Made by a program: the position numbers and the translations under genes | Source: Cavia porcellus | Lineage: Eukaryota > Chordata > Mammalia > Rodentia > Caviidae | Direction: 5' to 3' | DNA length: 64,000 bases | NCBI RefSeq assembly: GCF_034190915.1 | Contig: NW_026947486.1 | Location: 22,685,001-22,749,000, forward strand | The notes under the pieces: generated by a model | Databases searched by the model: none | Seen by the model: the letters and a program-made list of their open reading frames with translations, nothing else | Told to the model about the DNA's origin: nothing | Part shown: piece by piece, positions 1 to 64,000 of the stretch | Layout: each line of letters begins with the position of its first letter | How positions within the stretch are numbered: the stretch's first letter is position 1

Positions 1-36
1 TGTTTTTCTCTTTTTCCTCTTAAATAAAAAAAAAAG
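1..36 (+). mobile_element. L1 3' end with A tail (fragment cut by window edge)
   Basis: The first 36 bases are nearly identical to 9580-9618, the last bases of the L1 3'UTR at 6099-9616: a T-rich stretch, then CCTCTTAAAT and an A run. This is therefore the very end of a sense L1 whose body lies left of the window. Confidence 0.75.
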
Positions 37-117
37 AATTATGTGTGTTTCTTCTATGCAGAATATTGTAGGGTCTTGCTTTTTGATCCATTATAATAGT
101 CTGAAACTTTTTGAATG
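37..117 (-). mobile_element. L1 ORF2 fragment, endonuclease region, antisense
   Basis: The stretch matches the antisense ORF2 text at 44980-45040 (shared run around TTGTTAG/TCTTGCTT/TTGAT). It is a short piece of the 5' part of ORF2 on the minus strand. It lies between the tail of the sense L1 and the 3'UTR of the next antisense L1. It is too short and decayed to code. Confidence 0.5.
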
Positions 118-904
118 TTACTTTAAAGAGATTAAGACAAAAGAGGACAGAACAAAGCAGATCAGAAGAAAACAATATTCTTCATCACAAGGCAACCAGA
201 TATGAACAATAGCTACAATAATGTCTTTTTCTTTGAAATAGTTGGACATACTTTCAATTTCAATAGTATCAAATATAACAAAATAGTATAAAACCATTCA
301 AGAGAACGAAAGTATTGCAGGGCATTCAGAACCAAATAACAGAAATGAACAATGGCTACTTTATTATCTCATTTTCCATAAAAATTTGTTTATACTATCA
401 CACATATTATAATCCAATAAGACACAACATGATAAAACCAATGGAAATAGAAGAACAAAAGCATGGTAAGATTTCAAAGCAATATGATATTAAGTCAGCA
501 AAGGGTGTCATAATGTCTTGTTTTCTTGAAAACAGCTGTTCATACACCACACATAATAAAACCAAACAAAACAGAATAAAACCATTCCAACTAATGAATG
601 AAAACATTATAAGGCTTCAAAGCAATGTGATGGGGAACCATGATTACCATAAAATCTTATGTACTCTTACCATTTCTTACACTAGTGAGACTACACAATA
701 TTTATACATGTGAGTTTGATTTATTTCACTTATGAGTATGGTCTCAAGTTGCATCCATTTATTTATAAATATGGCAATGTGCTCATTCTTCATAGCTGAG
801 TAGTACTCCATTGCATAAAAATACCACATCTTTTTAATCCATTCCTCAGTTGATGGACACTTAGGTTGTTTCCAAGATCTGGCTACTACAAAATGTGCTG
901 CTAT

Positions 905-989
905 TAGGCCAGGGGGTTAGCTCAGTGTCATAAGCGCCTGCCTGGCAAGCATGAGGTTGTGAGTTCAATCCCTGGTATTACAAAAAAAA
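905..989 (+). mobile_element. ID-like tRNA-derived SINE (copy 1)
   Basis: The copy has a tRNA-like head: an A-box (GGTTAGCTCAGTG) near 916, the CATAAGCGCCTGCC core, a B-box-like GAGTTCAATCC near 961, and an A run. Target-site duplications flank it: AAATGTGCTGCTAT at 891-904 and AAATGTGCTACTAT at 990-1003, one mismatch apart. It landed in the 3' part of the antisense ORF2. It is more diverged than the other copies (GGCAAGCATGAGG in place of TGCAAGCAGGCGG). Confidence 0.9.
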
Positions 990-3900
990 AAATGTGCTAC
1001 TATGAACATGGGTGCATTTATATCACTATGATATAATATTTTCGGGTCTTCTGAGAATATGCCTAGAAGTGGAATAGCTGGGTCAAATGGAACTTCCAAT
1101 CCCAGCTTTTTGAGGAATCTCCAGACTGACCACCATGATGGTTGCACCAGTTTACACTCCCACCAACAGTGCAGGAGAGTTTCTTTTTCCCCACAGCCTC
1201 TCCAGCATTGCTTGTTGGTAGTTTTCTTGATCCTGGCCATTCTTTGTGAAGTGAGATAGAATCACAGATTGTTTTAATTTGCATTTCTCTAATAACTAAT
1301 GATGATGAACATTTTTATGTATTTATTTTCCATTTGTATTTCTTCATCTGAGAACTCTGTATTCATCTCAGATGCCCAATTTTGGACTGGGTCTTTGAAT
1401 TTCGGGAGTCTGATGTTTTTTAAATTCTTTATCTGTTTTACACAGAAATCCTTTGTCTGAGGGATAGTTCACTAAGATTTTTTTACCGAGTTTGTCGATT
1501 TTCTTTTCACCATGCTGGAGATTTCATATGACATGCAGAAATTCTTTAGTAAGATGTGATCCCAGTTTTTGATTCTGGGAAGTATTTCCTGTGCAATTTG
1601 ATTCCTGTTCATGAGTTCTCTACCTACCCCTATGTCTTCAAGATTTTTACCTAATTTATCTTTGAACAGATTTACTGTTTCTGTTTTAATATTTAGATCT
1701 TTGATCCATTTAGATTTTAGTCTAGTACATGGTGATAGGCAAGGGTCTGTTTTTAGTTTTTGGCATATGGTGCCAGTTTTCCCAGCACCATTTATTAAAG
1801 AGATTGGTATTCTTCCAATGATCATGTTTGGCCCCTTTAACAAAGATAAGGTGGTTGAGTGTGTTTGTAGCTGTGGCTGTATCTTCGAATCTATTCCTTT
1901 GATCTTCAGATCTGTTTTTATTCTACTACTATGTTGATTTCATTACAATAGCTTTGTAGTTTAACTTCAAGTCAGCTATTGTGATATCTCCTGCCTTGCC
2001 TTTGCTGCTTAGAATTGCCATTGCTATTCTAGGTCTCTTCTGATTCTCTAGGTCTCTTCCAGATGAATTTTATGAGTGAATTCTCTAGATCTAGGAGTTA
2101 GGTAATGGTATTTTCCTTGGGATTGCATTGAATCTGTATAACAGTTTTGGGAGAATGGCAATTTTCACAATATTCATTCTTCCTATTCATGAACAAGGGA
2201 TGAATTTCCACTTTCTGAGATCCGCTTTGATTATTTTTTGAGGGTATTATAATTTTCCCTGAATAGATCTTTTACTTCTTTCATGAGATTAATTCCTAAG
2301 TATTTCACTTTTTTTGGGTGCTCGTGTGAAGAGTGTGGATTCACTTATTTCTCACTCAGTGACTTTGTTGTTAGTGTATAGGAATGCTATTGGTTTGTGA
2401 GTATTGATACATTGCTGAATTTATTTATTACATCTAGTAGTCTTTCAATGGAGTTTTGGGGATCCTCTATGTAGGCTGTCATGTCATCTGCATGTAATGA
2501 CAATTTAACTTCCTCTTTTCCTATATTACTCCTTTTATTTCTCTCTCGTCTAATTGTTCAGGCTAGTATTTCCATTACTATGCTGAATAGGAGGGGTGAT
2601 AAGGGACATCCTTGTCATGTGCCTGGTTTTAAGGTAAAGACTTTCACTTTTTGGCCATTTGATATGACGATGGCTGTTGGTTTGCCATAGGTGGCCTTTA
2701 TCATATTGAGATAAAGAACATGTATTCTAATTTTCTGTGAGGTTCTTACCATGGATGAGTGTTGGACCTTATTAAAAGCTTTTTCTACATCTATAGAAAT
2801 GATCTTGTGATTCTTACTTTTGGCTTTATTGATATGGTGGATTACATTTACTAATTTGTGTATTTTGAACCATCACCTCATGCTGGGATGAATCCCACTT
2901 GGTCGTGGGATCTTCTTGATGATTTGCTGCATCCTGTTTGCCAATATTTTACTGAGGATTTTTGCATCTCTGTTCATTAAGGAGATTGACCTATAGTTCT
3001 CTTTTTCAGTTGGGTCTTTCACAGGTTTTGGTACAAGGGTAATATTTGCTTCCAGGAATTACTTAGGAAGAATTTCTTCCCTTTCTATTTCATTGAAGAG
3101 TTTGAGGAGTGTTGGCATTAAGTTTCCTTTGTATTTCTTGTAGAATGCCACAGTGAATCTGTCTGGGCCTGGGCTCTTCTTTGTAGGTAAGGACTTAATT
3201 ACATTTTCAATTTCATTTATAGAATTTGGGTTACTCAGTAGTTTTCCAGCTTCTTGACCCAGCTTTGGTACTTCATATGTTTCTAGGAATCTGTCCATTT
3301 GTTCTGTGTTATAAAACCTATGAGAGTAGAGGTTTTTGAAATAGGTGTTGATAACCTTCTGTATTTCCACAGAGTCTGTAATGATTTTGCCTTTTTCAAT
3401 CCTTATTGCATGAATCTGAGTTTTTTCTTTCCTGTTTTAAATAATGTTGGCTAGGAGTTTATCAATTTTATTTATCCTTTCAAAGAACCAACTCTTTGAT
3501 TCATTGATTCTTTGAACTGTTTTCTTAATCTCTATTGCATTAATTTCTGCTCTGATTTTTATAATTTCCTCCCTTTTTTGGCTTTGGGCTTGCCTGGTTC
3601 TTCTTTTTCTAGATGTTTGAGGTGTAGCATCAGGTTGTTATTTATGTTCATTCTGTCTTCCTGATGTGGAAACTGAGTGTAATAAATTTTCCCCTGAGGA
3701 TCACTTTCATTGCATCCCACAGATTCCAGTAAGTTGTATTTGTATTTTCATTTGTTTGTAGATATTGTTTAATTTCTTATTTAATTTTCCCAGTGACCAA
3801 CTGATTGCTCAAGAGTGTATTATTCAATTTTCATGTGTTTGTGTGGGCTTGTAGTTTCTTTTATCATTAATTTCTAATTTCATGGATCTGATAACATTCA

Positions 3901-4156
3901 TGAGAGAATTTCAACTGTTTTGCATTTACTTAAGTATGTTCTGTGGGCTAGTATATGGTCTATTTTAGAGCATGTCCCATGTACTGCTGAGAATAATGTA
4001 TATTCTAATGTTATTGGAGGGAACACTCTGTATATGTCTATCTAGTCCATTTGTTCACAGGTGTGATTCATTTCTGTTATTTCTTTGCTGCTTTTCTGTC
4101 TGGTTGATCTGTCTCTTTGTGTCAGTGGTGTGTTAAGGTCTCTTGTTATAATTGTG

Positions 4157-4521
4157 TTACTGCCCGCAACTCCCTTGATTGAAGAAGGTCACTGTGCATG
4201 GTCTCTTTTGGCCCACAAAACCTCCCAAACATAGACTAGTGTGGCCGGAAGCTGGGCAGGCACTTAACCACTGGGAGTGATGATATTAAACTCTCCTGGG
4301 GCTTGCACTGGTGTGCTGGAACTCACCTCTAGCAGCCCTAGTTCCCCTCGGGAGCCATAATCTTAAACTGTCCCTGTGCCTTCTCTGGTGTTCTGGAACT
4401 CACCTCCTGTGGCCTCAGCTCCAGGGCTGAAAGAGGATTGCTCAGGATAGTCCAGTTAAGCCATAGAAACCTGCTGAGCCTCGTATAGTGTGGCTGAAAG
4501 CTGGGTGGGCACTTAACCACT
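4157..4521. repeat. GC-rich block with internal tandem repeats inside antisense L1 ORF2
   Basis: The AT-rich antisense ORF2 text is broken by about 365 bp of GC-rich DNA. Two repeat scales are visible: an element beginning GTGGCCGGAAGCTGGG recurs 249 bp apart (4241 and 4490), and GGAACTCACCTC recurs 77 bp apart (4318 and 4395). GC-rich tandem monomers are typical of rodent L1 5'UTR promoters, so an L1 5'UTR fragment is the best guess, but I cannot align it to another copy here. Roughly 100 bp of ORF2 seems to be missing at the site. Confidence 0.5.
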
Positions 4522-4639
4522 CTAGTGTGTTTCCTTTGATTGGTGAATTGAAACCATTAATATTGATAGTTATAAATGGTGTGCATTGATTTATCTTTGT
4601 CATGTTATTTTCCTTTTGTTGGCTTCCCCTCTTTCCCTC

Positions 4640-5310
4640 TGTTTAATTGTCTCCTTGCCTGATGGGTTCCATTTGTTGGGGATCATGGAATTACAGGTCT
4701 TGTTATCTCTTTTTAGAATGTCTTTCAGAACATTTTGGAATGCTGATTTAATATTCATTAATTTCTTCAGGTGTTCTTTGTCATGGAAATATGTTATTTT
4801 GCCATCAATTTAAAAATTAGCTTTGTGTGACACACCATTTAGGCTGGAGATTGTTTTCTTTTGAGTCATAAAATACTTAACTCTAAGGTCTCCTTGACTT
4901 GAGGATTGCTATTGAGAATTCTGCTTTGATCTGATGGCCTTTCTTGATGAATGATTTGTTTATACTCCCTAAAAGTTTTAATATTCTTTTTGTGTTTAAT
5001 TTCTGGAATCTTGACTATCATGTGCCTGGATGTAGATTTTTTTTTGATCATGGCTAGTTGGAGCTCTATATGCCTAACTTATCAATATGTCAAATTCTTT
5101 CTCCCTGCCAGGCAAGTTTTCTGTACTGACATGGGTGAACAGTTTATACTTTAATGTCATTTTTGCTCTCTTCTGATTTTTTAGTGACTCCAATCAATTT
5201 TATGTTATTATTCTTTACATATGTTACTCTTCTAGCAGCTTCTGAGTGGATTTCTCATGGTCCTTTGTTATTTTTAAGAAATATTTTCCTGATTGCTAAC
5301 TTCAAGTCTG
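4640..5310 (-). pseudogene. L1 ORF1 pseudogene (C-terminal and central part)
   Basis: Minus-strand text matches the L1 ORF1 RNA-binding region seen better preserved at 14185-14862. Shared elements include a segment like SRHMIVKIPEIKHKKNI (about 5020-4970) and the TLELS-type segment near the C terminus. ORF1 protein is the nucleic-acid chaperone that coats L1 RNA. Multiple stops and indels break this copy. It lies in the normal place, 5' of ORF2 on the minus strand. Confidence 0.7.
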
Positions 5311-6083
5311 TCTTCTGTACCTGATATTTTATTCTCCCATCATGGTAACCAGGACCAAGGTGAAACATGCAGGAAGACCCGGAGAACAGCAGGACCACCA
5401 CCACACAGTGGGGTCTCCAGTCAGGAAATATACAATTGATGGGTGGGACTAGAGACATGAAATAGCCAGAAGCAATGGCTACGGTGCAAGGCAGCAAGTG
5501 ATGAGTTAGTTAAACCACCACTGTACGTGGGGATAAAGACATACAGAATATAAATGGGGTGGGTTAACCTCCCTACTTTTTTCTTTTCTTTTCTTTTCTT
5601 TTTTGACTCTATTCTGTTTTGTCTTGTTTTGTTTTACTTTCAGACTGCTTGCTGTTTTTCTCTGTATGTGATTATGTTTCCTGTTTTTCTTTTTCTCTTT
5701 TTCTTTCATGATTAGATGTCTAACATTTTTTGGTTTTATACTACTTGTTGTATTTCATTCAATGATCAATTATCAATTATTGATTGGTTTTATGATGTTT
5801 TCATGTGACAAAGCAGTATCTCTTTTCCTTCTGGTTAAATTCAACACTCCTAGGCTTTTTCTTGCAATTATAGTCTCTTTTGTCCTACAATCACCTACAT
5901 CTTGGATGATCATCCTACCCCCTTCATTTCTTATCCCCATTCATTTCTTCAACTATGTACTATCCCTCTTAAACCATCCACACAGCGAGGGAAAATCACT
6001 CTATTAAGTGGTAAATCAATCCATAAAAGTGCCTGGTATAAGGTAGATTGTACTATATAATTGTAGAACTTGCTCTTATGGCT
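5311..6083. other. Unassigned interval: moderately GC-rich 260 bp, then pyrimidine-rich DNA
   Basis: 5311-5575 is richer in G+C and could be the decayed 5'UTR of the antisense L1 to its left, but I cannot align it. 5576-5608 is a (TTTTC)n simple repeat, followed by T-rich sequence to about 5710. From there to 6083 I see AT-rich sequence with no recognisable gene or repeat. Short open frames here have no family resemblance that I can name. Confidence 0.4.
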
Positions 6084-6099
6084 AAAGATATCAGGCTAG

Positions 6100-8445
6100 A
6101 CACTCCTCAAACTATTCAATGAAATTGAAAGGGAAGCAATCCTTCCTAAGTCATTCCTGGAAACAAATATTACTCTAGAACCAAAACTTGAGAAAGACCC
6201 AACTCTAAAAGAGAACTATAGACCGATCTCCCTAATGAACACAGATGCAAAAATCCTCAATAAAATATTGGCAAATAGGATCCAGCAAATCATCAAGAAG
6301 ATTATACTCCATGACCAAGTGGGATTCATCCCAGGAATGCAGGGATGGTTCAACATATGTAAATCAATAAATGTAATCCACCATATCAATAAAGCCAGAA
6401 ATAAGAATCGCAGGATCATTTCTATAGATGCAGAAAAAGCCTTCGATAAGGTCCAACTCTTATTCATGATAAGAACTTTACAGAAAATTGGAATAAATGG
6501 TCTTTACCTCAATATAATAAAGGCCATTTATGACAAACCAACAGCCAGCATCATACTAAATGGCCAAAAATTGAAAGCCTTTACTTTAAAATCGGGTACA
6601 AGACAAGGATGTCCTTTATCACCACTCCTATTTAATATAGTACTGGAAGTACTAGCCAGAGCAATTAGGCAAGAAAGAGAAATAAAAGGGGTAAAGATAG
6701 GAAAAGAAGAAGTTAAATTATTATTGTTTGCAGATGACATGATACTCTACATAGAAGACCCCCTAAACTCCATTGAAAGACTCTTAGATAAAATAAATAA
6801 ATTCAGTAATGTGGCTGGATACAAAACCAATACTCAGAAATCAATAGCATTCCTATACACGAACAACAAAATTACAGAGAGGGAAATAAGAGAAACTGGA
6901 CTATTCACATTAGCAAGAAAGAAAATGAAATATTTAGGAATTACTCTTACGAAAGAAGTGAAAGACTTATACAGTGAAAATTATAATACACTGAAAAAGG
7001 AAATTGAAGTTGATCTCAGAAAATGGAAAGACATCCCTTGCTCATGGATAGGAAGAACAAACATTGTGAAAATGGCCATTCTCCCAAAACTGTTATACAG
7101 ATTCAATGCAATCCCAATAGAAATACCATCAACATACCTTATAGATCTAGAGAAATCACTCCTAAATTTCATCTGGAACCAGAAGAGACCTAGAATCACA
7201 AAGGCAATTTTAAGCAGCAAAGACAAAGCAGGAGGCATCACAATCCCTGACTTGAAGTTATACTACAAAGCAACAGTAGTAAAATCAACATGGTATTGGA
7301 ATCAAAACAAAGCCAAAGATCAGTGGAATAGATTAGAAGATACAACCACAACTACAAACACACTCAACCACCTTATCTTTGATAAAGGAGCCAAGCAGGT
7401 TCACTGGAAGAACCACAGTCTCTTTAATAAATGGTGCTGGAAAAACTGGCTCTCCATTTGCCGAAAACTAAAGCTAGACCCATGTCTATCACCATGTACT
7501 AAATTAAAATCTAAATGGGTCAAAGATCTGAATATTAAAACAGAAACACTAAATCTATTGGAAGACAAATTATGTAGAAACCTTGGAGACATAGGAGTAG
7601 GTAAAGAATTCATGAACAGGACTCAAACCGCACGGGAAATACTTCCCAGAATCAATAACTGGGACCACTTCTTATTAAAAAGTTTCTGCATGTCAAAAGA
7701 AATCTCCAGCATAGTGAAAAGAAAACCCACAAACTGGGAAAAGATTTTAGTGAACTCTCTCTCAGACAAGGGCCTCTTGTCTAAAACATATAAAGAATTA
7801 AAGAAACTCAGACCTCCGAAATTCAAAGATCCAATCCAAAAATGGGCATCTGAAATGAATACGCAATTCTCAGATGAAGAAATGCAAATGGCAAATAAAT
7901 ACATGAAAAAATGCTCATCATCATTGGTCATTAGAGAAATGCAAATTAAAACCACACTGAGATACCATCTCACTCTTGAAAGAATGGCCAGGATCAAGAA
8001 AACCAACAACAAATGCTGGAGAGGCTGTGGGGAAAAAGGAACTCTCCTGCACTGCTGGTGGGAGTGTAGACTGGTAAAGCCTTTGTGGAGACCTGTCTGG
8101 AGATTTCTCAAAAAGTTGGGACTGGAAATCCCATTTATTCCAGCTATTCCACTTCTAGGCATCTTCCCAGAAGAACTGAAAGCATCATACCACAGTGATA
8201 TATGTGCACCTATGTTTATAGCAGCACAATTTGTAATCACCAGATCTTGGAAACAACCCAAGTGCCCATCAACTGAGGAATGGATAAAAAAGTTGTGGTA
8301 TTTCTATACAATGGAGTATTATTCAGCTATAAAGAAGGATCACATTGAGATATTTATCAATAAATGGGCGCAGCTTGAGACCATACTCATAAGTGAAATA
8401 AATCAATCTCGCATGTGTGAATACCGAATAGTTTCCCTAATGTAA
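6100..8445 (+). CDS. L1 ORF2 C-terminal 781 codons, fully open (5'-truncated)
   Basis: The frame is open from the first base of the insertion to TAA at 8443-8445, with no internal stop. The first in-frame ATG is at 6235 (736 residues). Recognisable parts are the RT block with NKILANRI and [11 protein letters not shown] (6260-6350), [10 protein letters not shown] (about 6420-6450), [10 protein letters not shown] (about 6595-6625), and the catalytic F-A-D-D at 6727-6738 with all residues kept. Further on come [13 protein letters not shown] and the C-terminal cysteine-rich CWRGCGEKG...HCWWECRL (about 8010-8070). The endonuclease domain and the first part of the protein are missing, so it cannot move by itself. 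It has no L1 promoter of its own. A catalytically plausible RT fragment could be made only if read from a neighbouring promoter. Confidence 0.9.
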
Positions 8446-9616
8446 TTAATGATTCAAATATATAAAAATATGTGGTAATCATGATTCCCCATTAGGTGGC
8501 CTTGAAGCCTTATAAAGTTTTCACTCATTAATTAGAAAGGCTTTATTCTGGGCTTCTTGATATGGAAATATTTGAAGCTAGAGTATATGAAGTTTTATCC
8601 AAATATTTCAAGGAAAAAGACAGACACTATGGTAACTACTATTAAGTCGGTTTATCTGGTGGTGAAGTACTAGGTTGCTGAAACAGTCATGCTTTGACCT
8701 CTATTGTTATATTGTTATGTCCTGTTTTATCTCAATCTCCCCCTTATTCTTTTAAAAAAATTATTTAGTCATTTCTTATGTTTGTCTTAATTAAAGAAAA
8801 AATTTAAAAAATTAGGATATATAAATAGTAACTCTTTTTGATTTCCTATTAACTTGTTTTGAAGTCCTGTAATACCCCCACGATCTTGTTTTGACCGATT
8901 AGACTCTGTTCCATTCTATATGATAGTATCAAGTTTGAAGACATAGGCAACTACTTTGAAGACAATAAGATTCATTAAGTTACCCATTCTAGTTTGACTA
9001 TTGTCTTCTTTGGAAGTCCTGTAATGTTTATAATGCCTAAGTTTTATTCGTCTTGTTCTCTACTGTTTTGTCCAACTTTATAATATCTAATGAGATAGAC
9101 AATTCTTTTTAAGGAAACAAGAGACAACGTTGATAACCATTGTTGATAACCTTGTACTCTGTTCTACACCATGTGCTATGTCTATCCTTGGTTTTGACTG
9201 ACAGCTTTGTTTTGCCATATTTGACTGTATTCTCTCCCCCCCCCAAAAAAGTAATAAGCACTAAGGAGTAATAAAATCCAAAATGTGTAAATTTTGTTGT
9301 AAAAAAGAGAGGGAAAAAACAAAGAAAAAGAGCTCTAACGGATATAACAGCAAGTGTGTTTAGGGATGTTAAATAGCTGACTATATCAATGTTTTTGGAT
9401 CATTGAACACAGCTGTTTGCAGTCTCCCTGTTTGAATGTCCACCTTGTATTCTTTGATACTGTGATTTGAGCAACTATTTTCAAGATGATAATATGTAAT
9501 CTATTAACAGGTGATTTCTTACTGTTATGTTTTTTTGGTAGTTCTGTATTACGTGTACCCTTACACCGCTTTGTTTTGTTTTGTGTTTTTCTCTTTTTCC
9601 TCTTAAATTAAAAAAA
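8446..9616 (+). other. L1 3'UTR, long (1.17 kb) form
   Basis: AT-rich non-coding tail of the L1 above. It contains a C run (about 9235-9245) followed by A-rich DNA, and ends in CTCTTTTTCCTCTTAAATT plus an A tail. The reverse complement of its last part is found at the left end of the half-L1 at 12176-16408, so both elements share the 3' end that the reverse transcriptase must recognise. Confidence 0.8.
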
Positions 9617-9631
9617 AAAGATATCAGGCTA

Positions 9632-10530
9632 ATAGTTACCACAATTTTTCACTAGCCAGGCTGCACATGGATTTATTTTTATTGAAAGCTACACTACTTT
9701 CACAACGATGTCATGCCTATTATAACCATTTTTTTTTCTTTTCTGTATGACAACACTGCAAATGTAAGTGGTCATACCCATCACCATCACCAAATACCAA
9801 AGGAATAGGCAATGAGTAAAATAGATAGGACTCTACATTGTTAATATGTTAGAGGGTAGAATCTTGGGATAGAAAGATCAAGACCATCTACATCTAAAAG
9901 AAAATCCTGAGGAACAGACGCTTCCTAGGAAAGCCAAGACACCAGATATACAACTATCAAACATAAGAAATCCATATGTATCAATATAGAAAACAAAGAA
10001 AAATAAAAATACAAAACAGAAAATCACCAGATAAGAAAATGCAACCCCAAATGCCTAGCCCAAAGGGAAAATTCAAGAAATCAATGAGATACAGTACATC
10101 AAATGCCAATCACTGGAACCCTCTGAAATGATAGCAGCAGAAGGAAAAAAAAACAAATGGAAGAGGCCACACCAAAAAAAAAATGGTTTCTAAGGTGCAA
10201 AACGACAATCAAAATAAAGACTCTAAAGCAAACTCACACACAAATTAGAGCTCAGAAAAATGGTGTGAAGCATGAATGTGTAATATAGAAAAAGAAAGAA
10301 ATCAATGAAGGATACCCATACAGAAATTCAGGAGACTGAAAGCTCCATTAAAAACATATACAACAGAATGAATGTGAGGATACAATGTGAGATCTGCAAA
10401 ACATGATAGAGATTAGAGATGGGAAAGGAAGAAATAATAAACATGACAAGAAATCCAACAGCTACAATCTGAAGCAAAGGAGAATAACATAGGATTGATT
10501 AGTTTCAATGAGAAAGCCAGGGAGAGCCCA
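9632..10530 (+). pseudogene. Old L1 remnant: likely 5'UTR, then N-terminal ORF1, split by a later L1
   Basis: From about 10010 the text resembles the start of L1 ORF1: a stretch like ATGCAACCCCAAATGCCTAG parallels 62955 and 11289. Further on, GATTAGTTTCAATGAGAAA parallels 63450. The remnant stops at 10530, and the continuation of the same ORF1 resumes at 20842. 9632-10005 is probably its 5'UTR, but that is a weak call. It was split by the L1 at 10545-20827. Confidence 0.55.
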
Positions 10531-10554
10531 AAAGACATCAAAAACTGGCACTCA

Positions 10555-10945
10555 TAGGCCTGGAGTATGACCACCATGCTCCACCCTGGCTTGGGCTTCC
10601 AAGTGGCATCTGTGCCATTGCGTGCCAATGTGTGCAGGTCTAAAGAATGACTGCTGTGCCCCATCCCAGCTCAGGCTGCCATGCTGTGCCTGTGCCCCAA
10701 TGGGCTCCCCCTGTGCACAACCTCAAGGACAACCACCACACTCCACACTGCCTCAGGCTGCTGAGCCATGACTGTGCTCCTTCACTACCCCTGCATTCAC
10801 AGGCCTGGAGGACAATCACCATGCCCCACCCCAGCTCAGGCTGCTCTGCCACACCTGCACCCTGACAAGTTCCCGCTCCCCCATGCCCAACACCTAGGGA
10901 TGACTGCCACGCCCCACCCTGGCTCAGATCACTGCCTCGCCTGTG
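10555..10945 (+). promoter_or_regulatory. L1 5'UTR tandem repeats, five units of about 83 bp
   Basis: A core resembling GACCACCATGCCCCACCC recurs with starts near 10569, 10649, 10731, 10814 and 10902, a spacing of 80-88 bp. The region is GC-rich compared with its surroundings and sits directly 5' of ORF1. Tandem monomers in this position act as promoters in other rodent L1 families; that this array did so is inferred. Open frames across it on both strands are by-products of the GC content. Confidence 0.75.
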
Positions 10946-11271
10946 GTCTGATGTTGACCTCAATATACTGACCCAGACTACAGCCGCACCTACCCTCCGT
11001 ATCTCTTAGACCAAGCACTGCTGTGAATGTTTGGCTCTCCCACTCCCTCCCAGAACCTTGAACTGCAGTGGATTTGCCATGCTGGTTTGAGGGAGACTTG
11101 GTGGCCCCTCACCCAGACAGAGGACCCTAACACGTTCCAGTAAGTATGTACCCAACAATTGGCCAGACATCAACCACAGAGTAGGACCCTAAGAGACACA
11201 TCACCAAGAGTTGTGACTACTTGGATTGTATTTGTCTAACTACTAGTTAGATATTGGCCCAGAAGGTGGAA

Positions 11272-12175
11272 ATGACAAAACGAAAAAGCAATATGCAATC
11301 TCAAACATCTAGTCCAATAGGAGCAAGAATAAGAGACAATGAAATAGAGGACATTAAAAATCATAAATCAGAAATCTCTGAAAAGATAGCTAATGAAGTA
11401 AAGAAACAAATCCATGAGGCTATAGAGGAAATCAAATTAGAAATAATGTCTTGCATAAAGCCAGAAACAACAACTTTAGTAAACAAATTGCTCAACATAG
11501 CTAAAGAATAAATAGATTAAAAAAAAAAAACAGGAGCATGGGAAATTGACTGAAACATTGTGAACAGTGTAGGAAAAAAAAGCACAATTCATGAAACGAA
11601 TTCAAAGAGATATCCAAGAAAAAAAATCCATTGAAAGCTGGAAAAAACAATTTAATTGAAGCTGAGGGTAGAATTTCAGACCTTGAGGACAAGATTGCAG
11701 ATAGCGATCATGAAAGGGTAGAACTTATAAACAACAAAAAGCATGATATGACAATCCAGCAGCTTCAAGATGATGCCAAGAGAAACAATGTAAGACTAAT
11801 AGGCATCAGTGAAGATGCAGGAGACAACACAAAGGACATAACTATTCACAGAAGTAATAGAAGAAAATTGTCCAAACATGGGAAAAATATAATATACAAT
11901 TAAGGGAGGCATATAGAATGCCAAAGAGTCACAACCAACATAAATCTACAGTCAGACATATAATAATTAAGATGCTAGACATACAGAAAAAAGACAGAAT
12001 ACTAAAAGCACTTAGAGAAAAGATACAACTCATCTGTCAAGGAAAGCTTATTAGAGACACAGCAGACTTCTCAGCATAAACCTTCAGGTTAAGGTGAGCT
12101 TGGAGTAAAGTATTTCAGGCCCTAAAAGAAAACAACTTTCAACCCAGACTGATGCAAAACTTCCATTCAAATTTA
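11272..12175 (+). pseudogene. L1 ORF1 pseudogene, 5' part (interrupted at 12175)
   Basis: The start is placed at the ATG at 11272 (MTKRKSN...), not at 11254. The T-K-R-K type start matches the starts at 46203 and 62931. The first 80 codons are open (basic N terminus, then a heptad-rich, probably coiled-coil segment) and end at TAA 11509-11511. A later frame (11631-11903) carries the start of the RNA-binding domain (MTIQQLQDDAKRNNVRLIGI). ORF1 text runs to TTCCATTCAAATTTA, where the antisense half-L1 is inserted. It resumes at 16421. Confidence 0.85.
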
Positions 12176-13645
12176 TTTTTTTTTTAATTTAAAGAAAAAA
12201 AAGAGACAAAAAAGGTAGAAACAACACAGAATTTCAGAAAAATAAACAGTAAGAAATCACCAGTCGGTAAGTTACATACTGTCATCTTAGAAATAGTTGC
12301 TCAAGTTACAAAATTAAAGCATACAAAGTGATATTCAAACAATGACACTGCAAACAGTTCTGCTCAATGATCCAACAAGAACTTAGTAATATGGTTATCA
12401 GTCCTACACACTTGTTTTTTATCTTAAAGAGGGTAAGATTAAACATAACAAAACAGAACAAAGCAGTTTAAAAGGAAACAATTTAAAGAAATATAGATTT
12501 CAAAGCAAGTCCACTGGAGATCTTCACTGTCTATCTTATTTTCTCGAATTTTCTTCCAAATAGTTGTCCCCATCTTCACACACATTGAATATATATTGCA
12601 CATTATAGAACTAATCAGATCATTAAAGGATGAAGGCTTTTTAGGTTGTCAAGACCTGATTTTGAGCAAGTCAATAATGTCTACCATAATGTTTTTCAGT
12701 CTCTTCACACTAGCTTTCTTTATCTTTACATGCACTGAAATTGAACATAAGAGACTAGACTAATATCACTCTGAACAGTGAATGATAGTATTGCTAGATT
12801 TCATATCATAATGCTGCAGAATTAGTACTGTGTTTCTTAGTGTCTCTTCTTCAGAGCATCCATTCATTACATTGTGTATTATATAATGTGTTCCCGTAAA
12901 TAATTTAGAAATTCTTCCCATGTGTGAGTCTCTACATGTATATCTATCCTTTCTGTATTATAGGGAAAAACAGATCAAAACAAGACAACAAAATAAATTC
13001 CTAGAAAAACATGAAATGAAAAAGACATATAGGACCACAATATTAGGTGATCTACAGTAGTTACTATGGTTTCTCTTGTTATTTTCAATAGAATTGTCCA
13101 CATCATCAGGCATAATATAATTGAACATAACATTACATAGCTATTTTATTAAAAACACAACTTTGAAGATATTGCAGGACTTGAAAGCAGTTAATAATCA
13201 AAACCAGAATGGATATCTTTTACATCTTGTCATCTTCAGAGCAGTTGTCTCTATTCCCAGACTTGATACTATCAAGGATACCATATTAGAATGAAATCAG
13301 TCAAGGCTAAACAGCGATCTAACAAACCAGCTTGAAATAAGATCATTCCTAGTAAGACAATGTAAGTAATACAGGGTTTCAGAATAAGTTAATAGGAAAT
13401 TAAGGATAGTTACTGTGGTATAACCTGCTATTTTTGGGTTAGCTGTCTGTGCCCTCAAATCTAATATGAGTAGACAGGCCAGAACAAAATATAATCAAAC
13501 TAAACAGAGTGATGACTATTGTGCCTTTTAAATCTTGATACACTATTAACAATTACCTCTGCCTTCATTTTTCAGACAAGTCTTCCCTTTTCCCTTTCTC
13601 AGGGTGCTTTGTATATTTTGGGTCCCACTAGCTCTTTTAGTTTTT
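12176..13645 (-). other. 3'UTR of half-L1 copy A
   Basis: The reverse complement matches the 3'UTR of the L1 at 6099-9616 in order: its last 300 bases (12176-12480) and a block near 13376-13430 that pairs with about 8815-8870. The poly-T at 12176-12185 is the A tail. This shared 3' end is the expected handle for borrowed L1 reverse transcriptase. Confidence 0.75.
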
Positions 13646-13649
13646 AGAT

Positions 13650-14065
13650 TCAGAGGCCAGCCTGTTATCTATCTGAGTGTTGCTAAACCTTTTTACCCCT
13701 GAGCTTGAACTTGAGCTGTACTCCTTTACTTACTAAAGTCACAAGGTTTTCCTTCCTTCCAGCTGTGTAGTTCTACACTGCCCAAAAGTGTCATGCTTTC
13801 CAGTCTATCTGCAGCTGCTGGATGAGTTGTCCCTATTTCTCTCTGGTTTCCTGTCACATATAGCATTGTTTTCTCATCTTTGACTCACAGTTTATTAACC
13901 CTCTTTCAGGTTGAGTGTATCTCCTGTTCAGAGCATTTCGATGGATCCTGCCTCCTAATCTACTCTGCCTGTGTTTCTTTTTTTGTTAGTGTATCAGGGC
14001 TATCAATATTAAAGATTATAGCTTACTGTCTCTACCTCAATTCTGCTATGTTATTCTTCTGTCAT
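13650..14065 (-). pseudogene. ORF2 remnant of half-L1 copy A (start fused to end)
   Basis: The position of the ORF2 start codon is 14065-14063 (ATGACAGAAG on minus). About 235 nt of the endonuclease start follow, including the segment around ATCCATCGAAATGCTCTG that corresponds to the conserved D-P-S-x-C-C region. At about 13835-13822 the text jumps to the last 170 nt of ORF2 (GCAGATAGACTGGAAAGC... corresponding to the TEWIRKIW segment). Endonuclease catalytic residues, RT and the cysteine-rich block are gone. Stops show that it no longer codes. The same fusion is present in copy B at 47322-47720. Confidence 0.75.
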
Positions 14066-14184
14066 TATTTGTCCACTTTACTCCTTCATTCCACTGTCTG
14101 CCTCATTCACTGAGGCCTCTCTGTCACTGTTGCTGGAATTCTGGTATGTTTTCCTCTCTCTCTCTCTGGAATGTCCTTCAGTAT

Positions 14185-14862
14185 TTATTGTAGTGTTGGG
14201 TTGGTGGCTATGAACTCCCACAGTTCCTCCTTGCCTTGGAAATATCTTGCTTCTCCATTAATTTTGAGAGAGAGTTTTTCCAGGTGCATCAGTCTTGGTT
14301 GGAGGTTATTTTCTTTCAGAGCTTGGACTATTTCCCTCCTGGCTCTTCTCAATTTGAGAGTTTGTGTTGATAAGTCTGTCATTATTTTGATAATTTTTCC
14401 ATTGTAACTAATCTGCTTCTTTTCTCTGGCTGATTTTAATATTCTGTTCTTGTGGTGGATTTCTGGAATCTGGATTATTATATGTCTGGGTGTAGATCTG
14501 TTTAGGTTGTAGGTGGCTGGCGTTCTGTATGCCTCATTTATCTGGATATCATTTCTTTTTCCTATGCTTGGGAAATTTTCCTTAATTATATCTGTGAATA
14601 TTTTTTGTAGTTCATTTGTGGTTACCCCTGCTTCTTCGCTCATGTTTTTTATTCTTAAGTTATAAATCCTCTTGTCATCTTCTAGCCTTTGTATTGTTTC
14701 TTCCTGGTTCCTTGTTATTTTTAAGAGATCTTTTCTTTCATGATCACACACCATAAATCTCTCTTCAGGTTTCAAAAGGCTAACTTTAGTTTCTGTCAAG
14801 GCATTTTTCCAGCTTTCCATGGAGTTTTTAGTTTTCTGGTAATCTCTTTGGATCTGTTTCAT
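14185..14862 (-). CDS. ORF1 protein of half-L1 copy A (225 codons from internal ATG)
   Basis: The product is an L1 ORF1-type RNA-binding chaperone. The minus-strand frame is open from 14862 (MKQIQRDYQK) to the stop at 14185, and remains open upstream to about 15000. The rest of the N terminus (about 15000-15140) is in another frame, so one frameshift near 14980 separates it from a full ORF1 of about 320 residues. Visible parts are a charged, heptad-rich region and an RNA-recognition-like core (IYNLRIKNMSEEAG). A conserved block with R-T-P and RHIIIQIPEI follows, and the C-terminal domain has basic RRARREI and LSLKINGEARYF. It is the best preserved ORF1 in the window. The original start codon is uncertain because of an A/T homopolymer at 15149-15163. 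Confidence 0.85.
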   Translation of the reverse strand: MKQIQRDYQKTKNSMESWKNALTETKVSLLKPEERFMVCDHERKDLLKITRNQEETIQRLEDDKRIYNLRIKNMSEEAGVTTNELQKIFTDIIKENFPSIGKRNDIQINEAYRTPATYNLNRSTPRHIIIQIPEIHHKNRILKSAREKKQISYNGKIIKIMTDLSTQTLKLRRARREIVQALKENNLQPRLMHLEKLSLKINGEARYFQGKEELWEFIATNPTLQ

Positions 14863-15179
14863 ATATTCTATATTTTGTTTATGTTCTTCATGAAAGGTTT
14901 CTCTTCCTTTTCTGAGTTCCTCCGTTCTTCTATCTGTGTCCTCTTGTGAGGGGCTTATTGTTTCTTTAATTAATCTTTTATATCTTGCCTCACTTGGATC
15001 AGAAGCCCAGTTTTAAATTCATCTATGAGGTCATAAAGGTATTTCTTTATGTCCTCTGATGCTGTATCTAATATTGCATGATTAGTGCATTGTTTATCTT
15101 CTGTATTTATCTCTCTTGGGCTTATTTTTCCAGGGTCAGTGGCTGGAGGGTTTTTTTTTTTTTAATTTCTATCTCATGT

Positions 15180-16408
15180 CACGTTTCTGGTTTCTTTCAG
15201 ACAGGTGTATCCGGGTGGTCTCTGTCCCTCTCCATATTGCTTAGGGTCTTTCCAAGCATGCTGACTGGGGTTTTGCTGCCCTCCCAATTTGCTGTCATCT
15301 GAGGTATCTTAAACTCCCACCCAGGGCCTTAGGATGGTGCGATACACTCACCCTATGCCACCCAGTCCAGAGTTCAAGGTGCAGGCAGGCAGGCCCAATT
15401 CCCCAAAGCTGGTGGATCATGGTAGGAAACCGGAAAGTTCTGGTTCTGTACTTTTGATTATTGTCTGAAGAGGTGTTTTCAGAAGCAGCTTCTCTCACCT
15501 CTGTTCATGGCGGCAGCTCCATAGGGCTACAGTACCATGGGCCTGGCAGCAACAAAGACACACTCACCTGCCCGGGGACCTCTGGGGCACTCTGGCAGCA
15601 GGGACCTGCTCAGCCCTGGTGTTGTGGGCTCTGGTCTTCGCGTGAGTGGCAAGTGCGAAGGTGGTAATACATTCCAGCAGGTCCGTTCCCATGCCCATGA
15701 TGGTGCAATTCTCCTTTCTCCTCATGCCCTCCAGTATGCAGCCCAGATCCGGGGAGGTGGCAGAGGCAGTGGAGGCAGTGGTGGCGGTGGTGGTGGCAGC
15801 TCCGTGGGGCTCAGGTTGCGTGGGCCTGGCAGTGGTTAAGATACACTTGCCTGCCCAGGGACCTCAGGGGCTCTCGGGTGGTGGGGGCCTGCTTAGCGTT
15901 GGTGCCACACACTTGGGTCCTCATGCAAGCAGCAAGTGTGAAGGTGGCAATGCATCCCAGCAGGTCTGGTCCTGCACCCACAGCACCACAATGCACTCTC
16001 TTCATCCTGCCCTCCTGGAGGGGGCCCAGATCACGGATGCGATGGAGGCAGTGGTGGTGGCAGCAATGGTGGTGGGGGCGGTGGCAGCCGATGGGTGCAT
16101 GGTCGCTTCACTCCCCAGCCTCTGGTAGGCCCCTGGTGACAAAGTTAGAGGGGGAGGCTGGAGTCAGTGGCGCAGGGATGGCCTCTCTGGCCGATGGCCC
16201 AGAAGGTCTCAGGGCTTCACGGTGGCACAGCCAGTCAGGAGTGTGTGTTTGATTGGTTTTTCTCACCTTAGTTTCTCCTTGGGATGAGAGAATTTCTCTC
16301 CCTCTATTCGGAGCTCCCTATGTTGTACTATGTTGAGTTCTAAGTTGACTATCTCAGGGAGCCTCTGTAGCCAGCTGTTGTCTATCTGCCATCTTAGCTC
16401 TGCCCTTT
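15180..16408 (-). promoter_or_regulatory. Half-L1 5'UTR with two GC-rich monomers of about 285 bp and a YY1-like site
   Basis: GGCAGCTCC-type starts recur at 15512, 15795 and 16083 (spacing 283 and 288), giving two tandem monomers and the edge of a third. They are rich in GGCGGTGGTGG-type runs. At the 5' end the minus strand reads AAGATGGC (plus 16388-16395), the YY1 core that sits at the same place in human L1 and helps set the transcription start there. Long open frames across 15537-16252 on plus reflect GC bias. Confidence 0.7.
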
Positions 16409-16420
16409 CATTCAAATTTA

Positions 16421-16572
16421 ATGGAGAAACAAGATATGTCCATGACAAAGAACAACTAAAGAAATTCATGTCCACCAAACCAACCCTAGAAAGAGTGTTG
16501 AAAGACATGCTAGAGATAAAAATGACCACAATCTCCAGAACAAAAAAAGAAAGAAACCACCAGGCTGGATAA
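16421..16572 (+). pseudogene. L1 ORF1 pseudogene, 3' end, resumed after nested insertion
   Basis: After the right target-site duplication the host ORF1 continues: a frame with FKFNGETRYVHDKEQLKKFM followed by TKPTLERVLKDM, the standard ORF1 C terminus. It joins in sense to the text that stopped at 12175. About 50 bp later the ORF2 region begins. Confidence 0.85.
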
Positions 16573-16620
16573 GAAATTAAACAAGGGAGAAAAGTGGGAA
16601 ACCAACAATAGAAGCACAAC

Positions 16621-19600
16621 ATGGCAAAGACAAGCCAGTATATATCAGATATCCTTAAATGTAAATGGCCTCAATTCACCTGGCAAAAGAAAGAGGTTGA
16701 CAGAATGGATCAAGTAACAGGATTCCACAATATGCTGTGTACAAGAAACACATCTAACTCAAAAGGGAACTCATAGATTAAAAGCTAAAGGGTAGAAAAC
16801 AGTATTCCATGCAACAGGAACCCAGAAAAAAGCAGGGAGTGAACTTCAAACCTAAATGGATCCAAAGGCCACCACAAACTTGTAAGTAGAAACCTACAAG
16901 AGGAAGAATTAACAATTATAAATATATATGCACCAAATACAGGAGCACTTAACTATATAAGAAAAATACTAATGGACATAAAAACCAAATACCCAAGAAC
17001 ACAGTTGTAATAAGAGACCTTAACACCACACTGTCACAAAGACATAGATCAACTAGACAAAAAGTCAGCAAAGAAATAACAGAATTGAATCATACCTGTG
17101 AGCAACTGGACTTAGTAGATGTTTACAGAGTGTTCCACCCAACCACATCAGACTATACATTCTTCTCAGCTGCACATGGGACATTCTCCAAAATAGACAA
17201 TATATTAACTCGTAAAACATTGTTAAGTAAATACAAAGAGTGAAATTATCTCATGCATAATATCTGACCATAATGCACTAAAATTTGAAATCAATGGCAA
17301 AAAAGTGCAAAACCTACATAAATACATGGAAATTAAACAACAACCTTTGAACAACCAGTGGGTTACAGATGAAATTATAGTAGAAATAAAACAATACCTA
17401 CAATACAATGAAAATGCAGATACAACATACTACAACCTATGGGATGCAATGAAAGCAGTCCTAAAAGGGAAATATATAACAATAAATAGTCACATCAAGA
17501 AAATGAAATGAGCAAAAATAACCTAATGCTACATCTCAAGCTTCTAGAAAAGGAAGAGCAAGACAAACCCAAAGCTCATTGAAGAGAGGAAATTGTGAAG
17601 AATAGAGCAGAAATGAATGCAATTGAAACAAAAAAACACAAAGAATTAATAAATCAAGGAAACTGGTTCCTGTGAAAATAAAAAAAAAATTGATAAACCT
17701 CTAGCCAACCTTATCAAGAAGAATGAAAAGATCCAAATTCACTCAATAAGGACTGAAAAGGGGAAATTAATACAGATAACATGGAAATTCAAAAGATCAT
17801 GAATATCTACTTTGAAAATCTCTACCCACATAGAGTAGAAAACGCAGATTCCTAGAAAGGTATGAGCTGCCAAAGCGCAATCAAGAAGATATAACAATTA
17901 TGAATAACCCAATATCAGCTACTAAAATTGAAAATGTGATTAAATACTTACCAACAAAGAAAAACCCAGTTCCTGATGGATTCATGACTAAATTCTATAA
18001 GAAATTTAGAGAAGACTTAAACCCAATACTCTTTAAATTCTTCAATGAAATCAAAAGAGAAGCAGTCCTCACTAACTCATTCTTGGAGGCATGAATCACT
18101 CTAATATCAAAACCAGAGAAAGACCCAGCCAAAAAAGGGGAACTATAGACCAGTCTCACTAATGAACATTGATGCAAAGATTCTCAATAAGATATTGGCA
18201 AATAGAATGCCACAAATCATCAAGAAGATTATACATCACAACCAAGTGGGATTTATTCCAGGAATGCAGGGATGGTTCAGCATACACAAATCAATAAAAG
18301 TAATACACCATATCAACAGAGCCAAAAATAAAAATTAATAAACACAGAAAAGCTTTTGATAAAGTCCAACACCTGTTCATGATTTTAAAATAAACCTTAC
18401 AGAAACTCAGAATAGACGGTATGTACCTCGATCTCATTGGGGCCACTTATGACTAACCAACAGCCAACGTTACATTAAATGGACAAATACTGAAAGCGTT
18501 CACTTTAAAATCAGGAACAAGACAAGGATGTCCACTATTATCACTCCTTTTTAATAGTTCTGGAAACACTAACCAGAGAAATCAGACAAGAGAGAGAAAT
18601 AAAAGGAATTAAGATAGGAAAGGAAGAATTTAAATTATCACTATTTGCAGATGACATGATACTCTACATAAAAGCCACCAAAAATTTCATTAAAAGACTA
18701 CTAGAGGTAATAAACAAACACACCAGTGTAGCTGGATACAAAATCAACACTCAAAAATCAATAGCATTCTGTCAAACAAAGTAAAACTCACTCACTGAGA
18801 GAGAAATTATAGAAATATAGCCTTTCACAATAGCATCTAAAAAATGAGATACTTAGGAATCAACCTAAGAATGTAAAATATCTATATGCTGAAAATTATA
18901 CTACTCTTTAAAAGGCAGTTGAAGAGAATATTAGAAAATGGAAGGCTATTCCTTGCTCTTGGTTAGGAAGAACCAAAATTGTGAAAATAGCCATACTCCC
19001 AAAACTGTTATACAGATTCAATGCAATCTCAATCAAAATATCATTAACATATCTTACAGATCTAGAGAAAATATTCCTAAAATTCACTTGGAAATAAAAG
19101 AAACCTAGAATAGCAAAGGCAACTCTGGGCAACAAGGCAAGGCAGGAGGCATCTCAATTCCTGACTTGAAACTATACTACAAAGCCTCAGTAATAAAATC
19201 AACACAGTAATAAAACCATCATGGCAAAGAAATAGACCTGAGCATCAATGGAACAGATTAGAAGATACAAACACTACTACAGAGACACTCAGATACCTCA
19301 TATTTGCCAAAGGGGCTAAACGTTCACTGGAAAAAAAGACAAACTCTTTAATCAATGGTGTTGGAAAAATTGGCTTTCCCCATGCCGAAGACTGACAATA
19401 GACCCATGCCTATCACCATACACTTATCTAAAGTCAAAACAGATCAAGGATCTAAATATTAAAACAGAAACACTAAATGTTCTGGAGGACAAGGTAGGTA
19501 GAAATCTTGGAGACATAGGGGTAGGCAGAGAATTCTTGACTGAAACACAAACCACATGGGAAATACTTCAAAGCATCAACAACTGGGATCTCATATTACT

Positions 19601-20343
19601 AAAATGTTTCTACACTTTAAAAGAAATCATCAATAAAGTGAAAAGAAAACTCACAGAATGGGAAAGAATTTTACCCAACCATCCCTCAGAAAAAGGACTT
19701 ATATCCAGAACATACAAAGAAAAACATCAAACTCCCCAAATTCAAAACCCTCTCCAAAAATAGGCATCTGAGATAAGCATATAGTTCTCAGATGAAGATT
19801 AACAAATGGCAAATATATGAAGGAATGTTCACCATCACTGGTCATTTGAGAATTGCAAATTAAAACAGCATTGAGATTTCATCTCACCCTGGAAACAATG
19901 GCCACCATCAAGAAAACAACTAATAACAAATGTTGAGGATGCATGGAAAAAGGAACACTTCTCTACTCTTGGTGGGAGTGCAGACTGGTACAACCACTGT
20001 AGAAATCAGTATGGCGATTACTCAAAAAAACTACAATTGGAAGTTCCATTCAATTCAGCTATTCCCCTTCTGGGTATTTTCCCAGAAAATTGAAAAGATC
20101 GTGTCACAGTGATATATGTTCATAGCAGCACAATTTATGATAGCTAAATCTTGGAAACAACCAAAATGCCCATCAATCACAGAGTGGATGGAAATAAAAT
20201 GTGGTATTTTTATACAGTGGAATATTACTCATCTATAAAAAGGATGATTTTGAGGCCTTTATAGGAGACAACTTGAAAATATCCTCATAAGTGAAATACA
20301 CAAGACTCACATTAGTAAATATCACATTGTCTCTCTAGTATAA
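16621..20343 (+). pseudogene. L1 ORF2 pseudogene, near full length
   Basis: This is the endonuclease-RT gene of the L1 at 10545-20827. The start corresponds to ATGGCAAAGAC at 16621 and the stop to TAA at 20341-20343. Endonuclease text includes the TFFSAAHGTFSKID-type segment (about 17157-17200). RT text includes LPTKKNPVPDG (about 17950), [10 protein letters not shown] (about 18250) and FADDMILY (about 18645). The C-terminal cysteine-rich block (about 19930-19990) is altered: the second cysteine codon is followed by an early shift. Many frameshifts and stops limit open pieces to fewer than 80 codons. It is a useful full-length reference for the ORF2 deletion in the two half-L1 copies. Confidence 0.88.
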
Positions 20344-20827
20344 AAAATTAAATCTGACAGAGTAATGAGATCCAAAAAGTATAATAGCTATTGTATAAGT
20401 GAAAAGGAAGGAAAGTGCTCTAAAGGGTATAATGGTATGTATAATAGATGATCATCTGTTGTATCATTGAACAGAAGGATTTGCACTGTCAGTGTTTGGG
20501 TGTGTAGCCACGTTTTGTGCTTTAATTTTTTTTTTTTATTTTGGCAACTATTTTCCAGATGGCAATGTGTCATTACTAGAGATTTTATTATGTTAATTAT
20601 TTTTTTGGAATTCTGTATTGGTCTACCTTTTTTCTATTTTTTTAGTTTTCTTTCTTTTAAAAAAGGATAACAATATGTAATATAACAACCATTGTTAAAT
20701 TTCTTTCATTCTGTTTTGAAAGCATGGATTGTTATTATTTGGGGTTTGTGGCTGTTTGTCCATTTTGCTTTCTGTTTTTCTTTTCTGACTTCTTTTTTTT
20801 AAAATAAAAAATTAATAATAAAAGAAA
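20344..20827 (+). other. L1 3'UTR, short form, with A-rich end
   Basis: T-rich, non-coding, about 480 bp, ending in AAAATAAAAAATTAATAATAAAAG just before the right TSD. It is less than half the length of the 3'UTR at 8446-9616, which suggests a different L1 subfamily or internal deletion. Confidence 0.7.
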
Positions 20828-20841
20828 AAAGACATCAAAAA

Positions 20842-21180
20842 ACCGCTTCAAATAAATAGTGGCAGTGAACCTCTTAAACATGGATAAAGAATTTGAAATA
20901 CAAATAAATAAACATGGAGCTCCAAAAATCATTACCAAAATAAATTGACATCAAGGCTTTTGATAAACAAGTTTCAAGACATTCAATACAAGAACCAAAG
21001 CAGCTACACAAATTTACCTATGAAGGAAAGCCCATGAGAATCACACCAGATTTCTCAACATAAATGCTGAAATGAGAGCTTGGTGTGTGGTAATTCAAGC
21101 ACTAAAAGAAAACAAGGTTCAACTCAGATTGATATACCTTGTAAAACTGTCCTTCAAAAATGGAAGAAGGTTCCTGTTTA
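20842..21180 (+). pseudogene. Old L1 ORF1, C-terminal part, resumed after the L1 insertion
   Basis: The text continues the ORF1 broken at 10530: a segment parallel to 46760-46800 (CTTAAACATGGATAAAGAATT), then a basic AAAGCCCATGAGAATCACACC stretch, then the ALKENK...QPRLIYL-type end (about 21095-21140). The frame is broken. At 21180 it meets antisense ORF2 text abruptly. Confidence 0.7.
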
Positions 21181-21182
21181 CA

Positions 21183-23750
21183 CACAGCTCCTCTGTATTT
21201 ATTATTGGTTGAATTGTTGATGATAGCCATTCTTTTGGGAGTGAGATGGAATCTCATTGTTGTTTTCATATGCATTTCTCACTTGATCAATAGTGTTCAA
21301 CATTTTTTCATACATTTATATACCATATTCATATGAGAATTGCATATGCATCTCAGATGTTCAGTTTTACATTGGGTCTTTCAATTTAATGGATCTGAAT
21401 TTTTTATTTTATTTATTTATTCCTGAAATAAGTCCTTTGTCTAAGGGATGATTCGTTAAAATTTTTTCCCACTCTGTGGGTAGCCTTTGCACTTTGTTGG
21501 TGATTTCTTTTGCTGTACAAATCTTTTTAATAAGATGAGATCCAAGTTTTTGATTCTTTGAAGTACTTCACTTGTTTTCTGTTTGTTCATGAACCCTCTG
21601 CATACACCTGTATCTTCATGATTACTACTTTTCCAGAAAATTCAGTGTTTCCATTTTAATATTTAGATCTTTCATCCATTTTGACATTAGTTTAGTGTAT
21701 GGTGATAGACATGGGTCTGGTTTTAATTTTGACGTCTAGAAAGCCAGATTTTCATGCATCATACATTAAAGGGGCTTTCTGTCTTCCAGTAAACATGTTT
21801 GACATCTTTGTCAAAGATAAGGTAGCTGAGTATGTTTCTAGTTCTGTTGGCATCTTCTAATCTGTTCCACTGGTACTTAGGTCTGGTTTTTGTTTTTTTG
21901 TTTTTATGCCACTTTTACAGTAGCTTTGAAATATATTTTTAAGTCAAGGATTGTGATATCCCCTGCCTTGCCTTTGTTGTCCAGAATTGTTTTTGTTATT
22001 CTAGGTCTCTTCTGGATAAGAAACGAATTTTAGGAGTATTTTTCTACTTTTGTGAGATAGGCTAATGGAATTTTGATTGGGATCGCAATAAATCTATACA
22101 ACAATTTTGGAAATATGGCCGTTTTCACTATGTTCGTTCTTCCTACCCAAGAGCAAGTGATAATTTTCTATTTTCTGATATTCTCTTCCATCTGCTTTTT
22201 CAGACTACAGAAATTTTCAATGTACACATCTATTATTTTTTTCACATTGACTTGTAATTATTTTATGAATGCTATTGTGAAGGGCACTATTTCACTAATT
22301 TCTGTCTTAGTGAATTTATTGCTTGTGTACAGCAATGTTACTGATTTCTGAGTGTTGACATTGTATCCAGCTACACTACTGAATTTGGTTATTAAATCTA
22401 CATGTCTTTTGGTGGAGTTTTTGGAGTCTTCAATGTAAATTATCATGTCATCCACAAATAATAATTTAAGTTCTTCTTGTCCTATCCTTATTCCTTTTAT
22501 TAATTTCTTTTGTCTAATTGCTGTAGCTAATTTTTCCATAACTATGTTAAATAGAAGTTGTGATATTGAACATCATTGGTTTTTTACTGAATTTAGAGTA
22601 AGAGCTTTTAGATTTTGACCATTTAATATGACATCAGCTATTTGTTTGTCACAGATTGGTTTTATCAGATTGAAATAAAGGTCATCTGTTCCAATTTCCT
22701 GTAAGGCTTTTTATTATCATGAATTAGCATTGGACTTTTCAACTGCTTTTTGTGCATCTAATAAAATGATCACATGATTTTTCCTTTTGGCCCTGTTGCT
22801 GTAGTGTATAAAATTTATTGATTCTCATATGTTGAACCATCTCTTCATCTCTAAGTGAATCCTAATTGCTCATGATGTATCATCTTATTGTTGATCTATT
22901 GCATTCTGTTTCACAGAATCTTACTGAAGATTTTTGCATCTATGTCCACTAGGGAGATTGGCTTGCTGTTTTCCTTTTCTGGTTGGGCCCTAGTCTGGTT
23001 TTTGTATCAGGGTAATACTTGCTTCCAGAAATTATTTTGGGAAGTATTGCTTTCCTTTCAATTTCATTAAAGAGTTTCAACATTAGTGGCATTAATTCTT
23101 CTCTAACATTTTTTTGTAGAATTCAACAGTTAATCCAACCAAATGCGGGCTTTTTTGTTGTCATTAGTAAGTGTTTAATTACAACTTGGATTTCACTGAA
23201 TAAAATTGGGTTACTTCAGATTTTAACATCTTCTTGATTCAGTTTTGGCAACTCACATATTTCTAGGAGTCTCCCTATTCTATAATTTCCATCTTGTTAG
23301 AGTATAGGTTCTCAAAGTAAGTATGATCATCTTCTGGATTTCTGCAGGATCTACTGTGATTTGCCCCTTTTCATTCCAAATTGCATGAATTTGAGTGTTT
23401 CCTCTTTTTTAATAGTACTTTTTTAAATAGTAACCTAACAGATTATCAATTTTATTTAATCTTTCAAACAACCATGTCCTCTACAAATAGAATAGTTTCT
23501 CTTGCTTTTTTTCTGGGATCCTTTTGCATGGAGTGTTATTTTCCATCCTTTGACTTGCCATCCATGAATTTGTTTTTTTGAGTTAAATACATTACTTGAG
23601 TGCAGCATATTGTTGGGTCTTGTTTCTTAATCCATTATTCTTTTTCTTGATTGGGAGTTGGGACCATTTACACTGACGGTTACAACTGATATGTATTGGA
23701 TACTTTTTTCATGCTATTTTCCTGTTGTTGGTTCCCTGTCTTTCCCCTTT
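21183..23750 (-). pseudogene. L1 ORF2 pseudogene (C terminus and middle missing)
   Basis: Minus-strand ORF2 text starts at the cysteine-rich region (about 21200) and runs to the endonuclease start. The active-site region reads F-V-D-D-M at about 22450 (LLFVDDMIIY) where the family has F-A-D-D, so both aspartates are kept. Longest open piece: 93 codons (22258-22539). Stops, frameshifts and the internal deletion near 23480-23590 make it inactive. Confidence 0.8.
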
Positions 23751-23767
23751 GTTTAATTATTTGCATA

Positions 23768-23869
23768 AGGGCTGGGGATTTAGCTCAGCAGCATAAGCGC
23801 CTGCCTTGCAAGCAGGCGGTCGTGAGTTCGATCCCTGGTACCGATAAAAATGAAAAAGACGAAAAAAAA
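23768..23869 (+). mobile_element. ID-like tRNA-derived SINE (copy 2)
   Basis: A well preserved copy: GGGCTGGGGATTTAGCTCAG head, anticodon-arm stem CCTGC/GCAGG around loop CTTGCAA (anticodon TGC, alanine), B-box GAGTTCGATCC, then CGATAAAAA and an A-rich tail. It is flanked by AATTATTTGCATA at 23755-23767 and 23870-23882. The stem and anticodon support a tRNA-Ala origin. Confidence 0.95.
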
Positions 23870-23889
23870 AATTATTTGCATAGCCTGGT

Positions 23890-24860
23890 GGCTTCTTTCT
23901 TTTGGAGTCCTTGTGTTTGTGATCTTCATTTTCTCTTTCTAATATATCCTTCGGAGCATTTTGAAGAGTTGGTGTGGTGGTCATACATTTCTTCAGATTT
24001 TCTTTGTCTTGGAAGTATCTTATCTCTCCATTGATTTTGAAAATACTTTTACTGGGTACATCAATCTGAGTTGAAGGTTGTTTTCTTTTAGAGCTTGAAG
24101 TACTTCACTGCAAGCTATCCTTGATTTGAGCATTTGTGTTAAGAAGTTTGCTGTGATTCAAATGGGCTTTCCTTTTAGGTGATTTATTTTTCTGTTGCTG
24201 CTTTCAATATTCTGTACTTGGCTGAGTTTCTGGAATCATGATTATTATATGCCTTGGTATAGATTTATTTTTGGTTATGGCTATTTGGAGTTCTATATTC
24301 TTTACTTGTTTGTAAGTCAAATTCTTTGTCCATGTTTGGAAAGTTTTCTGCCATTGTTTCTCTAAAGAGTTTTATTTTTTTAAATCTATTTTGTGCTGTC
24401 TCTATTTTATACTGACTGCAATCAATATCACATTGTCCTTCTTTTCTTTGTCTTGTAGCTGTTGGCATGACTTCTCATTGTCTTTTGCTATTTTTAAGAT
24501 ATCTTTCTTTTGGTGGTCACTAGCTGCTATCCCACCTTCTAGATATGATATTATATCCTCACCTTCAATCAATACGTTGCATTTACTTTCAATGTAGTTT
24601 TTACTTGCTTGCATTTCCTTTTGAATCTGTTTCACAGATTTCATTTCTTTCCTATATTAGGCACTCATGAATTCTGTTGTTTTCCTGAGCACCTCTATTT
24701 TTTTATCTCCATCTTCTGTAATGTCTTTCATTTTGATCATCATTTCTTTTTGCATCTTAAAGATTATTTTTTCTATAGCATCTTCCATTTGTTGTTTTAC
24801 TTCTGTCATTTCAGAAAGTTCCATTGTGCTCTGGACTTATTCTCAGTGGACTAAAGTGCT
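23890..24860 (-). pseudogene. L1 ORF1 pseudogene
   Basis: Minus-strand ORF1 text with pieces such as SKCNVLIEGEDIISYLEGGIA (24402-24644) and AENFPNMDKEFDLQTSKEYR (24265-24468), i.e. the coiled-coil end and RNA-binding domain. At least two frameshifts separate them. The order and orientation fit the antisense L1 at 21183-26170. Confidence 0.8.
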
Positions 24861-26170
24861 GGCATTGTGTATTGTTTCAGTCTCTTCTCATTTTCTATTT
24901 TTTATTTTCTTTGTTGATGCTTTTAGATTTCTTTGGATACATAGATTTATCTGTAGTATTGCAGATTCCCCAGGAAATATTTGTTCCTCAGGGATAACTT
25001 CTATATGTAAGTGATTCTTTGTTTTTGTGTGTATCCAAAGTACTTATCTTTCCAATTTATTGAGAATGCAAATTTGTTATCCATTTTCCTCAGCAGCCAG
25101 GTCTTTGCTACTAGACAACAATGATGGCAATGACCCCTACAATCACAGTGTTGTTATATAGGGAAAACAAATTGATTATAATATAGGTATGACATTCTGG
25201 TTGAAAGTACTTTTAGCAATAACAATAGTCTTGAGCACAGCCCGGCTACTGAGAAAGTGTGGTGACTATTAACCTGATAGCTTTAAACATAGAAGCAAAA
25301 CCTACAGTTGCATAACAGAAACCAGAATATACTGGGAACTTGTACGCAATGATTTTCCCTTTAGTGGAATGGTTTATCGGATGGGAGGCAAGATAGACCA
25401 ATGGGGTCCAGTATTTTTGGAGCAAGGATGGAGGGCAAAGGATGATCAGCCAAGTTATGGGCTACTGGAGGACACAGGAGAGAAAGAACAGAAGAGAAAG
25501 CAGGGAAGTACTGAAGTGAATCAGAATAAGAGCCAGTGTTACTTACATGAAAGTATCATATACTAAAGTGAGATAGCAAGAAAATAAGAAGACAAGTAAA
25601 AGAAAACAAAAAGCAAAGTAATCTATATTGTGAAAGAAAATGGGAAAATTAGTGTAAAAAACATAAAGCAAAAATAGCCATAAAAAGAAAAACAAGACAA
25701 AACTAAACTAAAAGACTCCAACTGCATACAAAAAGAAAAAAACTAATCAAAAAAAATATATATATATATATAAATAAATGTAGTACAATTCCTTTGGTGT
25801 CCACAGTTCTGTAGTTGGTCCAAGTCAGATTCCAGAAATGTGTTGTGTACTCTAGCCAAGCTTGCACTGATTTGTGCTGGGCATAGGGCTGATCTTGGCC
25901 TCTGGATGCAGGGGCTGGGACTGTTGTTATCTTGTTGGACTCCCCACCAATCCATTCAATTAAAAAAAAAAAGAATGGCAGCCCCACTTGTCTGCTTCTA
26001 TTCCATGTGTCTGTGTGCTGAAGCACACAATGCTGGTTCACCTAACTTACCAAAAGCTAGAGTGTGCTCCCCTGCTAGGACCTTGGTGTGTTGATGCACA
26101 GTTCCTCCTACTCTGCTCCAAACATGTGTGTGCCCACACTTCTGAGGATTTGGTGGGTCACTGGGGTGTT
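24861..26170 (-). other. Probable L1 5'UTR, antisense, non-monomeric type
   Basis: It lies directly 5' of the antisense ORF1. A block at 25055-25120 (CAATTTATTGAGAATGCAAA) parallels 48500-48540, in the 5'UTR of another antisense L1, and A-rich DNA follows in both. 25755-25770 is a short (AT)n run. 25830-26165 is more GC-rich and could be the promoter-proximal part. The right boundary is approximate. Confidence 0.5.
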
Positions 26171-26224
26171 TTTGTTTTCTGACTCATTAGTAGGAATTGA
26201 GACTAGGAGACTAATTTAAAATTC

Positions 26225-26480
26225 ATTTTCTTGACAAATATTTATTGATCACATACCATGTACCCAGTCACTATCCCAAGACGTGAAATACATCAGTGAA
26301 CAGATGAGGTAAACTTATTTGCCCCTGTTGGTTAACCTCAAAGTAGAATGAACTGATAAAAAAACATTCAATATAATTAAATAAATTACATAGTATTCAT
26401 GGATAGTGAAAAGTGGCAAAAAGTTAAAGGCAGAGTCCTTTAACTTTTGCATGCATGCATTTTCATAGTTAACTTTGGTA
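26225..26480. repeat. L2-like remnant
   Basis: The text around ATATTTATTGATCACATACCATGTACCCAG and the following CAGTGAACAGATGAGGTAAA match the conserved L2 end motif (a TATTGAGCACCTACTATGT-like stretch, then AGTGAACAAAACAGA). The match is by eye and limited to about 110 bp; the remainder to 26480 is weaker. A similar motif is present at 35500-35625. Confidence 0.55.
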
Positions 26481-26489
26481 TATCACCTG

Positions 26490-27640
26490 GTGGGGAAAGA
26501 AGAAACTTTTCAATGAATAGTGCTGCAATGGTGAGGTACTTATATACAGAAATGTAGGTACATTCTACTTCACATCATATGTAATAAGTAACATAAAATT
26601 GATCAAATGTCTCAATATAAACATTTGAGGACATAATATAGATCAAATATTTATGGTCTTAGATCTGGTAATGGTTTCTTAGATGTGGCATCAAAAGGAT
26701 AAGCAACAAAAATAGATAAACTTAGCTTTATCTATATTGTGAACTTTTGTTCTTTAGAGGACACTATCATGAAAATGAATATAAAGTCCACAAGGTGGGA
26801 GAAGTTTACAAATCATGAAACTGCTAATGGTCTAACACCTAGAATATATAAGGATCTCAAAAATCAACAGTAAGAGAGAAAACAGCAAAAGGGTTTGAGT
26901 CAACAATTTTCCAAAGAAGATGAACGAATGGCCAATAGGCACAAAAAAATGCTCAGTATTACTAGGGAAATCAAAAATCAAAACCCAGTACATATACAAC
27001 TTCATATCAACTCAAATAGCTGTAATTATTTGAACACTTAACACTTTCTTGGAAGGAATACAAAGTACATCAGAAATCTGTCTGGAAGTTCTTCAAAATT
27101 ATATAGCTCAGTAATTATCATCTTAGATATCTACCCAAGGAAAATGAAACCATGTGTCTGCACAAAAATTTGTACTCTAATATGTATAGCAGCTTTCCTC
27201 TATATATTAAAAGATGAGGTCAACAGCAGTGTTCATCTACAATGAATACATAAATAAAATATGGAATATAATCACATTCTATTCAACCACAAAATGTAAT
27301 GAATTATTGACACATAATACAACACGATGAACTTTGAAAACATGATACATGAAAAGAGCTAGTCACAAAAGACCACACATACGATTTCATTCATATAAAA
27401 TGTCCAAAAGAAGCCAGTTTTATAGAGGTATAAAATAGATATGCCGTCACTTCTAGAGGCTGCAGTACAGCAACAATGGAGAATGACTGCCAATATATGT
27501 GGCATTTCTTTATAGAGAGATTAAAATATTTTAAAATTTGTTGTAATGATGGTTGTAAAACTCTGTGAATATACTAAAAATGTTGAATTGTGTACCACAA
27601 ATAGAAGCATTGTATGGTATATGACATTATAGTGCAAAAC
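26490..27640 (+). mobile_element. Old L1 (L1M-like), 3' part of ORF2 and 3'UTR
   Basis: Sense-strand text shows worn ORF2 C-terminal features: an AATGGCCAATAGGCACAAAAAAATGCTCA segment (about 26928) and TATCTACCCAAGGAAAATGAAA (about 27130). Then come TATAGCAGC and the 3'UTR pattern TTGTGTACCACAAATAGAAG (about 27585). The layout resembles ancient mammalian L1M ends, not the rodent L1s elsewhere in the window. No open frame is left. Confidence 0.7.
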
Positions 27641-27649
27641 AGGGCCTCT

Positions 27650-28617
27650 AATAAAATTGTAAGCAGAAAAATAAAAAAGTTTCCTGAGGTAGATTTCATC
27701 TGAAAGAGTAGGAAGTTGAAAATGTAAATCTATTTCTTAAAATTCCAAATTCTATATTTTATGTACTAATGTTTGCTGTACATAATGATTGCATTTATCA
27801 GAGTTGGTACATGTACATAAAAATTCTAAAAGTTTAAATTAGGACTCTGTCATTTATGCTACACAGTGCACTGTTTAATGTTATATACAGAGCCAATGTT
27901 AAAAGTAAAAATCAAAGGTCTTAGAACAAAATTATTTATCAGTTTACAGCTAGATAGTTGAATATGCTCACCATAAAGAAATGATAAAATTTTTAAATGT
28001 TAATTTAGTATTTTCAATAAACAAATAAAAACTTCTAAAGAAAGATCACATGAGTCTCCAAAGGTATAGAGGCCCATAAAATTAAATTGTGTGGGAACCT
28101 TGAGATACAGTCAGAATTCAGGTGGCTGACAACTAGTCCCAGAGGAGTTAAGTTGGCTCTAAATATCCCCCAGAGATTTGAGCCTGTCTGGTATAATCTT
28201 AGGGCTCAGTATACAAGTACAGAATTATCGAATTAACTTAGTTTTTCACTAAGGACCTCAGAGCAACCAAAAGTGGAATCATAATTGAAAAAAAATTTGA
28301 GACTAAAAATCCTGGACTTTGCCTCTTATGAAACACAATGGCACATTTTTCAGTGAATTTTCTCCTAACAAAATCCCAATTTCTGATTTTAATTCAAATC
28401 TGCGGGGTATATCTAGAAGAAAACACTTGCTAGGAACACTGTCTCTAAATACATGGTGAGTAACTGTCAACTAAAATCTTTTATCTAGCTTTAGGTTTGT
28501 GTTGCATAAAAGCTGGTAGTAAAATTTAAAGAAAACAGTTTAAACCACAGAAATATCTGGTAGGGAGCTAGCCTGATTCAAATCACTTTCAGTAGTGAGT
28601 TAAAGATAAACCCATAA
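27650..28617. other. No recognisable feature
   Basis: AT-rich, apparently unique sequence. I see no supported gene, RNA or repeat. Confidence 0.4.
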
Positions 28618-28784
28618 GCCAGGTGTGGTGGTGCGTGTCTGTACCCCTAGCACTTGAGAGGCTGAAGGAGGAGAATCATTTCAAGTTTGAGACAAGCCTA
28701 GGCTACAAATTGAGCTAACGACCAGCCTGAACTGCATAGCAAGACCCAGTCTCAAAAAGACCAAAAAAAAAAAAAAAAAGATTA
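28618..28784 (+). mobile_element. B1-type SINE (7SL-derived)
   Basis: The copy starts GCCAGGTGTGGTGGTGCGTG, carries the CACTTGAGAGGCTGAAGGAGGAG block, two related CCAGCCTGAACTGC / CCTAGGCTACA half-repeats typical of B1, and ends in GTCTCAAAAAGACC plus a 17-base A tail. Possible imperfect TSDs are AAGATAAAC (28602) and AAGATTAAAC (28779). B1 elements are confined to rodents, so this is the clearest taxonomic marker here. Confidence 0.92.
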
Positions 28785-29591
28785 AACTGTAATAATTTGA
28801 TTTCTTTACTGAGAGGAGTGGGTGGTTAGTGATGGAATCAACAGTATTTGCATTTGTTTTCAAAAACCTTGATTGAATAAAACCCATATACTTTGCTTTG
28901 GAGACAGATTCATGGCCACATGAAAGACCATATAATATATAGGTGTTTAAAATTAATTCCATGATTGCCATTTCATTATGAAATCATAGATGAGTTTCCA
29001 TAAGGGAGTATTCTTCGAAGCCACTGGTGACAACTGGAAAAGATGCAATCATGGTGTTAGCAGATGCAGAGTTTCTAGAGGTTCCAGGCTCTTGTTCCTT
29101 TCAAAGCTATGGGATGGAAATGGCCAATAAATGCAAAAGTTTCATTTATTGAAGGTAAAAGAAAAAAATAGAATGAAAAAGAAAATAAAAAAGAAGTGAA
29201 AAGAATAAAAAGAATTTTAAAGGAAGAATGAAAAGATATTGAAGGAAAAAATAGATACTATATGCAGAGTGGGTCACTAGAAGAGTAAAAATATAAAGGC
29301 TACAAGCGCAATGGCTGCTGTCTTTTCTGTCCTTCTGACATCATATGTAGGCTACTGGAAGCTATTCTGCACATGATTTGACAGCTCTCCATAATTGATA
29401 AGTCACTCCTTATTGTCCAGCCTCTTTGTAAACTCTCCATAATTGAGAGATCACACACTAATGTCCAGTCTCTTTGCAATGCCTTAATTTCCACCTCAAT
29501 AGTAATCATCTCTACAGCTTATGGAGTATTATAAGAAAACTGTTAGGCCTCTCTACCAACTATTACTTAACTTCCCATTCTAAGAACTCTG
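28785..29591. other. Unassigned interval with purine-rich tract and 48-bp tandem duplication
   Basis: 29150-29245 is almost pure A/G. 29385-29432 and 29433-29480 are a diverged 48-bp direct duplication (both begin CTCTCCATAATTGA). It encodes an in-frame 16-residue repeat on minus, but nothing else suggests a real gene. Nothing else is recognised. Confidence 0.5.
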
Positions 29592-29957
29592 TGTTATGGT
29601 TTATGTTTGGTTGCCCACCCCAAGCCTAATGTAATCGTGGAGGTGGCTGAATCTAGCATTTGTGATTGGTTTGTTGTCTAGTGCTGGGATTGGTGGTTTG
29701 AGTGCTGCTCCTGCCCAGGGACAGGGAACCCGCATACAACATAAGGGCCAGAAAGAGGCATGATGTCCCTTTTTTGCCCATTTTTCTCTTGCTCTTTGTG
29801 ACTGCTACAAACGGTTGCCCCTCAGCCATGCCACTCTGCCTTGGAGCCAGCTGGACATGGACTGAAACCTCCAAAAAAGTGTAAGATAAATAAACCTTTC
29901 CTTCCCTAATTTTGGGCATCAGGTATTTTGTCTCAACAAGAAAACATAACCAAGATA
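29592..29957 (+). mobile_element. Solo LTR of an ERVL-MaLR retrotransposon
   Basis: A 366-bp unit begins TGTTATGGTTTATG and ends TAACCAAGATA. It contains the polyadenylation signal AATAAA (about 29888) followed by CCTTTCCTTCCC. CTCTG on both sides (29587-29591 and 29958-29962) is a 5-bp target duplication, the length expected for this class. Its reverse complement matches both LTRs of the provirus at 52434-54637. The frame at 29653-30012 on minus is only an LTR by-product. Confidence 0.85.
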
Positions 29958-30443
29958 CTCTGTTAGACACATGGTAGTCCAATTGAAGTCTTTTTAGAAT
30001 TCTTGCCCACACTGACAGTAAAAGAACTGATTACTTAATTAGGAAAGTTCTAGGTAGATTTGCTGAGGTTAAGTTTACAGAAAAGTCTTCAATATCATTT
30101 TTATAAGAAGGACACTATATTAGGGGACCAAAATGAAACATAAGTACTTCTCAAATTACAGACCAAATTTTAAAAATACAGATTCTTAAGACAAACTGTT
30201 CAGAGATTTTAATTTAGTAGATCTAGTGATGATCTAGCCCAGTAATCCTAATAGGGATTTTGATGTAAGAGTTCTATGAACAAGGCTTGTAGAACCAGAT
30301 TGTCTTGAAAAGAAGAAAGCTCAAAATTCAAAGTTTTGGGGAATATTTACAGTGACAGACTCAATCAATGCTGGAGCTCTGAAAAGTCTCATAATAGTTA
30401 ACATGTTTTGGATTTTTTTACTATGGGATGACCTCTTATAGAA

Positions 30444-30523
30444 CAGTGGTGATGAACCTGTGGCACATCTGTCACAGTGGCGCGTTTAGATCGCTGAAAG
30501 CTCTAAAAGTTTCACCATCACTG
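30444..30523. mobile_element. Possible 80-bp hAT-type miniature transposon
   Basis: The interval begins CAGTGGTGATGAACCT and ends (reverse complement) CAGTGATGGTGAAACT, so the ends form imperfect terminal inverted repeats starting with CAGTG as in hAT elements. I could not find the expected 8-bp target duplication (flanks TTATAGAA and TGACACAG differ). The short length suggests an internally deleted copy. Confidence 0.4.
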
Positions 30524-30544
30524 TGACACAGAAATTGTAACATG

Positions 30545-30840
30545 CATTCTCCTTGCTTTCTACAATCCTAAGAGATAGGTACTGTTATCCTTCCTGAAGT
30601 ACAAAGAGATATAACTAGTGAGTATTAGTTGGGTACTCAACTTATAAACAAAACTTTCCTATGCTACTGAGGCAAGTGTTCATGTGTATTGTAGAGTTCC
30701 CTTTGGATTTGGCTGGTGGTGGGATAGGTGGAAATGCTCCCATGAGCACAAAGTGGCAAAGTTGATTCTAACCTATCCTAACTACCTCATTTTACAGATG
30801 TGAAAGCTATGGGTCTTCTTGGCAGCTAAAATATTTGACC
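30545..30840 (-). repeat. MIR-like scraps
   Basis: CCTAAGAGATAGGTACTGTTATCC (about 30568) and CCTCATTTTACAGATGTGAAA (about 30786) fit the antisense MIR motifs (GAGGTAGGTACTATTAT and CATTTTACAGATGAGGAAA). They are separated by DNA that does not fit. Low confidence. Confidence 0.35.
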
Positions 30841-31609
30841 TAAAGAAGCTTTCATTTTCCACGCATTATCTTTAAAAGTGGAATCTGATTTCCCCCATTT
30901 ACTTCTTTGTGACTTGATCTCTGAGACAAAATGGCTATATCACATAAACAATATTGCTTACCTCACTCCTTGTAATAACCCTCCCAACCATGAAACTTTG
31001 AAAGGATGTCATGAATCCTTAATTTTTCTAGCTTCTTCTCAGGCAAAATCACTCAACAGGAGTGAAAAAAGAGCAAAATTACAGTGCTTGTTAACCTGAA
31101 TCACTCCCCCACTACCACTAACTTCATTTGTACTAAGACATGGCTATGATTTGTTCTCAACTACAGTGTTTTTACTTTATATTAAAATCTCTCTGCTTCA
31201 TATTTTCTTTTATTTAATTCAATTTGATTTTCTTTCTGAGCTTATTGTTTCTAGATCATCTATCATGGAATGACTGAGTAGATATGATATTACCCATGAG
31301 AGCAATTCTGTCTTTTCTTATTTATGTAACCTATGAAAATATCGAACACAGGATGATCTAATATTTAAGATCTAACATTCTAAGAGACTTTCTCACTATG
31401 TTAGAAATTGGGGCAGTGCTTCTGCCTGAGAAGAGATACATCATCAATATCATCAGGTAGTTGGTGGGAAGAAGAGTCCTTGACCTAACTGATCAATTGG
31501 AGAGTGTTCCAATGTTTACTGTATACATTAAAATCCTAATTTTTCAGCAACATGGATGGTTTCCTAAGCCCTTTGTAGTTTCTACAATCAGTGATACTCC
31601 ATTTATTTA

Positions 31610-31760
31610 GCAATAAACTTGTTACAATATTGACTACTTTCCATATGCAGGGCATCATTCTAAAATGTTTATATGAATTAAGTAATTTGGTATTTAAAAA
31701 TTGCAGAGATAAATATTAATCTCTTCATTTTTATAGATAAGAAAACTGACAAAAAAGGTT
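31610..31760 (-). repeat. MIR-like remnant, antisense
   Basis: The order CATATGCAGGGCATCATTCTAA, ATGAATTAAGTAATTTGG, then CTCTTCATTTTTATAGATAAGAAAACTGA follows the antisense MIR pattern (CTATGTGCCAGGCAC..., TTAATTCTCAC..., CATTTTACAGATGAGGAAACTGA). It is strongly diverged. Confidence 0.45.
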
Positions 31761-32059
31761 TACATATATGCTTGTAAACAGGACTAGTAAAGGCAGAAGT
31801 ATATATTCTAGTGTCCATGAACTGCTTGGCCTTATATGATAACAGTAAGATTGCTAGAGAGCTTGTCATATGCTTGCAGATACCGAACCTGTTAATCACA
31901 ACAACTTTAGGAAGCATTTTTAAAATGATGAAGTTAAAGTGAAATAAGGTAAGGATCATGCACTCAGTAAAGAGTAAAGCAATAATTCATACCAGGTAAT
32001 ATGATGTCAAGATTGATACAACTAGCTAATTTACTGTCATACTTTGTGTCTAAGTGACA

Positions 32060-32310
32060 GTTATAATGAGCTTTCACTCTACAACTAATAAAGAGAATGG
32101 GTATTTTGTGTAATGGAAAATACACAGGTGTTGAGATCAAGCCTTATTTCAAAATCTGGCTGTCTTACCCTGTGTGTAATGTAGGACAAATAAAACCTTT
32201 TATAGAGCTCAGATTCCTCACGTGTAAAGTTGGAATGGTGATAATATCAAATTTCCTGGTGGGCAATACACATAAGGAGCTTTATATACTTTCTAGCAAA
32301 TAGCAAGAGC
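32060..32310 (+). repeat. MIR element, sense
   Basis: It contains the MIR series: a CTCAGATTCCTCACGTGTAAAGTTGGAATGGTGATAAT block, as in the MIR CTCAGTTTCCTCATCTGTAAAATGGG core, and AAGGAGCTTTATATAC. It ends with TAGCAAATAGCAAGAGCTCA. Divergence is typical of this ancient SINE. Confidence 0.7.
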
Positions 32311-32516
32311 TCATAGATGATGAGTGGTTATTCTTTCTCATTTTTTCTCTTCCTGTGTAGCATGCCAAGTACAAGTCTCCTTAGATGTGGACAGATTGTT
32401 TCATGCCCCATGTCTGACACAAGGGTTCTTTACCTTTTGAGAATAGAAGTCTTCATTCTTTGGAAACAGTAGAGATTTAGTAAGGATTTTAGGTTTTCTC
32501 CTATGAAATATTATTT

Positions 32517-32580
32517 ACCAAATTCCTAATTTCAAATTCCTAATATCAAAATGTCAAATTCCTAATATCAAACTTTAGAG
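32517..32580 (+). repeat. Small tandem repeat, CAAATTCCTAATnTCAAA
   Basis: Three partly overlapping copies of CAAATTCCTAAT(A/T)TCAAA occur within 64 bp, with a spacing of 17-26 bp. No function is apparent. Confidence 0.6.
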
Positions 32581-32716
32581 GAAACTAGATTTGTTGAAAA
32601 GTCTAAGAGATCAAAGTCGCTTTCCCCTTCCTCTCCAGATTATGGAGAACTTATTGTCAGGTATGGATTTCAAGGCAACCAGAAAAGAGGTTTTCCTCTT
32701 CATACATTATATCCTA

Positions 32717-33095
32717 TGATACGGTTTATACATTGTGTCAACTTGAAAAGTTTAAAAGTTTAACTAAGGGACTCAGCAGAGAGCCATAGTTCTTACTTTG
32801 TAAATATCCTCAGCCCCTGTAAGAGGAGGGCACAGAGGTGGTGTGAGTATTACACCTGCTCTGGAAGTGGGAGTAGTCTGCATACAATATAAGGAAGGAG
32901 AACATGCTTGTTCTCTTCTCTTTTGTTCTGGCCGCTGGCTTGAAGTGTTGTCACAGTGCCATAGTACCCTGCCTTGCAGTCAGCTGATTGTGGACTGAAA
33001 CCTTGACAAACTGTGAGCTAAATAAACCTTTCCTTCCCTCGTTTTTTGGGTGTCAGGTATTTTGTCCCAGCAAAGAGAGAAAAATGACCAAGATA
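32717..33095 (+). mobile_element. Second MaLR-type solo LTR
   Basis: The last 120 bp (GGACTGAAACCTTGACAAAC..., TAAATAAACCTTTCCTTCCC, GGTATTTTGTC, ATGACCAAGATA) match the end of the LTR at 29592-29957. The start (TGATACGGTTTATACATTG) belongs to a diverged subtype. I see no clear target duplication. Confidence 0.75.
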
Positions 33096-33344
33096 CCATA
33101 TTTCGATGATTTGCCATTCTTAGCAAAACCCAGGTCATTTATATTTAAAATATTCAGTCTGCAGCCAAATAGAAAATGCCACCTGCCTGGGGTGAGGCAT
33201 CCTTAAGAAGGTGACAGTCATTATGGATGTCTGTGATGAAAATTCCCTGTAGAACCTCTGATTAAGCAGACTTCTTACTCAAAAGCAGACAGAAACAGGG
33301 ATGGGGTCAGGTGGGGAAAAAGATAAACTTTGGATTTTATAACT

Positions 33345-33690
33345 GCTGTTTATTAGTTTGTATGAATGAATACTTATGTTCTCTCCAAAAATCATGTTGA
33401 AATTTATTGCCAACTGAATGGATAAGGAGGTGGACCTTTTAAGAAGTAATTAGGCATCAGGACTTCATCATCATGAATGAAATACTACCAATATAAAAAG
33501 GGCTTTTAAGAGTGGTTCTCTCTTTTGCCTTCTCCATCTTATGTTGTGAAAAGATCCAGCATTCCAGTCCCGTAAAGTATATAGCATGAAAAGGGCCATC
33601 ATGAGAGAACTGAATCCCTCATCAGGCATCAAACTTGCTGGTATCTTGACTTTAACCCTTCTCGGCCAGACTACAGCATTAAGTGTTTAA
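33345..33690 (+). mobile_element. MLT/MST-type MaLR LTR remnant
   Basis: Worn features of the older mammalian MaLR LTRs: TATGTTCTCTCCAAAAATCATGTTG, then GTGGACCTTTTAAGAAGTAATTAGG, then AAAAAGGGCTTTTAAGAG and a TTGCCTTCTCCATCTTATG segment. It is older than the two LTRs before it. Confidence 0.65.
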
Positions 33691-34288
33691 GTATTTTTAC
33701 TTTCACTATTACATTTTTCATACCTACCTCTCTCTTTAGAGCATCTATTTTACTTTTAAATTTCTTCTTTTTATCTTGTAGTTTTAAAAAAATGTTTTAT
33801 AAACTTTTATTTTGCCATTATCTTATTGCTTTAACTCATCTTTATCTTATAAAGCAAACTATTAGCTAATATTTGTCCTTTTAAACTTATATGAGTATCC
33901 AGAAGAAGCACTTCTTGTGGTCTTTCCCAAGGGAAGACTAGTTGAATACCATTTTCTTTTGAGTTCCATATCCTTGCAGTAGCAAGCCCTTCTTTCTCCA
34001 CCATCAAATTGAAATGTTTCAGTAGAACAGCCCATAACTCTTGACTTTGAAATGTTTCAATAAAACAGCCCATAGATCCATAAACCACAAGTTCTTTCCA
34101 AATAAAATAGAAAAACCAACACGTTCAGTGGAACAAACCACTTTTTTTTACTGATCAGATCACCACTGCAGAGAATTTTAGAAATGTATAAAGCCAGATT
34201 TTACCCTAACTAGCAGACGAATGACTTTGAGGTATTCCAGTAAAAGTCCGTGAAAGTATGCCTTACAGAAGACTTAAACCACCCAACA

Positions 34289-34372
34289 CTTTTTTTGCAA
34301 TGCTGAAGATAGAATCCAGAATCTTGCATATGCTAGGCAAGTGCCCTACAACATCCCCAGGGACTGTCAAGT
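34289..34372 (-). mobile_element. Old tRNA-derived SINE, antisense
   Basis: TTTTTTTGCAATGCTGAAGATAGAATCC followed by GCATATGCTAGGCAAGTGCCCTAC is the reverse complement of a rodent ID/B2/B4-type tRNA-like head (GTGGTAGAGCGCTTGCCTAGCATG type). It differs from the GGCATAAGCGCC family elsewhere in the window and is more diverged, so it belongs to an older SINE family. Confidence 0.7.
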
Positions 34373-34849
34373 GCCTTGCCGCGGACTTACATCCCCACCT
34401 CAATTATTTTCTTGATTACTTACATATCTTATGTCCATAAGTAATGGGGGTAGATGACTCACTTTCTGTAGAATATCCACGCCTTCCATTTGTCATAAGA
34501 ACTAGAGAGAAACTGGCTGTGAAAGTAATGAAATTGTTATGCTGTTACTTGCACAATGGAGGTATCTCTCTATATATAGCTATACCCTTTATTTTCCAGA
34601 TGCATAATTATGAAACTAGTTTACCAGTGATTCTACTGTTGCAATGATAAGATACAAGCTTCACTTTTTAAGGAAAAAAAACCCTTCAGATTCTCATATT
34701 ATAGGCAGCTATCCAAATGAAAGCCATTACAATGGATAACCCTAAAGCAAAATGTGTCTAGGGCTTCGTAGTCTCCTTATACATACACTGCAGTGCCTAT
34801 GCTTTGTCTGGAATATGTTGAAAATTATATTCTACATTTAAGTAATTGC

Positions 34850-35015
34850 CCAGCTTTCTATATGCTGGGTATGATTTTATACACATTAACTCATTTAATT
34901 CGCACAGAAAATCTTCCAAGGTGACATTATTTTTATCCCTATCTTATGAATAAGGAAACTGAGGCAGAGAGATTAAGTAACATGGTTAGACCTCTCAATA
35001 AAATAACAGTGCTCA
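34850..35015 (-). repeat. MIR element, antisense
   Basis: Clear antisense MIR core: ATTAACTCATTTAATTCGCACA, TTATTTTTATCCCTATCTTATGAATAAGGAAACTGAGGCAGAGAGATTAAGTAAC. This is one of the best preserved ancient repeats here. Confidence 0.85.
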
Positions 35016-35499
35016 TGTTTGAATAAAAATCATCACTAATTGTAGAAACTGCTCTTCATCAGTCTGTTGCAGCTATAATGCTTTTTTTTCCCAGACCATG
35101 TTCTTTCCTAGCTGTACTGGAATTTTTAAAACATGACAGCGCTGAGTGGCTAGCAACACCAACATCTGTTAGAGTGAAAAGAATGCTTTTTCTACTAACA
35201 AAGATATCATAAGAACTAATTCCTCTTGGCTTTGTTCCATGGATTCAGCATTATATATGATCTGTTTTAATATTTGAATTGCTAGCCAGTCTTATGAAGC
35301 TGTATGTTATGTACCTAAAGGCTAGCAGAGTTGGTTATGCTGCTCCACAGCTTCCTACAATTATCTGTGGTGATTGATGGGAACATATCTTTTGTAGACA
35401 GCTGGGATTTCAAAAAGAAAATAGCTGGCCAGAGACACTGAGAAGTATACTCTCATCTCAGAAACTACCTATAGAACATAGCTGAAGTAAGGATCAGTG

Positions 35500-35625
35500 C
35501 CCATTTATTTGATTATTGACACATATCTGTTGAGTGCTATCTATCTGGAAACTTTCGGGATACAGTGGGAAAGAAGACAGATTTCTGCCCTTGTGGACTT
35601 GCTCACTTAGTGCTCAGCATGTCTT
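35500..35625. repeat. L2-like remnant
   Basis: CATATCTGTTGAGTGCTATCTATCTGG, then GGGATACAGTGGGAAAGAAGACAGA and CCTTGTGGACTTGCTCACTTAG, follow the same L2 end pattern as 26225. Confidence 0.6.
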
Positions 35626-36404
35626 TGAGTACTTCGTTCCTTTAAATTATAACCTTCTTTGAAATATAACCTTCAAAATTGACTCAGTTTTCCCAGAAGT
35701 TGAACAAATGTGAGATTATGTTCTCCAAGGAAGCTGTTTCTAAAGTAGAGTTTTAGGTGTATGTAGGATACTGGGGATACTTCCTCAATTCAAGCCTGTG
35801 AGGAAAGGAAAGAAGTGGACTGGGTAAAGTGGAAGAGGAACATGAACTGTAATAAAGTCACAAAAAAAGGTCCCAAGTGTCATTACAGGGAACTCTGGAA
35901 TTATGATGATCCTCCTAAATGGAAGCAGATTCAGGTTTGTACACCCCATTAAAGTAGTCATTGACTACATGTAGCTCTGGAACTGCACATTTAAGCAAGT
36001 CTGCTGTCATCAGCTATATTTGGGCAACACTTCCAGTGGGTAGCAGAATAAGTCCCCAAGGAAGTTTTGGACTGTGCATCAAAGAAAAACTGGAATATGA
36101 TTTATGAGATTGTCTAGATCTCATATCCTGTGAATATAGGGGACTGGTAAGTCACTGTCACCTGTATCCTAATTGTAATAAGTAATCCTACTACTAAATA
36201 AATTTTGACAGACTCAAGTAATCTCTTAACTTACTGCAACCCTCCATTTGTACCCAGTGGATTCTGTGGGGTGTCCCAGTCTATGGATGGTGAGAATAGA
36301 TGTCAGGGAATTGAGACCAACCACAGTTTTCTGCAGACATAATGGGTTGCAGCTATATCTGCATAATCATGGACAATAGAAAATTCAAATATTCTAGTGA
36401 TCTC

Positions 36405-36433
36405 AATCTAGTTCCTATTAGAGGAACTAGATT
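36405..36433. repeat. Perfect 12-bp inverted repeat with 5-nt loop
   Basis: AATCTAGTTCCT (36405-36416), loop ATTAG, AGGAACTAGATT (36422-36433). Outside it, ATCTC on the left and GAGAT on the right extend the pairing imperfectly. The surrounding DNA appears unique. No element can be assigned. Confidence 0.8.
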
Positions 36434-36498
36434 GTTAAGAGATTCCTGTAAGCAAAGGGACTCAGGGTCTCTGGAATAAACAATTTCCAAGTTTGTGC

Positions 36499-36514
36499 TG
36501 CCACCTGGTGGTCA
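36499..36514. promoter_or_regulatory. CTCF-like / palindromic CCACCTGGTGG motif
   Basis: GCCACCTGGTGGTCAC is a near palindrome and resembles the CTCF core (CCACCAGGTGGC-type). It lies in non-repeat DNA between older repeats. Occupancy cannot be judged from one motif. Confidence 0.3.
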
Positions 36515-37137
36515 CCTGCTGATATTAAAAGATAGAAACCTGGGGTTTAATTTATTGAATACCCAGAAAACAACACTTTTATTTAATTGTTTCTTGCCAA
36601 ATTCATGTTATTTCAAGGAGAAAAAGAAGAAAAACTAAAAATTTCAAAACATGTCAATCGGGGGAAACAATGGTACATACACTGCACATCATTATCCCCA
36701 AAACATTCACCCAGAGCACAAGACATGTGCATTAAATTGCCCAAATAATATCGGCACAAATCCTTTTCAGTGAACTCAGAGAAATCAGCAGTATAACTAT
36801 CTCAAATATTTTTATATACATATACATTTACATATACAGACACATGCATTTACATATTCAGACACATATACATATGGTTTTACAGTTTCACACACTAATG
36901 AGACCATGTTACGTTTACACGTCTTATTTCAGTAATGAGTTGTATCCATTTACCTATGAAAGTTTCCAGGTTATCCTTTACGGCTGAGTAGTACTCATTG
37001 TATAAAATTCCAAATATTTATTTATTCATTCCTCAGTTGATGGGCATTTAGGTGTTTCCAAGATCTAGCTATTACAAATTCTACTGAAAAACATGGGTGG
37101 ACATATATCGCTGAGCTATGATGTTTCTAATTCTTTT

Positions 37138-37563
37138 TTTAAATTTTATTTAAAGAAAACCAAACAGGAAAAGGGTAGAAACAATACATAATTTCCAAAA
37201 AATAAGCAGTAAGAATTCACTAGTTGATAAATTACATATTGTCCTCTTGGAAATACTTGCTCAACTTACAAAAATAAAGCATATGAAGTGGACATTCAAA
37301 CAGTGAGACTGCAAACAGTTTTGTTCAACTATCCAACAAAAACTTAGTAATATGGTCATCAATCCTACATACTTAAACATACGTGCAGTTTAAAGCACCT
37401 TCTTTTCCTCCCTTTTTTACAATAGCAATTACACATTTTGGGTTTTATTACTCCTACAGTTCTTATTACTTTTTATACTAGAGACACAATGTGATATTTA
37501 TAAGTATGGTTCTTATTTATTTCACTAATGAGGATAGCCTCAAGTTGTCTCCGTTTGCCTATA
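37138..37563 (-). mobile_element. Nested 5'-truncated L1: 3'UTR plus ORF2 tail
   Basis: It is flanked by the 18-base GATGTTTCTAATTCTTTT at 37120-37137 and 37564-37581. It has a T-rich start (A tail), about 335 bp of 3'UTR similar to 12176-12420, and about 90 bp of ORF2 end. After the right TSD the older ORF2 text continues exactly where it stopped. Confidence 0.92.
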
Positions 37564-37807
37564 GATGTTTCTAATTCTTTTGTTAAGATACCCAGAAGGA
37601 GAATAGCTGGATTGAGTGAGATCTCCAATCCTGATTTTTGAGGATTCTCCACACTGATTTCCACAGTGGTTACACCAGTTTGCATTCCCACTAACAGTGA
37701 AGAAGAGTTTCTTTTTCCCCATAGCCTCTCCAGCAATGTTATTCATTGATTTCTTGATAAGAGCCATTCTTTCTGGGGTAAGGTGGACTCTCACTATTGT
37801 TTTGTTT

Positions 37808-38218
37808 TGTTTTTTTTTTAATTTTAAAGAGAGTAAGACAAAACAGAACATAACAGAGCAGATCAGAACAGAACAATGTAAGCAACACAGTATTTCACCA
37901 GAAGACAACCCATAATTAACAGTAATTACCACGATGTCTCTTTCTTTGAAATAGTTGAGTATAACTTCATATATAATAGTATCAAACATAACAAAATAGT
38001 ATAAAAACATTCAAGAGAATGAGAGTATTACAGGGCTTTAGAACCAAATAACAGAAAACAAACAGTGGCTACTATATTATCTCATTTTCCATAGGAAATT
38101 TGTTTATACTTTCACATGTAATATGATCCAGTAAGGTACAACATTATAGAGCCAATGGAAACACAAGAGCAAAAGCATGGTAGGACTTAAGAGTAAGATG
38201 ATATTATATCAGTACTGG
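37808..38218 (-). mobile_element. Nested L1 fragment consisting of 3'UTR only
   Basis: A T run opens about 410 bp that aligns with the antisense 3'UTR at 118-600. The host ORF2 resumes after a short duplication CTATTGTT (37794-37801 and 38219-38226). It contains no coding sequence. Confidence 0.8.
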
Positions 38219-39707
38219 CTATTGTTGTTTTAATTTGCACCTCTTGAATGACCAATGAGATTGAACACTTTTTTTTGCATATTTATGTGCTGTTCAAGTT
38301 TCTTCATCTGAGTAGTGTGTGCTCATCTCAGAAGCCCATTTTTTTGGATTGGTTTTTAAATCTGAGAGGACTGATGTTTTTTAGCTCTTTATATGTTCTC
38401 CATAATAATCCTTTGTCTGAGCTACAGTTGGCAAACATTTTCTCCCAGGTAGTGGATTGCCTCTTAATTCTGTTGGCAGTTTCTCTTGCTATGCAAAATT
38501 TTTACAGTAGGGTGAGATCCCGGTTGTTGATTCTTTATAATACTTCTTGTGCAATCAGGGTTTCATTCATAAAGTTTTTGCCTACACCAGTGTCTTCAAG
38601 ACATTTATCTTCCAGAATATTTAATGCTTCTTTTTAATATTAACATCTTTGATCCATTATGACTTTAGATTAGTACATGGTAAAAACCTGGGTTCAGTTT
38701 TAATCTTCAGTGCGTGTAGAGCCAGGTTTACCACACCATTTATTAAAAAGGCTATCACTTTTCCAGTTAATGTTTGCTACCTTTGTCAACAATAAGGTGG
38801 CTTGGTGTGTCTGGGGTTATTTCTGCATTTCCAATCTGTTTCACTGATTTTGGGGGTCTATTTTTTTAGCCAGTACCACACTGTATTAATTGCAGTAGAT
38901 TTATTGTATACTTTCAAGTCAGAGATTGTGATGTTCTTTGTCTTGTCTCTGTTGCCTAGGATTGCCTTGGCTATTTTAGGTCTCTTCTGGTTCCAGAAGA
39001 ATTTTAGGATTGTTTTATCTAATTCTGTAAGATATGCTATTGGAATTTTCATTGGGATTGCATTTAATCTGTATAAAAGCTTGGGAAGTATGACCATTTT
39101 CGCTATATTGGTTTTTCCTACCTAAGACCATGGGATATCTCTCCATTTTCTAATATCCTCCTCTTCTGTCTTCTTTTTCAGAGTACTGTATTTTTCAATG
39201 TAGAGATCTTTCACAAACTTTGTCACACTTGCTTCTAGATATTTCAGTTTTTGGATGCTATTGTGAAAGGTATTGTTTCCCTGATTTCTCTCTCAGTGAG
39301 TTTGTTATTTTTTTATGGGAAGGCTAGTGATTTTTGAGTGTTGACACTGTAACCAACTAAATTACTGAATTGGCTGGTTAAATCTAGTAATCGTTTGGTG
39401 TAGTTTTTGGTGTTTTCTAAGTAGAGCATCATGTAATCTACAAATACAGTTAAATTTCTTCTATTTTTCTACTTTTTATTTATTTCTCTTGTCTATTAGC
39501 ATCAGTTAAAGTTTCCAGGACCATATTGAGTAACAATGGAGACAGTGGACATCCTTGTCTTATTCCTGATTTTAGAAAATTTTTAGTTTTTGTCCACTTA
39601 GTATGATATTTATTGTTAGTTTGTCATAGATGGCTTTCATCAGGTTGAGATAAAGACCATCTAATATCTGTAGTGTTTTAATTATGAATGGGTGCGGGAC
39701 TTTGTCA

Positions 39708-39833
<126 letters not shown>

Positions 39834-40568
39834 TCATGGGATACAATTTTGATGATTGGCTGCAGTCTGTTTGCCGGTAGCAGATTTTTGCATCAACTTT
39901 CATTAGGGAGATTGGCCTGTAACTCTCTTTCTTAGTTGGTCCTTCTCTGATTTTGGTATCAGGGTAATGCTTGCTTCCAGGAATGAATTTGGAAGTACTG
40001 CTTCCCTTTCAATTTCATTAAAGATTTTGTGGTGTAATGGCTTTAGATCTTCTCTAAATTTCTTATACAATTCAGCAGTGAATCCATTAGGGCCTGGACT
40101 TTTCTTTGTTGACATGTTTTTAATTACATCTTCAATTTTATTGATATTGGGTTATTTATTATTTTTATCTCTTCTTGATTCAACTTTGGTAATTCACATG
40201 TATCCAGGAATCTGTCCATTCTTCTGTGTTTTCCATCTTATTAGAACACAAGTTTTCAAAGTAGGTATAGATGATTTTCTGGATTTCTGCAGGGTCCTTT
40301 ATGATTTCCCTCTTTTCATTATTAATAGTGTGGATGAGACCTTTCTTTCCTTTTTTGATAAGGTTGGCCAAGGGCTTATCAATTTTATTTCATCTTTCAA
40401 AGAACCAACTTTTCAATTCATTGATTCTTTGTACTGTTTTAGTGTTCAGCATAATTTCGGCCATAATTTTTGTAATTACTTCCTTTGTATGAATTTTTGG
40501 CTTTCCTTGCTCTTCTATTTCTAGAAGTTTGAGGTTCAACATTAAGTTGCTTATAGCACTTGCTTTGT

Positions 40569-40686
40569 TTTCCCGAAAGAAGAGGGAAATTTGTCTTCCT
40601 CACAATGTTACATGTCAGTGTCTAGATGGTGACTCAAAGAAACTGGTTTGCCTTCTGATTACTGTTCTATTGAAAAGGTGCTTTTA
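40569..40686. other. Short unassigned spacer
   Basis: Between the antisense L1 and the SINE I see no feature beyond the SINE's target site (40672-40686). Confidence 0.4.
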
Positions 40687-40809
40687 GGGGCTGGGGATTT
40701 AGCTTAGCGGCATAAACGCCTGCCTTGGAAGCAGGCAGTCGTGAGTTCGATCTCCGGTACCAATAAAAAGGAAAAAAACAAACAAAAAAAAAATAGATAA
40801 AAAAAAAAA
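40687..40809 (+). mobile_element. ID-like tRNA-derived SINE (copy 3)
   Basis: GGGGCTGGGGATTTAGC head, CCTGC/GCAGG stem, GTGAGTTCGATC B-box, a long A-rich tail with a few substitutions, and the 15-base duplication GAAAAGGTGCTTTTA at 40672-40686 and 40810-40824. An anticodon-loop base is changed (TTGGAAG). Confidence 0.95.
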
Positions 40810-40989
40810 GAAAAGGTGCTTTTAAATGGGTATCACAGTAAATTCTTAGAAAACATGCATGATTGGGTGTGAACAGCCATGTTCCGTTTTTAGGAGTGAT
40901 TGGTGAATTATCAATTATGGTTTTATGAGTTTTATTAAATGATGTGTACTTAACAGGAAAATAGAATATAAATAAAATAAGTTCTTAAT

Positions 40990-41510
40990 ATGTAATGAGT
41001 GTTTAGAATAAATATCACCATTTTCAACATCAACTGTTTAACTGCTTACAAATCAGAAAATAACAGCAGAAATGATTTACTATGTGAAGTACAATGAAAA
41101 TACAAACAAATCTCTATCACAGAAATAATCTTTGCTTCAAATATTACTCCTAAGGCAGTCTTGATTGATGAAACAGGATGTTTTATAGACAGGTCTCACT
41201 TATACTGATAATATGTGTGTTTATCTTTCTTCTGTGTTTGGCAGGCCATACTTATCACTTCTCTTTTCTTCTATTTTTGTCAAGAGCTTCCTATTATATT
41301 GTACAATGTTCCCTTAGCAGGAAAAGGAAATATCAATAACATAAAATATCAAATATATATTAAGGGTTTACAATATAAATCAACAATGTCTGCATCAACA
41401 GTTTGCTTGCTAAATCAAAAAATAATGACAGAAATAAATTCCTACATGAGAATTCAAATAAAACACTAACACAAAAATAATCACTACCTCAATTATTATA
41501 CCTAAGGCAG
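40990..41510 (+). repeat. Diverged direct duplication, period about 352 bp
   Basis: The block from about 41030 to 41165 (AACATCAACTGTTTAACTGC ... CCTAAGGCAG) recurs at about 41385-41515 (TGCATCAACAGTTTGCTTGC ... CCTAAGGCAG). The last ten bases are identical at 41149 and 41501. The units are AT-rich and non-coding. I cannot assign them to a known family. Confidence 0.6.
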
Positions 41511-41674
41511 TTTTATTTTTTAAATTTTATTGGTATATTTTAGATACACAAAATGATACCATTAATCATAGGGAAATTATTCTCATGCATAATATATCTT
41601 ATTTTTAATTTTCCCATTCCCATCCCCTCCTTTCAACACCACTTCACTCCTTATTTACAAAAGATTTGTTTCCA

Positions 41675-41685
<11 letters not shown>

Positions 41686-41706
<21 letters not shown>

Positions 41707-41782
41707 TTGGTACTGGGGATCAAACTCACGACCTTGTGCTTGCAAGGCAGGCGCTTATGCCACTGAGCTAAATCCTCGGCCC
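41686..41782 (-). mobile_element. ID-like tRNA-derived SINE (copy 4, antisense)
   Basis: A long T run, then GGTACTGGGGATCAAACTCACG and the reverse of the GCGCCTGCC core. Target duplication TCCATTTTTCTTCTT lies at 41668-41685 and 41783-41797. Only this copy is antisense. Confidence 0.92.
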
Positions 41783-41999
41783 TCCATTTTTCTTCTTATT
41801 CTATTTTTATTTTTATCTCTCCTTTTCTTTCTCCCTCCCCTTCCCATGTTCCCTTTCCCATTTGAACATTTTCTTCACATTTCCCAATGTCTATTATATA
41901 TTTTGGATCTTTAGACTTCTGATTTCTCACACTAGAGAAATAATGTTGTATTTAAACGTATGCGTCAGATTTTTTTCATTTAAGAATACTTTTCTTTCA

Positions 42000-43005
42000 G
42001 TTTCTTATACTAGAGAGAAAATATGGTATTTACACGTATCAGTCTGATTTATTTCACTTATGAGTATGGTCTTGAGTTGCATCAATTTGCCTATGACAGC
42101 CTTGAGTTTATCCTTTTTTATAGCTGGGTAGTACTCCGTTGTATAAAAAATAACATTTTTTACCCCATTTTTCAGTTGATGGGCATTTGTGTTGTTTTCA
42201 GAATTTAGCTATTAAAAATTGTGCTGCTATAAATATGGGTGCACAAATATCATTGTGGTATTATTTTAATTCTTCTAGGAAGATACCAACTAGTGGAATA
42301 ACTGGGTGGAATGGGACTTTTAATACTAAAATTCTGGGGAATCTCCACACTGATTTCTACAGTGGAGTCTACATTCTCACTAACATTGGAGATGGGCTCC
42401 TTTATCCCCACAGTCCATCCACCCTTTGTTATTGGTTGATATCCTGGTCATAGCCATTCTTTCTGGAGTATGATGGAACCTCACATTGCTTTAATTTGCA
42501 TCTCTCGAATGACCAGTGATGTTAAACAATTTTTCATGTATTTATTTGCCATTTCTACTTCTTCATCTGAGAAGTATCTATTCATTTCAGATACCCATTT
42601 TTAATTGGGTCATTAAATTTGGAGAGTCTAAACTTTTTAATTCTTTATATATTATAGACATTAATCCTTTGCCTGAAAAACACTTAAAAATTTTTCCCAT
42701 TTCTGTAATGCTGTGAGGTATGCTATTGGTATTTTGATTGGGATTGCATTGAATCTGTATAACTGTTTTGATAGTATGGCAGTTTCCACTATAGTGGTTC
42801 TTCCTATCAAGAATAAGAGCTATCTTTCCACTTTCTGTATTCCTCTATCTCCTTTATCAGAGTAATGTAGTTTGCAATGTAAAAGTCTTTTACTTTCTTT
42901 GTTAGATTGATTGCTTGGCTTTCGTCTTCTTCTTCTTCTTCTTCTTCTTCTTCTTCTTCTTCTTCTTCTTCTTCTTCTTCTTCTTCTTCTTCTCCTCCTC
43001 CTCCT

Positions 43006-43065
<60 letters not shown>

Positions 43066-45060
43066 TCTTCTCCTTCTTCTCCTTCTCCTCCTTCTCCTCC
43101 TTCTCCTCCTTCTCCTCCTTCTCCTCCTTCTCCTCCTTCTCCTTCTTCTTCTTCTTTTTCTTCTTCTTCTTCTTTAGATGCTATTGTGAAAGGGGTTGTT
43201 TCCCTGATTTCTCTCTCAGTGAGTTTGTTACTTGTGAATAGGAATAGTAATGATTTTTGATTGTTCACCTTGTATCCAGCTGCATGACTGAATTCATTCC
43301 TTAATCTAGAAGTTCTGTAGTGGAGTTTTGGGGATCTTCTATGTAGAGAATTATGTCATCCACATGTAATGATAATTTAACTTCTTCCTTTCTTATCCTT
43401 ATTCCTCTAATTTCTTTTTCTTATCTAATTGTTCTGACCAATGTTTACAGAACTATATCAAATAGTAATGGTGATAGTTGATATTCTTGTCTTGTTCCTG
43501 ATATTGGAGTGAAAGATTTCAATTTTTAACCATTTAATATGATGTTGGCCATTGATTTGTCATAGATGGCTTTTATCAGATTGACATAAAGGCTATTTAT
43601 TCCAATTTTCTGTATGGTTTTTATGATGAATATTTTATTTTGTAAAATATTTTTATAATATGTATTGAGGTTATCATCTGGGTTTTGCCCTTTGTTCTGT
43701 TAATATAGTCTAGTATACTTATGAATAGCCAATGTTGAACCATCATTACATCCCTGGGATGAATCCTACTTGGTCATGCTGTATGATGTTCTTGATGATG
43801 TTCACTAGGAATATTGGCCTGTAGTTCTATTTTTTAGTTGGATCCTTCTTTGATTTTGGCAACAGGGTAATACTTCCTCCTAAGAATTAATTTGGAAGCA
43901 TTGCTTACCTTTCAATTCCATTAAAGTGGTTGGGAAGAAGTATTAGATTTTTCTCTAAATATCTTGTAGAATTCAGCAGTGAATATGTCATGACATAGCA
44001 TTTTCTTTACTTCAAGATTTCTAATTCCATCTTCAATGTCTTTGACTGATATTGGTTATTTAGAATTTTTATATTTTCTTCATTCAACTTTGATAATTTA
44101 TATGCATCTAAAAATCTATTTCTTCTGTGTTTTCCAAATTAATGAAATATAGGCTTTTTAAGTAGTATAACAATACTTACTTCTAAATTTCTGGATTTCT
44201 GCAGAATCCATTGTGATCTCATCCTTTTCATTTCTAATTGTGTGAATTTCAGCCTTTTCTTTCCTTTTTTGATAAGTTTAACTAACAGTTTCTCAACTTT
44301 ATGTAATCTCTCAAAGAACCAATTCATTGATTCTTTGTAATGATTTCCTAGTCTCTATTGCATTAATTTTTGCTCTGATCTTTATCATTTCCTCCCTTGT
44401 ATGAACTTTCAGCTTGATTTTCTCTTCTTTTACCAGAAAATTAAGGTTCAACAAAAGGTTGTTTATTTGAGCTTACTATTTTTATACTATCAAAATTGAC
44501 TACCCTAAATTTTCCTCATAGAAGTGCTTTGTGTCCCATAAGTTCCAGTATGTTGTGTTGACACTGTAGTTTAATTGTAGAAAATGTCTAATTTCTTCTT
44601 TATTTTCATCTGTGATCCACTGTTTGTTCAGGAGAATGTTATTTAATTTTCATGTTTTTATGCAGTTGTTGCATTTTGTTTTGCATTGATTTCCATATTC
44701 CACTCTGCTGTGATAATATTCATGGGAAATGTTTAATGATCTTGCATTTAGTTAAGCATGTTCTGTGAGTTAATATGTGATCTATTTTGAAGAACACCCT
44801 GTGTGCAGCTGAGGAGATGTGTATTATGGTGCAGCAGAGTGGAACACTCTGTAGACATCTACTAAATGCATTTACTCACAGACTTCATGTAGTTTGGATT
44901 TTTTTGCTGATTTTTGTCTAGCTGACCTATTTTTAACAATGAGTTATTGATATCCTACATTACAATCATATTAAATGCTTTCTGTATGCATCATATTGTT
45001 AGATCTTGCTTCTTGATTCTTTCTGGCAGTCTTTGTCTCTTAATTGGTGAACTGGGACCA
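42000..45060 (-). pseudogene. L1 ORF2 pseudogene with internal deletion and microsatellite
   Basis: Minus-strand ORF2 text from the C terminus (about 42050) to the endonuclease start (about 45050), with many stops. Near 42695-42720 a large part of the C-terminal half is missing. A trinucleotide array sits in the RT C-terminal part. The RT catalytic region is recognisable near 43355 (NIILYIED-type neighbourhood) but decayed. Inactive. Confidence 0.75.
42924..43176. repeat. Compound trinucleotide microsatellite (TTC, TCC, TCCTGC, TTCTCCTCC)
   Basis: About 250 bp in ordered zones: (TCT)n to about 42990, (CCT)n to 43010, (GCTCCT)n to about 43062, then interrupted (TCTCCT)n and (TTC)n to 43176. 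One strand is pure pyrimidine for most of the length, apart from the G of the GCTCCT zone. Long open frames appear on both strands simply because the repeat has no stop. It has expanded inside antisense L1 ORF2. Confidence 0.97.
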
Positions 45061-45119
45061 TTGACAGGGATGACTATAATATGCATTGACTTATCCTTGT
45101 CTCGTTATTGTCCTTTGTT

Positions 45120-45860
45120 TGGTCCCCCATTTTAATTACTTGCTTTAACTAGTGGATTAATTTTGTTTGTGTTCATGAAATTGTAGTCTATTTTATCTCT
45201 TTGTAGAATGTCCTTCAGAGCATTTTGGAGTGCTGGTTTGGTGGTAATGAATTACTTCAGTTGTTCCTCATCATGATCGTATCTGTTTTCTTTTAAGGAT
45301 TGAAATACATTACTCCAAGCTCTCTTTGCCTTAAGGCTTTGTGTTGAGAAGTCTGATGTGATTCTGACAGGTCTTTCTTTATAGGTTATTTGTTTCCTTT
45401 ATCAGCTTTTAATATTCTGTTTTTATGTTGAATTTACATAATCTTTTATGAATTTATGGAATCTTTGGAAATTTTCTGCCCTTACTTTGGTAAACATATT
45501 TATTAGATAATTAATGCTATCTCCTGCTTTTCACCTGACTTTGTTGAATCTTATGTTATTCTTTTCTTTTTTATTTAAGATTAAAAAGACACAGAAAAGA
45601 AAATTTAAAAGGCAAAAGACAAACAAACAACAAGAAACCAAATACAGTAACAGTACAGATTTATAAAGCAAGATGATAGGAATTTGACAATGGTTGTAAT
45701 ATTATATATTGTTACCTTCAAGAGGTTTGCTTAGATTGACAGATATAGATATATAAAATTGATCAAAACATAAAAGCATTAACTGTTCTGTATACTTTAA
45801 TTATCTAGTAACTGTTTGATTTCTTTGTGGTCCGTTGCTATTTTTAAGAAATAATTCTTA
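45120..45860 (-). pseudogene. L1 ORF1 pseudogene, C-terminal part, with an L1 3'UTR scrap at 45573-45805
   Basis: Antisense ORF1 text (45170-45570), then about 230 bp that resembles an antisense L1 3'UTR (TTTTTTATTTAAGATTAAAAAG start), then ORF1 again (45816-45860). The scrap's target duplication is not clear. The ORF1 N-terminal part continues only at 48031, beyond half-L1 copy B. Confidence 0.65.
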
Positions 45861-46202
45861 GCCAACTGCCATCATCATCAGGGACTGGTAAGCAGTACAG
45901 GCTGGGAGAATAAACCAGCCATGCCCTCGCAAGTCACCAGCCACCTTCCCCATTGGGGACCATAGCCAGTGTGGGCCAGGAGAACCATCCAACCACACCC
46001 CTGTTCAGCTGCTGCCATCAGGAGAGTCTCAGTGTAGCCATGTGTGTCTGGAAAAGTCTGCCCCATACCCCACTGCCACCTCCAGGAAACTAGGCCAGGA
46101 GAAACCCAGGTGCGTGGCCTAGTTCCCTACACCATGGGCGGGCAACCAATACAGAAATCCTCTGGAACCTCATAATCAACTTGTCCAGAGAAACCCAGGA
46201 AA

Positions 46203-47270
46203 ATGTCAAGAAAAAGGTGCAAAAGGCAATCTCTGGCCTCCAATCCACACAGAATGAGTCTAGGAGATATAGAAGTAGAAAAAATTGGAAGTTGCATACC
46301 TAAAATTTCTGAAAGGATAGCAATTGAAGTAAATGAACAACTTCATGAGGATGTAAAAGTAATTAGATCAGAAATAATATCTCAGATAAAAGAGGAAATT
46401 GGAAAAATAATGAAAGAATTACTGAGCATATATAAAGAAGACTTAAAGAAACAGCATAGAAAGATGACAAAAACCTTGAATGAACAATATAGGAAAGAAT
46501 TACAATCCACAAAATAGATCCAAAGATATACTGAGAAAATTAAAAACTCGACTGAAGGATGGCAAAACCACTTGAAAGAAACTGAAGATTGATTTCAGAT
46601 CTTAAGGACAAGAATGATGCTAGTGGTAATGAAAGGAAAGGTATCTTAAAATGACAAGGAAGCAGGAAATAAAAAATTTAGTGGCTGCAAGATGACACAA
46701 AGAAAAATAATTTAAGACTGATTGTTGTCATTGAAAACACAGGGGTCAGCACAAATGATATAAAAAGACTGTTTACAGAAGTAATAGCAGTAAACTTTCC
46801 AAGCATGGGAAAAGAGCCCAACATCCAAAATAAATGAGGCATATATAACTCCACCTAGCCATAACCAAGATAAATCTATACCCAGACATATAATAATCAA
46901 GATCTCAGAAATTCAGCATAAGAGCAGAAAATCAAAGGGAGTTAGAGAAAAGAAACAGATCACCTATAAAGGAAAACACTTCAGACTCATGTCAGACATC
47001 TCAACACAAACCATTAAGTCAAGTAGAGCTCAGAATGAAGTGTTTCAAATCCTGAAAGGAAACAACTTCCAACCCAGATTGATGTATACTGCAAAACTAT
47101 CTTTCATAATTAATCAAGAAACAAGATAGTTCCATGATAAAGAACAACTGAAAGCATCCATGACCACCAAACCAACCCTATAAAGAGTGCTGAAGGATAT
47201 TCTAGAGCAAGAAAAAAGAAGGCCACAGTTCCAGAAACAGCAGCAGAGAGGGACTGCCAAGCAGGGTAGG
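46203..47270 (+). pseudogene. ORF1 pseudogene of half-L1 copy B
   Basis: It starts with ATG at 46203 (MSRKRCKRQS, basic N terminus) and is open for 104 codons to TAA at 46515. It contains a charged, heptad-rich segment (ERIAIEVNEQLHEDVKVI). ORF1 text continues in other frames: a coiled-coil end, an RNA-binding core near 46700-46870, and a C terminus near 47180 (TKPTL-type, then VLKDILEQEKRR). Several frameshifts. It is older than the ORF1 of copy A. Confidence 0.82.
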
Positions 47271-47321
47271 AAACTGAATGGAACGGAAATGATGGGGGGT
47301 GGGGGGCAGCAGGAGAATAGC

Positions 47322-47720
47322 ATGACAGAGATGAGTCAGTACATGTCATTCATAAAAATTACAGTAGATGGTCTTAATTCACCAATAAAAAGATACATGG
47401 GCCGAGTGGATTGGGAGACAGACCCATCGATATGCTGTATATGAGAAACACATTTGACTTGAAGGAAATTCAATGGCTGGAGGTCAGAGGAGTGAAGACA
47501 ATGCTCCATTTGGCAGGAACCCATAAAAATGCAGGGGTAACTTACCCACCAACCACAGAATGGATCAGAAAGATATGGCATTTTTATACAATAGAAAGCT
47601 ACCCAGCTATAAGGGAAAATCTCAAGGCTCTTATAGATAAATGGATGCAACTTGAGATCTTGCTCATGGGTGAAATTGCTTGGTCTCATTTGTGAACACA
47701 GTGTTGTATTCCTAGTATAA
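47322..47720 (+). pseudogene. ORF2 remnant of half-L1 copy B (start fused to end)
   Basis: It starts at ATGACAGAGATGAGTC (47322) and keeps the first 75 codons or so of the endonuclease (GLNSPIKR at about 47370, DPSICCI at about 47420). Text then passes directly at about 47538-47545 to the last 60 codons (TTEWIRKIWHFYTIESY, about 47553-47605) and stops at TAA 47718-47720. About 3.3 kb is missing compared with 16621-20343. A 94-codon frame (47411-47695) spans the junction. Confidence 0.85.
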
Positions 47721-48030
47721 AAAAAAAGTTAGTGGGATCCAAAATGTATAATAGATATTATGAAAGAGAAAAGGGAGAAAACAACTAAAGGAGGAAGATG
47801 GTAGCCCTTGTTATTTTCCTACTATCTTGTTTTGCAATTCTGCAACATTTTCATTATTTTTTGTTGGTTTTATTCTGTTTTATTTTGATTTACCTTTTTA
47901 TGTCTAAGCAGGTTTCCAAAGATAAAAAGGGCATTATGGCAGCCATTGTAGTTTCCTTTTATCTTGTTTTGAAGTCCTATATCACTTTCATGTTTTGTTT
48001 GGCTTTATTTTGTTTCATTTTGTTTGTTTT

Positions 48031-49140
48031 AATTCTTTCCTACGTTGGACCTTCATAGTTTCCATCATTTTTCTAAGCTCCCCTAATTTTGATATGTATT
48101 TTGTATTGACTCACTATGTCCTTCCTTATGGTCCCCATCTATGTAGTCATCTGAGAAATTATTTCTGATTGGATATTTTCTAGAATCTCATTCTTCTGCA
48201 TTGTTACTTCCACTCTTGCTACTTAAGGGAGTCCAGATGAGTGGTTTTCAAATTTTTCCACCTTGTTGCCCTCTGGCTTTACTTTTGGTAAACTTAAACT
48301 CTGGGGTTGCATCTTGATTCCATGATTTCACATTTTCTATTTTTTTAGTTGAATTCCTATGATGAAGCTCATAAATTGCTTATGGCAGGTAGCTTTATTG
48401 TTAATATTTAAGCCCTTAGGGTAAGACTGCTTCTCGGAGATTTCTTTCAATTATAGCTGGCTTTTAAGTTTTGGGTCTGCTGCAATATCCTGCCTGTTCA
48501 ATTTATTGGGAATGAGAAGCTACTGCCTATTTAGTCTAGACCTTGGTTCTGTGGCACTAGCCTATAGTATTGATTATGACCCTGGCAATCTCATTCTTGG
48601 CATACCAGCAATGACAATTAGAACAAATATGTAGTGATAATACGATCAAAAACATCCTAGAGAATGACAAACTATTGTAATTTAATTTACCATCTTTAAA
48701 CATATTCACCAGATTTGTGGTTATATAGCATAATCTAAACAAATCAGAAATTTGTATATAGTTGAGGCTGGGGATTTAGCTCAGCGGCATAAGCGCCTGC
48801 CTTGCAATCAGGCAGTCATGAGTTCGATCCCCAGTACTGATAAAAAGGAAAAAGACACAAAAAAATTGTATATAGTTAATATGCTCTCGATATGGTGATT
48901 TTTCCCTCAGAGGAGATAACACAAAAGGGATCAGAGGGAAAATAGAGAAATACAAGGAAGAAAATGGATTAGAAGCAAGGCTGAAGGACCATGGAAGATT
49001 ACACAAATTTTAAGAAAGTGGTGAAGACAGGAGGGAAACAAAGAAGGAAGAGATAAAAACAAGAACCGAAAGCAACAACCAAAAAAGTAGAAATAAAATT
49101 CACACTTATATAAAAACAAGAAGTAACAATCAAGAAAAAA
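48031..49140 (-). pseudogene. L1 ORF1 N-terminal scrap and 5'UTR, antisense
   Basis: 48031-48160 read on minus matches ORF1 near 63180-63235 (AAAATGATGGAAACTATGAA). The rest to about 49140 is 5'UTR-like: a CAATTTATTGGGAATGAGAAG block (48500) parallels 25055, followed by A-rich DNA. An ID-like SINE interrupts it. Confidence 0.6.
48764..48865 (+). mobile_element. ID-like tRNA-derived SINE (copy 5)
   Basis: GAGGCTGGGGATTTAGCTCAG head, GGCATAAGCGCCTGCC, loop CTTGCAA, B-box GAGTTCGATCC, then ACTGATAAAAAGG and an A-rich tail. Duplication TTGTATATAGTT at 48752-48763 and 48866-48877. Confidence 0.95.
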
Positions 49141-49394
49141 AAAAGAAAAGGAAGAAAATAAAAAAAAAAATGTCCACTTCAGGGTGTGTATATGCTGTGG
49201 CTGTTAGATGGAGTGGGCAGCAGAGAGCAGATGCATGTGGATTAATCCCAGTAAGCCAGCAATATATTTACATTGAGGTAGTTGGTAATTCCCACAAGCC
49301 TGTACCCTTAGTTCCAGTGACATTTAGACTGGTTTCTGGCTATCAGGATTGAACCTGAGTTGTTAAGCCTACAACACTTCATGTGACTCCTGCC

Positions 49395-51060
49395 AGCTTG
49401 GAGTGTTGATGTGATGGTCATGAATTTCACAAGGCCCTCTTTGTCTTGAGCCTTTACTTGTCCATCAATTTTGAAAGACAGTTTTACAGGGAACATTTCC
49501 CTGTAAGGTTTTCTGGGCTTTAAGTGTTATATTTAGAAATCTGGTATAATTCTTAGGCATTTACCTTTACAAATGACTTATTGCTTTTCTTCAACAACTA
49601 TTAAGATTCTATCACTCTGTTGGACTTCTGGTATTTTGACTATGATATGATGTGGAGAAGTTCTGTTTTGATCATGGCTATTTGGTGCCTATATGTCTCA
49701 CTTTTCTGTATGTTAAAATTTTCTTCATATATGAAAATATTTCTGCTAATATTTGGGTAAGCAGTTTTTCTATGCCATTTATGCAATCTTAATTTTTTAA
49801 CTAATTTGAATTAATCTCAGTCTTCTTTACACTATCTACCAGCTATTGGGTCCAATTTTCATATTATTTTGTTATTTTTAAGGTATCTCTGAGTATACAA
49901 TTACCAGCATCAATCCTATCCTCCAGTTCTGACACTGTATTCTTAAATTGATCACTTTTATTGCTCATACTTGCAACACAATTTTTAAACTGAATTTTTC
50001 TTTGATATCTTTTCATGGAATCCAATTCCTTGCTTGGCTCATCATTCATTTTTTATTGTTCTGTTTAGCTCAGCTTCATTTTTATTACTATTTTCTACAA
50101 ATTCGTTGAGCACTTGGTGTATCATTTATTATTTACTTAGAAATATCTTCTGTGAACTCATTGAGCATGTTATTGAGCTAATTTTTCTCTCCTCTTTCAT
50201 GTCCTCTTTTGAGTAATTCATCAGTGTAGCTTTTGATTCAACTCTGGGTAACTTGAGTTTCTAGAGGCATGTTATTGCCTTGTTTTTCATGTTTCTATTT
50301 TTTTCTTTTTTGTGATAAATTTTTCAGCTTAATTATATTAGAAAGTCTGTGTTGCTACTGTGGGTATGCTTTTGGTTAGTATCTCCTTTTCAGTGAAGTA
50401 CTCTTGGCCTGGCTTAATATATGGATTTTTCTCAGTCCCAAAGTCCAATTACTTCCATTAATTTGAGATGGAAAATTGTAGTTTAATTGGTCTGGCACCC
50501 AGTTTTTCAGGAATTGACCAGAGTATTGTCAAAGACACAGAAAATCCAGATATTAGCATACAGAGAGAAGCCAATCAATAGCAACTATGCCAAACTTAAA
50601 ATAGTAACAAAATCAGCAATTATAGAATTGAAGACCAACTGGATACTGACATACAATAAAAACCAATAATGTACCATCCTTAAACATAGAAAATAAAACT
50701 ATAAATATAGTATCATCATAAAGATACACTAAATATTGTTAAAGAGTAAATAGCCCCTACATAGAACACCAATATTTCTATTAACAATAGAAAAGCATTC
50801 AATAGTAAAAGCATAGAGCTAACTAAATAAAGATTAATAAAGCTTAATGCTTATACTAGTAAAGCTAGAGGGAGTGAAGAATGGAAAAATGAAACTAGTG
50901 AAATTTTAAAAAAAAAGAAGGGATAAGAAGAAAAGTAAGATAAAGGATTCTATTAAGCAAAAGGATATTAATAGAATTAGATGAAAGCAGAAAAGAAAAA
51001 ATACAAAAAATAAGACATATATAGAATAGAAAATATTGGAAACCCAAATATTGAATTCAG
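49395..51060 (-). mobile_element. Antisense L1, ORF1 and 5'UTR only
   Basis: Minus-strand ORF1 from its C terminus (KLSFKIDGQVKAQDKEGLVKF at about 49490-49430) to the coiled coil (about 50060). It is followed by A-rich 5'UTR-like DNA to about 51060 that resembles 25560-25740 and 49000-49150. No ORF2 is attached on the left. 49141-49394 has no clear identity. Confidence 0.65.
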
Positions 51061-51178
51061 TCATCCAAGTATGGTAATCTTCTTTCTAGTCTTCCTCACA
51101 ATCCAAACAGTTATATTTATAATCCTATTGAGACATTAGTGGAATCCCAGCCAGTCAATTTCAATCTACTACCACCAA

Positions 51179-52021
51179 TGCAACCCACGGTGAGAGAAAG
51201 GCACCAAGACATATTTCAAGTTAAGGGCAGCCAAAGGGACCCAAGTCCATTTCCCGTGAGGACATGTGGACAAAGGCCCGGATCCTAGGCCTCTCCCAGC
51301 ATTTATTAGCTTGTGAAGAAAGGGGGGTGTCACTCAGGGCTGAGTGCTAGTCAGGATATTGGGGATTACTGAGTAACTTGAGCTGGCTGGCCAGGTGCAA
51401 GGATGGCATCTCTGTAATTTGCAGAGATAAAGACATGCCTAAGGATCAATTTACATAACCTGATTAAGGTAGCAGGGAGTTGTTTTGGGAGGCTGTTGCT
51501 TTTGTTTTTGATATGTAAACTCTTGTGCCCTGGGGAGTCATAGCCTCTTATCTTGAGGCTCCTTCCCAGTTGACATTCCCGGAGCTATCTGCTCTGCTTC
51601 TTGCCAGCTCAATCTTGTAATGTGGAGAGAACCATACAAGGAAACCGGACCCTCTGATGGCCAGACTTTGCACATTAACACCTCGGCTAGCCTTATTTGC
51701 AATGCTTAGAGCCAATTAAAGAGAAAAGGAAATATCCTAGCAGCCTTTCACATATCAGTATAAGGAAATGAGTCCCCAAGTAATCAAAGTCACAGCAATT
51801 GTTTTGGATCCAAAGGGAGTCACCGGAGTTTCTCTCACATCTGTTTTGGCTGCACATTAGCACCTGGGCTAGCCTTGTTTGCCATGCTCAGAGTAAATTA
51901 AACAGAAGGAAATACCCTAGCCAGCCTTTTACATATCAGTGTAAGGAAATGAGTCTCCAAATATTCAAAGTCACAGCAATTGTTTTGGATTCAAAGGGCG
52001 ACACTGGAGTTGTCTCCCACA
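51179..52021 (-). mobile_element. Probable ERV LTR (ERV2-like), antisense, with duplicated U3
   Basis: On minus it begins TGTGGGAGACAACTCC (plus 52021 leftward), has AATAAA (plus 51302-51307, in GCTAATAAATGCTGGG) and may end at GGGTTGCA (plus 51179). The U3 part holds a direct duplication of about 182 bp (51671-51852 and 51853-52018), as in enhancer repeats of many retroviral LTRs. No matching target duplication is seen, so the ends are approximate. It has no internal region here. Confidence 0.5.
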
Positions 52022-52433
52022 GGAAAAAAAAAAAAGTAAAAGAAAAAAGGAAAATCCCAAACCCTAAAGAAACTGAAAATAATGAGCAAAACATTTCTTT
52101 GCTTTTGAATGACTGATTTCTTCCTAGGTCTAGAGTCAAGGCATCCAGTACATATTGTAGAAGGATAATGAGTCACTGCTAAGATTTATGTTATTTAAAT
52201 ACTCACATCTGTGTTTGTGAATGCTGAATCCTGCTTTGTCTTTTCCACTGGGCATGTTCATTCAATGGTGTCTACCTTATGTCTGTAGTTACTCTGGCAA
52301 TGGCCACTTCCCATGTCCCTCTGTACATGCCAAGTCATAGATTTCTTTTCTGTCTAGCTTTACAGTTGTGCATTTGAAAAGTGTCTTCCTGCTACAGAGG
52401 CCTCTCTGGACACCACATGTTGGGTTTACCATC
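52022..52433. other. No recognisable feature
   Basis: It starts with an A run (52023-52034) and is otherwise apparently unique sequence. Confidence 0.4.
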
Positions 52434-52775
52434 TGTCTTAGTTACTTTTTACTCCTCACTGAGACAAAACACCTGATGCCAAAATTTGGGAAAGGAAAGG
52501 TTTATTTCTTACAGTTTTTGGAGGTTTCAGTCCATACTCAGTTGGCTCCAAGGCAGGGTGGCATGGCAGGGCCACAGTTCATGGCAGATGCAAATAGCAG
52601 GCAGAACCTGCAAGAAAAAGAAACACACCTTTGTCCTGCCATTACATTGAATACTGGCTCCACCCTATGTAGGTGTAGCACTGACGCCATCAATCCAAGC
52701 ACTAGACAATGAAACAATCACAAATGCATAATGCAAATGCATGAGGCCTGGGGGCCACTGACATAAACCATGACA
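52434..52775 (-). repeat. 3' LTR of the MaLR provirus
   Basis: 342 bp. It contains the reverse complement of AATAAACCTTTCC (about 52493) and differs from the 5' LTR at scattered positions plus small indels. The divergence implies that the insertion is not recent. Confidence 0.88.
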
Positions 52776-54293
52776 TTCCACCCCTAACCCCCAGGACTCA
52801 TGTACATTGTTTATACAAAAGACATTCAGTCCATCTCCAAGAGTTGCCTGAGTCCTAACAGTTTCAGCATTGCTGAAAAGTGCAAGTCCCAAGTCTCCTC
52901 CAAGATCTATGGCAAACTCTTAGCTATAACCCCTATACAAATGAAACAAGGATAAATATTTCTGAAATGCAAAGGCACAAGATAAACATTAGCATTCAAA
53001 AAGTTACAAACAGTGGGATATAAAGCATTGGAAACAAATCAAGTCCAACATCCAGCAGAGTGAACATTAAGTACTAGAGTTTTATGCTTATTAGCATTTG
53101 AAGCAATCTGGTTGCAAGCTCCAAAAGGCTTGTGTGAGTCCACCTGCATGGCACTTCCAGGGATTTTTAGCTCCCACAGTTTCTCTCTTAAACCCGCTCT
53201 GCTGACTTTTTGCAGCTTTCCTTGAATGATCCACATTCCTGGCTTTTCCAAACTTCTGGGGTCTCCACTATACCTTTTTCTTCATCCTTATATCTTTATA
53301 AATTGCCCTCTCAGGGGCACACTGCTTGGCCCCCAGGCCTTCTGCAATCAAGGTGGAAGCTGTCTTATCAGAATTTGTGCATTTTCCTTGCACCTAAAAT
53401 CAGCACCATGTTGATGCCTCCAAGGTTTTCTGCCAGCTGGAGCAGTAGCCAGGCTTTTCTCTCTATTGGCTGTAGGGGCTTTGATTGCCTGGATCTCTGG
53501 GCTCTTTCAACCTAATTGTTATGAAAAGCTTCTCTATGTTGCCACCATTCTGGAACCTTATGTGGCCGCCACCATTCTGGAACCTCATGTGGCCTCTGTC
53601 ATGATTTTGGAGCATGGTGCCTTAAAGCTTTCTCTATGAGCAAATTATTCACCTTTGCAGCTTTGAGGCTGCAAAAGATGGAGATCCCTGCTCCCTGGGG
53701 TGCCCCCTGGCCATCTTTCTTATCACTCTGTTTCTTCTCAGCAATCAGTGTCAGCTCTATCTTTACAATCCACAGCTTTAGTGGAGTTTTCCTTCTGGCA
53801 AACTCACAGAGTTGTATATTATCCTGCTGGACTCTTTGCTCTTGATTTGCAACATAAAGCTGGCTAAAAGTCCCCAAAAATAGCCATGCCACAGCCTCAA
53901 CTTTCCACTGCCTTGACATTTCCTTTGCCAGATTAATCATTCCATTACCTTTAGTCACAGTCTCAAGAAAAGTCTCTGGACTTGAGCAAAATGCAAACTT
54001 TCTGCCAAGCCATAACACACATTGTGGGGAGTCCAACAACCAATGCAGTCCTTCTTCCCAGCAGAAACCTCCCAAACCTGGTCTTTACCATCAGGCTTTC
54101 TATCAGCCTTCTGGTCTCTGGAGCTCTGACCAGAATCTCCTCTACAGAACAGCCTAAGCTGCTCCAGCTATATGTATTCAGGCAACATGTCCAAACCTTT
54201 CCAAACTCTGCCCACAAGCCTTTTCCTAAGTCTCTCAAAAAACATTGCCAGATATAATCACAGCAAACAACCCCACTCCTCGGTACCAAATTC
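52776..54293 (-). other. MaLR internal region (non-coding)
   Basis: 1.5 kb between PPT and PBS. A 27-bp tandem duplication (GCCACCATTCTGGAACC at 53541 and 53568) lies within it. Open frames of up to 158 codons are present on both strands, but none resembles gag, pol or a host protein. Confidence 0.7.
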
Positions 54294-54637
54294 TGTCTTA
54301 GTTACTTTTTACTCATCGCTGAGACAAAATACTTGATGTTAAAAGTTGGGAAAGGAAAAGTGTATTTCTTACAGTTTTTGGAGGTTTCAGTTCATACTCA
54401 GTTGGCTCCAAGGCAGGGTGACATGGAAGGGCCACAGTTCATGGCAGATGCAAACAGCAAGGCAGAACCTGGCAAGAGAAAGAGACACACCTTCTTCCAG
54501 CCATTACATTGTATGCTGGCTCCACCCTATATAGGTGCAGTACTGACACCATCAATCCAAGCACTAGACAATGAACCAATCACAAACACATAATGCAAAC
54601 ACATGAGGCCTGGGGGACACAGACATAAGCCATGACA
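54294..54637 (-). repeat. 5' LTR of the MaLR provirus
   Basis: 344 bp. The minus-strand start TGTCATGGCTTATG lies at 54637 leftward. The polyadenylation region is changed to AATACACTTTTCC (about 54353), in place of AATAAACC in the other copy. Confidence 0.88.
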
Positions 54638-55388
54638 CTGTTCAAGCTGAGCCATATTTTTGCTTACTTTTGTAGGTGAGGAAATAAACCACTAAGTTCT
54701 GTTCTAATATAGGCTTTGAAATATAGTCATATATCAAGCAGTCTACTAGAGTTAATACTAGCACTTTCATACTCAGCTCACCTCTAGGGTGCCTGGTTCA
54801 AAGGCTACCAAAAACCAAAAGGCTGATCTTTTATTTATGCGTAGCACAATGGTGACAAGTTTGCAAAAACTCTCCATCTTTAGGCCTTTGTTTTGAGAAT
54901 ATGTCCCTCTCTCCCTCTGCTCCTCCAGGATCCTTCCCCTTCCCCACACTTAGGAGGTGGCTTCTTTATACCTTCTCCCCTATTTCTCACACACTAAATC
55001 CTGCAGCTTTCTCAATGTCCTCATTTCCTCCCCACTTCATCTATTTCTCAAGCCCTCCCTGTGCCTCGTGCCAGCCCACCTTTCCTGGTGCATGCCAGGA
55101 TGGGGGAGGTGCATGCAGACAGCATTGGGCCACACACAGGCAGTGCAGGTGGGGCATACACAGTGTGTACCCACAGGCCTGTGCAGGCTGCTCTGGGCTC
55201 TCACACTATTTGCCAGTTCTGCAATTCCCCTGAGGGCTTTGTACACCTTCTGACCAGCCCCATTACCTGAGTGTGGCTCTGGGTGGCAGCTCAGAGGAGG
55301 CAACAGGACAAAGAGAAAAAAAAAAAAAAAAAAACCTCCCAGGCCTGGCCAAGGGCAGAGCTGGGCTGATAATAAAATGACTCGTGGC
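54638..55388. other. Unassigned interval ending in a poly-A tract
   Basis: 54900-55310 is C-rich and then G-rich (CCTCTCTCCCTCTGCTCCTCC ... TGGGGGAGGTGCATGCAGAC). It is followed by about 20 A residues (55316-55335). This could be a retrotransposed transcript with its tail, but I recognise no source and saw no target duplication. The open frames here have no family features. Confidence 0.4.
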
Positions 55389-55482
55389 TAGGGATTTAGC
55401 TCAGCGGCATAAGCGCCGGCCTTACAAGCAGGCAGTCATGAGTTCGATCCCTGGTACCGATAAAAACAAAAATGAAAAAAAA
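55389..55482 (+). mobile_element. ID-like tRNA-derived SINE (copy 6)
   Basis: GGCTAGGGATTTAGCTCAGC head, GGCATAAGCGCC, B-box GAGTTCGATCC, CCGATAAAAAC and an A-rich tail. It lies beyond the poly-A tract at 55316. I see no clear target duplication. Confidence 0.9.
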
Positions 55483-56999
55483 AAGGAAGAGGAAAAGGGG
55501 CCAATGCTTGCCCTGTGGAGTACCTGGCCACCCCTTCTTAACTCTCTGAGATAACCAGGTTCCTATTCTGGTATTCTTATTTCAAGAGATTTCTATTAAT
55601 TAATCTACAAAAAGGTTCACACCAGTCTTATTTAATATAGTTCAAATTGGCCAAATATATTTGAGTGCACTCTGATTTTATAAAATATATGTTTCTTGTT
55701 CAATCTGTTTATACTGTACAGATCATCTGTCCATGTTTGTCCATTTGCTTGCTGTGTAAACAGCCGTTCCTTTTTTGAGCTCAACAATTTTTTTCCTTTT
55801 TTACATTCTCAAATCATTTAATCGAGGTTTATTTGAGTTATAGATTTTTTAAAAAACATGCTTCTACCTAGTTTGCCAGCTGGTCAAAATGGTGCTAGAA
55901 TTGGTTAAATAAAATCTCTTGGACTGAGGAGACATTGGACAAGACTTCAATTGATAGACAGGGAAAGTGGCCATCTAGTAATTTTACCAGCCCTTGTTTA
56001 TCCATTAAAGCCTCCAATAATCTCCATAGCCTTAGGGGAAACACCTCAACTAAAGTTCATATGACTAAGACAATTCATTGTTGCTGATTTGATGGTATAT
56101 TTATGCTTTCAAATATAAAATTGAAATTGTTTCTGCTGCCTTTTTCTTGTGTTCCAGCCAAGAGATACAAATCAGACCAACACAAGGTCACCAGTCAAAT
56201 AATAATTTTTAAGCAAAAATTTATATAATGTATGATGACAAGTGTTTCTTTCAGATTCAGACATATGCTTAGAGATGCTTCAAAAATTTCTTCAGCCCTC
56301 AAATGTTAAAGCACTCACATTTAATAGCCATTTAATGTTCTATGTTAAGCTTATGCCTATACTGTACTGTTATCAATCTTCTGTATGTTCAACAACTAAA
56401 ATTAAGAGGTAATTATAAATTCCTTTTGGATTTCTTTTGCTGGGATCCACTAGATCTTTTCCAGAAAAAAAAAGGATATATGATGCGTGCAGAACAACAA
56501 GACCAGCACTGGAGCAGAGGCTAGCTTTGAGCATTTCCCAGCATGTCCACTGGCCCTGGCTCGGCCAAGCCATGATTAACTATACTCAAAACTGGTGTTA
56601 AATGACACCACAGATGATCTCTCTCCTAAATAAAAAGGTAAAATTAACAAAACAGGCCATCCTCCAAAAATCAGATGGCATTAGACATTCTAACAAGATA
56701 AATAGATACTTATATATGGCAAATAAGTGACATATCAGTTCCTGAAAATTCCCTGGATCTTATCCTCCTTTTGGGAAGCCATTACTAAAGTTATGATCAT
56801 AAATACCCTGTTTATTGTATTATTTGACTCCTGCATACTTAATTGATTCTACAGATACCTTTCTCTGTGGGCCAAATCCCAAGACAAAAGGCTGAAAAAT
56901 GGCCCTCAAACCCCATAAGGAGACCGTCTTAATGGCTTTTCATGTTTTCAACAACAGAGATAAAAAATAACAATCTGATCTTTTAGTAGTGACACTTGG
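55483..56999. other. Unassigned interval, possible ERV scraps
   Basis: Mostly AT-rich and apparently unique. Near 56750-56850 one frame reads PWILSSFWEAI...IVLFDSCILN, faintly like the end of a retroviral transmembrane envelope protein. The match is too weak to call. No other feature is recognised. Confidence 0.3.
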
Positions 57000-58930
57000 A
57001 GCTCTGAGACAGGTAAACCGACACAAGATGGAGCTGCCTGAACCCCTCCTGGACCATGCTTGAAATGCAGCAGAAGAACATTGGGCAAGAAAATGCCCCA
57101 ATCCTGGTGTTCCTTTGGGGCCTTGCCCCAGGGCTACTATACTGTCCTAGCCACCAGAGAGCAGGTAAGCCATCCTCTTTAACTTCTAGCCCTAACAGGA
57201 AATGCCATCACTGCCAGATTCATCACTGACAGATCTGCTTGGACTTCCTGCTGAAGACTGACGGGGCTCGGGGCCCACAGGCCCCATTAAAGTGTCCTTC
57301 TCAGAGCCTCAAGTCCCACTAGAGGTCTCAGGTAAGACATTCTCTATACTTGTGGACATAGAGGCCATGTAAAGTGTTCTTCCTGAGTTTTAAGACTGCT
57401 ATATTAAGTCCCCAGTCTCTATAGGGGGTATTGATGGCCAACCTATGCAGCCTTTACAGACAGGGCCTATTTCATGCAGGTTCCAGACTTGCTTCTTCTC
57501 TGGTCAATCTCATAGTTTGAGATACCTCCATTCCCACCTGTGTTGCCCATGCCATGCCTATTTTAATTCATCTCAGGGATCCCTCAATTCTTCCTTGTGT
57601 TCCCCAAAATCCCATGGCTTCCAAACATTTACAGGGACTTAAATCTATAATTAAGAACCCTTTAGACAATGGTTTTCTTAAACCTACCCATTCACCCTTT
57701 AATACTCCTATTCTCCTGGTACTCAAGCTGGATGAGTCTTATCCTATAGTACTAGACCTTAAGATACTCAATAGTGCTGTTACCCAACCCACCCAGTGGT
57801 GTCAAACCCTTATACCATGCTCTCTCGTATCCCTCCTCCACTACTCACTTTACAGTCCTAGATCTTAAAAATGCCTTTTTATTCCTTTGTGTTTATGCAG
57901 ACTGACTCAGACACTCTGAGGCTTCACAGCTTACATCTGTTATCTCTCATAAACCCTCTCCTCAGGGATACATAGCACTCCCTTCCTTTCTGATTCACCA
58001 ATTTCTCAGACACAAACCTGGTCAAGACATAAATTTTACACACATGCTTTGCCACAAAACTCTCAAATATCTTCTTATGTTTGTTTGTACTTTTTCAGGA
58101 TAAATAAAAGCCTTTCCCACAACCAGGGAGACACTGATATACTTATTAAAGTCCTGTTACATAAAACTATCACAAGGACTACAACCAAGGTGGAGTGGCC
58201 CACACCTGGTCTTCTCAGCAATCTCAACAGCAGTCAAAGTTGCTAGACTGCCATCCTGGTTCCACATCACTCAGGCTAAGTGGTGCCCTTCCAGCCCTAG
58301 ATCTAACCATCCTTTTGCCCACTCATCTCCACCTCACCAAGGCCTCACAGCCACAACTCTCAGGCTAAGTCATATTTTGTTGTCCAATTTGGTTCCTAAT
58401 TTCTTACATTCTATTAATTATCCTTTTTACAGAAGGACGCTCAACAGTCTTTCCTAAACACTCCCACATCATTCAAGCCAAAAACAAGTCCTAACTACCT
58501 ATCCTCTTAACTTTTACCCTTTCAGATGGGGGAATAATCACCTCTCATAACTTCACTCCTCCTAACCCACACTTATATTTCAGAATTCTACCTCACCATG
58601 GCAATGATTCTACCTCAACATGGTCCTGATAAAATGATGTATCTAAATCAAAGGCACCTTTCCTTCTACCTCACCTGGGTTCTTAAATATGATAGTGGCC
58701 TGCCTCCTCATGACACCTTGTCTCTTTGTTTTTCCAGTCTAACATGAGGGCATTCACCAGTGATAAAGTTGTCCTGGCTAAAACACCTGGCACCAACTTC
58801 TACATGGGCATCAACCGTCATCCTGTTGACCCTCCTAAACCCCAGTACAGCACTCCCTTTCAGCAGGCAATAATAAAAGAAAGAAAAACTTTGCCCTTTT
58901 TCCTAATAATAAAAAGAGGGGAAAGAAAGG
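57000..58930 (+). pseudogene. Decayed gammaretrovirus-like ERV (gag end, protease, partial pol, env scraps)
   Basis: In order on plus: the end of gag with a split zinc knuckle (C-L-K-C at 57057-57068, then the His-Cys half H-W-A-R-K-C at 57079-57096 in another frame). A protease start follows, with the catalytic D-T-G-A changed to D-I-E-A (57355-57366) and a stop right after it. The N-terminal part of reverse transcriptase comes next (SPFNTPILLV and VLDLKILN, about 57680-57770). An abrupt passage then leads to integrase text (LLMFVCTFSG with a stop, then KAFPTT, about 58072-58120). After that comes an integrase C-terminal PRWSGPHLVF-type segment (about 58180) and short envelope-like scraps. 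The RT active site and most of pol are deleted. It cannot make virus proteins. Confidence 0.8.
58910..58929 (+). other. Retroviral polypurine tract-like sequence
   Basis: AAAAAGAGGGGAAAGAAAGG, pure purine, lies between the envelope scraps and the LTR-like segment, where the plus-strand primer belongs. Confidence 0.6.
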
Positions 58931-59250
58931 ATTTTTCCCTAAAGGGGACACTGCAGCAGTGGGAGGCTGGGAGCCAGAAGGTCACCTTCCCCACCCCTAA
59001 ACAATTTACCTGTGGCACAAAATAAATTCCAATGAGCTACCTGTGCATCAGTAATGCCCCTTAGGCTCCACTCCAAACCTAAGCTATATGTATGCCCCCA
59101 CACCACGTGTCTGGCATAGAGAAAGCCAGATCTGAGTGGCCAGGGGTTCTCTCTCCGCATTCTTGGGAATAAAGGCCACTTTACTTTATATTCTGTCTTC
59201 TAACTGCACCGAAAACTCTTTCAGTTATTTTCAAAAAGATTATCTTCAAA
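58931..59250 (+). mobile_element. Partial LTR of the ERV
   Basis: It follows the purine tract. It includes GAATAAAGGCCACTTTACTTTATATTC with the polyadenylation signal AATAAA (about 59169) and a TCTGTCTTCTAACTGC segment as in R/U5. The left and right ends are not clearly TG...CA. I see no second LTR 5' of gag in the window. Confidence 0.55.
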
Positions 59251-59339
59251 GAGGTTGTTCAGAATTTTTAGAGTTTGAAGAACTTGATTCCACATTCCTC
59301 TGGACATTAATTTTGTAATGATAAATTGCAGGGATTCTA

Positions 59340-61275
59340 ATATGTTTACATTTGTTGTTTTTCTCCACTAGGTTTTAAAATTCTGCCTTTATATTTAACA
59401 TATGAAGTTTTGATTGTGAAGTGCGATAATAGTGTGCTTTTGTGACTGTGGCAATTTGGGGTTCTAGAAGCTTTGCTAACTGGTATGTTAATTTTTTCAT
59501 CACATTTGGAAATTTTTCTGTGATATTTTCTGGAAGTAGGGTTTTTATATGTTTTATGCCTTTTGTGATGTCTTCTCATTTTTCACACTAATTCCATTTA
59601 ATCTTAGGTAAGTCTTCTTTGCACATTCTAGCAGCTGTTTGATCCATTTCATGATCCCTTGTTGTTTTTAAGGCATTTCTTAGTATATAGTATATAGAAA
59701 TCAACCATGATTTCTAATCCTGAGCTCTTTTTTCATGTTGCTCTCTTATGCTGCCCATATTTTCAATAGGATTTTTGTCTCATCGATTTATGTTTGATAT
59801 TTTTTCACTTGCTGTAATTCTTTTCTAAACTGGTCATCCATGTCATAGTGCTCTGGTTGGCATGGATAACCTTTTACTTGTATAATACTTATGTTTACTC
59901 ATTTTGCTTATTGCGTTCATTTTCTGTTTAGTTATATAATTTTTTAGCTGGCCAAACACCTTATTGTTCTGGGTTTTTTTTTGTTTGTTTGTTTTTTAAA
60001 TGTCTTTGTTTAATTCAGTCATTTGAGTTTTTTACTTCTCTTCATCAGTTCCAACCGAATCAGCTTTGGGGGAGCTGGGAACTTGAGACATTTTTTTTTC
60101 CTTATTTTCTCATGTTTCTTGTGTATGTGGGGTGGCGGTACAGCTATGCAGGCACACATGTGCTGAGGTTTAAGGATCAGGTAGGGTGGAAAAATTTTGT
60201 TGATCTATTTACAAAGTGTCTGTTTCTCACTGAATTGATCTTGTCTTTTTTGAATTTTGATATTTATCTGCCTCTTTTATATACTGAATTTAACTGGATC
60301 AGTCATAGTCACTGTGTTACAAGAAGAGACTCTACCGGAAATATCAATTTCAAAAGATATACCCATAGATAAATCATGTATGTAAAAATTTTGCTTTAAG
60401 AATTTCACATTTTATCCATTCCACATATACACTCTATTATATTACTTCTAATACTTAGCCTAGGATGTGATGGGATTAGATTCTGTTGAAATTAATAGCT
60501 GATTAAGTGGCTAGTATGGAGGGGAGGTAAGAGAGTATTTGTTAGAGTAGGAGAAAGGGTGCAGATGGAGGGCAGTGTAACTGGAAATTGAAGGAAGCTG
60601 TGACAATATCAGAACCACTTAATATATTGATAGCTTATGTTTGCATCCTCTAGTCACAGTTTTGGTGAGGATTAGTCTGACTGCCATGAAAGATACTAGA
60701 TTAATGCATTGCTTAGTTCTACATTGAATATATACCTGGAGAAGGGGTGCAGATTGATGCGCACATAGCTGGAGATTAAAGAAAGCTCTGACAGTGTAAA
60801 AACCACTTAATATATTAATAGTTTGTGTTTATAGTCTCTAGTAACAATTTTGGTGGATTAGTCTCATTTGCCTATGAAAGATACTAGATTTGTATCTTAG
60901 AAAGATACTAGTTTCTAGGTATATACCAGATGAAAGGAAGTGGGGGTGATAAAGGGCCAAGGAGAACAGAGAGGAGAAACAAAGAAAGAAAACTAAAGAT
61001 AAGATCCCCCTCAAAGTTGTGAAAACAAAAAGTAAATCATCTTCACAGTCTTATTTACATTTTAGTCTGAGTTCTCCAACTATAGTCACATGTGAGGAAG
61101 CTTTGTTATTCAGGAGGGACCCACTTGGACCCTTGGGCCTTGTTATTTTCCCCTACCTATCTCTGAATCATAGAGACTGCGGATTGGAATAAGGTCTATA
61201 TTTTAAACAGAGGGCTCTTGTTGTATATACAATAATTTCTAAATAAAGTTGGCTCCAGCTAATATCAGCCATTTT
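59340..61275 (-). mobile_element. Antisense L1, ORF1 and 5'UTR
   Basis: Minus-strand ORF1 pieces include a frame at 59346-59579 with YHRKISKCDEKINIPVSKASRTPN, the RNA-binding region, and coiled-coil text to about 60050. Beyond that is a 5'UTR-like region with a 188-bp tandem duplication, and A-rich DNA near 60950-61040. The right end reads CAAAATGGCTG on minus (61265-61275), which resembles the YY1-type start of L1s, so the 5' end may be here. Confidence 0.6.
60550..60910 (-). repeat. Tandem duplication of about 188 bp in L1 5'UTR
   Basis: GGAGAA(A/G)GGGTGCAG occurs at 60550 and 60738. Both units then contain AACCACTTAATATATT and end with TGAAAGATACTAGATT. The two copies differ by scattered substitutions. 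They may be promoter monomers of a second 5'UTR type. Confidence 0.75.
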
Positions 61276-61287
61276 GAAAAGAACACC

Positions 61288-62223
61288 CACCAATCTATAT
61301 GCCCACCTACAGTGTAGAAAGCTTACATTTTCACTACATCCTCTCCAGAATTTGTTTGTTATTGGTGATTTTTTATGATAGCCATTCTTTCTGGGGTGAT
61401 GGAATTTAATTTACTTTAATTTGCATCTCTTGAATAACCAATGATGATGAACATTTTTTCATGTACTTATTTGCTATTTATATTGCTTCATCTGAGAAGT
61501 GCACATTCATGTCAGATGCCCATTTAGTGTGTAAATTCCTTTAAAAACTAAGATTAGGAGTCCCATTCCACCCAGTTCTTCCCCTTATGAGTATATCCCA
61601 GAAGAGTTAAAAACATCATACCATGGTGATATATGTGCACCCCTGTTTATAACAGCACAATTTGTAATAACTAAATCTTGGACACAACAAAATGTCCATC
61701 AGCTGAGGAATAAACAAAAAGGATGTGCTTTTTTATATAATGGTGTACTACTCAGCCAAAAAGAATGATAAACTGGAGACTTTTATACATAAATAGACAC
61801 AACTCAAAACTAGACTCATAAGTGAAATAAACCATACACATATGTATAAATGTCATATTGTCTCACTAGTGTGATAAACTGAACAATTATAAAAGACCCA
61901 AAATGTACAATAGGTATTGCAAATTAGGAAGAAACTGTTCAAAACAAAAGACAAACAGTGATGGGGGTAAGGGAAAGGGGGGTCAAGAAAGGGAAAAATA
62001 TATTTATATACAAGATAGTTAAGATATTTATACAGCTAGTTACTCTGAGTTCATTTAAAGGAAAGGTTTGTGTTAATATTGTTTGAAAAAGACATCATGC
62101 CTTTATCTTGTACTCTAAATAACTACTATGAAGACAACAATACATAATATATTAATTATTGTAACTCTCCTAATAACTTGTTTTGATAAGTTCTTTTATT
62201 GTACTTTTTCTCTATAAAAGAAA
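61288..62223 (+). mobile_element. L1 insertion with twin-priming inversion
   Basis: The left part (61288 to about 61535) is ORF2 text on minus. The right part (about 61541-62223) is the following ORF2 C terminus and 3'UTR on plus, ending A-rich. The inverted part covers the NMNxHFSDE to cysteine-rich segment. The direct part begins at the K-L-R-L-G-V-P-F segment, which comes next in ORF2. The whole is flanked by GAAAAGAACACC (61276-61287) and GAAAAGAATACC (62224-62235). This is the classic product of twin priming during L1 integration. About 40 nt are missing at the switch point. Confidence 0.9.
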
Positions 62224-62235
62224 GAAAAGAATACC

Positions 62236-62930
62236 TATCTTCCTCCAAATAAGCAGTCTTTTTTGTGTGACACCAACTTGCAATATCAAATGCCATGGTC
62301 TGGCATAACTCTAGATAACTACAAAACTACTAAGAGCAATGGATCCCCCACACACAGAAGACTTCAACAGCTTAAAGGATAATTGCCTACCTCTCTCCCT
62401 CACACAGACAACCTCAGCAGCCAAAGGAAGTGTCAACCGTCCCTTGAACCACATGTATTACTTTGGTGGGCTGGTGGGAGCCCTGGCAACTACTCCCCCA
62501 GAAGACCTTATGAGGGTGCAGGTGAGTCCTTCTTCTATACAGAGAACCCTGGTTGGGCTTGTGAGAGTGCCAGCAGGGTCTCCCCAACTCAGAGAAACTG
62601 GGACTGTGAGACCCCCAGTGACATAGTAGCATCCTGGCTGGGGCGTACACTACAGATAGGTGAGTCTGGTGTCCTGGAACCACCTGAAGCCACAGTAACA
62701 ATATGAGCTAGGGGTTGTCTCTCATCAATACTCCTAGGCTAGTCAGTCTTGGAAGAATATGGGACTCACACAACTGGCCTGCAGAAGGAATTCAGGTGAC
62801 AACCCTTCCCCTGCACTGTAGGACTCAGTAATTGGATTGTCAGCCAAACAGTAGCACACTAATACACACATAATGTTCAGTTGAAACTATCAGGATTGAA
62901 AAGAGCAAAATATTAACCTAAAAAGTAAAA
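62236..62930 (+). promoter_or_regulatory. L1 5'UTR, sense
   Basis: Moderately GC-rich DNA directly upstream of an ORF1 start. It contains repeated GGTGAGTCC / GGTGAGTCTGG segments (62521 and 62659, 138 bp apart) with similar surroundings, and may be a degenerate monomer pair. Three overlapping open frames (62339-62706) on both strands are by-products. Confidence 0.55.
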
Positions 62931-63955
62931 ATGACAACACACACACACAAAAAAATTCAATTGCAAATGCCCAGCCCATCTGGAGCAAATACAGGAGAAA
63001 TGGAAATAGAGGACACACACATGAAATTTCTGAAAAGATACCAAGTGAAATAAAGAAACAAATCAATGAGGCTATAGAGGAAATCAGATTAGAAATAATC
63101 TGTTAGGTAAAAAAAAAATGACAATCTTAATAAAGGAGTTGTTCAGCATAGCTAGAAAAGCTATCGGTAAAAAAAGTAAAGAGCATGGGAAAATGATGGA
63201 AATATTGAATGAACAATGTAGGAAAGAAATAGAGTGCATTAAATAAATTCAAAGAGATATCCAGGAAATTAAAAAATTCCACTGGAAGTTGGAATTTTGG
63301 CAAAACTGAATGAAACTAAAGATAGAATTTCAGACTTTGATGACAGGATTGCAGCTAGAGATCACAAATGGAAAGAACTCTTAAATAAATCAAAGGACAA
63401 TTAAATAACAGTTGAACAACTCTAATATGATGCAAAGAAAAACAATATAGGCTTGACAGATTTCAATGAAAATCTGGAGTTAACGTAAATAACTTAAAAA
63501 AACATTTGCACAAGTAATAGCAAAAAATTTCTCAGGCATGAATAAAGAATCTGATATACACATAAGTGAGGAAAATAGAGCTCCAAACAGCCATAACCAA
63601 AATAAATATATACCCAGACTTATAATAATCATGATCCCAGCACTTTAGCATAAAAACAGGATATAAAAGCTACTAGAGAAATGAAAGAACTCACCTGTCA
63701 AGGAAACATCATCAGAATCAACGCAAACCCTTAAGTTAAGATGAGCTTGGAACAAAATATTTCAAGTCCTAAAAAAAAAAAAAAACAATTTTCCACCCAG
63801 ATTGATGTAGTGTGTAAAACTTTATTCCAAAGTTATTGGAGAAGTAAGATACTTCCATGATAAAGAACCACTGACCAAATCAACCCCAGAAAAAGTACTA
63901 AAATATATACTAGATAGAGGTAAAAATGAACATATAAGATAGGGACAAAATGACT
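62931..63955 (+). pseudogene. L1 ORF1 pseudogene
   Basis: It starts at ATG 62931 (MTTHTHKKIQ) after a CA/A-rich stretch. ORF1 text follows in order: AAATGCCCAGCCCATCTGG (62966), an ATGAGGCTATAGAGGAAATC coiled-coil segment (63067, nearly identical to 11415), an RNA-binding core near 63410-63560 and a C terminus near 63850-63900. Stops and frameshifts begin within 50 codons. ORF2 should follow beyond the window. Confidence 0.8.
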
Positions 63956-64000
63956 CAAAACAATAACATAAAAAATCAACTGGCAGAACAAGCAACTAAA

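Follow-up and report, generated by a model that had tools for sequence, protein, structure and literature searches.

Two guinea-pig HAL1 copies that very probably inherited a single loss of ORF2

Why do two L1-derived elements in one region of the guinea-pig genome lack the same part of ORF2? The window, a 64,000-nucleotide stretch of Cavia porcellus DNA, holds copies A and B. The first-pass annotation had read these as descendants of one shared ancestor that had no ORF2 and went on transposing, with the architecture of half-L1 (HAL1) elements. Our analysis indicates that A and B are, very probably, copies of one HAL1 retrotransposon lineage that arose from a single loss of ORF2 and kept copying, with ORF1 retained and ORF2p presumably borrowed.

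Anatomy of copies A and B

The features considered are as follows.

12176-16405, minus strand: HAL1 copy A, 4.23 kb
12161-12175, no strand: target-site duplication of A, one side
16406-16420, no strand: second arm of the duplication around A, differing from 12161-12175 by one mismatch
14185-14862, minus strand: open part of A ORF1, 225 aa, with L1 ORF1p RRM-like and C-terminal domains
13825-14049, minus strand: retained 5' piece of ORF2 in A, start codon decayed to ATA
13648-13824, minus strand: retained 3' piece of ORF2 in A, far end approximate
45860-48028, plus strand: HAL1 copy B, ends approximate
46130-47183, plus strand: ORF1 region of B, without a long open frame
47322-47542, plus strand: retained 5' piece of ORF2 in B, with an ATG at 47322
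47543-47716, plus strand: retained 3' piece of ORF2 in B, far end approximate
16421-20343, plus strand: ORF2-bearing L1 F, used as a yardstick; its ORF1 part lies at 11251-12160

Copy A has an L1-type 5' end (GGGCAGAGCTAAGATGGC), a GC-rich 5'UTR, ORF1, a fused ORF2 remnant, a long 3'UTR and an A-rich tail. It is nested in the plus-strand L1 F and is flanked by a 15-bp target-site duplication with 1 mismatch. A ORF1 matches Pfam PF02994 and PF17490, as well as the L1ORF1p chains 2yko/2ykp in PDB (E about 4e-35). The borders of copy B are not sharp and it carries no clear A-tail; empty-site alignments around it were weak, and a target-site duplication is doubtful. B apparently lies within ORF1 of the minus-strand L1 E. 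Both copies fall in one L1-rich 36-kb stretch. ID-like SINEs would suit a rodent host.

These coordinates differ slightly from those first proposed. The ends of A move from 12176-16408 to 12176-16405, and those of B from 45860-48030 to about 45860-48028. The ORF2 start given for B (ATG at 47322, plus strand) stands, while the one given for A (14065, minus strand) is another ATG; the homologous start lies at 14049 and reads ATA.

The shared ORF2 junction and its descent

The two retained pieces of ORF2 meet at 13825/13824 in A and at 47542/47543 in B. The counterparts of both breakpoints in L1 F are at about 16840 and 20167, confirming the earlier estimate that a complete ORF2 has about 3.3 kb more between the same points; this stretch is absent from A and B. 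The two copies can be aligned without a break across the junction, and nhmmer matched the linker and junction piece of A to B over 573 of 585 positions (E=5.5e-38). Divergence between 47400 and 47610 is somewhat higher than the quarter of positions estimated by eye, with 65 of 207 aligned positions different (31%). When the B-family majority was used as the query, A and B were continuous through the join and L1 copies stopped at or before it. For L1 F and L1 D the 5' side ran as far as query positions 346 and 350, and for L1 C and L1 E only as far as 252 and 268. The 3' side began at query position 350-351 in six L1 copies (20167, 859, 42185, 8262, 61693 and 37046) and at position 442 in one more fragment. 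Two further matches, with E-values of 0.08 and 0.57, are probably due to chance.

Two separate L1 copies could in principle have lost the same part of ORF2 independently. L1 D has an ORF2 deletion of its own that starts some ten bases or less from the 5' breakpoint of HAL1 and ends elsewhere (at about 17658 in F), showing that deletions near there do occur. However, A and B agree in both breakpoints; junctions at different ORF2 positions were what the first-pass annotation had named as evidence against shared ancestry. Furthermore, A and B share derived bases. They agree with each other against the L1 majority at 38 of 455 sites in the 5' stretch and at 30 of 240 sites in the 3' stretch (5 of these 30 precede the join and should be discounted). 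A alone matches L1 at 51 sites in the 5' stretch and 19 in the 3' stretch; for B alone the figures are 76 and 51. Taken together, these lone agreements outnumber the sites shared against L1, as expected from long private branches.

A tree of 33 junction copies and 7 L1 copies separates the two groups with UFBoot support of 100, and the next branch has support of 91. The basal part of this tree is occupied by B-type copies, with the younger A family branching from within them, which supports the proposal that all descend from an ORF2-less ancestor whose transposition continued. Three trees built from the window only also group A with B (UFBoot 87 for ORF1, 97 for the linker and 73 for the 3' piece). 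Raw ORF1 identity to B is 69.5% for L1 F, 70.0% for K63 (whose status as an L1 is not known) and 67.0% for L1 D, and only 65.9% for A. Copy A sits on a long branch.

As the first-pass annotation had proposed, other copies of the fused junction were sought in the host assembly (3.15 Gb), and they were found. All 40 scored matches spanned the join for the A junction query, and likewise for B; these 40 are the best of thousands of candidates for each query, chosen because they resemble A or B. The first look gave 4892 and 3423 candidates, figures that should not be taken as copy numbers. Self-hits aside, identity was 93-95% for the A query and 76-80% for the B query. In total, 54 elements at 51 loci span the junction (3 elements being extra), the loci having been selected by similarity to the junction and including those of A and B. 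With coincident breakpoints, shared derived bases, a single group of junction copies against L1 at support 100 and many such copies across the genome, we rejected independent deletions, whose probability is negligible.

The junction copies are spread over many contigs. Among 29 other A-family loci, 21 reach a common 3' terminus, 6 end too early to reach it and 2 do not reach it. Flanks differ among the loci that share this terminus; a crude search for target-site duplications in 4 of them found nothing convincing. This bears on whether A and B could be ordinary L1 copies that were deleted after insertion, with the deletion spread by local gene conversion. Their proximity in the window would fit such a process, but the dispersal over many contigs and the combination of a common 3' terminus with different flanks do not, and we give it next to no credence.

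SpIREs (spliced integrated retrotransposed elements) are L1 insertions without a working ORF2, and in this they resemble A and B. The junction might likewise be a splice product of L1 RNA, made repeatedly and not inherited. The B-family majority reads ...GGGGTAGCT up to the join and TGCCCATCAAC... after it, in frame and without microhomology, and splicing would give a clean join of this kind. However, the join lacks GT-AG splice sites. In L1 copy L040 the stretch that was lost starts with ATTATG, not GT, and in most of 12 L1 3' sides it ends AAA or AAG before TGYCCA, with AG alone in some. In addition, derived bases on either side of the join are common to the copies, which form one lineage. 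The sequences at the ends thus disfavour splicing as the origin of the join, which is extremely unlikely.

Selection on ORF1 and drift of the retained ORF2 pieces

The ORF1 majorities of the A and B families are stop-free for 380 and 378 codons. Between families, ORF1 differs at 95, 82 and 145 first, second and third codon positions over 374 codons, with a dN/dS of about 0.35. Purifying selection kept ORF1 coding between the families. Long ORF1 frames are rare among the sampled copies, exceeding 270 aa in 1 of 30 A-family loci, and 6 of the 30 have no ORF1 match of 60 aa or more. So few long frames give no evidence that the A family itself was active recently.

The first-pass annotation had singled out the short retained ORF2 cassette as the potentially novel part of these elements. 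If it had a role in the element, it would encode a small protein of about 75 codons from the endonuclease N-terminus and about 60 from the C-terminus. As noted, the B-family majority keeps the reading frame across the join (A-G-V-A/C-P-S-T-T-E-W), and the ORF2 start is ATG in 13 of 20 B-family copies. However, differences between the family majorities, with the frame corrected, fall on the three codon positions as 18/23/19 and 28/16/18 in the two pieces, without any third-position excess; the correction, for a 2-nt gap, left the outcome unchanged. Cassette divergence is 0.27 and 0.35 per site, compared to 0.31 at 52 fourfold sites. The start reads ATA in 29 of 30 A-family copies, one cassette codon is TGA in 28 of 30, and the A-family majority contains a TAG. 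In 21 B-family copies the same codon is TGA in 9, CAA in 3, CGA in 2, TAA in 2 and something else in 5. An interval of 15 nt is found in 16 of 21 B-family copies and in their majority; it is also 15 nt in L1 copy L040, and 17 nt in L1s E and F and in the A-family majority. Since both the interval and the TGA codon vary among copies, a TGA and a 4-nt deletion were rejected as lesions common to A and B.

The retained ORF2 pieces therefore drift as non-coding sequence, a decaying scar, and the special status suggested for them is not upheld. The cassette appears to have been mostly lost in one younger copy, the one read for this purpose, which is 415 nt shorter there. Codon positions, start and stop states and this shorter copy make a working fused cassette highly unlikely. 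A related idea, that the founder's in-frame fusion yielded a translated mini-ORF2 protein which aided the young lineage before the cassette decayed and was later shed, is very unlikely as well.

A half-L1 lineage and its relatives

Smit (1999) and Bao & Jurka (2010, Gene 465:9-16) are said to have worked on mammalian HAL1 retrotransposons. According to PMC5753468, PMC5322556, PMC3183009 and PMC3627910, mammalian HAL1 elements are L1-derived and long-lived, encode only ORF1p and keep ORF1 coding. The A/B lineage is alike in all of these respects, in keeping with the architecture first proposed. It is L1-derived, with an ORF1 that is present and coding in the family (Pfam and PDB matches, stop-free majorities, dN/dS); endonuclease and reverse transcriptase are lost with the missing 3.3 kb; and it is multicopy and retrotransposed, with a duplication and tail in A and an unclear picture in B. 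Guinea-pig families with a long-kept ORF1 appear in print under the names HAL1-1E/1G/1H_Cpo and HAL1-3D_Cpo, and the A/B lineage may be one of them.

We propose that a single deletion removed about 3.3 kb of ORF2 from an L1 master, running from endonuclease N-terminal codons (...G-V-A) to C-terminal codons (C-P-S-T...). RNA of the deleted master would still have encoded ORF1p and had an L1-type A-rich 3' end, so that, going by this anatomy, ORF2p from autonomous L1s could have reverse transcribed it. Mobilisation was presumably in trans by L1 ORF2p, given the absent ORF2 and the L1-like 3' end. As the tree shows, the lineage went on copying for a long period, beginning with B-type copies and leading to A-type ones; selection maintained ORF1, and the retained ORF2 pieces drifted. 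ORF1 kept and ORF2 drifting agrees with the view, expressed in PMC3627910, that HAL1 relies on ORF1p of its own, acting in cis, and obtains ORF2p in trans. One inherited deletion scar marks out this non-autonomous retrotransposon lineage across a long period; for this host the lineage adds a traceable marker, not a new kind of element.

L1TD1 is described in PMC4161310 as an ORF1-derived host gene. Like A and B it is an L1 derivative without a working ORF2, but A and B belong to a dispersed multicopy element and L1TD1 is a gene. Autonomous L1s of this host, represented in the window by copies F, C, D and E, share with A and B a homologous ORF1, linker and 3' end as well as homologous ends of ORF2. 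Compared to these, A and B have lost the reverse transcriptase entirely and the endonuclease for the most part, and A has an extra 3'UTR stretch. An autonomous L1 in the window retains a 736-aa open part of ORF2 at 6235-8445.

The shared ORF2 junction

The two window copies of LINE-1 (L1) with a common ORF2 deletion, A and B, are half-L1 (HAL1) copies placed as follows.

12176-16405, minus strand: HAL1 copy A, 4.23 kb, with an L1-like 5' end and an A-rich tail
12161-12175 and 16406-16420: target-site duplication of A, 15 bp with one mismatch
about 45860-48028, plus strand: HAL1 copy B, flanked by ORF1 pieces of the minus-strand L1 copy E

Joining the flanks of A restores the ORF1 of copy F, the ORF2-bearing L1 used as a yardstick, and alignment to other ORF1s crosses the site. 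Together with the tail and target-site duplication, this identifies A as a retrotransposed insertion younger than F. For B, empty-site alignments are weak; the one repeat seen at its ends is a doubtful match of 8 bp, and a clear tail is lacking. L1 ORF1 is present in both copies; in A its open part spans 225 aa, with matches to L1 ORF1 domains in Pfam and to solved L1ORF1p chains. The 5'UTR of A also holds an imperfect tandem unit of ~285 bp (15508-15800 and 15791-16088, 69% identical), possibly a promoter repeat of the monomer-like type. Tandem Repeats Finder made no call at 15508-16088, and matches to genome copies are fragmented across this part.

The first-pass annotation had A and B sharing one ORF2 deletion junction, and this was seen correctly. 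Alignment of A to B is continuous through the join and beyond (nhmmer E=5.5e-38), with 65 of 207 aligned positions different at 47400-47610, and ~3.3 kb is absent from the junction copies relative to F. When the majority sequence of the B family (genome copies like B) was used as query, A and B aligned uninterrupted and L1 copies stopped at or before the join: 5' sides end at 346 in F and 350 in D, and earlier in C (252) and E (268), while 3' sides start at 350-351 in six L1 copies. Among loci elsewhere in the genome, 11 matches stay on one side of the join: six L1 3' sides starting at 468-471 (query join at 470), three 5' sides ending at 471 (L040), 480 (L039) and 429 (L052), and two parts of HAL1 copies separated by gaps. 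The B-family majority reads GCAGGGGTAGCT up to the join and TGCCCATCAACC after it (V-A, then C-P), in frame. Neither microhomology nor GT-AG ends were found in the L1 letters adjoining the join.

L1 copy D carries an ORF2 deletion of its own (window 23494-23479), which starts within ~10 bases of the HAL1 5' breakpoint and ends elsewhere than that of HAL1 (F about 17658).

Genome copies and their descent

The host assembly (3,145,436,244 bases, 584 contigs) was searched with both junctions. All of the best 40 of 4892 candidates scored for B span the join at 76-80% identity, as do all of the best 40 of 3423 for A at 93-95% (self-hits aside); picked by similarity, these sets speak to existence and spread rather than frequency. 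The 51 fetched loci hold 54 join-spanning elements, three beyond those searched for.

A tree was built from 33 of the 54 (13 of the 31 best fitting the A majority and 20 of the 23 best fitting the B majority, three short B-type elements being omitted) and 7 L1 copies, including L052, whose ORF2 beyond the join was not seen. Support is 100 for the branch dividing junction copies from L1 copies. The B-type copies sit close to the root on terminal branches of ~0.085-0.155, the A family (~0.03-0.055) falls within them, and L050, L042 and L049 diverge between the two. This shape is a ladder, as would be expected of one long-lived master lineage. Identity to the family's own majority is 94.2-97.0% for A (30 copies) and mostly 86-89% for B (range 78.9-89.0, 21 copies). 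At a neutral rate of ~2.2e-9 per site and year, terminal branches would represent, to an order of magnitude only, ~15-25 million years in the A family and ~40-70 in B-type copies.

In the 5' stretch 38 of 455 compared sites, and in the 3' stretch 30 of 240, carry a base common to A and B but unlike the L1 majority (86 and 41 ambiguous sites excluded); five of these 30 precede the join and are discounted. The L1 state occurs in A alone at 51 and 19 sites and in B alone at 76 and 51, suggesting long private branches for both, with more L1 states retained in B than in A. Three window-only trees grouped A with B (UFBoot 87, 97 and 73); in raw ORF1 identity, B is less close to A (65.9%) than to F (69.5%), K63, a window ORF1 copy (70.0%), or D (67.0%). 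The proposal of a common ORF2-less ancestor that kept transposing stands on the shared bases, the fully supported branch and the ladder.

Of the changes common to A and B, 28/38 and 15/30 are sense-strand A-to-G or C-to-T, a bias for which loss of A-richness, CpG decay and RNA editing are each possible causes. Two old minus-strand ORF1 fragments, 49927-49398 and 59842-59266, pair in a window-only tree (support 100); no ORF2 match was found beside them, and they are possibly an older ORF1-only family.

ORF1 and the ORF2 remnant

The ORF1 majorities are stop-free over 380 and 378 codons (A and B families; 29 and 18 sequences, with 1/29 and 3/20 loci dropped for having no 500-base match). Over 374 codons, differences between the two majorities number 95, 82 and 145 at codon positions 1, 2 and 3. 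The dN/dS (Nei-Gojobori) is 0.35 for the whole and 0.32 for the RRM-like and C-terminal part, so purifying selection maintained ORF1 between the families. Among the 150 ORF1 matches scored, of 127,111 candidates, many of those less like A (78-80% identity) carry frames open for >300 aa.

The retained ORF2 cassette with its fusion had been put forward as the part that may be undescribed; a special role for the cassette found no support. Frame-corrected differences by codon position are 18/23/19 (5' piece) and 28/16/18 (3' piece), and uncorrected counts (20/19/21 and 28/16/19) give the same picture, third-position excess being absent. Differences per site are 0.27 and 0.35, compared with 0.31 at 52 fourfold ORF1 sites. 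Among A-family copies, 29/30 have ATA where ORF2 would start and 28/30 have TGA at one codon; among B-family copies, 13/20 have ATG at the start and 9/21 have TGA at that same codon. The fused frame, although in frame at the join, is not maintained. Of 21 B-family copies, 16 have 15 nt in an interval that spans 17 nt in L1 copies E and F; this is not a simple shared lesion, because L1 copy L040 also has 15 nt and the A-family majority 17 nt.

One younger open-frame copy (ORF1 match C12:32737439-32738113) is followed, 325 nt behind ORF1, by 77 bases (L059, G000:C12:32738438-32738514) identical to the 3'UTR of A at 68/77. Since their counterpart in A lies 740 nt behind ORF1, the linker-cassette stretch appears to be 415 nt shorter in this copy, which suggests that little of the ORF2 remnant is left.

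Mobilisation and known HAL1 elements

A HAL1 element makes ORF1p in cis and would take ORF2p from autonomous L1s in trans, borrowed ORF2p being required because the element has no reverse transcriptase and no full endonuclease. The target-site duplication, A-rich tail and common 3' terminus, the last found with different flanks at 21/29 A-family loci, fit such a supply. The window also contains part of an ORF2 that stays open over 736 aa (6235-8445); the same genome therefore had active autonomous L1s.

A passage of PMC5753468 describes HAL1 elements as L1 derivatives encoding ORF1p only, with several origins in mammals. For guinea pig HAL1 ORF1, coding capacity held for ~29-44 million years is attributed to Bao & Jurka in a passage of PMC3627910. 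In PMC3183009, one table names HAL1-1E, 1G, 1H and 3D_Cpo in its row for guinea pig; judging by the passage, we take this table to give the youngest families of that species. Likened by description rather than library sequence, the lineage here shows the same behaviour as guinea-pig HAL1 in print, and is a good instance of this known kind.

Other window repeats include ID-like, tRNA-derived SINEs, ~79-90% alike (23770-23869, 40685-40790, 41684-41783, 48766-48865 and 55386-55484), which point to a rodent as host. There is also a 90% identical direct repeat pair (52432-52775 and 54292-54637, ~1.5 kb between) that resembles the paired termini of an LTR element.
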